From NCBI GenBank assembly GCA_004369045.1, contig ML213508.1, forward strand, positions 773,748 through 837,747: a DNA stretch of 64,000 nt. Direction: 5' to 3'. Source of the stretch: Heliocybe sulcata. Its lineage: Eukaryota > Basidiomycota > Agaricomycetes > Gloeophyllales > Gloeophyllaceae. How positions within the stretch are numbered: position 1 is the first letter of the stretch; each line of letters opens with the position of its first letter. The notes under the pieces are model-generated. The model was not told where the DNA came from, did no database searches, and saw only the letters and a program-made list of their open reading frames with translations. Positions 1 through 64,000 of this stretch are shown here, piece after piece. The position numbers were made by a program, and so were the translations under genes.

Positions 1-3000
1 GAGAAGGGCCAGTCGAAGACTGATGACCTTCCATTCTACTGCATTGGTTTCAAGAGTGCGGCGCCCGAATTCACGCTTCGGACGCGTATTTGGGCTTCGC
101 TGCGTGCTCAGACGCTCTACCGCACGGTCTCCGGTATGATGAATTACTCCAAGGCTATCAAGCTACTGTACCGTGTCGAGAACCCGGAGGTTGTCCAACT
201 CTTCGGCGGGAACACTGACAAGCTCGAGCGCGAGCTCGAACGTATGGCACGCCGCAAATTTAAGTTCATCGTCTCGATGCAGCGCTACTCGAAGTTCAAC
301 AAGGAGGAGCAGGAGAATGCGGAGTTCTTGCTTCGTGCGTACCCCGACCTCCAGATCGCATACCTCGACGAAGAACCTCCGCGCAAGGAAGGTGGCGATC
401 CCCGAATCTTCTCTGCTCTCATCGACGGTCACTCCGAGTTTGTCCCCGAAACTGGTCGGCGCCGTCCCAAGTTCCGCATCGAGCTCCCTGGTAACCCCAT
501 CTTGGGCGACGGTAAATCGGACAATCAGAACCACGCCATCATCTTCTACCGCGGCGAGTACATGCAGCTCATTGACGCCAATCAGGATAACTATCTTGAG
601 GAGTGTTTGAAGATTAGGAACATCCTCGGCGAGTTCGAGGAGTACTCTGTCTCTACGCAGAGCCCGTACGCTACCTGGGGTCAGAAGGAGTTCAAGAAGC
701 CTCCTGTCGCCATCGTCGGGGCTCGCGAGTACATCTTCTCCGAGAACATTGGTATCCTTGGCGACATCGCTGCTGGCAAGGAGCAGACGTTCGGTACTCT
801 CGCCGCTCGGTCTTTAGCTTGGATCGGTGGAAAGCTTCACTATGGCCACCCGGATTTCCTCAATGCGCTCTTCATGAATACGCGCGGCGGTGTCTCTAAG
901 GCACAGAAGGGTCTCCACCTGAACGAAGATATCTACGCTGGTATGAACGCCATCGGTCGTGGAGGACTTATCAAGCACACGGAGTACTACCAGTGCGGTA
1001 AAGGACGTGATCTCGGTTTCGGCACGATCTTGAACTTCCAGACGAAGATCGGCACTGGTATGGGGGAGCAGATGCTCTCTCGGGAGTATTATTATCTGGG
1101 CACCCAGCTTCCTATGGACCGCTTCCTCACGTTCTACTACGGCCATCCTGGTTTCCACATCAACAACATGCTTGTTATCCTCTCGGTGCAACTCTTCGTC
1201 GTTACCCGTGAGTGACAGGTCTCTATTGGGATGTACTCTAGCTGATGTTCTCTTGCAGTCGTGTTCTTGGGGACGTTGAATGCCGAACTCACGATCTGCC
1301 AATACACGTCGACCGGCGGATTGATTGGCGGTCAAGGAGGATGCTACAACCTCGTTCCGGTCTTCGGCTGGATCGAGCGCTGTATCATTGGTATCCTTTT
1401 GGTATTCATGATCAACTTCTTGCCGCTATTCTTACAAGGTACTTGTGTTCTCCGGTCCTCTTTTCGCTAAGCTGATGTGCTTTGCAGAGCTCGTCGAGCG
1501 TGGTACTGGCCGTGCGATCTTCCGTCTTGGCAAGCAGTTCTTGTCCCTGGCGCCTGTCTTCGAAGTCTTCTCGACGCAGATCTACACACACTCGATCTTG
1601 AGCAACTTGAATTTCGGTGGTGCTCGCTACATCGCGACCGGGCGTGGCTTTGCTACTTCCAGGATCTCGTTCAGCATCCTCCTGTCGCGTTTCGCTGGTC
1701 CCAGTATCTACCTTGGAATGCGCACCCTGCTCATGCTGTTGTACGTCACCATGGCACTCTGGACCCCGTACTTGATCTACTTCTGGATCTCGACGCTGTC
1801 TCTCTGCGTCGCGCCGTTCTTATTCAACCCGCATCAATTTGCCTTTGCTGACTTCGTCATTGACTACCGGTATGTTCCTTTGTCTTAGCATTCAGATGCT
1901 CGACTAATCTTCCCAAAGAGAATTCTTGCGGTGGATGTGCCGTGGCAACTCGCGGTCCCATAACAATTCCTGGATCGGGTACTGTCGGCTGTCGCGCACG
2001 ATGATTACGGGTTACAAGAAGAAGAAGCTGGGTTTACCTTCGGAGAAGCTGTCTGGCGATGTTCCTCGCGCTGGATGGAGAGCCGTGATCATCTCTGAGA
2101 TTGTATTCCCAATCGTCATGGCCGTCCTCTTCATCATCGCGTATATGTTCGTCAAGTCCTTCCCTGACAGGAATGGCATCCAGCCACCGAGTCCATTGAT
2201 CCGTATCGCCGTCATCTCGCTCGGGCCCGTTGTCTGGAATGCCGGTGTTCTGCTGGTCTTGTTCCTCATCTCGCTGTTCCTTGGACCCATGTTGGATTCC
2301 GTGTTTCCCAGGTTTGGTTCAGTCATGGCGTTCATTGCCCACTTCTTGGGTACTGTCGGCATCATAGGCGCCTTTGAGTTCTTGGTACGTCCACTAGCAT
2401 TGCATTGCTCTTCATGTAGGCTAATAATCTCCTGTAGTGGTTCTTGGAGCTGTGGAATGCCGCGCACGCCGTCCTCGGTCTTATCGCTGTCATTGCCATC
2501 CAGCGGGCCGTTTACAAGATCCTAATTTCCGTGTTCCTCTCGCGCGAGTTCAAGCATGACGAGACTAACCGGGCCTGGTGGACGGGTAAATGGTATGGTC
2601 GTGGTTTGGGTCACCATGCGATGTCGCAGCCTGCGCGAGAGTTCGTTGTCAAGATCGTAGAACTGTCGTTATGGAGTTCGGATCTGCTCATCGCCCACTT
2701 CCTCCTCTTCATGCTCGCTCCTGCTACCTGTTTGCCGTTCATGGACAAGGTTCATGCCACCATGCTCTGTAAGTTGATCGATCATCTCGCAAAGTAGTCA
2801 GTCTTACTCATCGGCCCTATAGTCTGGTTGCGGCCATCGAAACAGATTCGTGCTCCTCTTTACTCAATCAAGCAAAAGAGACAGCGTCGCTGGATTGTGA
2901 GTGATGACTGCCCTTTCTGGGAGGGCGCTGGGGTGCTGATGCATATCACTCGCTAGGTTATCAAGTACAGCACTGTCTTCGTGGCTGCTCTCACTCTTTT

Positions 3001-3128
3001 CATCGCTCTGATCGCTCTTCGTAAGTCCTTTGCTTTTCTTATAGAAAGACGTCGAGTTGACCACTTCTATAGCCGCGGCCTTCCGCGATCGCATACTCTT
3101 CAACTGCTCCGTATGCAACAATTTGTAA
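1..3128 (+). CDS. FKS1: 1,3-beta-glucan synthase catalytic subunit, 3' part (5' end outside window)
   Basis: This is the C-terminal part of the GT48 enzyme that makes cell-wall beta-1,3-glucan from UDP-glucose at the plasma membrane. The reading frame is open from base 1, so the start lies upstream. The soluble catalytic part (motifs such as [24 protein letters not shown] and NEDIYAGM) is followed by a series of membrane helices. I place exons at 1-1207, 1259-1438, 1488-1869, 1919-2384, 2438-2768, 2823-2896, 2957-3020 and 3073-3128. All introns are GT-AG and 50-60 bases, and every join keeps frame. The protein ends in a short cytosolic tail with CSVCNNL and a TAA stop at 3126-3128. Identification is firm. 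Only the exon edges are my inference. Confidence 0.96.
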
Positions 3129-6100
3129 TGACCGTCTAGTATATCTCATCCCATAGACATTCATCTGTACGCTTTGATATCCTTACTGGCACCTATTCCG
3201 TCGTTACGATCACTTTGACGTGGACACTCTTTACATCGTTTAGTCGCAAAACGGACATATGCCTGTAGTAATTCCCACATTTGCAAAATTCTTGATATCG
3301 TTGAACGCATGCCATCTGGATAAATATTTACAGAGTACGACATAGATTATGAATCGAATCCGCATTCTTGGAACTGGCGTGATTCTGCCGTCCACAACAT
3401 ACAGAATTAAGTAACCGGGAATGAGGAAGGTTCGATTGGGCGCTCGACAGTCCAAGTGGCTCAGGCTATAACCTGTTTGTGTTGCGACCCTCTGTTCTCC
3501 GAACCGTTGCTCTCTGCGCTCTTTCATTCTAACAGGAACGGGGCTCTGAAAATTAGAGCAAAGACATCATATCCATGGATCTTTGCAACTGCCAGCGCGC
3601 CCTAGGATGGAAATGGTGGCCGAGCAAGAACGTCTCTCAAGCGTCCGATCGCGAGTCTCTACTGTAAAGATGGAAGCGTCATCCAGATATGCCATGTTAC
3701 CCTTCTCCTGGTGCATTGCTCTGTTATCCCCAAGCATTACCCAGTACTCCGGTACTCCCTCGCGTGGGCAAACCTATAGTCGATGCATGGGTTGCCCTCT
3801 CCTTAGCACCCCGGACGACGAAGACCTTAACGTGCTGTAGTACGATGGCTGTGGGTTCAAGTACTCTCTGTCACCTCAATGTGTCAGCCGCATCTGATTC
3901 AATCCGCTAAACTGTCTTCTCTTGATCCTTCAAAGCGAGACACGAAGGCCTCCTTTCCCTCCTCTTTTACACGATGACGGCGGGTGTGTGGCACTCTGGA
4001 GTCATGGACCTTGCAAGCAATGTGGCATCTTACTCTTCAGCGGAATTCAGACGTCTTCTAATCGACCTGAACATGAAACGAATCAAGCGGTTCCCTACGT
4101 CCGCCTCATCATCCGTATTCGGCTGACCGCTGCTCGTGCCCCAAGTCCTCGCTAGTCGAGCTTCTTCGGCTATAGGAGAACCGCGCCACGGCTCTTCATA
4201 TTGCTTGGAATCCATCTCAGGCATGCCAAGCCATCGAGGCGCAGCAACGGAGGATTCTCACCTTGTTCTATGTGCGGATTTGCGGGGCTGGTGAACTGCA
4301 GCATCTACACTCACTGAAGATAACGCTGTGGGACGAAATGCTCGCTACCTTCGTGCTATAGCCGGCGGAGATCATGCCATAGGCCTTTTCACAAGCTCCC
4401 TATATCTGGCGGATGTACGTCCCCATACCCGTAATGGATATATCGTTGGATGATCATGCGTTACTTCCAGGCCCCTCCTTAGCGCGTCGAACTTCTCAAG
4501 GGCCTCCGAGATCAGACCTTCCCCGTGCATTAATGCCTCGCTCGTAGTTGGTCCGCCGCTCCGTATTGTGTTCCTAGTATGCTACTCATATCTGGCAGTC
4601 TCATCCCGGTGTTCCTCCGATCCCTGCCAAGGCTCACTCGGCGAAACTTCGTCCATCGACATCTTGGTGGAATCTCAGTCTCGGGAAATAGACCTGCACA
4701 CATACAGTCTTCTAGACTGAAGTCTAAGCATATGCGTTGATTCCTGATACGATCCACCGCAATATGTCTCTCGGACACTGCTACTGCCGGGGTCTAGAGA
4801 GACCTGTACGGGGTATGCAAGTCTTCTCAGCTATTAGACTTATTGATACGTTCCACGCAGGACCTTGATAGATAGATCTTCTCGTCACGAGTACGAGAGT
4901 TCTCATGAGATCCGGCGGTAGTGCTGAAACGTCCATGTGCATTTCACAAGAAGCTATGTCGTCAAAGTTTCTTCAATTCGATGTAGGGGCTGTGCATGGA
5001 TCCTTGCGTAGCTGGCCAGGCCAAAGAATCCTACAAATGCGGCGGCCATGACTGGCCTCGTCCTAACAGACCTGGCAGATGAGGTGCCTTCGTCATTCAG
5101 GTACAGTCTATTCATTCACATCGTAACTGCTCTCACTATATAGATGATGGAATGGGCACGGGGTCCGTGAAGCTCGCAGGAGACATGAACGTACGCAGGT
5201 CAGCGCTTTTCTGCTGCTCCATGTTCAGGCGAAGGCCTAGCCTACCACCGTGTCGCTGACTGAAGATGAACCACTATTGGTAGGTACTGGCAAAAGGGCC
5301 TCTGCTATTTTCTGCGCCCCAAGCCATAAGATATATGATGACAGCCGAAACTGCCGGCTGAAGGACTCATAGACGATTCATGGACGATCCGACGGGCGCC
5401 ATGGCCTTGAACTCAGTAAAGCTAGGCTGTGCGGTCTAGTACACGTTCGGTGATCGCTGTTAGACGATCCTCTCTGTATGCAGCGGGTGCGTTGATGAGA
5501 CATGTCGTCCATCATATCACAGGCTGGCGTGAGTTGCATGCTTGCGTACTGAGTCTGAGCGTCGACAGGCAATCGTGCAGGCTCTCGTACGCGCTTTCCT
5601 TCGCAGATCTTGGGCATATGGAAGGCGGCTTGCGGGAAGCGAACGCAGGTATCACGGTCAGGTGAGCTCCACGCGTTCCCGGAAGAGCGACAGTGGAAGT
5701 CTCTATGTATGTCTCCCCGGTATTCTCACTCAGAGGCAGAGAAACTCAGAGTTATCAACTGATTTAGCGGCGCCCGACTGCGACACGTAGCATGCCCAGG
5801 AGCATACTCAGCTCCTGGTTGCTTGGATACAACCCTTGCAGTCAGTGCCATTCGATTGGAATTTACACTTTGCCCCACTGCGAATGTCGATCGACTTCTT
5901 CCGGACTGTTTCTGCGAGTAGGTTTCTCCTTCAAGGTTTCCGGCAAGCTAATCTCAGTCCACACTAGGTTTCTTTGGCCGATGCTATCGCACCCGAAGAT
6001 GAGACGCCTCAGCAAAATCCGCTTTTATGATTCGAGCGAGTAATAAGGTAGCACTTGCCTTTTGTTCTGATCTGATCTGCGCTGACACCTGCTCTCTAGT

Positions 6101-7590
6101 TATTCCATTAAGAACGTGATGATCTGGAGTATGGCGGCCTTGATGGACCGGCATGGATGCGTCATCGAGCATACGAAATCAGCCTTCACTGTTTGTCCAA
6201 CGTTGGAGTCCGGCTCATCGTACTCTCATTTCACCAATGTGATTTCCTTCAGGGACCGTTTGACGCGTATGGCCCTCGCCTACTCGGATTTACTGAGGAG
6301 ACATCCGCGAGCAAGTCTGGAACAGGCATCTCGGCCCATCGACTCGCTGGCAAGATTCAACGCGCAATTGATCGTCAAACCGCCCTGCCTTCCACTCGTT
6401 AAAGGTGTGCACTACATGCCGAGAGAGTCTGATTATCTCTGACAAGTTATATGCAGATGCCGAGGATAGAGCTCTGGCAAGAATTGCCGCTATATTCAGG
6501 TTTTAGACAATATATCATTCTTTCCCCCAGGCGTGCTGCAGTGCTTATATTCGTGTTCAAAGCTGGATGTCGCATAGGTGCGGCATGTTTCATATAATCT
6601 ACTTATCGGTATCGGTATGCGTTACATTAGTCTCGACTTGGAGCTCGTTGTTGGGCGAAAGTGGCAACAGCGAGTAAGAGTTTGCCTCTCGATCGAGTGA
6701 AGCGCCATAGGACCGGTTATATTTCATGACAACGCACTAGCAGAGCGCCACTAGTCGACATGGAGTGTATACACTTACTGAGAAAGCGCGGCAACCCTCA
6801 GCTCAACGTTTGACTCCCGTGAGTGATGATGCATCTTGCATAGTCTCCAAATCGTACCCAGCCCTGCTCTCTGCTAACGACCTCGAATTCCGGAATCCTA
6901 CCTTAGGTCGATGAAACATCATAACCTTCCACGTCGCACCTGCAACGTTACAGGAGTCGATGTTCTCTTCATTCGTGGCCTGGAATCCTCAGGGCCGCAA
7001 GTACGCGTGGAAGTCGGTATCACCTGGGGTTCTGAAGACTATCGCCGTCAGGATCCGTGTTTTCTCCAGACCCACACTTACGCCGTGCCCTTGGTCGAGG
7101 TATGCCACTGTATCTCTAGGTGTCTATATGCTGGCCTATCTGCGCCGCTGCATAAGACAGGGGTTAGGTCTACGACTCAATGGCATGTCTTACCTTCGCA
7201 TCTGGTCTCCCCTGCTCCCATTCCGGCTGGGTGGCATATTCGTCATCAAAGTCCGCTTGTAATCTTGATCCAGTATGCAAGACAAAAAGACGGGAGGCTC
7301 GGACTGTGGCCGAGTACCTGGCACAGGTCATGCCTTGTCCGACTGAGACATCCGGAGTCTCGTCCACTCTCAGCGCCCCCATCCGCAAGCGCAGAAGCTC
7401 GCACGAATCGTGCATCACAGAGACAGTAGCGCTGCGCATTACCAAGGGCTTCCGGCGCGACCTGCCGTGCATGTCTCAATGACAATGAGCGTCGGCGCAG
7501 TCGAGGCGCATGCGCGCCCGCAAGTAACGTCGAACGTTCGAGATATCCACATCTGCAACATCCATTAGATTTACGAAACGCCTCCCATGG
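3129..7590. other. Gene-poor stretch, no recognisable gene
   Basis: I could not support any gene here. Open frames on both strands are short (under about 175 codons), overlap one another and show no known motif. There are isolated splice-like sites (for example GTACAG at about 5101 followed by TATAG at about 5143) and a short F-box-like scrap near 4362 (codons for PAEI followed by a stop). The stretch may hold decayed gene copies, but nothing can be named. No tRNA-like B box with a matching A box was seen. Confidence 0.5.
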
Positions 7591-7595
7591 GTACA

Positions 7596-7602
7596 TATAT
7601 AA
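7596..7602 (+). promoter_or_regulatory. TATA box of the pheromone gene
   Basis: The sequence TATATAA lies about 100 bases before the pheromone precursor ATG. The leader between them is pyrimidine-rich (CTCTCATCTCTCATCC just before the ATG), as in many strongly expressed fungal genes. Confidence 0.6.
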
Positions 7603-7703
7603 GGCCTCTCTAGGATCGTTTAGTCTCTCAGGTCATTTCTACTCCAGGAAGCAGCACCCACCTTCTTATTTGCACTACTTGCTCTCATCTCTCATCCAAA
7701 GAG

Positions 7704-7829
7704 ATGGACGCCTTCACCAACACCATCACCAGCACCACTACTTCGTCTGAAGACATCGTCATAATTGCCGCCCCTGTAGAGGAGGAGAACGGTGGGAGCG
7801 GTGGGAACAGCTACTGCACCATTGCCTGA
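7704..7829 (+). CDS. Mating-pheromone precursor, 41 aa, CaaX-terminated
   Basis: This small single-exon gene encodes a lipopeptide pheromone precursor of the homobasidiomycete B mating-type kind. It starts MDAFTNTITS, has a Thr/Ser-rich and acidic middle, and ends GGSGGNSYC-TIA. The last four residues, CTIA, form a CaaX box, so Cys38 would be farnesylated, the TIA tripeptide removed and the Cys carboxymethylated. The charged EEEN stretch at residues 26-29 sits where the usual Glu/Arg-type internal cleavage site lies; cutting there would leave a peptide near GGSGGNSYC. Length, MDxFT start and Gly-rich end all fit the family. I see no STE3-type receptor in the window, so it may be the edge of a B locus or an extra pheromone gene outside it. 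A strong TATA box lies about 100 bases upstream. Confidence 0.88.
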   Translation: MDAFTNTITSTTTSSEDIVIIAAPVEEENGGSGGNSYCTIA

Positions 7830-8262
7830 GCTGGTGTCGAGGTTGTGGAGACCTTCGTATCAGTGAGTATACCTGGATCGACTATTCGCCCTCGCTAACG
7901 CATATGCCATGATAGTTTGCGCATCAGTCGTTCATGAATACCAGCAACCTGTATCACAGTGGCGTCGCTCTTATGAATGCGCGATGATTGCGGGGGAAAG
8001 AGGATAGGACTCACATTCGATCTTCGTTGTTGCTATCTTCAGGGGGCTTGAGAACCTGTATCATATGTATCACGGTTGCGTTTGTATAGATGGCTTATGG
8101 GTACCACTCGCGCCTTCGGACTCCGTGAAACGGACAGCATCTCCCAGAAGAGCGCACGAACTTGCCAAGGAGTAGTCGCAGTCAGCTGAAATGGAAATAA
8201 TCTATGGCATGGCTGAAGCAGACTTGGCCATACATAGCCATCCAGATCGTCCGAACAGTATA

Positions 8263-9073
8263 TCATCGCTGCAGCCTTCCGACCCAGTGGCGATATATAG
8301 CATACAGCAGTAGAGATCCAAACAGAGTAAAGCAAGCGATGGTGCGGAACGATAAAGTGGCCATTTCATGCTCGATCTGCCGCGCTTCGTTAATGTATAG
8401 TGACCAAGCGAGACGCAGGATGACGTACCACAGAGGTGAACGGCGAAAGGATAGGGATGGTGAAGTGTGCTGACGGTTTATGCAAACCTTTCTGCTCAGA
8501 ATGGCCTTTCAAAACGACACCAAGGGTCAAGAAGGTGAAAATAGCAAGGATAGCCAGTAGGACCATCTGAAATCAATGTAACTATTGTTGTGTATGCGCT
8601 TCAATGGGTATTATGCTCACGATAAACGCCTCAAGCTTCGTTTGGCCTCGGTCGTATATTGTCCTGATTTCCGATATTTCTCTCTACCGAGGATGTCAGT
8701 ATAGAAAGCCCTTTGCAGCATCATTGATTTACCGAGCGCTTTAGCTCTTCCAAGGATATCACCCTTCGTATTTCCTCATGATGATGACTTTCTTGTGATA
8801 GAAGGGTCTCTGCGACAAGCGCACGCGCAGCCCAATACTGCTCCCTCTCAGTCTGCGGCTGAACGAAGGATACTGAGTTCGGCGTGAAGGATTTCGGATT
8901 ATTGCTTTCCGCCGCGGACGCATATTGAAGGGTCCTAGACTGATCAAGATTCAATATCGCCTGCTCGGCGTTGTTCTCCTTGACCCACTGTAGATGAAGT
9001 AACTGCCCAGTCCGTTCGTTGATCCCATTTCGACGGCGTACTCGCCGGCGCAATGCCTTGCGGCCTCGGCTTC
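8263..9073 (-). CDS. Uncharacterised coiled-coil protein with two C-terminal membrane helices (5' end unresolved)
   Basis: I do not recognise this gene. From 9073 downward it encodes an Arg-rich stretch, a helical region with motifs such as YWAARALVAETLL and SLEELKRS, and a second helical segment (REISEIRTIYDRGQ). It then has two hydrophobic helices (MVLLAILAIFTFLTLGVVL and, near the end, TIACFTLFGSLLLYAIY) and the basic tail RHWVGRLQR. Probable exon joins are CGCTCG|GTAAAT (donor at 8732) to 8683, then TTTATC|GTGAGC to the exon opening ATGGTCCTA. After the first helix, CTCTGTG|GTACGT joins the exon opening CATGAAATG. All keep frame. The stop TGA is at 8263-8265. An upstream intron within 8930-9040 is possible and the start codon was not found. 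The pattern suggests a small membrane protein with a cytosolic coiled coil. Confidence 0.5.
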
Positions 9074-9706
9074 CTGAGTTTATTCATGCACCTAATGGCG
9101 AGTTCAACACAAGAGATGTTCGGAGGCACCCCGAGTATTCAGCAGCTGAAGGGCGTCAGGTCCTTCAAGCTCAAGGTCGAACCTGGGGAGCTCACTCGGC
9201 TCGGATCAGTGTATGCGCATTATGCCGCGCACATGGCTCCCGCGTGGCTTGCACAGGCATATGCCGCCGGCGACGTCGAAGTCGAGCTACTACGGTCTTC
9301 TCCTCTTCGAAGTGCCCACAGCATCTTGATCTGCGGTCGGATTCGGGCTATGTTCTAACGCGCCAGAAGGAATACTTGCATGCAATCGGACGTTTCTTAC
9401 CGGAATATTGAGGGATACGAAATGCAAACTATGCCAGGGAATGAAGTTCGTAGCCAAGGTTCTCTAGGCGCTGAGCCTGACCTCGCAGAGGCAGAATGGG
9501 AGACCGCTCCCTTGACTGATCATGTCAGTAGCAATAAAGGTGAATAGCTTCCACTTCATTGCTACCCCTTCGAGAGTGGCCCAGTCAGAATGGGCATTAC
9601 TCTGTTTTATTGGTACGTGGCATCGAAACATCCCAGATAGGCGTGTGCTGAACTACCCAATGCATATGAAGCCTAAGGGACATCATTATGCGTGGTCCAT
9701 ATTCGG

Positions 9707-11625
9707 ATGGATACATGCAGTTTCATGATAATGCTAAAACTGGGGGACCTAGACCACGAGCGCAAGTTACGAACCAAACTCGGGGTCTCGTTCTTCCTCT
9801 TTGGTCTCATAAACAACGGTGTGCCCACACAGTATCTCTCGGATTATACGACTTTGCCTAATGTATTCCATCAGTCCTATACGTTATCATCCTGTCAGCC
9901 GCACTGGATCTCGTGCCACCGTCAACACCGAAGGGTATAATCGCATTTTGTAACATTTTCCCGGCCCTTGTAGCAAAGATCGGCTGGCCTTACGTCTTGA
10001 AGGGTCAGATACGATATACTAGCCGACTCTCTGGATGCTGTATGCTGGCTGTCTCGGGCATGGTTGTGAGTGTACCTTACACTGGAGAAAGGTTTGATAC
10101 CCAAAATAATTGTCTTAGGTTGTTGCTCTGTTTAACAGCCTTTTCATGAGGCTTCTAGGAATATCTCTGGCATCATTTGCTTCTGGTGAGTACACGAGCT
10201 ATTCAGACCGATCTTCGACAACTCATGAAAAGTACGAGAATAGGGCTGGGAGAGTTGACGTTCCTACAGCTATCCACGACATATCCGCCTGGTGTCGCAG
10301 CTCATGGCATAGGGTATGTGGATTTACGCATCGATAACTAACTTACTTCTGACGGCTCTTCCAAAGATACTTTGCGTCTGGGACTGGCGCCGCAGGACTC
10401 GTCGGAGCATTTTTGTGGTGGGAGCTACGCGGTCTCGGTGTTCGTACGGGTGTCGGCTTATCGGCTGTAAGCTACCACATAGATATTATATTCATGAATT
10501 TGTTAACGCAGACCTGTGTAAGAATAGGTGATGCCATTTGTCATTCCATTGACGTACTTGTTTTTCCTCCCCCGGCGAGATCTGTTCACCTCCGAGGAAG
10601 ACACGTCCTTGCGAGCACCTTACACTCCGCTACCAGCAAGTGATGTGCGCACTGAAGAATCTGCGGCTACCGCGCCAGTTCCATCTGAAGCCATGATTGT
10701 CGCTTTGTCACTAGATGACAAGTGGCGACTTGTGAAGCCCATGTTGGTTAGATATATGCTACCGCTGTGTAAGCCTGTCCGTCCTTTGTGCTCTTCTGTA
10801 GCGAGTGCTGACTGTGCCTTTTCGCAGTTTGCGTCTATACGGTGCGTCCGTTGTCCAGAAACTAAATCAGCATCCTGACGCAACTATTGCTCGCTGCAGT
10901 TCGAGTACACCATTAATCAGGTGCGTTACTGAACATGTGCTTACGATATCCAGCCTGCTTACTCGTGCTACTTTAGGGTGTAGCGCCCACGTTATTGTAC
11001 CCAGTACCCTCGCCGGATACATACCCTATACTCAGTAAGATTATACATTCCATACGCGACTATTACCCTCTATGGCAGGTTAGACTCTCATCTTAATCCG
11101 GTCCGCGGCCACTATCTCTGACGACAACGTTCAGTTAGTATACCAGACGACGGTATTCCTTTCTCGTTCATCTATATCGTTCGGAATCCCGCCTCTACCC
11201 AGGCGCCTTCTACCACTGCCCTCGATCATCCAGTTCTTCATTCTCGTCACTCTTGGGTTAGAAGCAGCCAAGGGTATATTCGGAGACTCCGAAGGTCGAA
11301 GCGTGGCCTTCGTCTTTTCGCTTATCAGTCTCGAAGGTATATGCGGAGGCCTCGCGTAGTAAGTACACAGTTGCTCGCCCTCATCCAGCGGATTTTAAAC
11401 TGTCGAACTCGCAGCGTGAACGTATACCATCAGATCAATCAAGAAAGATCCAATCCAGGTGTACATGCGGAACGCGACAAACAAGAGAGAGAATTCAAGA
11501 TCGGCTCGGTCGGTTTTGCAGACTCGTTGGGCATCCTGCTAGCGTCTATTCTGGCAGTGCCGACCGAGGTGGGGCTCTGCAGGGCGCAGGTCAGGAGGGG
11601 AAAGACGCTTTGCCAAGGCTTGTAG
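9707..11625 (+). CDS. BTN1: Battenin (CLN3/BTN1) homologue, vacuolar membrane protein
   Basis: CLN3/Btn1 proteins are multi-pass proteins of the lysosome or vacuole membrane that act in pH and amino-acid homeostasis. The family motifs appear in order: FFLFGLINN then VLYVIILSAALDLVPP (first helix block), CNIFPALVAKIGWPY, LGISLASFASG with ELTFLQLSTTYPPGV, and FASGTGAAGLVGA. The C-terminal ones are SLISLEGICGGLAYVNVYH, then VGFADSLGILLASIL and GLCRAQVRRGKTLCQGL ending at TAG 11623-11625. The first join is AACAACG|GTGTGC to ATCAG|TCCTATACG. There are several further short introns, including one at about 11360-11415 ending CTCGCAG. The N-terminal start is uncertain: in-frame ATGs lie at 9707, 9725 and 9731. 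The protein seems intact. It lies about 1.9 kb from the pheromone gene. Confidence 0.88.
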
Positions 11626-11783
11626 ATGTCGAAGGGCAATATTGAACTCTGTGTCTATTCTTCATTACTATGGATCCCAGCAACGATAGATCTTTTAATA
11701 CATCGAGCAACGGTGCGGCCCGAATAATGTTCGAGGTGCAAGTGTCCATGCTTTAGCGCCACTAATCCGAGACTTCCATGATC

Positions 11784-14234
11784 TCAAGCATTCAGGTCAA
11801 AGGAGTTTTGCTCTTCACCTTCGGGCACCGCCGCCGTAACAGTCGCCTTCTGCTTTCGTGCGCGCTTTGGAGAAGCGGTTTCTGTTGGGCTTGCCGAAGG
11901 GGTTGGTATCCCGGTTACGCTAGTCGCACTCTTCGTCGTAGGCGTCTTAGCTTGACGGACAGGGCTAGTGGAACCTCGTTTCTTCGCCTTGGGTGAAGCC
12001 GTATACTCTGTACTGGACTCGTCTTCGCTATGGTCTATAAGGTCGACATCGATGAACTCTGCGACCGAGTCCGCCTTCTCTTTAGCCTTGCCTTTGGCTC
12101 GAGGTGCCGCTGTCTTTTCTCGTGTACCCACCTTCCGACCAGCGCGCTTCCGTGGTGCGGCCGGTATAGCTGTATCCTCCGTATTGGACTCCTCGGTATC
12201 ACCAATAGGATCGATATCAATGACCTCTGCGCTAGAGTCCGCCTTCTTTTTAGCCTTGCCCTTGGCTCGAGGCGCGGCTGTCTCTTTCGGTGTCCCCACC
12301 TTCCGACCAGCGCGCTTCCGCGGTGCGGCCGGTATAGCTGTATCCTCCGTATTGGACTCCTCGGTATCACCAATAGGATCGATATCAATGACCTCTGCGC
12401 TAGAGTCCGCCTTCTTTTTAGCCTTGCCCTTGGCTCGAGGTGCCGCTGTCTTTTCTGGTGTCGCCACCTTCCGACCAGCGCGTTTCCGCGGTGTGGCCGG
12501 TAAAGCTGCACCCCCCTCTTCGGTATCACCTATAGCATCGACATCGATGACCTTTACAACCAAGCCCGCCTTTCCTTTGGCCTTGCCCTTGGCTCGAGGC
12601 GTGGCTGTCTCTTTCGGTGTGCCCACCTTCCGACCAGCGCGTTTCCGTGGGGTGACCGGTAAAGTTGTACCCTCCGTATTTGACTCCTCTTCGGCACCAC
12701 CTATAGCATCGATATCGATGACCTTTACGACCACGCCCGCCTTTCCTTTAGCCTTGCCCTTGGCTCGAGGTGCGGCTGTTTCTTTCGGTGTAGCCACCTT
12801 CCGAGCAGCGCGTTTCCGTGGTGTAACCGGTAGAGCTGCACCCTCCCTATTGGACTCCTCTTCGGTATCACCTATAGCATCGATAGCGATCACTCCTGCG
12901 ACTGAGTCCGCCTTTCCTTTAGCCTTGCTCTTGGTTCGAGGTGCAGCTGTCTTTTTCGGTGTCCCCACCTTCCGAGCAGCTCGTTTCCGCGGTGGAGAAG
13001 GCGCAGCTATCTTGTCCGCGTCTTCATCTTCATCCTCGTCATCAAAGGGAACGGATACGACAGCGTCGGTCCTACGCCTATAGCAGCCCTTTACGACGTC
13101 GCCCCAGAGCACGTAGGTCTTGCAAGAATTGCAGACTCCCCCTCTTGGGACGAGGACTTGCTCAACAGATTGAGAGAGAAAGTCTTTTCCTAGACAGTGC
13201 AGATGCGACATTGCAGTGCATGAGTCGTGGGGGCAGAGTGCGGTCTCCAAAGGGTCCTATGGGAAGAACGTTAGACAGACTCCATCTCACATGATGAAGT
13301 ACTTGCATGTGGTGGGTGTAGATGTTCATGGCATATCGAACATCGGATATCCGTGCTGGAGCTCGTAACCCTTGTATACTTGCTCAAGTGCACCGATGTG
13401 AATGGGGCTAGTACTCAGCCAAGTTAGTATAACACAGCGCGAGCGTGGCGCTGTCTGACTCACCATCAGTCACATCTATTGGTCCATATCTCCCTGGGTT
13501 CCCGATACTGGTCTTACCGTCGACGCCTTCTAACTCGGTGGTGGAGGTGAAGCCAGGTGGCAGGATCGCGTGATTAGTAATCTCTTGACCGGATGTCTCA
13601 GCCCATGCATCCGACGCATCTTGGGTGAAAATCTTAACGTGAAGAGGCCAGAGTCTAAACGGGTGTGAAGCTACCATCATCCGTGCGACCCTGATTGTTG
13701 TATAAATATCAACCGATGCAGAATGCATCAAGATACGTACAAGACTCTTCCCGCTAAGGTCTTGTAACGCCACGGTACCAGTTTCTTGCCGTCCTTGTTT
13801 TTGAGATGTCTGGACTTTTTTGGATGCCCCCATGCCCACTCAAATTGCAGAGCCGCCAATTTAGACGGGAAACCGTATACAATCATCTGTGTTACCCAAG
13901 GGCGGTACCGTACGGTCTTCCGTGCACCTGCGCAGATCTCTCCGTTATGCTGTCTATGTCGGGAAGCCGTGAGTCTGCGGAGGACGTCGTCCAGGGAAAG
14001 AACCAGACTCACCGTATCCGCTTGGGCGGGTCTGGTGTGCTACCGACGTAAGTCCTAGAGTACTCTATATGTAGCCGCCAATTTCACTCTCAACCTGAAC
14101 AAATGTGGAACTCACAGTCTGTGAGTTCTCACTGGAGGAATTCGGATTGACTTGAGCAAGTAGCACGCGTAGAATGGAGGAAAGGTGTGGTGGATTAGAG
14201 ACGATCTGGTGGTGGCGGCTCTGCCAGGGCCCAT
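11784..14234 (-). CDS. SLX1: Structure-specific endonuclease subunit SLX1 (GIY-YIG) with long repetitive tail
   Basis: SLX1 is the catalytic partner of SLX4 and cuts branched DNA such as Holliday junctions and 5' flaps in the nucleus. Exon 1 (14116-14234) has FYACYLLKS, the GIY half. Exon 2 (14013-14054) gives [13 protein letters not shown], the YIG half. Exon 3 (13741-13974) has RQHNGE, then [15 protein letters not shown] and [11 protein letters not shown]. Exon 4 (13464-13690) has [15 protein letters not shown]. The zinc-binding RING-like part is split between exon 5 ([12 protein letters not shown]) and the last exon (from 13256: [29 protein letters not shown]). The intron after PPH fits only if its donor is GC (13306), since GT options break frame. 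The tail of about 400 residues holds tandem 56-codon repeats, unusually long for SLX1. Confidence 0.93.
12050..13010 (-). repeat. Six tandem ~168-base coding repeats in the SLX1 tail
   Basis: The motif CCTTCCGACC recurs at 12131, 12299 and 12467 on the + strand, a spacing of exactly 168 bases or 56 codons. More diverged units follow to about 13000. Each unit encodes a basic patch ([12 protein letters not shown] or [10 protein letters not shown]), then Thr/Ala/Pro-Lys-rich sequence ([13 protein letters not shown]), then a hydrophobic-acidic motif such as [15 protein letters not shown]. The two units around 12131-12466 are nearly identical, which indicates recent expansion or gene conversion. 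The period keeps frame, so unit number can change without breaking the protein. Confidence 0.9.
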
Positions 14235-14475
14235 GGTGCTGAGCAAACCAAACCCAACCAAAGTAATTGTCAAGAATATTCCCTCTCCTCACGTTGTACG
14301 CTCGTCGCTGGCTGGTAATTGGGAACGCGTTTAGGGGCGCTACCATTTCTGGAGACCCCTCCTTCTCCTTGCTCGATTATATTGAGGAGACGTCCCTTGC
14401 AAATCTTCGGTGTCACGGACGCAGAAACGCACGAAAAGCACTTAACACTACTACAGCCCGCAAGCAGATAATCAG

Positions 14476-15738
14476 ATGCTCAGAAAGAGCGCTTTTGCGA
14501 CAATTAATGATTTGCCGGCTGAAATCCTGCACGAAGTGCTCGGTGAAGTTCTCGGACAGTATTTTCACAAGCTGTTGACAGCAGAAGAAGGAGGGGAACT
14601 TTGGGATGGGCTCGCCAGTGCTTCTCTGGTGAATAGGAGATGGCGCGACATTGTCGTATTGCTTTTATCAGAGGTGCTTGACTGCCCGAGCGACGACCTG
14701 TGAGTCTCCGACTTTCTAATTTGCGTTCGTCACAATTGGATTGGCTCCCTGCAGGCCTATAAAGCATGCAAGGGAGAACATACATGCCGTATCTGGATAT
14801 CTTCGCACAATACGAAGCCTACCCGTCGATGAGCTAGTATACGAGGAGCTCGATGACTGCTTCAAGAAGCAGAAGTTCCTCGATGTCTATTCCGCAACAA
14901 TGTATGCGCAGACGATAATGCAGCATTTTACGGAGTATCCGGCTGTGAATCCGCGGGACATCGATCCCGGGATGTTATTGACCACGCACTCGGAGGTGGT
15001 GATGACCGTCCGCAGTGCATGCAGCTCTATGAGATTTCTTCGCAGGGGAGTCATGACGCGCCATGTCGAGAATATGCTAGAGAAGAACTGTAGGATCGCA
15101 TCTTTTGGTAGGCAGAATCACACAAATGTGGTCTTTCATTAATCATCGGTTTCCGCACAGCCATGGTGTTTTTGCAAGCGATCATACATCTGCTTGTAAC
15201 GATACAAGAGCATAAACTAGTGATCCAAGACCTCAAGGTCGAGATGCAGATCGACCAACAGGAGCTTGAGGCTATGTTTGAGAACCAGAAAATTCCCTTG
15301 CCGGGCGAACTTTTGGTAATCTTAATACTTCCCAGTTGGGTGCCTTCCCTAATCTCTATGTTCCAGAAAGTATACCAGAAATTCGATTGGTTGCTAAACG
15401 GCCTCGAAACAGGATTACTCGATGAAGGCCGCGCACCATCCGGCTGTCTCAATTTCATCTGCCGCACTCACCCGCGGACTCTTCCTCCTACTGACGAAGA
15501 ATTCATGCAAGCGATCAAGGTTCGCTTCAGATGCTGATACTCCTCTATGTATGTTTACGGGCTCTAGATATCTCGGATGGGTCCGCCCGCACTCCGTTTC
15601 GCGGTGGAGAAGACCGCAAATTCGATGCATGGAGATCTCCGCCGTCGTCTGCGACGGCTCGTGGCCAAGATGGATTGTGGAGAGCCAGTAAACGATTCAG
15701 ACTCGGTATTATCCGCATCCGCATCCTCTGAGTCTTGA
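14476..15738 (+). CDS. F-box-like protein, paralogue of the gene at 23996
   Basis: An F-box-like N-terminus (INDLPAEILHEVLGEVLGQ, about residues 10-28) suggests a substrate receptor for an SCF ubiquitin ligase. The rest is helical with no LRRs or other named domain. Exons: 14476-14699, 14755-15107, 15161-about 15315, then KVYQKFDW to the AAG before GTTCGC (about 15519), and 15568-15738. The last exon, opening ISRMGPPAL and ending SASASSES, is in a different frame from the previous one, which is why it is easy to miss. Support comes from the paralogue at 23996-25205, which has the same exon plan, the same acidic Ser-rich end and PPEILYEILCDILADFFH at the same place. The intron at about 15315-15366 is inferred from that paralogue. 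Confidence 0.68.
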
Positions 15739-15955
15739 CCGATATAAAATATTCCATCGCTTTTCACCTGACCGCTTTTTGGTCGCGCGCTTCAGACTTA
15801 GTGGCCGGTATCTCAGTATGCAAAAGACGCATGGATCAATGCCGGAAATGAGAACTGCATTCTATTTCCCGTCGTGAACAGGGACCTTTCTCGTTTATAG
15901 TAGTCCTCCACTGCTACTGCGTAACCTGTGATCTCTAGCGCGCACTCGCCAAAGG

Positions 15956-17584
15956 CTACATACCGTCAAACCACATATCCCAGTGATTCCGAGGGCTCCG
16001 AAATACGTCGCCCGCCCATTTAGCCCGCCGAGCTACCCCGTCCCAAGTCACCTCTGCTTCGGTGAACCTCTTTCGAATTTCTGCCACATCCTGCTCCACG
16101 ACGTTAACACAATCATCGATGGTGACCGTTATATTTTTGTGTGCGTCTCCGCAAGATCCGTGGGGTTCTAAGAGGAGGTGCATGAATGTCCCCGGGCGTA
16201 GCTCGTTGTTCTTGGAAAACTGGGGTCGAAACCAGAGCTCGCGCAATTCGAGTCGCTCGAGTGCCGGGAAAAGAGGATCCCAGATCAAGTGCATATCCTG
16301 TGTCAGGTCGGGGACGCAGAGGCCACTGGATAGCAGACTAAGAAACCCTTTCGTCACTTCAATGCTTTTGACCGATGGCATGGCTCGAAACACATTCCCC
16401 CATGCTTCTGGAGTCTCGCAGCCAGCAACCGAGGTATTGCTCAAAGTTAGGTGCTCGATGGAGGAGGTGGCAGGTATCAAGTGTGCAAGCAGTTCCATCG
16501 GTATCATTGACTCGCAGTCTGTATCGGTCCTCTTGACGTAGAAGTGCCGAAACAAAAGTTTGATGCCTCTGGACTGCTTCTCTGGGGTAGTGCCATTGGA
16601 TTCCGGTGTTAGCATGCAATACGTGTCTCCGCGTTCGGGACTATGGAGTGTCCACCCGCGAAGCGGAGTCCGACGATCCATCTGGCGGACGACTTCAGAG
16701 ACATGCGGTATCGTCGTCCTAAGGTGATCCGAGTCCACTGTGATGGAGAGGTATTGTAGCACGGGAAACTCCAGCATGGAAAGCAAAGTCCCGTCCGCTC
16801 TCTTCATCTCACAGAACTCAAGGGAGGTAAGAGCCCGGAGGGTGATCGGCGGCTGGATAGTTTGGGGGAAGTCGCGCATCTCGACCCAGAGTGTGAGCGA
16901 CTCTAGTACCGGTGTCTGCCTCAAGACATCCAGCATCTGCTTTACATTTAGAGCGATCGCCCAATGGACATTGTAGTGAAGCTTCAGCGATGTGAGGAAG
17001 GGAAGGGATGTAAATGCTGAGATCTCTTCAAGGTGGAATCCTCCGAGCTCCAAGAAGCGCAGCTTTTCAGATGCAAATCTATTCAGGTCATCAGACCCAT
17101 TGTGCGTGGCCTTGAATATCAAGAGTTCCTGCAACTGAGAAGTCGGTGCATATTCTGTCCGTGACATTTGAAATTTCTGCCAGACCCAGCTCGAAATGCT
17201 GTATATCTGCAATGACTGTATCCTGTGCGAGTTCTGCATGATCGTATCCAGCTCGGTGTAAGCATCCCACACTTCTAGCGTGCCAACAATGGTGAGAGGC
17301 TGGATACGGGACCGCTCGAGGGAGAGCCTGAGCGATTCGATGCCGTAGATGGCAATGACACTCCAGAGCCGGGTGTCCTGAAGAAGTGCCTCATACCAGC
17401 GCTTGCAGACGAGCAGCATGAATCGCCATTTCCCAGGGGTCAAGAGATGGAGCCCTTCTGTTCCCCAGTCATAGAGGAAGTAAACAGCAATCTCGCAGAT
17501 GAGCTCTGCGGGTAGAGTAGCGGCCAATCCTGACCTGTAAGGATGACGAATGGCAGTCTTTGTGGGAGATCGCTTGAGCTCCAT
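15956..17584 (-). CDS. F-box/LRR-like protein, 542 aa, single exon
   Basis: This uninterrupted frame encodes an F-box near residues 20-65 (LPAELICEIAVYFLYDW, then FMLLVCKRWYEALLQDTRLW), the common basidiomycete form. The remainder contains irregular leucine-rich segments such as LRFLELGGFHLEEI, LPFLTSLKLHY, TPVLESLTLW and IEHLTLSNTSVAG, typical of the many fungal F-box proteins that select targets for SCF ubiquitin ligases. No introns are needed. The stop is at 15956-15958 and the ATG at 17582-17584. It is convergent with the F-box-like gene that ends at 15738, but the two are not similar enough to be recent copies. Confidence 0.88.
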   Translation of the reverse strand: MELKRSPTKTAIRHPYRSGLAATLPAELICEIAVYFLYDWGTEGLHLLTPGKWRFMLLVCKRWYEALLQDTRLWSVIAIYGIESLRLSLERSRIQPLTIVGTLEVWDAYTELDTIMQNSHRIQSLQIYSISSWVWQKFQMSRTEYAPTSQLQELLIFKATHNGSDDLNRFASEKLRFLELGGFHLEEISAFTSLPFLTSLKLHYNVHWAIALNVKQMLDVLRQTPVLESLTLWVEMRDFPQTIQPPITLRALTSLEFCEMKRADGTLLSMLEFPVLQYLSITVDSDHLRTTIPHVSEVVRQMDRRTPLRGWTLHSPERGDTYCMLTPESNGTTPEKQSRGIKLLFRHFYVKRTDTDCESMIPMELLAHLIPATSSIEHLTLSNTSVAGCETPEAWGNVFRAMPSVKSIEVTKGFLSLLSSGLCVPDLTQDMHLIWDPLFPALERLELRELWFRPQFSKNNELRPGTFMHLLLEPHGSCGDAHKNITVTIDDCVNVVEQDVAEIRKRFTEAEVTWDGVARRAKWAGDVFRSPRNHWDMWFDGM

Positions 17585-18272
17585 CTAGGATGCCGGCTGT
17601 TGGACGAGACGTGGCCAGTGAGACAAGACTTGGACTTCCAACTTGAATAGGGCCGTTCAGTTGGAGCAAATACGAGGAGACTGATGGCAGCTTGGGTGTG
17701 CAATTCGGTGTGTGCTAGATCAATGTAAATGAGTGCTCGATACGGCGTTATTGATGCGAGCGTACAGCTACATACGTCTTGCAGAGTACCAGATCAGAGA
17801 AAGAAGTGTAGGACACGCGTTCTTGAATGAGGTACTCTCGATATCATAAGGATACTGGCCGATTGCTCAGGCGATGGACGTTCTCCACTGAACCGGGTTA
17901 TAGCGCGGTCCGCCTGGGAGGTCGAGAGGTGGATCTCATCCTGCCTGCCTGCCTGCCTCCTCGCCTATCTACCCATCGATGCTGCCCTTCGCACTGCTCA
18001 CATCTCCGCCACGTTTGACGACTGCTTGTTTTGCCGTCTGGATCTGACTAGTGACTGAGCTTGTTCTCTCTTTTACTTGCCCACTACTATCGCATCCTTC
18101 CACTACTCATGAAGTACCCAATAATTCATTTGGAGAGGGGAAGAAAGTACGTGATCTCAGAAAAGAGGCGCCGGCCCGGGTTACCGGTATGTTGTACCTG
18201 CGCTTAGCAACACAGATTGTCTGCAGGCAACGCCCACCAATCTTCAATCGTTCTTACCTGCACTTAAAAGCT

Positions 18273-19592
18273 ATGAGTACTCAACGCGAAATCGTCATCA
18301 TTGGCGGCGGCATCATCGGCTGCTCAACCGCTTACTACCTTTCACATCACCCATCCTACTCGCCGGCGACGACCAGGATCACGCTCCTAGAAGCATCCGT
18401 GAAGGGTGCAGCGCAGGGAGCTTCAGGCAAGGCAGGAGGTCTAGTCGCGAAATGGGCATATCCTAGAGATCTAGTGGACGTCTCGTTCGAGGAGCATCAG
18501 CGACTGGCGGAGACGTACGGCGGCACCGAGAGATGGGGCTGGAGATACACGGGTTGTGGGTCATGGGAAGGTCGGGGAGAGATGCTCGGCGAGGCCGATG
18601 AAACAGGTTCTGGTGTTGGAAAGGGCGGCGAGCGGAGGAATCTGGAGAAGACCCTGGGCCTGGACGGTGGCAGCAAGAATAGTGAGTCGAGTCGCAGAGC
18701 CAAGGGTCTTCCAGATGACTTGACATGGGTAAAGGAGGGCCTGACATCCTCCTACACACCTATGGCCCCCGCTGGTGATACTGCGCAGGTCCACCCCTAC
18801 CTCTTTACCACGTCAATGCTCGAGCTTGCCAAGGAGAAGGGCGTTCAGTTCGTCGCCGGGAAAGCTACTGCAATCGATTACGAAGGCGGGCAAGTCAATT
18901 CAGTAACATACAAGGGAGTAACAGGCGACAAGAAGACACGTACCGTTCCAGCGACCCACATCGTTGTTACGGCCGGGGCTTGGTCCCCGTATATCCTCCC
19001 CGCCCTTCCCATCTCCGCTACTCGCGCACACAGCGTTACGGTCATCACACGCCCAGAGAATGAGATTGCGCCATATGTACTGTTCAGCGAGATCGTCATG
19101 CCCTCTAATGGCCTCAAAGGCCGTCCCGAGATTGTGTCCCCGGAGATCTACCCACGCCCGCTGCCGACCAAGGAGATATACATATGCGGGCCAGGAGATT
19201 CGCTGAAGCTGCCGGAGACGGTAGACGAGGTCGCAGTCGACCAGGAGGCTTGCGAGGCGATCTACAAACAGGTTGCGAGCATCTCCTCGGAGGTGCGTGC
19301 GGGTAGGGTGGAGAGGAGGCAAGCGTGCTATTTGCCGGTGGTGAGGGGAGGCGGAGGACCGATTGTAGGAGAGGTCAAGAGCGTGAAAGGACTTGTTCTC
19401 GGTGTTGGGCATACTTGCTGGGTGAGTTTTTGGAATACATGTGGGAAACTGAGGGTGGCCATTGACGACTTTGAATAGGGTATCTGCAATGCTCCCGGTA
19501 CTGGCAAGGCGCTGTCCGAGCTGGTAATGGACGGCAAGATAACATGCGCCGATCTGAGGAGACTTGACCCGAGCAGATTCTTCAAATTATAA
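18273..19592 (+). CDS. FAD-dependent oxidoreductase of the D-amino-acid-oxidase/TDA3-like group
   Basis: The protein opens with a classic Rossmann FAD-binding motif, IVIIGGGIIGCSTAYYLS (GxGxxG, about residues 6-23), followed by acidic TLLEAS and the GASGKAGGLVAKWAYP segment seen in the DAO superfamily. The C-terminal end GHTCW-GICNAPGTGKALSEL is the second conserved FAD-contact region of the fungal TDA3-like group. Exon 1 ends at 19421 (CTGG|GTGAGT) and exon 2 is 19479-19592, stop TAA 19590-19592. I chose the ATG at 18273 because the fold begins directly after it. The same frame is open further up, with an ATG at 18189 that would add a 28-residue basic leader, possibly a targeting peptide. 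Substrate unknown. TDA3 assignment is by resemblance only. Confidence 0.85.
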
Positions 19593-19718
19593 GAATCAAC
19601 GAAAATATATATCGTAACTGACTGTATCCCGACTCTACAGAACTCTCCTATATCAACTAGAAAGCGGATGTACTCACTGTATTTGTAACGAAATCCTCTA
19701 GCTTGAATGCAGAACCCT

Positions 19719-20683
19719 TCACACTATACAGACGGCTTTACCTGATCCTTCCAACAGTAATTTTGCGCCCCTCATGAAATGCCGCCTTCGGGACGACGGC
19801 GTAGACTGATACTTCCACAGGCTAATTGCGTTCCTGAGATGTAAGGAAAGATATGCATCATGGTACACCTTGATATGGTCAATATAGTCTAGGCATTCGC
19901 CTATCTCGGAGCCGCCGTCTTCGTCATCTTCGTATACATCCTCGTAGTGAATTCCAGGAACCACAGCTTTGAAGGAGAGCGCGATGGGTCCAAACGCGCC
20001 GTTCGCGTGGTACTGCAGCAGCCAGTCCCAGAATGCACGGAGAGCTTTTGGGCTCCAGAGTATGCAGGTTTCGAGTCCGCCCGATTCTTCTGAGGCGACA
20101 TTGCGGACTCCTAGCTGCATTACATTCTCAATATCGCACATCCGTGCCGGTGTGGCATCGGGGAAGTAAAGGCGTCCTCTGACCGGTATGACCCACGCAC
20201 ATCGAGTGAGTGCATTCGAGCCGAAGAACTTTGACATGTCGGTTTCCGGGTCTAGCGGGACGGGGCTTCGTTGCGAGTAGGCCAGCAGTTTATGGGCTTC
20301 CAAGACCTGAAGTTGTTGAGGACCATGAGGTAGCTGGCTACGATAGTGAGGCTAAAAATGAATGTGTTAGCTCCAGCTATCCGTTGGCAGAGCCGGAGGG
20401 CATGTGCGACCTGTGGTATCATCCTGAACAGCGAGGGTTCAGGAATCTCGATTTTCCGCGTCTTCCGGGGTGCAAGTCTCTGCCTTGGCTCCTCTATACC
20501 GAATTGACGACAAGACCGAAAGACATATTCGATATCAGTCGACTGGAATTCCTCAAGACTATACAAAGGCGGCAATTCCTCCTGAGCGATTTCGAAGAGG
20601 AAGTCATCATAAGCTACATCCGCTATATAGAGCCTTGCGTTGTTATAATGCAAAGTGGTATACAGCAAACTATCCACGTACAA
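19719..20683 (-). CDS. Hypothetical protein, probably two exons or more
   Basis: I do not recognise this protein. The 3' exon (19719 to about 20303) encodes about 195 residues with an acidic loop (YEDDEDGGSEIGE) and ordinary composition, ending GSGKAVCIV. An upstream frame on the same strand (to 20683) gives YIADVAYDDFLFEIAQEEL and RKTRKIEIPEPSLFRMIPQ. These join cleanly if an intron runs from CCACAG|GTCGCA to ACTTCAG|GTCTTGGAAG, giving IPQ-VLEAHK. A + strand frame of 216 codons covers 20210-20860, so the direction of the upstream part is less certain than that of the 3' exon. The start codon is not fixed. Confidence 0.45.
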
Positions 20684-21074
20684 GGTTGTTTTACGATTGA
20701 AGACCAGTTATCCACACCTGTCGCGCCCCGGACGAGGATCCTGCCAATATCCAGTACACTTTGGCTGGCCAGACTTGATTCCAGGAAGGCATCCGACCGG
20801 AGTCGGTGCACTTCGATGGTGTATGCAGACTGCATAATCCAGATCAGCTATACAGTGTAGTCCGGTATCCCAAGAAATGCAAAACAGGAATATGGCAGTA
20901 GACAACAAAGGAAGAGGCATTTGTCGTGACATAACGCGTCTCTGAGGTGATTCCGTCACACATCAGTGCCACGTGATGGGACGCGTTCAATCTTATGGGC
21001 TTGCGTGCTGGCCAAGGGGCGGACAGAAAGAAAGTTTAAGACCCTATGTATAAAGTTCCGTTAAGGGTCGTCGA

Positions 21075-21097
21075 GGCCCCCTCCCCCCCCTCCCCTG
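21075..21097 (+). repeat. C-rich homopolymer tract
   Basis: A run of 23 bases consisting almost only of C (GGCCCC then C runs broken by T) follows GGGTCGTCGA. A second tract of the same type, at 21807-21825, follows AAGGACCTCGGA. Confidence 0.7.
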
Positions 21098-21806
21098 GGA
21101 CTTTATTACCGGATTTGGTGATTCTCCCATCATTACATATCCCTAAATGGCGAAACTATACCCCCAAGTATGTCGCAGAGAGCTGGAGAGTTCACGCACG
21201 GAAGGCTTGATGAAGACAACATATGATAACATTGATGTTGCGCCGCCTGACTAGAGGCATGTTGAGGTGATATCGCGATTTAGATACATATTCTGGTGAA
21301 TTTTAAAGGGTTCGTCGAGCACGAAGCTTAAGACGCGGTCGGCGAAGTCGCCACACCCATATGGCTCCCTTCAAATGTGCGCAGGCTTACTAGAGCCTGA
21401 AATAGAAAGCTTGATTACAAGAGAGGAGATTCAACTTGCCATGCATTGCAGCTCGTCAACTAATCCGGCACAGTACTGTAGGATGCCAGTCCGGATCGTA
21501 GAATTCACCTCTTGCGGGTAAAACACCTGGTTTACCTGAACCTTCGAGTCTTCGAGGTCAATGAAGTATACATGTTCAGATATGCTACAAGACCATGTGA
21601 CATACCCCATTACCCTCTCGTTCGAAATCGGCAAATCAAAGCCACCCGCTCTGTCGGTGCCGGCTTAATTGAACAAATACTCACTTTGTCACTGTCTTAC
21701 GACATTTCCTAGCGTACGGCCACTTCAAATCACCCGCATCTTCACTGGGAGACGTTACAAAGGCTTCCAAGTAATCAAAAATAAATCTCACTTAAGGACC
21801 TCGGAG

Positions 21807-21825
21807 GCCCCCCCCCCCTCCCCCA
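21807..21825 (+). repeat. C-rich homopolymer tract, second copy
   Basis: GG followed by a run of about 11 C, a T and five more C. The preceding AAGGACCTCGGAGG resembles the lead-in of the tract at 21075. The pair is about 730 bases apart. Confidence 0.7.
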
Positions 21826-22346
21826 CATGGGGTCTCGGCATCTTCCGGTGTCCGCCCCTTGGTGCTGGCCTTTGAGACTCTTCCAATAACTTTATCTACC
21901 ATGGCACGCCTGTGAAAGATGTATGGATGATGAGGATGTAAATTATAATTTTCCAGGAGTACGTATTCCTGCTTCGGAAGGCTAATTTATCACTTCGTAT
22001 GCCTCTGGTGCATTGAGGACGTTACATTCGAAACGCAATTTGATCCTCAGGAGCCAAAGAGCGTCTATATCTGAGGCTCTTGTCGGTGTTTCAGATGTCG
22101 CGACTACACCATCTGTAATCAGTCGCTGAGCTGATGCCTTCGGTCGCATTCCCGAGCCGGCAGATATCATGCAGCGGTTGGAAAGAGCTGGGCCTACTTG
22201 TGCTCCCAAAAAAATCAGTGGCGCGGCTTAATGGCGTCTTGGAAAATACGGGCACTCTCGAGGTCCGTCCCATGACTGAGGAGACCAAGCATATAAGGTG
22301 AGCACGTAAGCAGCGGAAAATCCTCGTCGACGGCACCTCGCACATC

Positions 22347-22743
22347 ATGCATTCAATTGCATCCCTCGTCGCATGCATCCTTGTTCTCGCCACTGCAGTG
22401 AAGACCCAGACATGCGCGGTTTGCCCTTCGACAGTCGTCGACAATGGCGCCACGTATTATTTTGCGTACGACGCGAACCAAGGCGACGGCGTAATATTTT
22501 GCGAGTGAGTCTCTGGTCTTATACAGTCTGCTGGCTCGCTTGCTGAGACCACTAACAAAGCTACATTCCCGATCCCGATGGACCTGTCTTCCTTGATAGG
22601 ATCTGTTACTATAATGTGAGCTTTCGAGGCACAAAGAGTGATCGTAGTAGGCTCATAGAAGTCGTCCATTACAGAGCGATGGGTCTGTTGCATCGCCCAG
22701 CCCATCCTATTGTCCCGCCACGACGACTACTGATTCTTGCTAA
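22347..22743 (+). CDS. Six-cysteine small secreted protein, copy 1 (93 aa)
   Basis: Three exons (22347-22504, 22561-22615, 22675-22743) with in-phase GT-AG introns encode a 93-residue protein. It has a signal peptide (MHSIASLVACILVLATAVKT) and a short mature part holding exactly six Cys: CAVCP at the start, FCDY in the middle, CYYN at the second exon end, then YCPA and a final C. The same layout and the same two intron positions recur in genes at 50669, 52757 and 54651, and in decayed copies at 42913 and 48567. This is the only one on the + strand and lies 20 kb from the rest. Not a hydrophobin: the eight-Cys CC pattern is absent. Function unknown; likely secreted and disulfide-stabilised. 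Confidence 0.8.
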
Positions 22744-23995
22744 AATAATGGCGAAGGAGACGGAGATTGAGCTTCTTGGTGACATTTGAAAGAGGGCAGT
22801 AAGAGGGCTTGTTGGTCGCTACAGTGGCATACATACCGCACGTACGGAAGTGCGGGAGATATTCATGTGATAACCACAGACTGGCACGAAGAAGACCTGT
22901 TGAGCTTCTTCGTGTGCCGACCACGGATGGCCTAGCGTGTGGCATGGCAGCAGTTTGACAGGGTGCCATATGGGTCAGTGAGAGCCGGACGTCCGACAGA
23001 AAAGGCAACTAACCTTGTCTAAGTATGTTCCTGGGGAGTGCGCATCCCCGCTGCATTTCTGTTTGTCGCAACTAGAGATTCTGTTCACAATGGCCCAGAA
23101 TGATTCACTCACATACCACCTGATTTTGTGCAGTAGTAAGCAACCTCGCCTGTTGCGACCTTGTCCGCGTGGCTGTCACTCTAGCTAAAGCATAGGCGAG
23201 ATATTCGTCCCACCTTCACATTAGTAACACGCGTTAACCGAGACCTTACAATTTGGGCGCGGAGATGCCTCAGATAATGCACATCCGAGATAACGGAATT
23301 GCTGCCATGGTCAGGCTTTTAATTAGAGGGCTCGGGGGGTAAGTCATGCGGAGAGAACCAAGCAAGAGATTTGAACTGGCGTGTCAACACTGATCCTACT
23401 CACGACAGCAGCTCGAGTTAAAAATATGCGAGGACTGGCGGTTCCGTGAGCTATGATTGATGATGCGGACTGTGCATCCACAACCATGATCAACGAAAGC
23501 TGTCATGCAGGCAGCAGACGAGACGCGGGTGGTGCTACTTACAGGCGGAAGGGTGCGTGCACGATCTGGGGGTGCCATTCGCCGTCTTGCACGCCCTGAG
23601 TTCAGGAGGACCTATGTATGCCAGGAGACCTCCGGTAAGACGGGAGCTTCAATTACAGAAGCCGCAACTTGAAGTGAGAATTCCCACGCCCATTCGCGTC
23701 TTGCTTCCTACCGTATCCCTGCATGTAGAGTCTGTCTGGTAGGGGCATGAAATTTCTTCGCTAACATCCCGTGAGTTTGTTGTCCCGTCCTATAAGATCT
23801 GTCATCATGTTCTGATACATCATCATCTCAGTGGCGGGGAGTGCCTGCGTAGTTGCCATGCGTTCGGGCATATATCTCACCGACAAGAGCGACTCCGGAT
23901 ATATGTGCTTCCCGCCCTCGTTTTGAACTACGGCAAAAGAGTCTGTCTGTCCGACGACGACCACTTCACTACATTTATTACTGCTAGTGAGGGCA
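22744..23995. other. Intergenic stretch, no gene seen
   Basis: No frame longer than about 95 codons and no recognisable motif. It separates the small secreted protein gene from the F-box-like gene. Confidence 0.5.
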
Positions 23996-25205
23996 ATGGA
24001 CGCAGCTGGTCGCAAAAGTACGGTTATACCTCCAGAAATACTCTACGAAATACTATGCGACATCCTGGCGGATTTCTTCCACATTGGTGTCATGGATGAA
24101 GACCGGACAGATTCCTGGGATACCATATCCATTCTTACTCAGACAAGCCGCTTGTTCCGCGATGTAACCACGAGGATTGTCAAACAAGCATTAGGGTCAT
24201 CTCGCCATCCGGATGGTAGGTAAGATAATTGACCCCTCGTATCTGCTTGTTTGTCAACCCAAGTAGGTGGAAGGTGCATCCAAAAGCAATTTTGTCGACA
24301 ATGCGCCGATATGGCCGACTACTACGTGCGGGCGGCCAGAACGTTGTCTCCCAAGCAGCGATGCAGTGCTTATTGACGTTACCTAAGACACCATGGCTCT
24401 CCACCTACATAGGAATAGTCACTTCTAGGGACTCCTTGGAACGCATACGGGAAAAGTCCGCAGACTTTGAACTCCGGGCATGGGCAGGTGCTTATCCGCC
24501 CATAGCCGCTATGGCTCGAAAACCCGTCGAAACATCAAGATCTGTGAAGCAGCTCTCCCTGCGACGTAGGTCGCTCTATGCAGCTTTGGAGAACTATGAG
24601 CAGACACTCATGTGTACGCATCATTGTTTAACCGCTGCTTTTGTATTCGCTCATCGCAATGTCTTATAGTGAAAATACTGCTGGACGGATGGCAGGCCAC
24701 GAATAAGGTACTACTGAAGTATGATCGTCGTTGTCGGAGACTTCCACCTCCCAGCCAGAGAGAAATTGAGGTAAGCGTGGCTTTACCGTCTGTCCCTTTG
24801 ATGACTTCATTTCCAGAGTAGATTTTTGAATCAGACTTGACGGACGCCTTGAATATGCTCAAATCCCACGACAGCACGTTCGCACGTCGGTATGCAAGCG
24901 TCGTGGATAAAGTACCGAAAGGTCAACTTGAAGCAATGGGGCCAGACGAGCTATCCTTTCGGATCGAGCACGCACAGGAGGTTGCATACCGGACAATGAA
25001 GGCAAATTTTTGATATTGAATATTCATAATTGTGGGCGCTCACGCGACGACACAGATGCTGCAGAATCTGATTCGCGACCTGCGAGAGATATGGTCGATG
25101 ACCTTCCAGGAAGGATCCCAGATCCCTGACATCGTGGAATGTCTTCTGTGGCGTTTAGATCCTGACCACCCTGTGGATTCCGATTCTTCGAGGTTGACGC
25201 CATGA
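23996..25205 (+). CDS. F-box-like protein, paralogue of the gene at 14476
   Basis: The N-terminus holds an F-box-like motif (VIPPEILYEILCDILADFFH, about residues 9-28) followed by a helical body, as in the paralogue at 14476. The ATG at 23996 was chosen because it directly precedes the motif. Probable exons: 23996 to the GGATG before GTAGGT (about 24216), RWKVHPKAIL onward to CTCATG|GTACGC (about 24611), VKILLDGW to ATTGAG|GTAAGC (about 24770), then IFESDLTDAL to AAG at 25001, and a last exon from MLQNLIRDL to the TGA at 25203-25205. The intron after AAG 25001 must begin with GC (GCAAAT) to keep frame. The end, DPDHPVDSDSSRLTP, resembles the paralogue's acidic Ser-rich end. No other domain seen. 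Confidence 0.65.
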
Positions 25206-25747
25206 TACGGCGGTGTTTACCATGCGGGTCAAGAGAAGGGCTCCCTTTCCTTCGCTTATAACTAACACTTATCGCGCCTGTTTAGCACCTGTATACCACC
25301 ACAGTTCTCGGATGCCATGCATCGTAGGATAAAATAAGGATTCATAACCACATAATTCCGCAATGGTCACCTTCATAGGCATATCTCACGATTCATATCA
25401 CCAGCAGCGTACACGAGGACCAAGGTAATGGCGACATGGGCGTCGTATACGACGAGGAATTCGAGTCAGCATTTTCCCACGTTCCGATAATCGAAACTAG
25501 CCACCTACTCGACCGAGCCCGTAGGCGTTAGATGGTTTCCCGCATGAATTACCGATGCTGAAGGCATCTTCCCAGCGGTATCTCCTGCGCAGTAGGATCC
25601 CACGGGCCTTGCATGGCTTGCAGTCCCGAGCCTGCTTCGGAGTGGAAAGGAACCGCAAGTGAGCTTCTCCCCTCTTCGAAGTTTTCGCATGGTCTTAAAG
25701 AAGCTAACAGTAGTTTCCATTTTCAAGGTATAAGTCGTGTTGCTGCG

Positions 25748-28463
25748 ATGTCCAGTTCTCCCAGCGCACAGGCAGATTATGTGCGTGTAAACGACCTCCG
25801 GTTTAACGTCAAGCTCGAAGATGGGGTGCGATGGCCGACAAACGGAAGTGTACTGTCGCAGCCGGTGCTGCTCACACTATCTCTGCCTCACGATCTCAGG
25901 CGTGCTGCTCAGGACGATGACATCCAGAAGACACTAGATTATGACGCTCTGTCGACTAGGCTGATGTCCGAACTTGATTCTGGGACTTCTTCCTTCCCCT
26001 CGCTGGAGGCTTTACTCGACTATATCTCGGACTCTTGCTTCAGAATGCATCAGCTGGAAGAGATCCACCTTCGCGGGAAGAAAATCAAGGCTGTTCTGAA
26101 CGCTGAGGCGGTTGGTATCGAACGGCACAGGACCAGAGACGGGCTCCTTGTCTATCCGGACAGATATTTTATTGAAGGCTTACATTGCTCAACCATTGTC
26201 GGCATTAATCCAAGCGAACGGGAAGTAAAGCAAGGTGTCCGCTTCCATATCTCAATGTACAGGTCGCGTATCTCCTCGGTGCCGGTCGATTTCCGCCAAT
26301 TGACGCAAAAGTTAACAGAAGTACGTGTCTCAGATCGAACACCGATATATTCTCATCAAAAGGATCGCATCCCAGGCTGTTGAAGCTTCATCGTTCTTGA
26401 CCCTGGAGGCCCTAGCATCTCACGTGGCTCGGACTGTTCTGTCCGCATGCAGTCCAACGTGCGACAGGGTGGTTATACGGGCAGCTAAGCCAAATGCTCT
26501 GCTTCATGCCGAATCCTCCGAAGTCGAGATTACCCGAACACTAGCGGACTATGGAGGCAGTGGATCATCTACTAGCAGGGCTAAGCACGCTGTGGAGGGT
26601 ACTACGCTAGCTTCAGGACATCGACCCCTATCACAATTGCTACGCCAAGTCTCTCCGGACCTGTTCACCAAAAGCGATGGGATGCATACGGCCGCGATCG
26701 CGCTGGGATCGAACCTCGGGGATCGATTCGCTAACATCGAACTGGCCCTACGTCTACTAGAAACGCCTGAGGTTCTCAGAGATGAATACGATCTGTTAGA
26801 CGATCCGAGGATATCAATTATCGACACCAGCTTCATGTATGAGACTGCGCCCATGTATGTCACTGACCAGCCGAGTTTCATCAATTGTGCTGCCTTGGTG
26901 AGTCAATCTCCACCGAAATGAGTATTCCTTCTGAAATCGATCTCGCACGGCGGTTAGATCGAGACGGACATTATGCCTCAGCGCCTCCTAGCGGTACTGA
27001 AGAAGATTGAGAAAGTAGTGGGCCGCGTTCCGTCTATACGGAATGGGCCGAGAGCTGTTGACTTGGATATCCTGACTTTCGATTCCGAAGTGATCGATAC
27101 TCGAGCGCAAGATGCCAGAGCGGATCTCAGCAACCTTGAGGGCCAGCTAGTGGTTCCGCACCCTCGCATTGCCGAGCGTGCATTTGTCTTACGGCCCCTT
27201 GCTGAGTGCGCATCTTTAATCCCCGCTCCTTGACGTGATATTGATTCTTCGTAAAGTATGATCCCGAATTACGTGTTGCCTAGATCTGGCAAATCTATTC
27301 GACAGCTGCTTGCGGACCTCACCGCATCCGCACCAAAAGACGAGCCCCCGATGTATCGAGTAATCCCATTCCCCAAGTACCCAAATCAAGTGAATACCGA
27401 CTCCACACCGCCAGCCTCTGGTACAATGACGCTTCCCACTGTACCGCCTACTAGCAAGTACTGGAGATACCTCTCTTCGCCTGGAGACAGGTCATCCAAG
27501 TCGGCCCGTACCAAGACCTACATTATGGCGACGCTGAACGTGACGCCTGACTCCTTCTCCGATGGGTCTCAGCATAATGGCTTGCCCGCTGCACTATCGT
27601 ATGTGAATTCCTCGGTCGAAGCAGGCATGGATATCTTGGATATAGGGGGGTATTCGACCAGGCCTGGCGCAGCGTACGTCTCACCTGAGGAGGAAAGCGC
27701 GCGGGTTGTACCTGTCATCACCGCTATACGCTCCCTCAACGCTGATTCGCCTCAGGGACCATCGGCAGAAACAGCCGCCCATGCTAGGGATGCCCTGATA
27801 AGCGTGGACACGTTCCGTCACGAGGTCGCCCAGGCTGCAGTGCTCGCTGGCGCAAACTGCATCAACGATGTGTACGCTTTCGCCGGACCCGATTACCCCT
27901 TGACCCAGTCGTCCGCCGAGCATTTCCTGAAGATGCGAGAAATCGCGAGAGAGCTGGCGGTGCCGGTGATCCTCATGCACTCTCGGGGCGATGCAGGTAA
28001 GAATAAGGATTACTCTGCCTATAGCTACGCTAGCGACAGCCCCGTCCTCGAGGGCGTCCGCGTCGAGCTAGGCGAGCGAATCGAGGCTGCCGTAAAGGGC
28101 CGGGGCGGTCTGCGGAGGTGGCTCGTCATTGTGGATCCCGGTGTGGGATTCAGTAAGACTCTCGAAGGAAACTTGGATGTTCTGCGCAGCGGCGCAGAGA
28201 TTGTGACTGAGAAGGAGGGTAATCCGTTGGCTGGGTACCCGCAGTTGATAGGGACCTCCAGGAAGTCTTTCCTCGGGAGTATTCTGGAAAAGCGGGATGA
28301 GGATGGGACGTACGAGGGGAGGAAGACGGAGCCGAGGGAGAGAGGGTGGGCGACTGCTGCTGCTGTTAGTGGTGCGGTGCAGCAGGGCGCGACTGCGGTT
28401 AGGGTGCATGATGTGATGGAGATGGGGGATGTTGTTCGGGTTGCGGATGCGCTCTGGAAGTGA
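25748..28463 (+). CDS. FOL1: Trifunctional folate synthesis protein (DHNA-HPPK-DHPS)
   Basis: One polypeptide of about 849 residues catalyses three successive steps of folate synthesis: dihydroneopterin aldolase, hydroxymethyl-dihydropterin pyrophosphokinase and dihydropteroate synthase. Exon 1 (25748-26278) and the start of exon 2 (26334-26897) give two aldolase-like repeats. HPPK begins at IALGSNLGDRFANIELAL and ends with GPRAVDLDILTF in exon 3 (26958-27205). DHPS fills exon 4 (27257-28463) with MATLNVTPDSFSDG, ILDIGGYSTRPGA, LISVDTFRHEVA, VDPGVGFSKT and GTSRKSFLG, all strongly conserved pterin- and sulfonamide-binding motifs. Joins are in phase. For the first intron only the 26279-26333 choice restores frame. 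The ATG at 25748 fits best; an in-frame upstream extension adds 45 residues. Confidence 0.95.
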
Positions 28464-28815
28464 TGCGCTTCTTGGACCGAAGGCGGCTTCGCTGGGCAGC
28501 TATAGCAGCTCCCTTGTATCGCGCACAACCCGCATCGTTCCATAGGTGTTGCGCTCTTCGTGCGCTAGGAAGGAGATATCATTTTGGAATGGTACGAGCG
28601 GTCCTTTAGATGGATTCCCAGAGGAATATGAATGGTAACTGGACTATGCTCTCCGTCGTGAAAGGGTGGATATGACCTGGATTCCGTCCCCAGTGATGGG
28701 CACCATGTGCTGGATGCACGAGCAAGCAAGGCTTCCGGAAAGATATGACAATTTGCAATAACTGCACAGGTATCGTACATTTCTGTGATCTCACAAAGAC
28801 GACATCCATCGCGTC

Positions 28816-29359
28816 CTATTGAATATAAGCGTCACAAACCCATCCTGTCACGAAAGCAAAGACCCCCTTATGAACGATGTCAATGATCTGCTCGTTCGCA
28901 GGCCACGTCCACGGCAACGCGCCCACCCCCGTCCAATTCTCCAACGTCTGGTCAATCAACAAACGGATGCCAACGAACATGAAGTCGGCAAAGGGTCCAC
29001 GGATTCCGTAGAGAGACATCGTGGCCCGGATGACCGCTGCCAATGCGCCCTGCCCGTAGTGCATTCCCCAGTTCAAGTGCGTGATCTGACTGTCGGGTCG
29101 CCAGGGGTAGCCCAGGAGCCGCTCGAGTGTGTGACCTGGAACATAGCTGCTGGGTCGCTTTGTGATGAATTGCTCGATCTTCTCGCCTAGGGTCATGCTA
29201 TGAAAGGAGTCAATGTTAGTCAAAAGCGTAGAATATCTGGGGAGAGTGCCCGCCGTACCATGCCACACCAACAATGCCCGCACCAAGGCCGATGACTGCG
29301 ACGGTGCCAAAACCCATCGTTGGGCGAGGGCGGTCGTATAGAGTCGTTCTGCGAGACAT
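28816..29359 (-). CDS. Small hydrophobic protein of unknown function (160 aa)
   Basis: Two exons, 29259-29359 and 28816-29197, joined GCATG|GTACGG to CATAG|CATGACC in phase. The N-terminus is short and basic (MSRRTTLYDRPRP), followed by a membrane helix (FGTVAVIGLGAGIVGVAC). Two weaker hydrophobic segments follow, FADFMFVGIRLLID and GVFAFVTGWVCDAYI, the last ending the protein. Aromatic and Pro/Trp-rich patches (GYPWRPDSQ, GALPWTWPANEQ) suggest a conserved fungal protein, but I cannot name it. It lies tail to tail with FOL1. The reading frame is intact. Confidence 0.7.
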
Positions 29360-30047
29360 CTTGCTGGGGTTCTGGATGATAATTCGAAGAGGCTAAGGTG
29401 AAGAGTGACTGCGAGGTGCAAGGAGTGTATATAGGCTTCAATGACGTCAGGAAGTGAATCAGAGGGTCATTGAAGTGCCAGCCCCAAGGCAACTGTCAAG
29501 GCTCCCAAGGTCGAGCTCATTATCGCGTCATTAGGTTGAAGGTTGGGAAGGCATTCAATGGGCCAGATACGTTTACCGGCTAGAGGGGTGAGTCGAATCA
29601 GCGGAGCACAGCAGGGAGGATGAGAGACGAATTGAATGTGAATCAGTGACGTACCAAGTAATTACCACGGCGACAATACTGCCAAGGTGTGTAGATGACT
29701 CGATTGGTTATGTCGAACTTGGATATATACATGTGCAGAAGGAAAGCTTGGTGATGAGACAGACATTGTTGGCACCAATTGAATCTGGTCACTGTTGGTC
29801 GCACGGCGGTGCAGAGTGTCGCGTACACAGGTTGTGTGCGTGATGAAGCATAATACAGAAGAGAACGGACGGAGATGGAGAGATTTTCAACATACGCTGG
29901 ATTGGGTGTTCACGTGATCACCCCGGCATTCCCCGGAACGCCGAAGTCAATTGAAGGTCGCGAGTGGCAAGAGGGGACTTATCAGGAAATATTTCGCACA
30001 GTCAAAGTTGCCTATGCCACATCTTCGAGTCTCAACTGCAGCACAAC

Positions 30048-31431
30048 ATGGCTGCAGATCGAGAATACGTTTCCCTGCATCTAGGGACTATTGGTTCTGT
30101 CTATCTGTACATCCCGATAGATATCATTACCCGCCTCTGCCTCCGTCCCATCAAATACTTGAAGTACCTTGGCTGGGCGATTCTTGACCTCGAGGGGGTA
30201 ATTCACTCAGGGGGTGAGGTCGTCGAGGATGATGCACAACTTATCCCGGGCGGATCGTACGTCTACGTCGTGGAAGATTGTAAGCTACCGATGCCTCCTT
30301 CAACACTGTCTAACGTCTTCCGCCAATAGTGGCTTCTGCAACACCTGTGAATGTAAAGGTAGCAAATAAGCGGACCGAGTCGCAAACACGAACATCCCCA
30401 CGCGAGGCTTTCAGAACCACTTTGGAGCATAGGGATCCCGTATGTATCTTCACTCGCACGCCGTCCGCCTTCGGGTTGGAAGCTGTCCACATTGTCCCGT
30501 TCGCGAGGGGCGAAGAGGTAAGCTATAACTCTCTGTCGCATATCTTCTCATGAGATGACCATTATATAAGTGGCTGCAAGCGATTATCAGGGACCGTACT
30601 TACTCGGAGATGGAGGACGTGCCGATAGATGATGTTCACCTCAACCACAGCGTCAACGGTTTTATCGCATCTTCCTCTGTGCATACACTCATAGATGCGC
30701 ACCGAGCCGCTGTGCTCCAGGTAGACTATGGATCCTGTTGTTTCTATGTCTTTCACTTACCCGGTTCTCAGACTCCCAATCCCATGCTGTCCCATGACGA
30801 TGTACGACAGCAGCTTCATCCAAGTTGGGACCGCAATCTTCACTACCCGAAAGATGAAGCAAAGCGCTATATATTCCAGTGGTTGAATTTTGATGGCCTT
30901 GATATAAATGATGCCACACAGCGTGTACTGAACTGCTTGCTGGCGGTTTTCTCTGGGGACCCTCAAGAACCACAGCCTTCGCCACTGCTCCTCCACTACA
31001 TGTATGGCTGTGCTGTTCTTCGCCTGTGGGGAAGAAATGTGGACGTACTGGCTGATCATCCTCGCTTCGCTCATGCTCCCCCTCCCACTCGCAGGATGCT
31101 CGGACCTCCTCAGACAAGGGCCGACTACGGCAGAGTCAATGAAAAGAGGGAGGCGGCCCGCTCGAACGCCAGTCCCAGAGAGGGAGATTTGAATGAAAGC
31201 GATGAAGAGGAGGATGGAGAGTGGCACAGGACAGAGTCGGGCACTTGGCAAAGACTCCGCAGATTCCATGATTTTGATGCTGTACAAGATCTCGTCTTGG
31301 AGCTTACGCTGCGTGGCAAGCCTGAGCGACGCCGCGCAATCGAGGCTGAGAAGGAGGAATGGGAGTCTCACATGCGAGCTTGGGTAGCAGAAGTCAACAG
31401 TAGTGGGGTACCTCCCGAAGATCCACAGTAG
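30048..31431 (+). CDS. HNH nuclease-domain protein (HNH_2-like)
   Basis: Four exons (30048-30279, 30330-30517, 30571-30720, 30772-31431) give about 410 residues in phase. The centre has the hallmarks of the HNH_2-type domain common in mushroom genomes: CIFTRTPSAFGLEAVHIVPFARGEE (the HIVPFA motif), then HSVNGFIASSSVHTLIDAHRAAVLQTPNP. This corresponds to the usual NGI-L...H..fD pattern. The family's biochemical role is unknown; many are predicted nucleases. The C-terminal third is charged (ESDEEEDGEWHRTES) with no known fold. The last intron, GTAGAC to CTCAG at 30771, restores the motif AVLQTPN. A broken copy of exons 2-3 lies immediately downstream. Confidence 0.8.
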
Positions 31432-31451
31432 TATGTATTGTATGCTCAAGT

Positions 31452-31621
31452 GTTCCCTTCGCGAGGGGCGAAGAGGTAAGCTATAATTCGAACTCTCTGT
31501 CGCATACCTTCTTATGAAATGACCGTTATATAAGTAGCTGCAAGCGATTATCAGGCGCCGTACTTACTCGGCGATGGAGGATGTGCCGAAAGACGATGTC
31601 CGCCCGCCTCAACCACAGCGA
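31452..31621 (+). pseudogene. Partial duplicate of HNH gene exons 2-3
   Basis: This segment repeats about 155 bases of the HNH gene just upstream (about 30498-30653). It starts in the end of exon 2 (TTCGCGAGGGGCGAAGAG), runs through the intron and includes most of exon 3. The TGG that opens exon 3 is TAG here, there is a 10-base insertion in the intron and a small insertion near its end (CCGCCCGCCTCAACC against TTCACCTCAACC). It starts about 20 bases after the intact gene's stop, so it is a dispersed or tandem duplication remnant and not expressed as a protein. Confidence 0.85.
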
Positions 31622-33660
31622 GCCTTGACCGAGCCTTGACCGGACCTGGACCACCAGAGGCGCGAAATAAGGTTTTCTCCAGGATTCGGATACAACGCGC
31701 TCAGTCAGCCGCTGGCTTCTCCTGGGATCTTTAGCGTCGCTTCTCGTCGACCATAGAATCGTCTATTGATAGTCGGCATCAAGAATAATCAATAACCTCC
31801 GGCATATAGGGGATGCTCTGAAGTTCTCAGGCGTACAATAGCCTGAGACCGGAAACTGGAGGAAGCGGTGGCGCTGTTGTCCGCCTCGTCAGGTATTGCC
31901 TCTTTCGCCTGAGTCAGAAGAACTCAAAGGCTGAGCGGCATGGGGCAATTCAGAACGAAAGGCGGGTGCGCACGAACCCTGGGATTCCAGAACCCAGAAA
32001 GACTCCAGCTTGAATTGATGAGGAGCCACGGTTATGAAGCGGTACCTAATGCTCTTCTCCAGCAGAATGTGGCTCTGGCGCGATTAGTTACTCCAGCTGG
32101 ACCAGGAGACCGCGGACTCCTAATGCGCTGATGCCATCCCCATCATGTCATTCACATATCAGCCGGGCCACTCTCGTAACGCCGTCGGCATACTGCCTAT
32201 CTACAGGTCACAACGCTCGCTTGGCTCATAGAAGTGGACCTGGCGTTCCCGCGCCCTGGAGTCAGGATTCAAAATTCAGGCTCGGGTCCTGCCAGTGGAG
32301 GCAAAAATACCCCGCCTATGCCATTCGCCGGTTCACGTAACACCCTGCGTGGATTACGACCTCGGGGGCAGGCCGGCGCGAAGAATGAAATGAACGCGGG
32401 ACCGATGAGCGTCAGGAGAGATGCGAGCGTTTGACGCTCTTCGGTAGGATCACGATCGGATCCATTGTTCGCCTCTCACGAGAAATGAAATAAACGGACA
32501 CGCCAGAATGTACGTCTACTCATCTAGTGCGCCAATTGCATCATGAACTGAATGTTTCGAGAGATACTGCCTGTCCTGGGCATTGCGACGGGAAGAGAAG
32601 GGGCGCATGGGGAATCATCGGTAGGCGAAGCAGCTGTCAGAGGACCTCACCAGCGCCCAGGCTGACTTCCTTTGCATTCCCTTTGTGGCGTTAATTCCGC
32701 GGATACAGTTGAGTTATCTCGGGCACTTCCAGACGTCTCCAGCACTGCGGTTTCTCAGTCCTTGGGCTCAGGCTTCTCCCGCGAGCCGGGTGGCAGCTCG
32801 GGCAGGCGTGATTCGATACCGAGGTGGTAACTGCGGCCTGATGTCTCCAACCACATGCTGGGAAAGGGAGGGCATATGCATATCTGGTGTAGCGCCTTCT
32901 GCCAGATCCACATTTGCTCGAGAACAATGGTGATCGACCGGGAAGTCGTCAGTGCGTTCTTTCGCATGCGAGCGGTGCTTGCGATTCCTTCGTGATAGGA
33001 GTGGGATTCACTCATCGCTCGTCGATCCCCCCGGTGTTTCGTCGTAGCAAAACCGACTGATGCTTCCGCTGTCAGTGTACGCAGCATCATGCATTTGCGC
33101 TGTTTTGTTTCGTGAATATTTGAGTACCTTGTCTGAGTTACGGCAGCACGGCATCTAAATTAGCGCGGTAAAAAATGAATTCGCCGTCGGTATGATACGT
33201 CAACGGGCCTGGCCACAGCGGAATCAAATCATCGCGAGGAGAAGATGCCGTGCGGTGGATTTCGCCTGCGCAAATGGATGCCTATTTGGAGGAGACTGCC
33301 CGTTCTGTCTGCGACGGGCGATGCATGATTGACTCTGGTGATTGCGAGACGTACCGAGCGCAATGTTTGAGAAATTCAGGAGGAAAATGTCGCTTTGTGT
33401 GGAATGACGGAAGCAGATAATAAAGCAATGAGAGACCGGCTAGAGGAATAAAATGCCGGGCTGAGATATGATCTTCGGGGTCCGCTCGCGTAGCAGGCCA
33501 AGTCGCAACCCACGCTTAACCTAATTTTCCTACTGACCTTTGTTAGCCGTTGACGTCCCCTGCTGCCCCTTGCATTTGCTCCCGTCCATCCTCCTCCGTC
33601 TCTGTCAGCGGCGGCCTGCCTTTACAGCATCTGACGACGCCCACCGCCTTAAGACGCACG
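31622..33660. other. Gene-poor stretch, no gene seen
   Basis: Frames are short and motif-free on both strands. The last 150 bases before 33661 are likely the promoter and leader of the transcription factor gene. I see no repeat ends or transposase remnants. Confidence 0.5.
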
Positions 33661-36600
33661 ATGGAGACGTCGAGTGCATCGCAACTTACGAAAGGCATGG
33701 CGGGAGCGGCGAGTGGAGGTACACAGCCGCCAGCTATGCAGCAGGGGAACTCGAGTTCTTCAGGACCGAGCGGATCGTCGTACGCGTTCGTCTCTTCCTT
33801 TTGCTAATAATTGTATTGACGATTAGTGGTGCTGATGGATAGTCAACTGCGGTCGAGGATAACGGTTGTGTGTGCAGAGGTGCGTGCTGAGGTGTTCAGT
33901 GACGCCGTCGCGGCCTGACTGACTGATTCTCGCGTTGCTTCGTATCTCATATCCAGTGCAAGCGTCTCAAGCTCAAATGCGATCGTCGGACACCGTGTGG
34001 CTCATGTACGAAGCGGGATTGCATAGATAAATGCGTATATTCGCCTGCTGCAGCCGAGAAGATGTATGTGCTTCCATGCCTTGATTCTGCTCAAAATCTT
34101 CTCAACTCTTCTCAAATCTGTCCCTCTCGTCTCCTACCAATTTTCTCCGTCCTCCAGTGATGTTCAATCCCTCCACAACCGCCTCCTCGAGACCGAAGCC
34201 AGGCTGGCCCAGATAATATCTGGGCGTATACCAATCCCGCACTCCATCTCCTCCTCATCGTCCCTTCCATCTTATAACGACCGTGCGCTTCTCGCTGTAG
34301 GCAACTCAGGCTCGAGCGTGGTTATTTCATTGGAAGACGTTGCCGGGCTCTGGCTCGAAGAGCTCGACATCACCGCGGAAGGGCTTCACCTCCATCAGGA
34401 GCCCTCTCCACCCTCCCATTCACACTGCGACCCTTCGTCAAGTCAACAACAGCCACGCGTGAAGCTCGAGCCTACGCCTCCTACTCTCCCTTTGGCACCC
34501 ACCTCCGGCACCTCTTCATCCTCCTCCATGTCTGCTGTCTTCCTATCGCTGCCCGCCCCGCAATCCTACTTTCGCTCCTCGTCACCCGATACCGTTCCTT
34601 CGCGCGATACCCCTCCGACAGTGACGCCCGCTATCTTCGCGCACCTCCCTTCTCACCCCCGCATCCGCGACATCCTGCTTGACAAGTGCGAACACCTCCT
34701 CCACCTCCACCCGTCCTTCAACTGGTTCCACTTCAAGCGGCGAGTTCAAGCGTTGTTCGCCATGTCCCTGAGCACGGGGATGGACAAGGCGGCGGCGAGG
34801 GAGATTTTGTTCGGCTCGCCGTCTGCTAAACACACGCAAGAACAGCAGACGAAGGTGTCGACGACGCCGCCGACGCTGAGTTTCTTTGCTGCGGTTGCGG
34901 CTGCATTTGCGCTGGGAGCGCTTGTGTGGAAGGAAGAGGAGTTTGATGGGCTGGATGCGCTGTTGCAGGCGAGAGAAGCGGTGATGGACACGGAGGAAGA
35001 TCCTTCTGGCCGGCGGCGAAAGTCCAAGGCACCTAAGCCGAGTGCGAATGGGAAGGTAGTCCCGCAGGCACCTGACCCGGCCCAGTTGTATGCACTGTCG
35101 AAGCAAGCGCTGGATGTCTTTGAGAACTTCCACACACATGATCTGGATTTCTTGGTAGCAATGGATCTGCAGGTAAGCATCTGTTATTCTTTCGGGGGTT
35201 TCATGATTGATTCACCTACGTATTATAGGTTCTGTTCTTGCTTCACGATGGGGTGCCGAACATTAGCAGTGTTGTTTTCCCGATGGTATTTACCTCCCTA
35301 CAATTATTTACACTGCTGTTTTGACCTACTTCTGCTTTAGGTCGGGAAGATGGTCAACGTTGCTAGGGGAATGGGTCTTGGTATGGATCCTGACGAATTT
35401 CCTAACAAGTACAGTCTATTTGAAGCCGAAACACGACGGCGGATATGGTGGGATGTATTTTATTATGACCTGTAAGTCTACCTTACTCGCAATGAGCGCA
35501 TACACTCACTTGTCCTTTACAGATTCGTGTCGGACTGCATGGGTCATCCTCCTCTTATCGCGGATAACTCGCACACTACAAGGATCCCTGTGTCGGAAGT
35601 CGACGAGGAGAAGTTCGCCCCTGAGTCCATGGAAATCCCGACGCTCAAGGAGGAGGAGCATGTCGGCGACTTCAACGCGAATACCTCGACATATCTCGTT
35701 TTGAAATGCCGGTCAGTGTATTGAATTTTTGGTTATTAGTATGTGTCATGAGATTCCCCCGATCTAGCCTGGCGCAGCTGGTCAAGAGCGTGAAGAAGCG
35801 CTCCTTTCGGGATCCGCTCGCCGATGCGGGTTCGCCGGCGATGGCCCTGGGGCAAGTTGCGGGCTTCGAGGCGGAGGTTACAGCGTGGCTCAAGACGACG
35901 CCTAAAGCGTACCATATGGATATGAGCGCGGAAGCGTGCGATAGGAGTAGCGACGTCTCCTCGCCGTTATCCCCTGGGGCTGTGTCGACGACACTAGCGG
36001 AGTCGCCTTACCTCATTGCTCAGCGCTGCGAGCTGGCGATCATTGCTCAAAGGCTGCTGCTGAAGATGTTTGTTCCCTTCCTGAGGAGTCGGGCGCATGG
36101 CGATGTCAATGCGCGGAGCCCACAATGGCATCAGGCGTCGGTGAGCACGATGAATGCGGCGCATAATATTGTGCAGGCGTGCCGCGCTCTTCACTCTGTC
36201 TGGCGGCAGAACAAGCGTCCTGCGGCATTTGTCTTCTACTCCTTTGGGCGAACTCTGTTCGATGCTGCTGTCTGTCTCGCTCATGCTGTTATCCAGCAAC
36301 CGACGGCTATATGGACTAAGGCGGGCTTGGACGACGTGAAGCAAGCTTTGGAGATTCTCAGGGACCCCAAGGTCGCGACCGGCCGTGGTCCCGTTAATGG
36401 CGGGGTTGAGGGAAGCGTCAGCGAAGCGGTGACTATCGTCGAGAAGATGCTCAAGAAGGCTCAGCAGGCGATGAAGTTTAATTGCGCGGGTAATGACGTT
36501 CATGCCGGGACGAAGAGGAAGCATGAGGAGGTTGATGTTGACCATGCGTTGGCTCCTGGGTTCCACTTGCCGTATATCGGTGCGGGAGTGCAGGTGTCGA

Positions 36601-37715
36601 ATGTGGTTCCGCCGGAGCCTGTCAGGGCTCCGTCCCAGGCGAGACCGTCGTCTTCGAGCTCGTCGAGGAGGCGGAACAGCACTGCGATTCCGCCTGCGGT
36701 TTTGAACAGCAAGTCTTCCACTCCTGATCCTGAAATTGATTCGAGAAAGTCGGGAAAGTCGGGCAAGGTCCGCCATCCTAGTGTCGGTATCCGCATGCGC
36801 ACGGCCAAGGAGGGTCCTCTTCTGAACAAGCCTCGACATGAGCATATCCCGTCCTCGTCGCCCTCGGACCTGGTGATCAGGGAGTACACTCCTCCAGGAT
36901 CGCGCACCACAGGGTTTGACCTGGCATCTATACCTGAGACTGGTTACACCGCCGAGAGGCCGATAGACGTGGAGGCTGTCGACCAGAAAGACTTTGACAT
37001 GCCGTTCGCTGGTGGTGCGGACCCGCTTGGTAAGATGCCGACGAGCGCGCAGGAGTATATGCACGAGCAGAATCCAAGCGAGGGGTATGGTAATGGCATG
37101 CAAGCTGCTCCGGCGTACGAGCAGATGCCGGGCTCGGCGTATGGCAGCTTCGCATCGAGCCCGGAGTATCCGAGCGAGCCGCCTTCGTCGGGGCATAGTG
37201 AGCATCCCCAGCCGTTCTCGACAGTGGCGTCTATGCAGGTGTACCCGCAATCTGCCCCTTCGCCTTTCCCGCCTGGTTCGTCTCATGGTGTACCCCAGCA
37301 CGCCAGCCCTCAGTCATACTCCGCCTCTGGATACAGCTCCCATGTGCCGCAAAACGCGTACCCTCCTCCCTACTCATCTCCTGTTGCGTCTGCGCCTTCC
37401 TACAGTCCAGACCAGCTACACGTTCACCAGATGCAGATAGTAAACAGCGGCATGAATGGACAGGCACAAGACGATATGAGGACGCTGCATGTGCCATCGG
37501 CCCAGTTGTACAGCGTGCAACATACCAAGCCTGTGGTGAATGGCGCTGTGCAATATCTAAGCGGACACGGTGCTGGCCACATGGGCCATCCTCAGCAACA
37601 ACCGCAACGACAGCCGATGACGGCGCAGGGCTGGCCTCCGATCAGCACGACGGCTGCGCCTCGGGAGTACTGGGAACAGAGCGAATACGACACGAAGTTC
37701 CAGAACTACTCGTGA
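33661..37715 (+). CDS. Zn2Cys6 transcription factor with fungal-specific regulatory domain
   Basis: A nuclear DNA-binding regulator. Exons 33661-33779, 33843-33879 and 33957-34063 assemble the binuclear zinc cluster CAECKRLKLKCDRRTPCGSC followed by TKRDCIDKC, with six Cys at the normal spacing. Exon 4 starts at 34158 with a leucine-rich linker (LHNRLLETEARLAQI), a common dimerisation element. The fungal_trans regulatory domain follows (VGKMVNVARGMGLGMDP and EAETRRRIWWDVFYYD, about 35340-35480), split by several short introns. The last exon (about 35766-37715) encodes a long Ser/Pro/Gln/Tyr-rich tail with PPYSSP and QQQPQRQP, probably an activation region. The stop is at 37713-37715. No known ortholog name is offered; targets cannot be told from sequence. 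Confidence 0.92.
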
Positions 37716-38248
37716 TCATGTCGGCTGCACTCCTTGTCTTGCTTCTCCGCAAACAAAATCCTGATGACCCTCACGACTCTCGTTCCGATATGCGTGACGT
37801 GTCCTCACTATGCTAATCACTACTCTCAATCATGCCTCCCCTTATAATCCAATCCTGTCATTTCTGGTGCGGAAATGTCTTATTTACTCACGTCCCTCTC
37901 AAGAAGGGCTGCTTGGATTCCCGTCTGCAGACTGTCGTTTTTGTTTCGTTGCAGTATTTATCTATCTTATTCAAACCCCTATAGGAATGGGATTGTATTA
38001 TATCCTTGTGTTGCGTATTTCACCATAGATACCCCTGGTGTAACAGTATTTATCTTCGTAGTTAGAATTTTGCTTATTCGATTCCTTCAGGAGGAGGAGA
38101 GGAGGACATTCATTCCGATGGCTACATTCCACGCGTCACGCGAGAGATTCAAGAGAGGGTCAATGAACGTCCGGCGACCCATTGGCTCCATCGAAATGAC
38201 ATGAGATGTGCATAGTAAATAAAGGCTGCCTAGACTAGAGCATGTTCC

Positions 38249-39435
38249 TCACACTCGCGCTAACCACTCCAGTACTTCAGTCGCTTCCTTATCACTCTTG
38301 TCGCGGCCGGCATACACGGTCTTCAACCGCTCAGTAGCGAGCTCATCGAACAGTTGAACATGTTCTGGGACCGCCGTTTGAGAAGGGGAGGTGATACGCT
38401 CCCGCTGAAGCCGGCATGCACACTAGCCATTCCGCGTCAGCGAGGCCATATCGACTGCGTGTATGCGTGTGGTATACCTGTTTAATCCCGAACCATGCGC
38501 GTATGGTGAAGCCAGATGGCACTTGTTCGGCCGGTGCATCCTCGTCTGCGTCGGCCATATCGATGACGTTTAAGAAGGACTTCATGGCGAGAGGAATGTC
38601 CCCAGCGGTATAGGCTGTTTCAGCGAAACGGAGGACGTGGAAGGGGTTTTGTGGGGCGAGAAGGAGGACATGGGAGAGGGACTGGAGGGAGGATATGTAC
38701 CTGATAGTTAGTGACAGAGAAGGTTAGAGAAGGAGCGGAAGTGTTTGAAGGCTGTGGGTGCTCACTGGTGAACAGAACAGTACATGTCGACGAGCTCTAA
38801 CCAGCCTTCCACATCGGTGTAGAAGGTATCCAGGAGCTCGATGAGTTCAGCGACTGCTTCGTCGATGCGGCCTATTCGTCTTAGGACAGAGATCTTCCGC
38901 TTCCATAGCGCCTACGTGTAGCCTGCTTTAATCCATGTCGAGTGCTGTCGGATGCGGAGTCTGCTCACCACATTGACCGGGTCCGCTTGCAGGAGCTTGC
39001 CGTAATACAGCAGTACTGCCGCAGGCGACTCTGTGACTTCTTTGCGGATACCGTGCAAGCAGTCCAGGCGGGGAGATCCAGGGAACTTGTCCGTCAAAAG
39101 CTGCAGACAGCGCTACCTTGGGGTGACGGGTCGCACCTCATCTCCATCACGACCGCAGACTTCAAATGCTCATGCACTCACGTCTGCTATATCCAGCCTC
39201 CCGACGTCGATGGCGGCCAGTGCCAGTTGCTCGAGGAAAGACCAGCCTGCACTCTCCTGAATTCTGAGCTGACAGTGAGGTGCTGTGAGACCGTACTTTC
39301 ATCTCCTAGTTTCTTCAAGCCGTTGCCTTTGAGTACGACGAGTCCTTTATCGAAAGTCTCCTGAGATGCGCGTGTATTACGAGCACGGAAGGTGGATAGC
39401 TTTTGGAGAGCAGAGGGTAAATCCATTCCGACCAT
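38249..39435 (-). CDS. EMC2: ER membrane protein complex subunit 2 (TPR protein)
   Basis: EMC2 is the cytosolic TPR scaffold of the EMC insertase, which places tail-anchored and multipass proteins into the ER membrane. Recognisable segments in order: LEQLALAAIDVGRLDIAD, LTDKFPGSPRLDCLHGIRK, ESPAAVLLYYGKLLQADP, WKRKISVLRRIGRIDEAVAE, LLDTFYTDVEGWLELVDMY, SLSHVLLLAPQNPFHVLRF, then FAETAYTAGDIPLAM and a C-terminal VLEWLARV. These are the tandem TPR helices and the DTF-D-E-W-EL signature of the family. The stop TGA is at 38249-38251. At least six introns interrupt it. The first donor (GTACGG or GTCTCA near 39297) is ambiguous. The start at 39435 (MVGMD) could equally be the next Met. Confidence 0.9.
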
Positions 39436-39824
39436 GCAAGACGCGACAGTGACGGTTCGGTAAACGCCGGCCTGGCTTCTTCTGACCCATCATCACTGAT
39501 GCGTCGTGCTTCGAATGCAAGAAAATCTAAGCAAGTTGGACTGGAGTCCTTGATCGCTGTTCCTGCAAGGCTCGAGACAAGTTGGTGACGAGACCATACG
39601 GGTGGTAGTGGGATAGAGGGACTGGTCTCAAGAGATGGGTTGCACACAGCTGAATCGTCTTCCTGTCTGAAACATTATGTGTTCATAAACTAGCATATGG
39701 TAGAGGCGCTTAAGGATCGATACTGTGGGGTACTGCTAGACATAAGTTAGCAGTAAATAGCTTCCAGGCAAGTATGTGGCCACCTGAGACTTGAACGTGA
39801 ACTGCGGGAACCGGTGATATGCAA

Positions 39825-39832
39825 TATTTATA
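39825..39832 (+). promoter_or_regulatory. TATA-like box of family X copy A
   Basis: TATTTATA lies 35 bases before the ATG of copy A. Copy C has CTATAAAT about 46 bases before its ATG (about 47206), so a close TATA element seems a shared feature of these genes. Confidence 0.4.
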
Positions 39833-39866
39833 GGAGGTGCGACTCCTTTTCTCCTTCTCTTTCTCT

Positions 39867-40685
39867 ATGTGCTCGTCGGCCCCTACAAAACCGTCGGCCG
39901 CTACAAAACCCTTCCTCGAGTTTCTCGATGAATGCTTCGACTTAGCTCGGTATGCTCGCTCTTGTTTCCGATGTAGTGGCCTTTAACAAAAATAAACAGG
40001 GCCGACGTGAAGCGCTTCCCAGACATATTAGAACCGTACGAACGCCCACATGCACAAAAATTCTACCCAGACGGCCGCAGAAAGCCAATATATTGCCTCG
40101 GATGGCTCCTTCCCCAGTTTGACCTGAATTCGTACGTAGCCCCTTATCCCGGTCAAGAAATGACCAAGTGGTACCCCGCCCCGGAGATACAACGAAAGTG
40201 GCGTGAGCTTGGTGCGGAGGAGAAGTTCCCGTAAGCTCGACTTTCCGACTTCTCCAGGGCCTCTCTACTTACCATGCTCGCATGATCGCCAAGTCACTTT
40301 AGGGCTCCCGCCTTGTTCAATGTGCAGGATTACGCCCTGTTTGCACTTGTATACAATGAGCCCAAGTACCTTGCTCATCTGTGTGACTCCAACTCCGAGT
40401 GGGACCCGTCCCTGGTACGCGAGGTCGTGCAGGTCGGTGCAGCCTCCATGGGTCTTCCAGAAGAGATGGTAGATCGGGTCAAATGGTGGAATCTCTCCGC
40501 GCTAGCGATCGAGCGCGCTGTGAGTATGCCTCGCGTTACGAGAGCTTCTATTGATATTTTCCTCCGTTCTCCAGACTCTAACCTCTAAGCTCTTACAATA
40601 TGCCGACGAAGCGTGGGAGGCCATGCCGATGAGGACGACCGATGACGAGGAAGAGCTGGAGTCTGGTTCAAATGTGTCGCACTAG
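39867..40685 (+). CDS. Family X, copy A: unknown four-exon protein (213 aa)
   Basis: I do not recognise this family. Exons 39867-39949, 40000-40230, 40303-40519 and 40575-40685 all join in phase. The protein starts MCSSAPTKPSAATKPFLEFL, unlike copies B and C, which start MPPANRK. Conserved blocks are FLDECFDLARAD, PDGRRKPIYCLGWLLPQFDL, KFPAPALFNVQDYALFALVY and GAASMGLPEEMVDRVKWWNL. The acidic tail is DDEEELESGSNVSH. No signal peptide or membrane helix is visible, so it is probably intracellular. The sequence after the stop matches that after fragment D at 43.85 kb for about 600 bases. The TATA-like box is very close to the ATG. Intact frame and splice sites in three copies argue that it is functional. 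Confidence 0.75.
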
Positions 40686-41631
40686 AGTTTCAGGCTCGAA
40701 GCGTGGGTTATTTTCACCCGTCACCGTCGTTTGAAGGCTCTGTTCGGGCTCCTTTCGCAGAGCAGATATATGCAATGCAATGTACAGTCGAACACCGCGG
40801 TTTGTGCAATATGATGCATTGTGTTCCGTTGTGCTATGCTGAAGTCTGACCGGTTTACACAGTTCTATGCTGAGACCTTCCTCCCCTAGGAACCCGTTCT
40901 TCGGTGCTGATCGCGGCTGCATAGGATTCCCTGTCATACTCACTGACCCAAGCACCGTTGCTATTGAAAGGAAGAAGCTGGAAAGAAGTCCGAGTGGTGA
41001 GGATATTCGATCGAAGACCTCTGGATCTACGAGCATCGGGCGCACATGTTAGATCACGGGTGCTAGTTCTACTAGGTGGGTTGGGTATGCGAGCTTCGGT
41101 CCGCTTGAACGGTGCATGCAGCGATCGGCCTGTTTTGCACTTGTTGGACGGTAATGGTTGGCAAACTATTCTGGCCTCTTGTTCAAAGCTGAGCCCGCAG
41201 TCTCTTGCCTTTCGCAAACACCTGGATAACCCGAATGCCATTACGGCTATATATCCGCTCCAGTGCTAAAATGTAGCAGTTCGTTGTGAGTGTAGCCGTG
41301 AAAGTATGGAGCGGCATGAAGACTAAGCTTTAGCAACTGATTGATTCCAAAGCCCGGCTACATATCAGACCTTATTTATAGCCTTGATGAAAGATTGACA
41401 CCGCAATCTTAGCAAATAAACTCCATGTAATCCTTTATGAATAAAACCTTACAAAGTTTCCTGCAAGTAGAGGAAGTATTGCACAGAGGAAAGACACGCC
41501 GGAGGACACTAACGATAACAGTCGCGTGTGCGTGATGTCACAGCAGTACAATTGTGGCGCGACTCGGAGAGCGCGTACACTCGGATGTCCCGGAATTTCG
41601 AACTTCGAGATTTCCTGTCCACAACCGTCTC

Positions 41632-42444
41632 ATGCCACCTGCTAACAGGAAAACACCCTCATCCACGGGTCCGTGCCCTAAGCCCTTCGTCGAGCTTCTC
41701 GGTGAATGCTTCGAGTTAGCTCGGTATGCTCGCTCCTGCTCCCGATGTAGTGGCCTTTAACAAAAATAAACAGGGCCGACGCGAAGCGCTTCCCAGACAT
41801 ATTAGAACCGTATGAACGCCCCCATGCGCACGAATTCTACCCAGACGGCCGCAGAAAGCCAATGTATTGTCTCGGATGGCTCCTTCCCCTGTTTGACCTG
41901 GATTCCTACGTAGCCCCTTATCCCGGTCAAGAAATGTCCGAGTGGTTCCCCACCCCCGAGATACAACGAAAGTGGCGTGAGCTTGGTGCGGAGGAGAAGT
42001 TCCCGTAAGTTCGACTTTCTGACTTCTCTAGGACCTCTTACTTACCATGCTCTCCAAGTCACTTTAGGGCTCCCGCTATGTTCGAACTGGACGACTACGC
42101 CCTGTTCGCACTTGTCTACAATGAACCCAAGTACCTTGCGCATTTGTGCGGCGCCAACTCCGAGTGGGACCGGTCCCTGGTATGCGAGGTCGTGCGGGTC
42201 GGTGCAGCCTCCATGGGTCTGCGAGAAGAGATGGTAGATCGGGTCAAATGGTGGAATTTCACTTCGTTGTTGACTCCGCGTGCTGTGAGTATGATTTGTT
42301 TGTTGAGAGCTTCTATTGATATTTTCCTCCGTTTTCCAGACTCTAACCTCTAAGCTCGTGCAATACGCAGATGAAGCGTGGGATACGATGTCCGGTGGCG
42401 AGAGCGACGGAGAGCTGGAGTCCGGTCCAAATGCGTTGGACTAG
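41632..42444 (+). CDS. Family X, copy B (214 aa)
   Basis: Exons 41632-41723, 41774-42004, 42068-42284 and 42340-42444 match copies A and C in position and phase. The internal exons are the same lengths in all copies (231 and 217 bases). The protein starts MPPANRKTPSSTGPCPKPF and differs from C mainly in exon 3 (APAMFELDDYALFALVYNEP, and SLLTPRA in place of SLAIERA) and in its end (ESGPNALD). Downstream, on the opposite strand, lies a decayed six-cysteine secreted protein gene, as with copy C. Differences between copies are mostly substitutions that leave the frame open. Confidence 0.75.
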
Positions 42445-42912
42445 AATTCTGGGTTCGACTTGGGTTATTACCACCCGTTAACCTCAGCCGAAGGTCTTGT
42501 TCGGGTCCCTTTCGCAGAGCAATGTGTATGTAATGCGGTCGAATACCGCGGTTTGCGAAATGTGATGTGTTGCGTTCTTTTGTGCCACGTAAGAGCACTG
42601 TGGTAAGTCTGGCTTTCTTCGTAACTCATCAGGGCTGTATCTTCCTACCGTACTGACCTGTGGACGTGCCATTGATTTTATACAGGGAAGAATCTGGAAG
42701 GAAGTCTGGATAGCGGTACTGATCCAGTCGAGCCTCCGCGCGCATACTGGTTCACGGACACTGGTTCCGCAGTTGGGTGTGGATAGCAGTGAGTCGATCC
42801 GTCAGGAGCATGACGTTCGGTTGATATACCTACTCATACGTGGAAAAGGTGGGCACATCCGTTTCCCTGTTCGAGATCATTCAGCCCTTGGCATTTGGGC
42901 TATGTTTCGCAC

Positions 42913-43147
42913 CCAATACCAGCAGACCTGCGACAGGAGGGGCCCGCCGTTAGGATTCAAGTTGTACCTGATAGTGTGCAGGTGAGTAACTAACATACAG
43001 AGGAAACGCGTGCGAGTAGAACTGCGGTGCTCCTAGCCCTCCACTGACACCTTCGAGGTTTGCATTGGTCGGACAGATCGTGCACTGCTGGGCGGCCGCG
43101 AGGGTGCCAATAGAGGCTACGCCGACCGTGATGAAGAGGCTATCCAT
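42913..43147 (-). pseudogene. Decayed six-cysteine secreted protein, copy 2, with a replaced leader
   Basis: Exon 1 reads CTICPTNANLEGVSGGLGAPQFYS. A stretch before GGLG is missing and the Cys expected after F is Tyr (FYS where the intact copy has FCS). Exon 2 (YNLNPNGGPLLSQVCWYW after the splice) is recognisable; the third exon is not found. About 226 bases present at the matching place of copy 3 (48765-48990) are absent. The 5' end therefore now reads MDSLFITVGVASIGTLAAAQ, joined to upstream DNA, instead of the normal MKAFVFIIVALAVGTLAAAQ. It remains hydrophobic, so a leader-like peptide was recreated by chance. Confidence 0.7.
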
Positions 43148-43907
43148 TATCCGTCCCAACAGGACTGAGGTAGGTACTGGAGTGTGCCTAATATTCAAGG
43201 CGCCTGACGGCGTGCGTGAGGCCAGCGCCGGTCATAACACCTCGCAGAGTGACACAGATCTCAGCTACAAGACGCGTAACTGGACGGATATATGTCATCC
43301 CGAACTGTCTGGATGGTTCTCTGAAGTTGTTGCACACATCAAGCCCGGCAACGGTATGTACCTAGTTACGCGTTTATTTTCCCGTACCATCCGTCTGACC
43401 CATCGGACCCTGAGGAGTAGCCGTGGATATCAGGAGCTGCAGCCTGCAGAGTGCCCCGCCAGCCTGATGGACACGCATACTCTCCGCGATAGCGGTGGCG
43501 TATGTGGATTATCCTAGTGCGCTCCTGGAGTTACTGATGTAAAAATGCGAGCTCCATTTCGCTAGCTCACAAAGCTTTTGACTTCAGAGGGATAGGACAT
43601 TGATCATTGGTACGCGAGGTCGTGCAGCCTCCATGGGTCTGCGAGAGGAGATGGTAGACCGGGTAAAATGGTGGGAATTCCTCTTCGCTATCGATGGAGC
43701 GCGCTGTGTGTATGCCTCGCGTGCCGAGAGCTTCTATTGATATTTCCTCCGTTCTCCAGACTCTTACCTCTAAGCTTGTGAAATATGCCGACCAAGGCTG
43801 GGCGACGGCGTCCGATGACGAGCAAGAACTGGAGTCCGGTTCGGACTAGAGCTTTTGGCTCGAAGCTTGGGTTATTTCCACCCATCACCCTCGGCTGAAG
43901 GCTCTGT
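43109..43907. repeat. 799-base duplicated block, copy 1
   Basis: This block recurs at 48990-49788 with the same length and, by eye, only two substitutions (43202 G against A, and GGGTTA against GGATTA near 43871). It covers the upstream region of the secreted protein gene, a + strand frame discussed below and fragment D of family X. On the + strand it carries donor-like GAG|GTAGGT (43169) and AACG|GTATGT (43355) sites. It has possible exons APDGVREASAGHNTS... and SSRGYQELQPAECPASL ending GGVCGLS at a TAG (43514-43516), which may be a further decayed small gene. Confidence 0.9.
43609..43849 (+). pseudogene. Family X, 3' fragment D
   Basis: The segment matches the second half of family X exon 3 (REVV region missing a few bases, then ASMGLREEMVDRVKWWEF), the intron and exon 4 (TLTSKLVKYADQGWATASDDEQELESGSD, stop TAG 43847-43849). 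Exons 1 and 2 are absent, and there are small losses in exon 3. It cannot encode the full protein. The sequence downstream matches the region after copy A. Confidence 0.85.
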
Positions 43908-44419
43908 TTGAGCTCCTTTCGCAGAGGAGATATATGCAATGCAGTGTACAGTCGAATGGCGCGGTTCTTGCAATATGATGCATTGTATTCCGTTGTGCTG
44001 TGCTGAAGTCTGACCTGTTTACACCGTTTTATGCAGAGACCTTCCTTCCCTCGGAACCCGTCCTTCGGTGCTGATCATGGCTGCATAGGATTTCCTGCCA
44101 TACTCACTGAACCAAGCTGGAAAGAAGTCCGAGTGGTGAGGATATTCGATCGAAGACCTCTAGATCTACGAGCATCGGATGCCCATATTGGATCACGGAT
44201 GCTGGTTCTACTAGGTGGGTTGGGTACGCGAGCTTTGGTCTGCCCGAACGCCGGTGCAGAGCCTGTTTTGCACTTGTTGCTGGACGGTAATGGTTGGCGA
44301 ACTATTCTGGCCTCTTGTTCACTCTTCCTGCGTTCATGGAATTCATCCGGTGACCATAACCCAAATCCCATTACGGCTAATCTCCGCTCCAGTGCTCAGT
44401 AGCTGTCCGTTGTGAGTAG

Positions 44420-45540
44420 TCGTGGATAGTGTATGGAGCGGCACGAAGAATGATATCGGTCTTGATGCGAAGTTATTGAAGTTGGTGAGCGAATCCAGTC
44501 CCATGATTTCCAAGTGACTTGGAAGTTCTGAACTGCCAATGGATAACAGATGATCGAGCAGAGCCATTGAACAAGAAACGCAGCAGGCAGCTCAACAGAT
44601 AATCGGGCACTCTTCGCCGGCACTGAATCTTCAGCGCACACCATATCTGTGAGACTATTTTCTCTAATCGGACTCCTGCGATGCATCATCTTAACCTTAC
44701 CGAGACACTGTACAGGTCAGGGCCCTTGGACACCGTCAGCATGTCCAGCACAAGCCGAGACAGAAGCTTATGAACTTCGAGCAAGCACCTGGTCATGCGG
44801 CGTCGTTGAATGATCTGATGAATCCCACTGCTCTTACTACAATGATGCAGTTATTCGTGGGTCTCTTGAGGTGGAAATCCTTGCTCATGGATGTCGCGTG
44901 CGTGGTGGGTATCTGTCTCCCGTGTCCTTCGTAATGCAACATCCTGATTTACGTCTATGGGAATGCAAGGCAGTGGCGGACGATATTATCCCTCTGCAGT
45001 TTCCCGTACTAGGTATGGCACGTCCTCTGACCGGGCAGATGCAGGTCAGTCTATTGATACTAGTGCGAGATGATATCAGCAGCGACGAGAGATTTTCCCG
45101 GGAAGCGATGCTTGCGAATCACGTCTGGAGAGATGGCTTGGTGGTGATCTTCCGGAAGCATCCAATCTCAAGGCCGAATGTTGAGCTTAGGACGTGGGTA
45201 CGTGTTGGCATACATCTCTTATTGCTCGAACTGCATCTTACAGAGAGTCACAGACCGAAGGTGTGCTTAGGACGAACCTTCGGTGAGGGGCACTTCGCGA
45301 AGATGGTCGTTAAAGCTGTTAACCTTCGGCAGCCTGCAGGATTCAAGCTACTTCAGATACGCTGTGATCGAAACTCGTCTCTATGGTTGTTACGCCTGCG
45401 ATACGTCGGTTCTCTTTGGAAGATGGCCGCGTAGTTCTCCACTTCCACCACCGCGGGGGAAACACACTCAATCACAAGATACGCAGAAGTCAGGAAGAAG
45501 GTGTGCAGTTATTATTGCGCGTGATCAAGGGATCTTTAGG
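44420..45540 (+). pseudogene. Truncated, decayed cytochrome P450 copy
   Basis: This is a broken relative of the intact P450 at 59930-62159. Matching stretches occur in order: GTGTATGGAGCGGCACGAAG (as at about 61009), the I-helix exon (TCTTCGCCGGCACTGAATC), and GTGGCGGACGATATTATCCC (61573). Then come the PER-region remains, and GGTGTGCTTAGGACGAACCTTCGG (the haem-binding exon, 61870). Last is the segment encoding a GGNTLNHKIRRSQEEGVQL-like end. The first half of the gene is absent and the remaining exons carry frame breaks and deletions. It follows the repeat downstream of fragment D. A smaller scrap of the same start is present at about 41300. Confidence 0.88.
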
Positions 45541-45653
45541 AAGCTACTTAGTAATACAACATTACAATTTACTGAACCATGTAATACCGGAACAGAGGGC
45601 AAGAAAGAAGCTTCTTATGATATGAGAGCTGCCAAGTTTAAGCTACAGCGGCT

Positions 45654-47083
45654 TTATGCAGTGGGCCCTGCCCTGCCCCTCCTCTTCGAAGTCGTACGGG
45701 CTGCTCCCGCCAGCATGTTCGCCCCTGTTTTCCTCCCAGTACTCGCTCTTGCCCCTTCGCCTGAACCCACCACTGCTACCTCAGCTCTTGCACCAGTCTG
45801 AGATGTACCAGCTGCAGTCTGGCCAGACTCCCTGAGACCGGTACTTTTGAGCATCTGGTACACTCGGTCCACCCAGCCTAGCCAGGTCCACTGGCTCCAA
45901 AAACCTGGCTCTTTGTAGTTACTGAGATAGTTCTTGATCCACTTCATGTGCGTGTTTGAAGCTGCTGATCCGAGACGCATGGGCTTGACCCATTTACTCT
46001 GATCCAATGGCAAGGTGCTATCGAAGAGGTTTGTGCTGAGGTCATACCGCTCGCCTGTATCAGGGCTGGGTTGGAGGATGCGACGAGGATGAATTTTGTG
46101 ATAGGCCTTGCGGAGCTCATCCTCCAGCCAGAATGCATGGTCCGGCACCATCTCCTGCTCCAGGTCATCAAAAAGCAGCTCTCCTTCAGTCTTTCTATCC
46201 TCATCTGCTAGTCTCCTCCGGAGCTCCGCTGCTTCTGCAGCTACATCAAGTGGTCTGACAAGAGTATCTTCGCCATGATCTACAAGATAATATAAGATGG
46301 AGACTATGATGACCATGAGGGTCACGCACCATTGCCAGCAGCCTCAAAATCCATTGGTTGCTTGCTGCCTCGGTCCGAAGCATACATGGCAGGATCGAAT
46401 GCATAGTCTTGGAACTCTGAGCGTTTGCAGAGGCGCCAGGTCCACCATTGACCAGAGGCTGCGAGTAACAGGACTTCGTCTTGGCCAGCATAGCGTAGAG
46501 ATGAAAAGAGGCATAATGCCTGATCGTCAGCTTGGACAGTGGCATCCCTGATGTGCTTGAGGACCTGTCTTAAATGGTCCTTGGCATTCTTGGGACGACG
46601 GGAGGTGGGCCGTTTCAGTTCGAGGATCAATGGGATGGACATCTCATCGATACGCATAGAGAAGTGCAGTTTGCTATATAGCTTGTCATCCCATGAAGCT
46701 TGAATAGCCTGCAACTTGCTTTGGATTACTTGAGCATGTCCCGGAATCCTCGCCTTCCCTCTCAGGATCGGGGTGATGAACAATATAACAAAATCGGGGA
46801 TAACTTCTACTGTCGCGGTACCTGCTTCAGTCCGCATGGATTCATCTCCAGAAGAAGGTAGCAGAAGAGGGGGTGAGTAGATCCTGAACTGTGGTGTTGG
46901 AAGCAGAACGCCCAAACGCCGGCCACACAATTGCACTAAGATTATATTCCATACGGCGTGCGTGGCGTCTTCCGTGCCGCGCGAAAGGAAGTAAGAAGTG
47001 AACAGGAGGCACCCAGTGAAGAGAAATACTGGGGCAAGTTGTCCCGGTGAGACAGTATCAAGCAGTTGACCGAGCGATATCAT
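45654..47083 (-). CDS. Uncharacterised protein with PD-(D/E)XK-like nuclease motifs
   Basis: Two exons, 46331-47083 (through about 46330) and 45654-46279, joined AATG|GTGCGT to CTTGTAG|ATCATGG in phase, give about 460 residues. A hydrophobic helix sits near the N-terminus (APVFLFTGCLLFTSYFL). In the middle, PDFVILFI followed about 75 residues later by IPLILELKRPTSRRP gives the spaced D ... ELK (ExK) pattern of PD-(D/E)XK nuclease cores. A YAGQDEVLLLAASG segment follows. The C-terminal half is charged with a basic, Gly/Ala-rich end (TSKRRGRAGPTA). Many basidiomycetes have families of such ELK(R)P proteins of unknown role. It sits between duplicated blocks, just after the P450 pseudogene. Catalysis is a guess from motif spacing. 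Confidence 0.6.
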
Positions 47084-47137
47084 ATCTCAGTAGACTCAGT
47101 AGAGAGGAACTGCGCCTGCGACTGATTGATCCTTCGA

Positions 47138-47188
47138 AAGGTTCGGAGCTCGAACATGCCTCGAAAGGGTCGGAGTTCGAACATGCCA
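47138..47188 (+). repeat. Short tandem repeat upstream of family X copy C
   Basis: The unit GGTTCGGAGCTCGAACATGCC / GGGTCGGAGTTCGAACATGCC occurs twice in a row, separated by TCGAAA. The unit contains the inverted repeat GAGCTCGAAC/GTTCGAAC-like core. It lies 60-110 bases before the copy C ATG, so it could be a protein-binding site. Confidence 0.6.
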
Positions 47189-47251
47189 CGTGCACCATTG
47201 TCATCTATAAATCAACTTGAACTTCAACCTCAGCCCATCCACAACCGTCTC

Positions 47252-48064
47252 ATGCCACCTGCTAACAGGAAATCACCCTCATTCACGGGTCCGTCCTCTA
47301 AGCCCTTCGTCGAGTTTCTCGATGAATGCTTCGAGTTAGCTCGGTATGCTCGCTCCTGTTTCCGATGTAGTGGCCTTTAACAGAATTAAACAGGGCCGAC
47401 GCGAAGCGCTTCCCTGATATATTAGAACCGTACGATCGCCCCCATGCGCACGAATTCTACCCAGACGGCCGCAGAAAGCCAATATATTGTCTCGGATGGC
47501 TCCTTCCCCAGTTTGACCTGGTTTCGTACGTAGACCCTTATCCCGGTCAAGAAAGGACCAAGTGGTTCCCCGCCCCCGAGATACAACGAAAGTGGCGTGC
47601 GCTTGGTGCGGAGAAGAAGTTCCCGTAAGCCCGACTTTCCGACTTCTCCAGGGTCTTTCTACTTACCATGATCGCCAAGTCACTTCAGGGCTCCCGCCCT
47701 GTTCAATGTGCAGGACTACGCCCTCTTCGCACTTGTATACAATGAACCTAAGGACCTTGCGCATTTGTGTAACGCCAACTCCGAGTGGGACCCGTCCCTG
47801 GTACGCGAGGTCGTGCGGGTCGGTGCAGCCTCCATGGGTCTGCCAGAAGAGATGGTAGATCGGGTCAAATGGTGGAATCTCTCTTCGCTAGCGATCGAGC
47901 GCGCTGTGAGTATGCCTCGCGTGACGAGAGCTTCTATTGATATTTCCTCCGTTATCCAGACTCTAACCTCTAAGCTCTTACAATATGCCGATGAAGCGTG
48001 GGAGGCGATGTCCGGCAGCGAGGGCGACGGAGAGCTAGAGTCCGGTTCAAATGCGTCGGACTAG
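47252..48064 (+). CDS. Family X, copy C (214 aa)
   Basis: Exons 47252-47343, 47394-47624, 47689-47905 and 47960-48064, in phase and the same exon lengths as copy B. The protein starts MPPANRKSPSFTGPSSKPF, then VEFLDECFELARADAKRFPD and HEFYPDGRRKPIYCLGWLLP. The acidic tail is SGSEGDGELESGSNASD. An in-frame extension upstream (with more Mets) is open, but the MPPANRK start is shared with copy B. It is followed by a convergent, decayed secreted protein gene at 48567, exactly as copy B is. The gene looks functional; nothing in it reveals its role. Confidence 0.75.
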
Positions 48065-48566
48065 AGTTTTTGGCTCGACGCTTGGGTTATTACCACCCGT
48101 CTCCCTCGGCTGACTGCTTTCTGGGTTCCTTTCAGAGAGCAAGGTGTATGTAACATAACGAGAATCGGTCGAATACCGCGGTTTGTGAAAAGTAATGTGT
48201 TGCATTCCGTTGTGCCACGTAAGAGCGCCGTGGCAAGACTGGCTTTGTTCGCAGCTTATCCGCATCACGGCTGTATGGGTCCTTCTACTGTACTGACCTG
48301 TACTGTACTGACCTGTGGACGTGCCATTGATTTTATACAGGGAAGAATCTGGAAGGAAGTCTGGATAGCGGTACTGATCCAGTCGAGCCTCAGCGCGCAT
48401 ACTGGTTCGCGGACGCCGGTTCCGCAGTTGGGTGTGATAGCAGTGAGCCCATTCGTCAGGAGCATAACGCCCGGTTGGTATGCCTACTCATACGTGGACA
48501 AGGTGGGCACATCCGTTTCCCTGTTCGAGATCATTTAGCCCTTGGCATTTGGGCTATGTTTCGCAC

Positions 48567-48801
48567 CCAATACCAGCAGACCTGCGACAGGAGGGGCCCG
48601 CCGTTAGGATTCGGGTTGTACCTGATAGTGTGCAGGTGAGTAACTAACATACAGAGGAAACGCGTGTGAGTAGAACTGCGGTGCTCCTAGCCCTCCACTG
48701 ACACCTTCGAGGTTTGCATTGGTCGGACAGATCGTGCACTGCTGGGCGGCCGCGAGGGTGCCTACAGCCAAGGCTACAATGATGAATACGAACGCCTTCA
48801 T
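48567..48801 (-). pseudogene. Decayed six-cysteine secreted protein, copy 3
   Basis: The leader MKAFVFIIVALAVGTLAAAQ and CTICPTN are well preserved. The middle of exon 1 is shortened as in copy 2, and the third family Cys is replaced by Tyr (FYS). Exon 2 is readable (YNPNPNGGPLLSQVCWYW) but its donor is GTGCGA and no exon 3 with the CPA...C end follows. The same lesions occur in copy 2, so they predate that duplication. A TATA-like element is not evident upstream. Confidence 0.7.
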
Positions 48802-48989
48802 TGGATCGGTAACTGGGTCGTCTCTTGTGCTGCTGCTACCGTCTTACGGCTCGTTTGATCGCATCAGGATGGAGGGTGTCCGCGCTGGCACGGGATCAAT
48901 AAAACAAGCTACTCAGTTTGTGTGAATAGGTATCCACTGTACGATTGCGCTGCCGGATCGACTGGTCGGCCCGTCCCGGACAGCGACAG

Positions 48990-49788
48990 AATAGAGGCTA
49001 CGCCGACCGTGATGAAGAGGCTATCCATTATCCGTCCCAACAGGACTGAGGTAGGTACTGGAGTGTGCCTAATATTCAAGGCACCTGACGGCGTGCGTGA
49101 GGCCAGCGCCGGTCATAACACCTCGCAGAGTGACACAGATCTCAGCTACAAGACGCGTAACTGGACGGATATATGTCATCCCGAACTGTCTGGATGGTTC
49201 TCTGAAGTTGTTGCACACATCAAGCCCGGCAACGGTATGTACCTAGTTACGCGTTTATTTTCCCGTACCATCCGTCTGACCCATCGGACCCTGAGGAGTA
49301 GCCGTGGATATCAGGAGCTGCAGCCTGCAGAGTGCCCCGCCAGCCTGATGGACACGCATACTCTCCGCGATAGCGGTGGCGTATGTGGATTATCCTAGTG
49401 CGCTCCTGGAGTTACTGATGTAAAAATGCGAGCTCCATTTCGCTAGCTCACAAAGCTTTTGACTTCAGAGGGATAGGACATTGATCATTGGTACGCGAGG
49501 TCGTGCAGCCTCCATGGGTCTGCGAGAGGAGATGGTAGACCGGGTAAAATGGTGGGAATTCCTCTTCGCTATCGATGGAGCGCGCTGTGTGTATGCCTCG
49601 CGTGCCGAGAGCTTCTATTGATATTTCCTCCGTTCTCCAGACTCTTACCTCTAAGCTTGTGAAATATGCCGACCAAGGCTGGGCGACGGCGTCCGATGAC
49701 GAGCAAGAACTGGAGTCCGGTTCGGACTAGAGCTTTTGGCTCGAAGCTTGGATTATTTCCACCCATCACCCTCGGCTGAAGGCTCTGT
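48990..49788. repeat. 799-base duplicated block, copy 2
   Basis: See the block at 43109-43907; the offset is 5881 bases throughout. Upstream of it, this copy still holds about 226 bases (48765-48989) that are missing at the other site. Downstream of 49788 the two copies diverge at once (CTCTGTCCGGG against CTCTGTTTGAG). Near-identity over 799 bases indicates a very recent duplication or gene conversion. Confidence 0.9.
49490..49730 (+). pseudogene. Family X, 3' fragment E
   Basis: Identical by eye to fragment D, lying inside the second 799-base block. It holds only the end of exon 3, the intron and exon 4 of family X, with stop TAG at 49728-49730. It was therefore copied together with the block and is not an independent gene. 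Confidence 0.85.
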
Positions 49789-50668
49789 CCGGGTTCCTTT
49801 CGCAGAGCAAGACATGTCATGCAACGAGATGCGGTCGAATACCATGGTTTGCGCAATGTGGTCTGTTGCATTCTGTCGTGCCACGTTGTATGAGTGCTGT
49901 GGCAGGTTTGGCGTCCTTCTCAGCTCATCCGGGCTTTATCGGCGTACTGACTAGTGGACGGTAATCGATGTTATACAGGGAAGAATTTGGAAGAAAGTCT
50001 GGATATGATGACCGTCCAGTACAGAAATTCTATGAGCGTCAGACGCCCATATTGGATCGCGGACACTGGTTTCTCCAGACGGGTTGGGTGTGCCAGCGGT
50101 GAGTTAATCCGTTAGGAACTAACCATACGTGGACAACGGGCAACACCGGTATACTCCCTTTGCGGCGAATATTTGGGCTCAGTATTCGAGCCTAACATGA
50201 AAGCATACTTCAGTCACCTCGTTGTCTTGTGGCCTTCTCAAGCATCATTTGACCGTGAGGCTTGCAAACTATTTGGGCACCTTTTCCACTGTTCCTGGAC
50301 TCGTGATGTTCGTCGAGGGTCCATAATAGAGCTGAGCACTTACACTGACCTTGCCCTAGTAGGAACGACTGATTTCAGTACCTCACCTTTTCCCAAGATC
50401 GCGGACGATGCAAGACGCCGCGTTAATGCATTATACGCTGGTGACCCCTGCATCCGCAGCATGTTTGGTACCATATTCCTTGACAGGTCATCACAGTGCC
50501 GGCGCCCATGGCGATGTGGCTGACGGAACTCGGTGACGATTCAGGTCGGTCAGCAGACAATATACCGAGATCTGCTATGTTTCGTGCGCAGTTATCATTC
50601 CATTGGATTGCTACATCGCCTCAGTCAATGTTCCCCGTAGCTGCTCTAGGTTTCGGCGACTAGTGACC
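49789..50668. other. Intergenic stretch between fragment E and secreted protein copy 4
   Basis: A 350-base frame (50173-50523, +) has no recognisable motif and I do not call it a gene. The first part resembles the DNA downstream of family X copies (GGGAAGAATTTGGAAGAAAGTCTGG). Nothing else supported. Confidence 0.4.
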
Positions 50669-51076
50669 TCAGTTGCTGTGCGCCGGGCACGGTCCAGTCG
50701 ATGCCGTCGCTGGGCAATTCGCCCAGCTCTCTCCTAATACCAGTGCTCCGTTTCCCTGTTCGAGATCATTTACCCTTGGCATCTGGGAATTTCGGGCGTT
50801 ACTCACCGAATACCAGCAGGCCTGCGACAAGATGGGGCCGCCATTAGGATTCGAGTTGTATCTGGTAGTCTGCAGCTCAGTAACTAATGCGACTATTATA
50901 TTGAACAGAGGAAACGCGTACGAGCAGAACTGAAGTGCTCCTAGCCCTCCACTGGCCGCGGTAAGGAAGTAAGTGACACCTCCGACATTGACATTGGTCG
51001 GACAGATGGCGCACTGCTGGGCGGCAGCGAGGGAACCTGTTGCCACGGCTGCTGTGATGAATGTGAAGGCCTTCAT
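50669..51076 (-). CDS. Six-cysteine small secreted protein, copy 4
   Basis: Intact three-exon gene. Exon 1 starts at 51076 with the leader MKAFTFITAAVATGSLAAAQ, then CAICPTNVNVGGVTYFLTAA and GALQFCS. The first intron (GTACGC to GACTACCAG) joins to SYNSNPNGGPILSQACWYS. A GTGAGT donor follows, and the last exon encodes ANCPATASTGPCPAHSN, stop at 50669-50671. The acceptor of the second intron is not certain (TTAG|GAGAG or a few bases further). Six Cys fall as in copies 1, 5 and 6. This copy keeps the residues and the middle of exon 1 that copies 2 and 3 have lost. A TATA box lies about 62 bases before the ATG. Confidence 0.78.
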   Translation of the reverse strand: MKAFTFITAAVATGSLAAAQQCAICPTNVNVGGVTYFLTAASGGLGALQFCSYAFPLFNIIVALVTELQTTRYNSNPNGGPILSQACWYSVSNARNSQMPRVNDLEQGNGALVLGESWANCPATASTGPCPAHSN

Positions 51077-51137
51077 TGGATGGATAGCTGGGTCGTCTCT
51101 TGTGCTGCTGCTACCCTCTCACTGAAACAAGGTCTCG

Positions 51138-51143
51138 TTTTAT
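51138..51143 (-). promoter_or_regulatory. TATA box of secreted protein copy 4
   Basis: CTATAAAAC reads on the minus strand at about 51137-51145, 60-odd bases before the ATG at 51076, a normal spacing for a strongly expressed small fungal gene. Confidence 0.5.
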
Positions 51144-51210
51144 AGCTTCGGGATGGAGGGCGCTTGTGCTCATACGGTGTCAATGAAACAACTCACTAAC
51201 TCAGTTCGCG

Positions 51211-51765
51211 TTGATAGGTATCTACTGTGCGATCGTTCTGCCAGATCGGCCAGCCGGGCCCGTCCCCGACAGCGACGGATTAGAGGCTGAGGCTATCCAT
51301 CATCCGTCCCAAACGCGACTGAGGTACGTACTAGGGTGTGCCGCACACTCAAGGCGCCCAACGGCGCTGCTGAGACCGGCGGCGGTCATAACACTTCGCG
51401 GAGAAAACATAATGAAACAGGTTCCAGCTTCAAGACGTGTACCTGGACGGTATGTCATCCCGAACTGTCTGAAGTTTCTGCGTAGTTGTTACACTCGTAT
51501 TTTCACCGTTCAGGTGGTCCGTCGACTAACGGATCGTGAATATGGTAACATAAAGCCCCGCAACGGTACGTACCTAGTTACAGATTCATTCTCTCGTACC
51601 ATTCGTCTGACCCATCGCACTCTAAGGAGTAGCTGTGGATATCATGAGCTAGATTGCCCCGCCAGGATGGACCCGCATACTCTCCGCGATAGCGGTGGAG
51701 TATGTGGATTATCCCAGCGCGCTCCTGTTGTAACTGACGCGCGATTGCGACCTCCAGGTTGCTAG
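51211..51765 (+). repeat. Diverged third copy of the 799-base block (5' part)
   Basis: This stretch upstream of secreted protein copy 4 resembles 43109-43520 and 48990-49400 but is clearly older. Shared pieces include GAGGTACGTACTAGGGTGTGCC, GGTCATAACACTTCGCGGAG, ATGTCATCCCGAACTGTCTG and CATACTCTCCGCGATAGCGGTGG. Both donor-like sites are kept. It shows that secreted protein gene plus upstream block form one ancestral unit. Confidence 0.75.
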
Positions 51766-52756
51766 CACACCAAGAAGCTAGGCTGCACCGTCCCCAGAGG
51801 AATAAGAACAACCGCATCCATGCCGTCTCACGGGATCGGCCGATGACCAGCACGATTGATAGGATGCCTACTAGAGCAACAATAGAACTTCAGTCGCGCT
51901 AGTGTTCGGAGTTGCGAGGAACCAATAGACAGCCGAACCTCCGCGAAGACCCGAGCTGTTATGTGGCCAGGTCATAATTGGTGGATCTGGCGGTGGTGCA
52001 CTGCTTAACTGAATATTTGACCGCATCCCCGCCAGCTTCGACACGTCCATACCCTTGCAACAGCGGTGTTCGACCCCTGATATACCACAGTCGGACCGGA
52101 ACATTTACCAGCTAGTCCTGAAGCTCATTGCCAGTCGACTGTGGCTATCTAATATTTGATGCCTGCCCTAGAGTAATCACGTGGTGACATGGGCTAAGCT
52201 TCAAGTGTTAAGACACCGGTATCTGCTGTACCGGCTTTCGCATATTTGTCTTCGACAAACACAGCAAACTATGCACAACTTTGAGCTGGATTGCTGCTCG
52301 CGTTGATCTGTTTCATAGCTGACATTCGCTCGTCTGGACCTTTCCCAAAATGCGGACAACGTAGTACGCAAGAATGTCGGCCGCGAAAGGCTGTCAAGCG
52401 AGCCGCGTACTTGACCATATTCTTGGCTTCCTGGAGAACCAATATATCAAGCCCACAGACTCTCTATAAAGCCGATTCTCGTTGCAGAGTTCGACTGGAA
52501 TTCTGTGAAATGAATGAAGATGTGTGCGTTTGGCTGGCCATCGCATCCGGCGGCGGCAAGCGTCTCAGATTGACTGGCTCAAACCAGAGATTTTCGGCTG
52601 CTGGCGTCTTGTCTCGGATGTTTCACAATTCATCTTTGTCCGGACTTCACAGCTAGCTCTAGAGGACGTTCCACCAAAATACTTACTTCGTTTATCCAGG
52701 CGATAACCTAATCATTTCGCTCGGCGAGCCCTCGATACATCCAAATCCGATTCTAG

Positions 52757-53183
52757 CTATAGCACGCAGTACGGGGCGGACACTGATGTCGGACATAAGG
52801 CGCTGGAACCATCGGTGAGGATGCCTCCCTGGTACTGTCGCAATGTGCTGATAAACCACGAATGAAGCGAGAGAATACGCCAAACCGTACTCACGTCATA
52901 GAAACACGGCACATCGAAAACCCCTGGGCCGGCAGTGACAGGATTCTCGTCGTATCTGGATCGATGATTTGTGCGGATATGGATGAAGACGCAATGAATC
53001 CACTGACCCGCAAAACACAGGGTTAGTCAAAGCACCCGGGACCATGTGGCTAAGTCCATAGGTGGTGTTCCCGCTGGTGAACGATGGAGGGCACAACTCC
53101 ACGAGGCATGGCTGCGCTGACGCTGTCCCTGCCAGTTCCAGGAGAGCGACAAGACACATCAGTCGTAGGCCGCTTGTGAGCAT
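52757..53183 (-). CDS. Six-cysteine small secreted protein, copy 5
   Basis: Leader MLTSGLRLMCLVALLELAG with TASAQ, then CLVELCPPSFTSGNTTYGL (here the first two Cys are four residues apart instead of two) and PVFCG. Exon 2 joins as GG|GTCAGT to ATCCAG|ATACGAC, giving YDENPVTAGPGVFDVPCFYD. After GTGAGT, exon 3 from ACCAG|GGAGGC gives GGILTDGSSALCPTSVSAPYCVL, stop TAG at 52757-52759. Both introns sit at the same places and phases as in copies 1, 4 and 6. Frame intact. Sequence is far from copy 4, so it is an old paralogue kept by selection. Confidence 0.75.
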
Positions 53184-54650
53184 GTTGGATCGTGTTAGGG
53201 GTCGCTCCTCCAAAACTGTGTCTGGAACCCCTTATAAGCATTTTCGCAAGGTGCGTCTCTATGAGCTACGTACGTACGGATGCCAGACTCTTCAATACAG
53301 CGGAGCCGAGAGCGTTGGCTCGGGAATCCGACGCGTGCGGTGTTGAAAGACAGGGGATGACGTCATCGTGGCAACGGTGTTACCGGTGCCATTACTTGAT
53401 CCTGCTCTGGAATCAGGAATCAGATGTCTCCAAGGTATGGGCCACGTTGCTACTCGTATTGTCGTCGTAAGCACTCACGGCCCCGACTACTAGCTACTGC
53501 TGGTGAAGCTGCGGACATCTTCGATCTTCGTTGTTCGCCCAGAAACAAATGTTCCCATTCTTCAGTCGGCATGCTCACAATCCTCGACCTTCTTCCGGAC
53601 TGTGTAGAAAGACGTTGTTCATATGCTGCTTAGGCATATAACGCCGGAGCCCGAGGCCAGCTGGGTAGCAGACTAGTTCACTAGCAACAGCCCGACATGG
53701 AGGAGAAGGTGACACGTATGCTGCACAGCCAAGTTAGCAGTACTGCCGGTCTAGTCATATCAGTCAGGAGCGCCTCCACTACAAGCGACGAAGCGTAGCC
53801 GTATCTGCAAACATCTCGCTCGTTCGGCTAGAGCTGGGCAAATGGAAAGTGGCGCTGCCACTCGTGCAGGACCAAGGCGCACATTACGGCGGATGCAGCT
53901 CCGACTAAGCCCGAGAGAACGGTAATATTGCAATTCAAGAACAACATGAAGAGCGTTATTGGCTGTGATGGTGTGTTTCGTATTATCCTTGGAAGTCCTC
54001 TAATTCACTCGCAACCCGGAGTCAGGCACGCGTCGGTCCAACAGCGGAGGCTGCGTCATTCAATGAACGGTGGACGGTGTGCGGCGACGTTAAGGTATGG
54101 CTCGGGACCGGATGAAAGCTATAAGTAAAGGTGGTTTGGACTCCAAGGGATGGTGCACGGAGTTAAATTCGCTCATTTTCTCAAGGGTGCTGACAGGAAG
54201 AGTCCTTATGAAGGAGTTTCCGCCGTACTATCATACCGATCAAGGCCCAAGGACTACGGCCTTGGTCGTATTTCCTTTACCCATGGGAACGAACAAGGCA
54301 CCGAAGATATTTGTGGACAATACTTACCCAAGGTGTTTCGCGCATGTTGCGTGCCAGGTGCCGGGACGAGGTCTTGTATCTCAATTGCTGACTTCACTGC
54401 GATTACGCTATGCACCGGCATGGGTTCGATAGTCTATTCTGGAATCGCCGAGTTGACTCTGGTAACGACTTGGGAGGCCTACGCATCTCGGCTGAGGTAC
54501 GCATTTCTTTGTTAGAAAATAGACATTGACGGCTCGTTCATGTTCATTGGATGCCATACAGTGTATCCCTAGGCTCATGCGTATCCGGCGACTCTAACAA
54601 TACAACCAATCCAACTCCGCTGCCCTCGATCATCCCCTCTACGTAATCAT
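53184..54650. other. Intergenic stretch, no gene seen
   Basis: Several open frames of 90-121 codons overlap in the 54.1-54.5 kb part, but none has a motif, good start context or plausible partner exon. I do not call a gene. Confidence 0.4.
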
Positions 54651-55058
54651 CTAAGTGCAAGCGGCGACGGTTGTGGCGGGGCATGCTGGGACTTGGCTCT
54701 CGCCAGCGCCCTACATAATGTCAGTATTTGATTGCTTGCACGGAGGGTGTGTCCACTATTCACGTACGTTATATACGCACGCGACCTCGAGGTAAGATCC
54801 GGGCACCGGCGAAGCGGTGTAACTGTGTGTGTTGATGTTATCGTAAGTCCTTTTCGTGAGGTTCGCTTGAAGAATGTCAATATCGGCTTACAGGCATGCC
54901 TCGTACGAGCTGCTCAGTGTCATTGAGCTTTCGAGCGTATAGTCCACGTTCGAGATTTCTATGCTCTGAGGGCATACTGCGCAAGACTGGGCAGCGGCCG
55001 GGGATGTTAACCCCAGCAGCGAGAGAACGGGGACGAGGGCGATGAGTGAGATGAACAT
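54651..55058 (-). CDS. Six-cysteine small secreted protein, copy 6
   Basis: Leader MFISLIALVPVLSLLGLTSP and AAAQ, then CAVCPQSIEISNVDYTLES and SSSYEACL. The join CATGCCT|GTAAGC to CACACAG|TTACACC gives YTASPVPGSYLEVACVYN, and after GTACGT the final exon (from TATGTAG|GGCGCT) gives GAGESQVPACPATTVAACT, stop at 54651-54653. Six Cys as in the other copies; the third falls two residues later than in copy 1. The ATG at 55056-55058 begins the leader; the longer frame upstream is not a signal peptide. The frame and all splice sites look intact. Confidence 0.78.
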
Positions 55059-55975
55059 GTTAAGAGTATGTGGGTGAGTCTGAGATGCTTTCTGCGCCAT
55101 CTCGGAGTGCTTTAATACTCACTGGAATATTCCTTGTTTACGACACGAAAAACTTTTTGCCATTGGTCATCTCTCGGGTGCCCTGCGGAACATGGAAGAC
55201 CGAGTCGATGCGGCAAAGGTGAGGTCTCTCCACAATCAATCTCAGCGGCGAAAATGCGCGGAGGCATTACGACCAGTAGTCAATGCCATGGAGGTAGAAG
55301 GGAACAACCAGGCTAGCTCGCCTCTACTTGGGTTACTCATTTCTCGAACGACAGCGGCTCTGACAGCGGTCAACAAACAGAGCCGAAGTGCAGCTGCGGC
55401 GAGCTAGTGGGAACACAGGACTCAGCAGAGCCGCTGGGGTAGTGCGGCTGAGGTCCATATCGGGATAACGCTCTACTCCTCGAGTCCGACACGTGCAGTG
55501 AGGGGTTATGGGAACCGACAAAATATGGCTGTCTTGTCTGAAGCCACCACATTGCAATGGTGAAACCGACGAAGCCGCAGTATACACGGGTCAGAACATT
55601 GATTCAGATATATCGTAATGGAAAAGAGATTTCGAGCTTAGGTTTGTGCCGACCCCAGGAGACGATGACCGAGGGAAAGCACGAAGACAAGGCTACGAAG
55701 TGGACATGCCTTTAGCGAATTAGCATGTCAGCTCCCTGGAAGGATTACTCAAGTGTCGAAGTGCAGGGAAAGCAGAATGCTGTCAATTCTCCCCAAACTA
55801 TCTTAGTCGCTTTATGATGCGATTTGTGTCCGTATAATCACGTATAATCACGTTAAAGCGAGAAACTACCGAAAAGTGTCATAAGATGTATGACCCAGAG
55901 AAGAGAGAAATTAACGTCTATGAGCCACGTAGCAACCACATAGTTCCATGCATCCTTCGACTCCGCGTTCACATT
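55059..55975. other. Intergenic stretch, no gene seen
   Basis: Only short, overlapping frames. It separates the secreted protein gene from the 3' end of the RTA1-like gene, both on the minus strand. Confidence 0.5.
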
Positions 55976-57430
55976 CTAGGCCTTAGACCTCGATGAGAGA
56001 GCATACTCATCGCTTGCGCGGCGAACCGGGTTGTACGCGGTCTTCAATAGGTAGCCGGGATGTAGGATGTTCAATGTATAGGAGGCTAGCACGATCATGG
56101 CTCCATCGAGGACATCTGAAGAAAGTTAAGCGGCACTGCTGGTAGGGAACGTAATGGATGTACGCACTGAAGTACACCTGGGTGGAGATAATGGGCCCGT
56201 TCCATCCGTCTGACAGTTCGACCGTACGATATACCGATCTGGGAAGGCACGTACGTCAGACTAAAACCAGTGGAATGTCTTGGGGACGTACCGGATGAAA
56301 ATAAAGATCGTGCTGAGCACAAGTTCTAAAATCATCATCTGCATCTTCATGTCAAGTGCTGCACGGGGCTGCAATTTGTTCGGGTCAGCCATAGAGGATG
56401 TGGAACCCGTCGAGGACAGCGGTGCAGCGCGAAGCGGCTTGTTGCTGTAGAAACGGAAGAGGAACTCGCTCGCGCAAGCCACGTAGACACAGATAGCAGC
56501 TGAACACGGTATGAAAATCCACGAAATAGGGAACCTAGGTGCGACGTACCCATCTGGAAGACTATGCCTGCAAGCATGATATGACCTCCCTGATAAATGG
56601 TAACGTCAGTGAGCGCTAAAATGAGAGTAGCAGCGACAATCATGCCTTGTCCGGTCTCTCCTGCTTGTTGACCTCCTTCGTTGCGACAGCGCCTCCCAAT
56701 GCTTGTACAACGAGAGCAATCGCGTCCTACAAGAGCGAAATGAGTTTATCTGTTCCAAGATCTGGAGACGTCCCAACTACTCACACAGCTGCAAAAGATG
56801 ATCGTATCTATCAATTGCCCCGTTAGCTCATTCGTAAGCGGGAGGCGCCTCCTACTACTCACAAGACCTAGCGCCGAGTCGACTGTACTGACTCCCTAGA
56901 CGCTCGATTATCTTTCCGAGGATGACGAAGTTCGCAGCAACCAGGGGCGTGGGTGCGATGATAGTAGCTGTTATTCTGTCGAGAGGACGCAGAATGAATA
57001 CCCATATGACGAGTGACACGAATAACACGTACTGAATAAGGTAAGGATTTAGAGAGTAAGGGTTCCCACTTGAAATGGTTCTCGCGACCCAGCCGATGAC
57101 TTCGGCGATGCATGCCAAGACGGCGGTAGGCAGCAGCCACCACATCCTGTAGGCGATAGCTTCGCCCAGATGGATCACTGCGGGAGGCCATAGTATAAGC
57201 TGACACGTAGGAAGAGGTCTATATGTTAAGAAGTGCACGGACCTCCAGAGACACTAAACAAAACGACGAGAAGAACGCATACCCATTTTGTCGGCACATA
57301 GTGATATGGATTTTGCTTGAGGGTGGTGGCAGCGATGATGGAAGCCTCTGCAACTACAATTCCTGCAGTTAGTCTCAACCAGGCAGCCAGTACGTTAGTG
57401 CCGCCCACCTGAGGAAGTAAGATTATACAT
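55976..57430 (-). CDS. RTA1-like seven-helix membrane protein
   Basis: RTA1-family proteins are fungal seven-helix proteins linked to lipid translocation and resistance to toxic lipids. The spliced frame shows the family path: MYNLTSSG, NPYHYVPTKWVCVLLVVLFS, VIHLGEAIAYRMWWLLP, EVIGWVARTISSGNP, YLIQ-ITATIIAPTPLVAANF, LGKIIERLGSQYSRLGARSY, TIIFCSC-DAIALVVQALGG, GGHIMLAGIVFQM and IRSVYRTVELSDGWNG. It ends with LDGAMIVLASYTLNILHPGY and the stop TAG at 55976-55978. Exon 1 is only 22 bases (57409-57430). About nine exons; all joins keep frame. The intron after PDK must use a GC donor (about 56645) to continue into GGHIML. Nothing is missing, so it is probably functional. Substrate unknown. Confidence 0.88.
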
Positions 57431-58591
57431 GATGATGGTGGTGGATGGGGCACAGCGACCGAGGCGTGGCCCTTAAATACAAGCCCGTAGGAGACGCTTG
57501 GCGATAATCAAAACGCGGCATGGATGCTATCCGCCGGCGCTTTCTGTTGGACCACGCGAGGAGACTCGTAATCGCTGTTACTTCAACTACAGAATAAATG
57601 CAAGAATAGTGGTGGACGAAGCGCAAGAAGCCCCGTGGTGGCTGTGCTCCGAGCCCTACTTGGCCACGCTTACGCCAATGCCAGTTGTCCTCGGTCCTAC
57701 GTAGCACCGAGGTGTATCTTGCAGCGCTCTCTTCCTCCAGCGCACAACACAAGACTGCGTGAGATAGAAGAGTCAGTTTAGCGACGGGCCCTCTCCCCCG
57801 GAGGGAGTTCCCTGAATATTGCCTCTGGATATATAATCGGTGGACTGACCTCAGAATCCTATAGGATCGGAAGAAGGCGTCCATAAAATCGGCAAGGCGA
57901 TTGGCTGTCCAGTCTCTGCGTCGTTAATCCTGACTCCTGCATGCGAGGCGTCCTAGAGATTTTCCGGGCGAGTGGCCTATGGCGACGCATTCAAACATTC
58001 GTTGCCTGACCAAGCGGAGGATAATGTCACTTGCCGTAGCCATGCTCTGGGACTGTATTCGTCTGTTGCTGGAGCGTAAAAGTGCTTGCCCAAGGCGAAA
58101 GGCAAGGTTGTTTGGTGTTGCCACACCAATGGCGTCGGCGGTCCTAGAAACCGAGTCAGATGCCCTGGTACTGTACCCAGAGCTCAGCCTGAAACGCTGG
58201 GGCCTCAAGCAGCTGAGCAAAACCGTTCTCCAACCCGAGATACAGTGCGGACTCACCAAGCATGTTTAGGGAGAAGGCAGCGACATTAGATGCATGTCTC
58301 TCATATCCGCCGCATATCCCTAAACTGATATCGCCATAACAGAAATTGCCTTCGTATGGAGTCCCTTTACCTGGTTAGTGGCGCAACTGCATGATTGCTC
58401 CAGAAAAGGTGGATCAATCCACGAACCACCTAAACTCGTCCTGGTTAGGGTCACAAATGCAGGTCGTCGGGGATTCCAGCATCGCCCCTTGCCGATTTGC
58501 ACACGAGGGTAATTTTAAGCCAGTCCGAGGTAGTCAGCTCTTCCAAAGAAACGTACTCAATAGATACTCAATATAATACACGAGGACATGA
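57431..58591. other. Intergenic stretch, no gene seen
   Basis: Frames up to about 150 codons overlap on both strands without motif support. The part next to 57430 is the promoter of the RTA1-like gene. No further feature supported. Confidence 0.45.
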
Positions 58592-59481
58592 CTACTCCCG
58601 TTGTACAAGGGCGAATAGCCCTAGGACGCCCAACAACAGGTACTTTAGCTTTGGGAAGTCGTTCTGCCATGAGTGCTCGAGTTAGCGCGGTATTGACAAG
58701 GGAGATCGGACAGCATACCATTGCAATGGTGACGTATCCGACGTATGGTAAAAACCTGACCAGCAGACGGACTTATTAGCAAGACGTCCGCACGGGCACC
58801 CAGAGCCGCAAGACTTAATGAAAGCAGTCCGGATTCAGGCCACAACTCAGAAGGACTCACCCGCGAACTTTTCCGACAACATGTCTACGTTCTAGCCAAT
58901 CCAACCCATTATACAAATCAATATCATCCACGGGGTTATTGTCGCCTTTCGTGAGTAGCAACTGCTCAACCTCCGGATCGCTCTCCATGGCCCTTAGCAC
59001 AGCACCCTTCTCCTCGTCCGTAATCTCCTTTGCCATAGCGGCCTTCGACCTGGACGACTTGCGGTTCACGCCGCGCACCTCGAGTATTCGATGAACGATC
59101 GGAATTGGGCTGCCAGGGACTTTATAGACGGTAATGTCGCCAGTATGGTAAGGCGTGTTTGGAGGATTGGTGAGGAAGAGAAGGTCGCCGCGGTAGAAAG
59201 CCGGTTCCATGGATCCACTGTGCAGAGTCAGTCATGCCGTCAGTTGCCCGGATAGTTCTCGACGGACCTGAGCACAACCACAATCGGACTCTCTGTGTTT
59301 GTGACCAGACCGAGTCCTTTCCACATCATGAGACCTGACGCGATTACCGAAGCGAAGTTCAGCAGTTGCAAGAGGACCTGTAACGATTGTCAGAGATACC
59401 CGACTCACGGTGATGAGTACGCGAATGTCATACCCCTCTGACCCCAAGTCTGCGAAACGCCTTCAGCTCGTCCGCAAACAT
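58592..59481 (-). CDS. SEC11: Signal peptidase complex catalytic subunit SEC11
   Basis: SEC11 is the ER signal peptidase that removes leader peptides from secreted proteins. The protein starts [16 protein letters not shown] (ATG 59479-59481), then [19 protein letters not shown] (membrane helix) and [19 protein letters not shown] with the catalytic Ser in [14 protein letters not shown] carries the catalytic His and [13 protein letters not shown] the Asp-containing box. Downstream, [34 protein letters not shown] gives the C-terminal region, ending ALVQRE at TAG 58592-58594. Six exons; the last is 58592-58663. All joins are in phase, including VRG|GTATGA to CAG|GTCCTC. A 30-residue insert rich in charged residues ([19 protein letters not shown]) is present before KGDN, normal for fungi. 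Confidence 0.95.
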
Positions 59482-59929
59482 GCTGTGCGGTTGGGGTGAT
59501 GAGGCCTGAGGTGAGGAATGTAAGCAAGACTGAAGCTTAGCGCTAAACTGAGGATACTACTTGGTGCAGCCACCGCGTCGACGTGTATTGATCGTATGCA
59601 CACGCCACACTCGGATTTGGTATGAAACTTCCCTCCTGAACCGCATGTTATTTTCGTGAAATTTATGGACCTGGATCTGGGATGTTATTGCCTCTGTTCA
59701 CTGCGTCGGCTATAGACTGCATGCCTTGGGCGCTCAGCTTTAATAGGTCCTTGGGGAAATCATTCGGAGATGCGAGATCTTCAGGCTGCTCTTGTTCGCC
59801 GTGCTTATGGTGGTCTCGGGCGCGAAAACGCGTCATTGACTACTGCGTACAACTAGCTGACCTCCACTCGCGGGCTGTGGTCATTCACTACTTCCTGAAG
59901 CTCGTTCAGCCTAGTAAGATTGAATCCTA

Positions 59930-62159
59930 ATGTCTTTCGTCGCAGCTTCGGTCTCCTTCGCCATCGTTCTGATTGGGTTCACTGCGATATTGAATCGTCT
60001 CGTTCAAGAGGCCTCTCGACTCAAGGAGCTTCCAGGTCCACCGTCCCCGAGTAGAATAGCGGGTCATGCCCTTGACCTCCAGTTAGCGCCTGTCGGTACC
60101 CGTTACCCTGCATGGGCAAAGGAATATGGCCGCACATACAGGCTCCATGGAGCATTTACGGTGAACACTTTCTTAACATTTACGACATCTGACTGACGAG
60201 GCTCCCTAGGAACGCCACCTCGTACTGGGCGACCCGAAAGGCATATCTCATGTTTTATCTACAAGAGCGTCAAACTACGTCCGCCCTAATACGGACCGCA
60301 TTGTCCTTGGACTTTGGGTATGTTTGGTGCTGCGCGTATAAACCTGCCTTTGACGGGCAATTTCAGTTTGGACAAGGTTTATTTACGGCGGAAGGTAAGC
60401 CGGCGTCGCCTGCTGTGTGAGCTGCTACTTAATCACCAGAACAGGCGACGAGCACGCTAAGCAGAGGAAAATTCTGAATCCGGCTTTCACGTAGGTAGTA
60501 TTCGTTCAGGATGAGAAGAGGATTTACTGTCGCCTCGTTAGGTACCAGTCGATCCAAGACATCTCACATATATTTCAACAACTTGGTGACAGAGTGAGCT
60601 TCTCTATACGTAGTTGGCGCTATTAAATCACTCACGCTTTCAACAGCTTATACAACAATGGGAGACAGCCTTAGCCGACAAGGACTCTACAACATTCGAC
60701 ATCGCACCTGCTCTCCATGCTTTAACGTGCGCATTCTCCCTATAATTTGGGTACCAATAGTAACTGCCTCCCTCAGACTGGATGCTATAAGCATGAGCAT
60801 GTTCATGCACGATACCAGCACAACGTCAGGTTCCGTGCCAATCTCGGATCTGCTTCATAACATCACCAACGCGCCCAGAGGCAACATGCTCACTCTGTTT
60901 CTTGGGAGTATCGTGTCAATGTTCCCGCACCTCCTTAGCCTCCCATCTCCGATGAAGAAGTGGGCGACCACCCTGAGAGGAGAGCTCGGGAAAATTGCAG
61001 AAAGCGTGTGGAGTGGCACGAAGAACGATATTGGTCTTGATGCGAAGTTACTGAAATTGCTCAGTGAAATCTGTTTCATTGCTGCGGAAGTGCTTTGGAA
61101 GTGCTGAACTGAATTACAGATGATCGAGGAGAGCAGTTAGACAAGGAACAGGTCATTGCGAATGTGAGTCTCTACGATTACCAGGTAGCTTGACATTGAC
61201 GGCAGCTCAACAGATAATCGGCGTACTCTTCGCCGGTTCTGAATCTTCAGCCAACGTCATATCTGTGAGACTGTCTTTTACAATGGAACTGCACAACCTC
61301 AACCCTACCAGGAGACATTGTACGAGTTAGGGCGCCATCAGCATGTCCAACAGAAGCTAAGACTGGAACTCTTGGAATTCGAGCAAGCATCCGGGCATGC
61401 AGCTTCGTTCGACGACCTCATGAATCCAGCTACTCTGCCTTACATCGATGCAGTTATTCGTGAGGCTCTGAGATTGAAGGCTGTGCTCATGGATATCGCC
61501 CGCGTTGTGAGTACCTATCCACTCCGTCCTTCGAGATGCGCATCCTGATTGACATCTATGATAATTCAAGGCTGTGGCGGACGATATTATCCCTCTGCAG
61601 TTTCCCGTAGCGGGCACCGGCGCGACCTCTGTGCGGGTAGAGGCAGGACAGTCTGTTATGATACCAGTCCGAGATGGTATCAACAGTGATGAGGGAATTT
61701 GGGGAAGCGATGCCCGCGAATTCCGTCCTGAGAGGTGGCTTGATAATGATATTCCGGAAGCTGTGGCGTCTATCCAAGCTCAAGGCCACACATTGACCTT
61801 TGGACATGGGTACGCGCTGGCATACATCATCTACTGCATGGACTGCATCTAACAGAGCCACAGACCTAAGGTGTGCTTAGGGCGAACGTTCGGTGAGTGA
61901 CAATTCACGAATATCTTCGTCGACGCTGAGGTGTCGGCAGCCATCGCAGAAATCAAGGTACGTCGTCCCCCTTGTTTCAGACGCGTTGTGATCGAAACTT
62001 TCCTAGATGGTTGTTGCGGCTGTGGTACGTCGGTTCTCTGTGGAAGACGCCGGCGTAGCTTTGGACTTCTATCACCTCGGGGGAAACACGGTCAAGCCTA
62101 AGATACGTGGTAGAGAGGAAGAAGGCGTGCAGTTGCCATTGCGCGTCAGGAGTCTCTAG
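59930..62159 (+). CDS. Cytochrome P450 monooxygenase, intact, about 13 exons
   Basis: A haem-thiolate monooxygenase anchored in the ER by an N-terminal helix (MSFVAASVSFAIVLIGFTAI, then LKELPGPPSPS). Motifs in order: GDEHAKQRKILNPAFT, the I-helix AGSESSANV, the K-helix ExxR (EALR in DAVIREALRLK), FRPERW, and the haem-binding FGHGPKVCLGRTFAIAEIK (Cys ligand). That last motif only appears when intron acceptors AGCCACAG|ACCTAAG and GTCGGCAG|CCATCGC are used. It ends LPLRVRSL, TAG 62157-62159. Other joins such as TTAAC|GTGCGC to CTCAG|ACTGG and CTCA|GTGAAA to ACAG|ATGATC also keep frame. The substrate cannot be read from the sequence. A broken relative lies at 44.4 kb. Confidence 0.93.
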
Positions 62160-62236
62160 CTTCCTCTTTCACTTGTAACCATGCATCTTTTTCTGTGTCC
62201 TTCTCCGGCACCTATCCCATCGTTGCCTCTGTCGTG

Positions 62237-62635
62237 ATGGGTTCACTGTTGTGGCTTGGAGAGTCGGAGACACGCTACCGTAAACATGGTTTCAGTGGGG
62301 CCGCTGTGACCTGTTTGGTTCCTGTGCCGATCGCTGTTTGCGTAATTATTGGTGCTCTGTTGGTATGCTATCGTGACTCATTGATCTTCCTGGTCTCTCT
62401 GACGACTTTTTGGATCTTGGGCGTCCTGATGGACTCTTCGATTCGCTGGTCCGAACTTACTGCAAGTAGGACAAGCTCGGGAGCATTGCGAAGCACTACC
62501 GCACCATATTTTTACCACGATGTTTCACCCTTGCGGCGCTCCGATCAATCAGTGGGCACGTCGGTCTTGTTTCCTAGGTTCCTTCGGGGCTTGTGGGGTC
62601 TAGTTTATCCTCCTGAAGCCTTGAGTAAGGTCTAA
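62237..62635 (+). CDS. Possible small membrane protein (doubtful)
   Basis: The frame has two hydrophobic stretches (CLVPVPIAVCVIIGALLVCY and SLIFLVSLTTFWILGVLM) and otherwise no motif. The first in-frame ATG is at 62237; upstream codons are open but without ATG. It begins 78 bases after the P450 stop, so it could equally be the P450 3' region read by chance. No intron is needed. Stop TAA 62633-62635. Low confidence. Confidence 0.25.
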   Translation: MGSLLWLGESETRYRKHGFSGAAVTCLVPVPIAVCVIIGALLVCYRDSLIFLVSLTTFWILGVLMDSSIRWSELTASRTSSGALRSTTAPYFYHDVSPLRRSDQSVGTSVLFPRFLRGLWGLVYPPEALSKV

Positions 62636-62932
62636 GCTGTGCAGTTATGATGTACGTGGTGCAACATTCACGTGAACCCCGGGCGCTCATCTGTCCCTTG
62701 CAATCGTTCAACAGAGCATCGTTTCCTCGCTAACCCAGAGAATAGGGATATCTCAGGGGGGTCTGAGCCACCACTCCGAGCTCGCCTTTGCTATGTTTTT
62801 CCGTTTCTACCACCGACTCTGAGCAGGCTCTAGAGGTTTGGCCAGTTGCTGCGCCATACCCCGTCCCTTTGTGTTCGAACTCGAGCAAGAGGTGTACAGT
62901 GTCACGGCAGCACCCAGGGGTTCGCAAGAAAC

Positions 62933-64000
62933 ATGCTATCGATATGGATTATCGGTAGCATATGGTTCAGTGTCTGCACATCTCTCGTCCGGGGGGTCAA
63001 TGTCACATTCAGTACGCCGACTGAGTGCGGCCCTATGAACATATCCTGGACAGGTGAGCGCCAACTGCGTTCTTATCTGCGTCTCCTGATATCCCTTTAC
63101 AAGGGGGACGAGCTCCGTTTCAGTTCAACTTCGTATCTGTGAGGTGCAACGGGTATGGGCGATTGATTGCTTACATATTCGATCCCAGGTATATGGAAGA
63201 CAAGTGGTCCAATCCGTTCCTTCAACTGCATATCAAGGGAGTCAAGGGTTCTATCAGACCCACCTCCCATTCTCTGCCGGGACACAGTTTGTATTTCTTC
63301 TGCAGGATGCTACCGGTTATCCGGCGGGAGGCACCTCCAGCCCAGTTACTGTTGGATCCAATGATGGCAGCCCTAACTGTGACACGGCGCCTGTTTTCCC
63401 GGACTTCACCTTTTATACGGACGACACTGTTCAGCAATGCCAGTACGTGGTATTTTAGCATCTGCTGATCATTTGTTTGAAACCCTTGTCATAGGTCATT
63501 CCAGTTCTACGACTACAATACTAATACCACGCAACCAGTAACCATAATGGTGAGTACTCTAACATATGGCGGGATACAATATTGAAGGCAAACCTGACTT
63601 GGTCAGGGTATCATCCCCGGACACCAAGTCTTTACCCTTAATCCGCCGACGGGTTCTACTACGTTTAGTTGGCTGGCCGATCTCCCGAACTTCACGAATG
63701 TAATCTTCACCATGGTGGACGCAGCTGGTCACAGAGGCGGAGTCACACAGTCCTTGATTGTTGCGCAGACGGGCAACACGGCTTGCCTCAATAGCTCCTT
63801 TCCGTCCCCGAATCCAACTGTACCGGCAGAAGTGGGTACTCTTCTGCCTTCGACGTCGTCGGCGACATCTAGCGCCAGCGCCACGTCTTCAGCGGCCAAG
63901 GTTCACCATTCGTCCGCCGCAACCCTTGCAGGGATCATCTCTGCATGCAGTCTCATGGGACTGGTCGTCCTCACGGCGGCCATAGTCATTCCTATGAGAA
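62933..64000 (+). CDS. Secreted Ser/Thr-rich single-pass membrane protein, 3' end outside window
   Basis: The product starts MLSIWIIGSIWFSVCTSLVRG (signal peptide), then an extracellular domain with many N-glycosylation sites (NVTFSTPTECGPMNISWTGG). It runs through GYPAGGTSSPVTVGSN and YNTNTTQPVTIMGIIPGHQV to NFTNVIFTMVDAAGHRGGV. A low-complexity Ser/Thr stalk (TSSATSSASATSSAAK) precedes a membrane helix (LAGIISACSLMGLVVLTAAIVI) at the window edge. Introns after about 63050 (GTGAGC) and 63131, and others near 63440 and 63550, use GT-AG and keep frame. The architecture (short ectodomain, Ser stalk, helix, cytosolic tail) is very common in mushroom genomes, resembling cell-wall sensors such as Mid2/Wsc, but I find no named domain. 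The end is not seen. Confidence 0.7.

Follow-up and report, generated by a model that had tools for sequence, protein, structure and literature searches.

What family do the small cysteine-rich proteins encoded in a 64,000-nucleotide stretch of Heliocybe sulcata DNA (the window) belong to, and what might they do? The original prediction described four intact and two decayed genes for a leader-bearing protein with six cysteines, and likened them to effector or defence-peptide families. All four intact genes were recovered where it had placed them, and splice to products with no internal stops through introns of 51-69 nt with GT...AG borders (4/4 spliced models):

22347..22743, forward strand: gene A, 93 aa; exons 22347-22504, 22561-22615 and 22675-22743
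50669..51076, reverse strand: gene B, 98 aa; exons 51076-50922, 50861-50807 and 50755-50669
52757..53183, reverse strand: gene C, 102 aa, the CxxxxCP variant; exons 53183-53008, 52955-52895 and 52828-52757
54651..55058, reverse strand: gene D, 93 aa; exons 55058-54892, 54822-54768 and 54710-54651

Both introns lie at the same places and in the same phases in the four spliced models, as had been proposed: intron 1, of phase 2, interrupts the codon that follows Cys3, and intron 2, of phase 0, comes after C-x-Y-x. Both places and phases recur in an intact fifth gene, E (5/5 Heliocybe genes), which lies 281 kb outside the window, was found via protein similarity to B (E 1.3e-4) and has a product equal to a deposited protein. 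The products of B and D are identical, letter for letter, to the deposited H. sulcata proteins P0001 (OE88DRAFT_1333738) and P0002 (OE88DRAFT_1656813), respectively. Genes A and C were not among the annotated proteins returned by protein similarity searches, which are word-based and known to miss members; gene A is perhaps unannotated in its spliced form. One of four TATA-like hexamers stands 53-111 nt upstream in all five intact genes, as a raw count with no chance control (TATAAG 55 nt upstream of the ATG in A, TATAAA at 68 nt in B, TATAAG at 53 nt in C, TATTAA at 59 nt in D). Genes B, C and D are adjacent, with decayed copies of B nearby.

The two decayed members both exist, and they lie in duplicated segments:

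48512..48801, reverse strand: psi1, decayed copy of gene B; retains the start codon and CxxCP, has lost 21 nt from exon 1 and reads TAC at Cys3
42858..43104, reverse strand: psi2, decayed copy that shares the exon-1 deletion of psi1 and its lesion at Cys3
41618..43120, no strand assigned: duplicated segment carrying psi2; 88% over 1544 columns against 47238-48777, which holds most of psi1

The neighbouring stretches 43109-43998 and 48990-49881 match at 96%. By block boundaries, psi2 is without the stretch matching 48778-48989, which holds the start codon of psi1 and its upstream region; the 150 nt upstream of psi1 contain none of the four TATA-like hexamers. Because both copies lie in duplicated segments and have their lesions in common (the 21-nt exon-1 deletion, TAC at Cys3 and an exon-3 match that is mostly gone), psi1 and psi2 do not look like two independent decays: comparison of the copies suggests that there was probably one decay event, which was then copied by duplication.

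The six-cysteine order that had been proposed, CxxCP - C - C(Y/W)Y - CPA - C, holds in A-D, but the motif is looser than claimed. The family order C-x2-CP / C-x-Y / C-x-Y / CP / C is found in A-D and E, with Cys1 and Cys2 arranged as C-x2-C-P in three of A-D and as C-x4-C-P in gene C; within A-D the variable residue of the C-x-Y element is Y, W, F or V, and CPA occurs in three, with CPT in gene C. Outside the Gloeophyllales the P that follows Cys2 is frequently replaced by A, N, G or S, and seven mature Cys are found in E, P0006 and P0033. The Cys2-Cys3 spacing is 25-27 in 32 of 35 family rows; the Cys1-Cys2 spacing is 2 in 34 of 35, partly by construction since the mature part was located by a CxxC or CxxxxC motif. 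A combined pattern of Cys spacing and splice sites matches the window exactly four times, at A-D, and nowhere in 60 + 2000 order-1 Markov windows; it should be noted that the pattern was written after the genes were seen, so this result bounds chance only roughly. Gene E, found by protein similarity and sharing both introns, appears to give more independent support.

Protein searches of the kind the original prediction suggested brought up relatives in the Gloeophyllales, Agaricales and Polyporales. Neolentinus P0003, absent from the query, was found at E 1.7e-22. The link across orders rests on P0004, found at E 0.028 with a Heliocybe-only profile, on hhalign comparisons and on broken gene calls. 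Aligned with hhalign, the Gloeophyllales and Agaricales/Polyporales profiles gave a probability of 96 (E 4.1e-9) with leaders included and 86.5 (E 4.6e-6) for the mature parts alone, for which controls gave 0.3 (reversed) and at most 4.3 (100 column shuffles). In the broken gene call P0007 the departure falls at the place of intron 2, and in the fragments P0022 and P0024 at that of intron 1; outside Heliocybe, it is from these calls only that we infer the intron places. Later iterative searches held earlier matches in the query, so that E-values are circular for those rows. The protein search depends on 5-residue words in common and scores no more than a capped set; one run missed P0002 and another P0009, each present in the query alignment used. 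The relatives are thus a lower bound and the spread is at least three orders, with missing taxa (ascomycetes, Gloeophyllum, other orders) not taken as lacking the family. The genera with homologues are mostly saprotrophic, being litter and wood decayers; Tricholoma, being ectomycorrhizal, shows that the family also occurs beyond decay fungi. H. sulcata itself is listed as a brown-rot fungus (PMC10380501).

The first reading of the sequence had not recognised the family, and Pfam gives no credible match for 24 members with matches listed at E up to 10; the search of solved structures and the literature searched likewise yielded no credible match. The source name of P0014 (Gymnopilus dilepis) begins "Cyanovirin-N domain-containing", and cyanovirin-N homologues are small and all-beta, as is predicted here. 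However, the cyanovirin-N fold has four Cys, against six in this family, and the cyanovirin-N Pfam profile matches none of the 24 members, P0014 included; the hydrophobin and cerato-platanin families are also missing from the matches listed for them. Cerato-platanins are small, secreted and Cys-containing, and include beta structure. They are described as having about 150 aa and four single Cys (PMC8596622), whereas the family here has six or seven. Hydrophobins resemble it in being about 100 aa long, secreted and disulfide-rich (both predicted here) and multigene in mushrooms, but carry CC doublets among eight Cys (C-CC-C-C-CC-C; PMC8596622); full rows of the present family have six (or seven) single Cys and no CC pair, which bears out the claim that it is not a hydrophobin by Cys pattern. 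SSP1-6 of Pleurotus ostreatus likewise form an orphan small secreted multigene family of a decay mushroom, and are set apart by description: they are about 18 kDa, compared with ~7-9 kDa for the mature part here, and the Gloeophyllales are absent from their homologue table as shown (PMC7105643).

Sequence confirmed the leader-like N-termini that had been read as signal peptides, with hydrophobic 9-residue peaks of 2.0-3.6 in 12/12 rows inspected. The mature part, taken from the residue before Cys1, has about 70-85 residues. It contains no Lys or Arg in B, C and D, one in A and three in E; all seven Gloeophyllales rows have a mature pI of 4.1-5.2 and 0-3 Lys+Arg (Lys/Arg counted in 28 of 35 rows, leaving out P0007, P0014, P0022, P0023, P0024, P0031 and P0032). 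This acidity is not family-wide, since P0012 and P0021 have a pI of 7.5. GRAVY ranges from -0.29 to 0.38, is negative in A, E, P0003 and P0006, and is not diagnostic. The structure prediction that had been called for gave all-beta models for B (mean pLDDT 74.7) and P0017 (81.9, with blocks 21-90 scoring 82-93); the two share 21 alignment rows and are therefore not independent.

The original prediction also held that the scaffold is kept while the surface changes. This applies among the five Heliocybe paralogues (24-35% pairwise identity, 10/10 pairs), but not throughout: among the matches listed, the Neolentinus proteins nearest to B and E are identical to them at 54/78 (69%) and 64/84 (76%) positions, another Neolentinus relative of B at 31/52, and Irpex is 52-71% identical to 20 Agaricales rows, so the family is not fast-changing as a whole. 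A, C and D have no close relative outside Heliocybe among the matches listed, and their tree branches are very long (A 3.89, D 3.03, C 1.93; 4 of 26 inner branches starred; P0014, P0022, P0023, P0024, P0031 and P0032 left out and the mature piece of P0007 cut to 52 residues). By these comparisons, Heliocybe appears to combine B and E, which both have a near relative in Neolentinus, with three strongly diverged members.

We propose that A-E belong to a single old family of small proteins in mushroom-forming fungi, to which apparently no name has been given; its marks are three-exon genes, an N-terminal hydrophobic leader, six Cys (seven in E) spaced almost constantly, and homologues found in three orders. 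The protein is probably exported, its mature part modelled as a compact all-beta domain with three likely disulfides, and it would plausibly act in the acidic surroundings of the hyphae. It might have no catalytic role and bind where the hypha meets its substrate (cell wall, wood surface or other secreted protein), by analogy with small surface-active or wall proteins. That the family is undescribed and consists of disulfide-stapled proteins with no enzymatic function that act at the hypha-substrate interface we rate at roughly 40%; the proteins could just as well serve as ligands, as inhibitors or in signalling. Only tentatively do we suggest a fuller account, in which an undescribed family of putatively secreted proteins from at least three Agaricomycetes orders has a predicted six-Cys all-beta fold unmatched by the solved structures searched, the lack of Lys and Arg in several mature Gloeophyllales members would let them persist in the acid, proteolytic zone of brown rot and keep them out of sight of proteomics based on trypsin, and tandem duplication and decay would be diversifying the family in Heliocybe.

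The proteins could instead serve defence or competition, as secreted toxin-like proteins or inhibitors directed at other fungi, at bacteria or at small animals, each paralogue diverging towards a target of its own. The small Cys-stapled scaffold, the strong divergence and long branches of A, C and D, and the gene turnover at B, C and D speak for this reading, which we nonetheless regard as unlikely: usual antimicrobial and defence peptides are cationic, and the absence of Lys and Arg from mature B, C and D, at a pI of 4.1-5.2, argues against such a peptide, as does the identity that B and E retain with Neolentinus. With no Lys/Arg in these three, one in A and three in E, the analogy to a defence peptide of the usual cationic kind fits badly; the proteins could yet be acidic inhibitors or lectin-like toxins. 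A surfactant functionally equal to hydrophobins, self-assembling as a film at air or wood surfaces, is doubtful too; size, leader, GRAVY of up to 0.38 and a single-Cys scaffold would suit it, and other non-hydrophobin secreted families alter surfaces (PMC8596622), but CC doublets are missing and GRAVY is negative in four members. The effector analogy fits badly given homologues in mostly saprotrophic genera of three orders, and a host-directed effector as in plant-infecting fungi is improbable, even though the usual criteria (small, leader-bearing, Cys-rich, no Pfam domain; PMC10380501) describe these proteins, since the same source lists H. sulcata as a brown-rot fungus. The effector BASIDIN, with one homologue in Heliocybe, is another family, as it has no cysteines and closest relatives of 137-163 aa (PMC10380501). 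Chance likeness or wrong gene models, to which the low paralogue identity and the absence of A and C from the annotated proteins returned might point, is already contradicted and very improbable in view of four pattern matches against none in 2060 Markov windows, the agreement of B, D and E with deposited models, the score of P0003 and the breaks of P0007, P0022 and P0024 at intron places.

Small secreted proteins account for 40-60% of fungal secretomes, the majority being orphans that lack known domains (PMC7105643). The family proposed here is clearly defined by Cys order, intron places, a spread over three orders and a confident predicted fold, and a single genome contains both conserved and diverged members; these features make it a tractable entry point to such orphans. 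Without Lys or Arg, mature B, C and D may escape trypsin-based proteomics, which suggests a concrete reason why standard proteomics could overlook proteins of this kind.

The six-cysteine family of small, probably exported proteins described in the original prediction is real, and correctly described apart from the corrections made here. The window corresponds to positions 773748-837747 of contig C6 in a 31.6-Mb assembly of Heliocybe sulcata, a species placed in the Gloeophyllales by taxonomy look-up and included in the list of brown-rot fungi in PMC10380501. The members are as follows.

22347: gene A, three exons, 93 aa (spliced model)
50669 (-): gene B, three exons, 98 aa (spliced model)
52757: gene C, three exons, 102 aa (spliced model)
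54651: gene D, three exons, 93 aa (spliced model)
48801 (-): psi1, decayed copy of gene B
43104 (-): psi2, decayed copy of gene B
L013 (a stretch of C6 outside the window), exons 990-1162, 1226-1277 and 1335-1436: gene E, complete, 108 aa, phases as in A-D

The spliced models bear out the proposed three-exon structure with introns at the same places and phases: intron 1 lies in phase 2 within the codon after the third Cys and intron 2 in phase 0 after C-x-Y-x in each of genes A-D, all eight introns being GT...AG and 51 to 69 nt long. Spliced B and D are identical to the deposited H. sulcata proteins OE88DRAFT_1333738 and OE88DRAFT_1656813. All six Cys are invariant in the alignment of A-D, as are three Tyr, the Pro residues that follow Cys2 and Cys5, M1, and one further residue each of Gln, Pro, and Gly. 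The six-Cys order thus stands, with a motif looser than first stated, since gene C has two additional residues between Cys1 and Cys2 and CPT instead of CPA. In the putative leaders of A-E, hydrophobicity over 9 residues peaks at 2.0-3.4, and an A-x-A-Q-like site directly precedes Cys1 in three of the five (B, C, and D). One of four TATA-like hexamers sought is found 53-68 nt upstream of the ATG in A-D and 109-111 nt upstream in gene E. A 135-aa open reading frame (ORF) at gene B (50669-51076, -) runs open through both introns; these are multiples of three and stop-free, and the frame would be kept in any product that retains them, which is probably chance.

All four predicted genes were recovered as intact, but the count was too low, as gene E lies outside the window: a gene B query matched a second place on C6 (E 1.3e-4), 281 kb past the window end. 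Its product equals deposited P0005 (OE88DRAFT_1347087). The genome therefore holds at least five intact genes, all on C6; with A-E as queries, no other member reached a credible E-value among the best-scoring candidates. Genes A and C, used in all three and in the first two search alignments, respectively, are missing from the proteins recovered by three profile searches, a method that can miss members; both may lack annotation in this form.

Both decayed copies were confirmed by DNA alignment with gene B, whereas two separate decays are not supported by their common lesions: 21 nt missing in exon 1, a TAC codon at Cys3, an intron 1 deletion, an altered intron 2 donor, and similarity to B gone across most of exon 3. 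No reading frame was restored in either, and the 150 nt upstream of psi1 contain no TATA-like hexamer of the four sought. Both copies lie in duplicated segments, which match at 88% over 1544 columns (41618-43120 with 47238-48777) and at 96% (43109-43998 with 48990-49881), the stretch between these blocks, with the psi1 start codon and upstream region, having no counterpart at psi2; the surroundings of gene B (50747-51774) align with the psi1 unit (48512-49455) at 71%. In the simplest reading, a duplicate of B probably decayed once, and the segment was then duplicated. Several copies of this duplicated segment family (72-96% identity) occupy 39906-50117, adjoining the cluster of small-protein genes; Pfam gave no match for the single ORF tested there (47708-48064). 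Other features of the window are the following.

136-1215 (+): partial 1,3-beta-glucan synthase gene (Pfam E 1e-203)
11784-13250 (-): ORF in which a ~168-nt repeat occurs six times; its N-terminal end matches Pfam SLX1_C
25613-28463 (+): region of folate synthesis, encoding dihydroneopterin aldolase and pterin-binding domains
58857-59210 (-): ORF presumably resembling a piece of signal peptidase SEC11; no Pfam match at E 0.01

The profile searches yielded 33 proteins: 17 from Mycena, three each from Heliocybe and Neolentinus lepideus, two from Gymnopilus, one each from Agrocybe, Collybiopsis, Rhodocollybia, Arthromyces, Tricholoma, and Irpex, and two metagenome fragments. Neolentinus belongs to the Gloeophyllales, Irpex to the Polyporales, and the seven remaining genera to the Agaricales (one species looked up per genus). 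The profile built from Heliocybe sequences alone retrieved Neolentinus P0003 (E 1.7e-22) and a Mycena pura protein (E 0.028). When seven Gloeophyllales members were compared with thirteen others by hhalign, the probability was 96 (E 4.1e-9) for an alignment that covers leader columns and ends before Cys6, and 86.5 (E 4.6e-6) for the mature parts alone; controls gave 0.3 with one side reversed and at most 4.3 in 100 column shuffles. Cys2 and Cys3 are 25-27 residues apart in 32 of 35 rows. The fragment P0024 ends directly after Q-C-K, the point at which P0022 also departs from the pattern of the family; both fit a gene call reading through the intron 1 donor, which suggests that intron 1 is conserved beyond the Gloeophyllales.

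The predicted poor conservation between Cys is seen among the five paralogues (mature identity 24-35% in all ten pairs) but not across species: B shares 54/78 residues (69%) with its closest Neolentinus relative and 31/52 (60%, a cut piece) with the second, and E shares 64/84 (76%) with its own. Irpex and 20 Agaricales rows share 52-71% (Collybiopsis 71%, Rhodocollybia 68%, Gymnopilus and Agrocybe 67%, Arthromyces 58%, Tricholoma 52%, and fourteen Mycena 53-67%). Taken as a whole, the family is thus not a fast-evolving one. The tree stars the E pair (99/88) and groups B with A (starred; A branch 3.89) beside two Neolentinus rows (92/85), so that B may not be a strict orthologue. The branches of A, C, and D are very long, and the profile searches found no close relatives of them; this could stem from diversifying selection, from relaxed constraint, or simply from age.

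Counted from the residue preceding Cys1, the mature part has exactly six Cys in 25 of 28 full rows and seven in three (E, P0006, and P0033). The seventh Cys is common to gene E (L013:990-1436) and its Neolentinus relative P0006, which carry three and five N-glycosylation motifs; C has one and A, B, and D none. Mature Lys+Arg number 0 in B, C, D, and Neolentinus P0003, 1 in A, 2 in P0006, 3 in E, and 1 to 5 in 21 rows outside the Gloeophyllales. The mature pI is 4.1-5.2 in seven Gloeophyllales rows; among five rows from elsewhere, it is 4.4-5.7 in three and 7.5 in P0012 and P0021, so acidity is not family-wide. This composition speaks against a defence peptide of the cationic kind. A mature part without Lys or Arg has no internal tryptic cut, and B, C, and D could possibly escape standard proteomics for want of such sites.

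The Cys patterns as defined in PMC8596622, together with the Pfam scan, rule out cerato-platanins and, as already proposed, hydrophobins. The Pfam scan of 24 members gave no family at a credible level. The accessible part of PMC7105643 describes a Pleurotus SSP family of ~18 kDa and has no Gloeophyllales in its homologue table, which would set it apart from the Heliocybe family. In searches covering mostly non-subscription literature, we found no publication on six family locus names or on small secreted proteins of H. sulcata or N. lepideus, and for Cys-rich orphan families only papers on other matters. The six-Cys proteins are a further orphan family of small secreted proteins, well defined and apparently unnamed. 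The likeliest of several possible roles, reached mostly by inference, is that of a disulfide-stapled, non-enzymatic protein that would act where hyphae meet the substrate.
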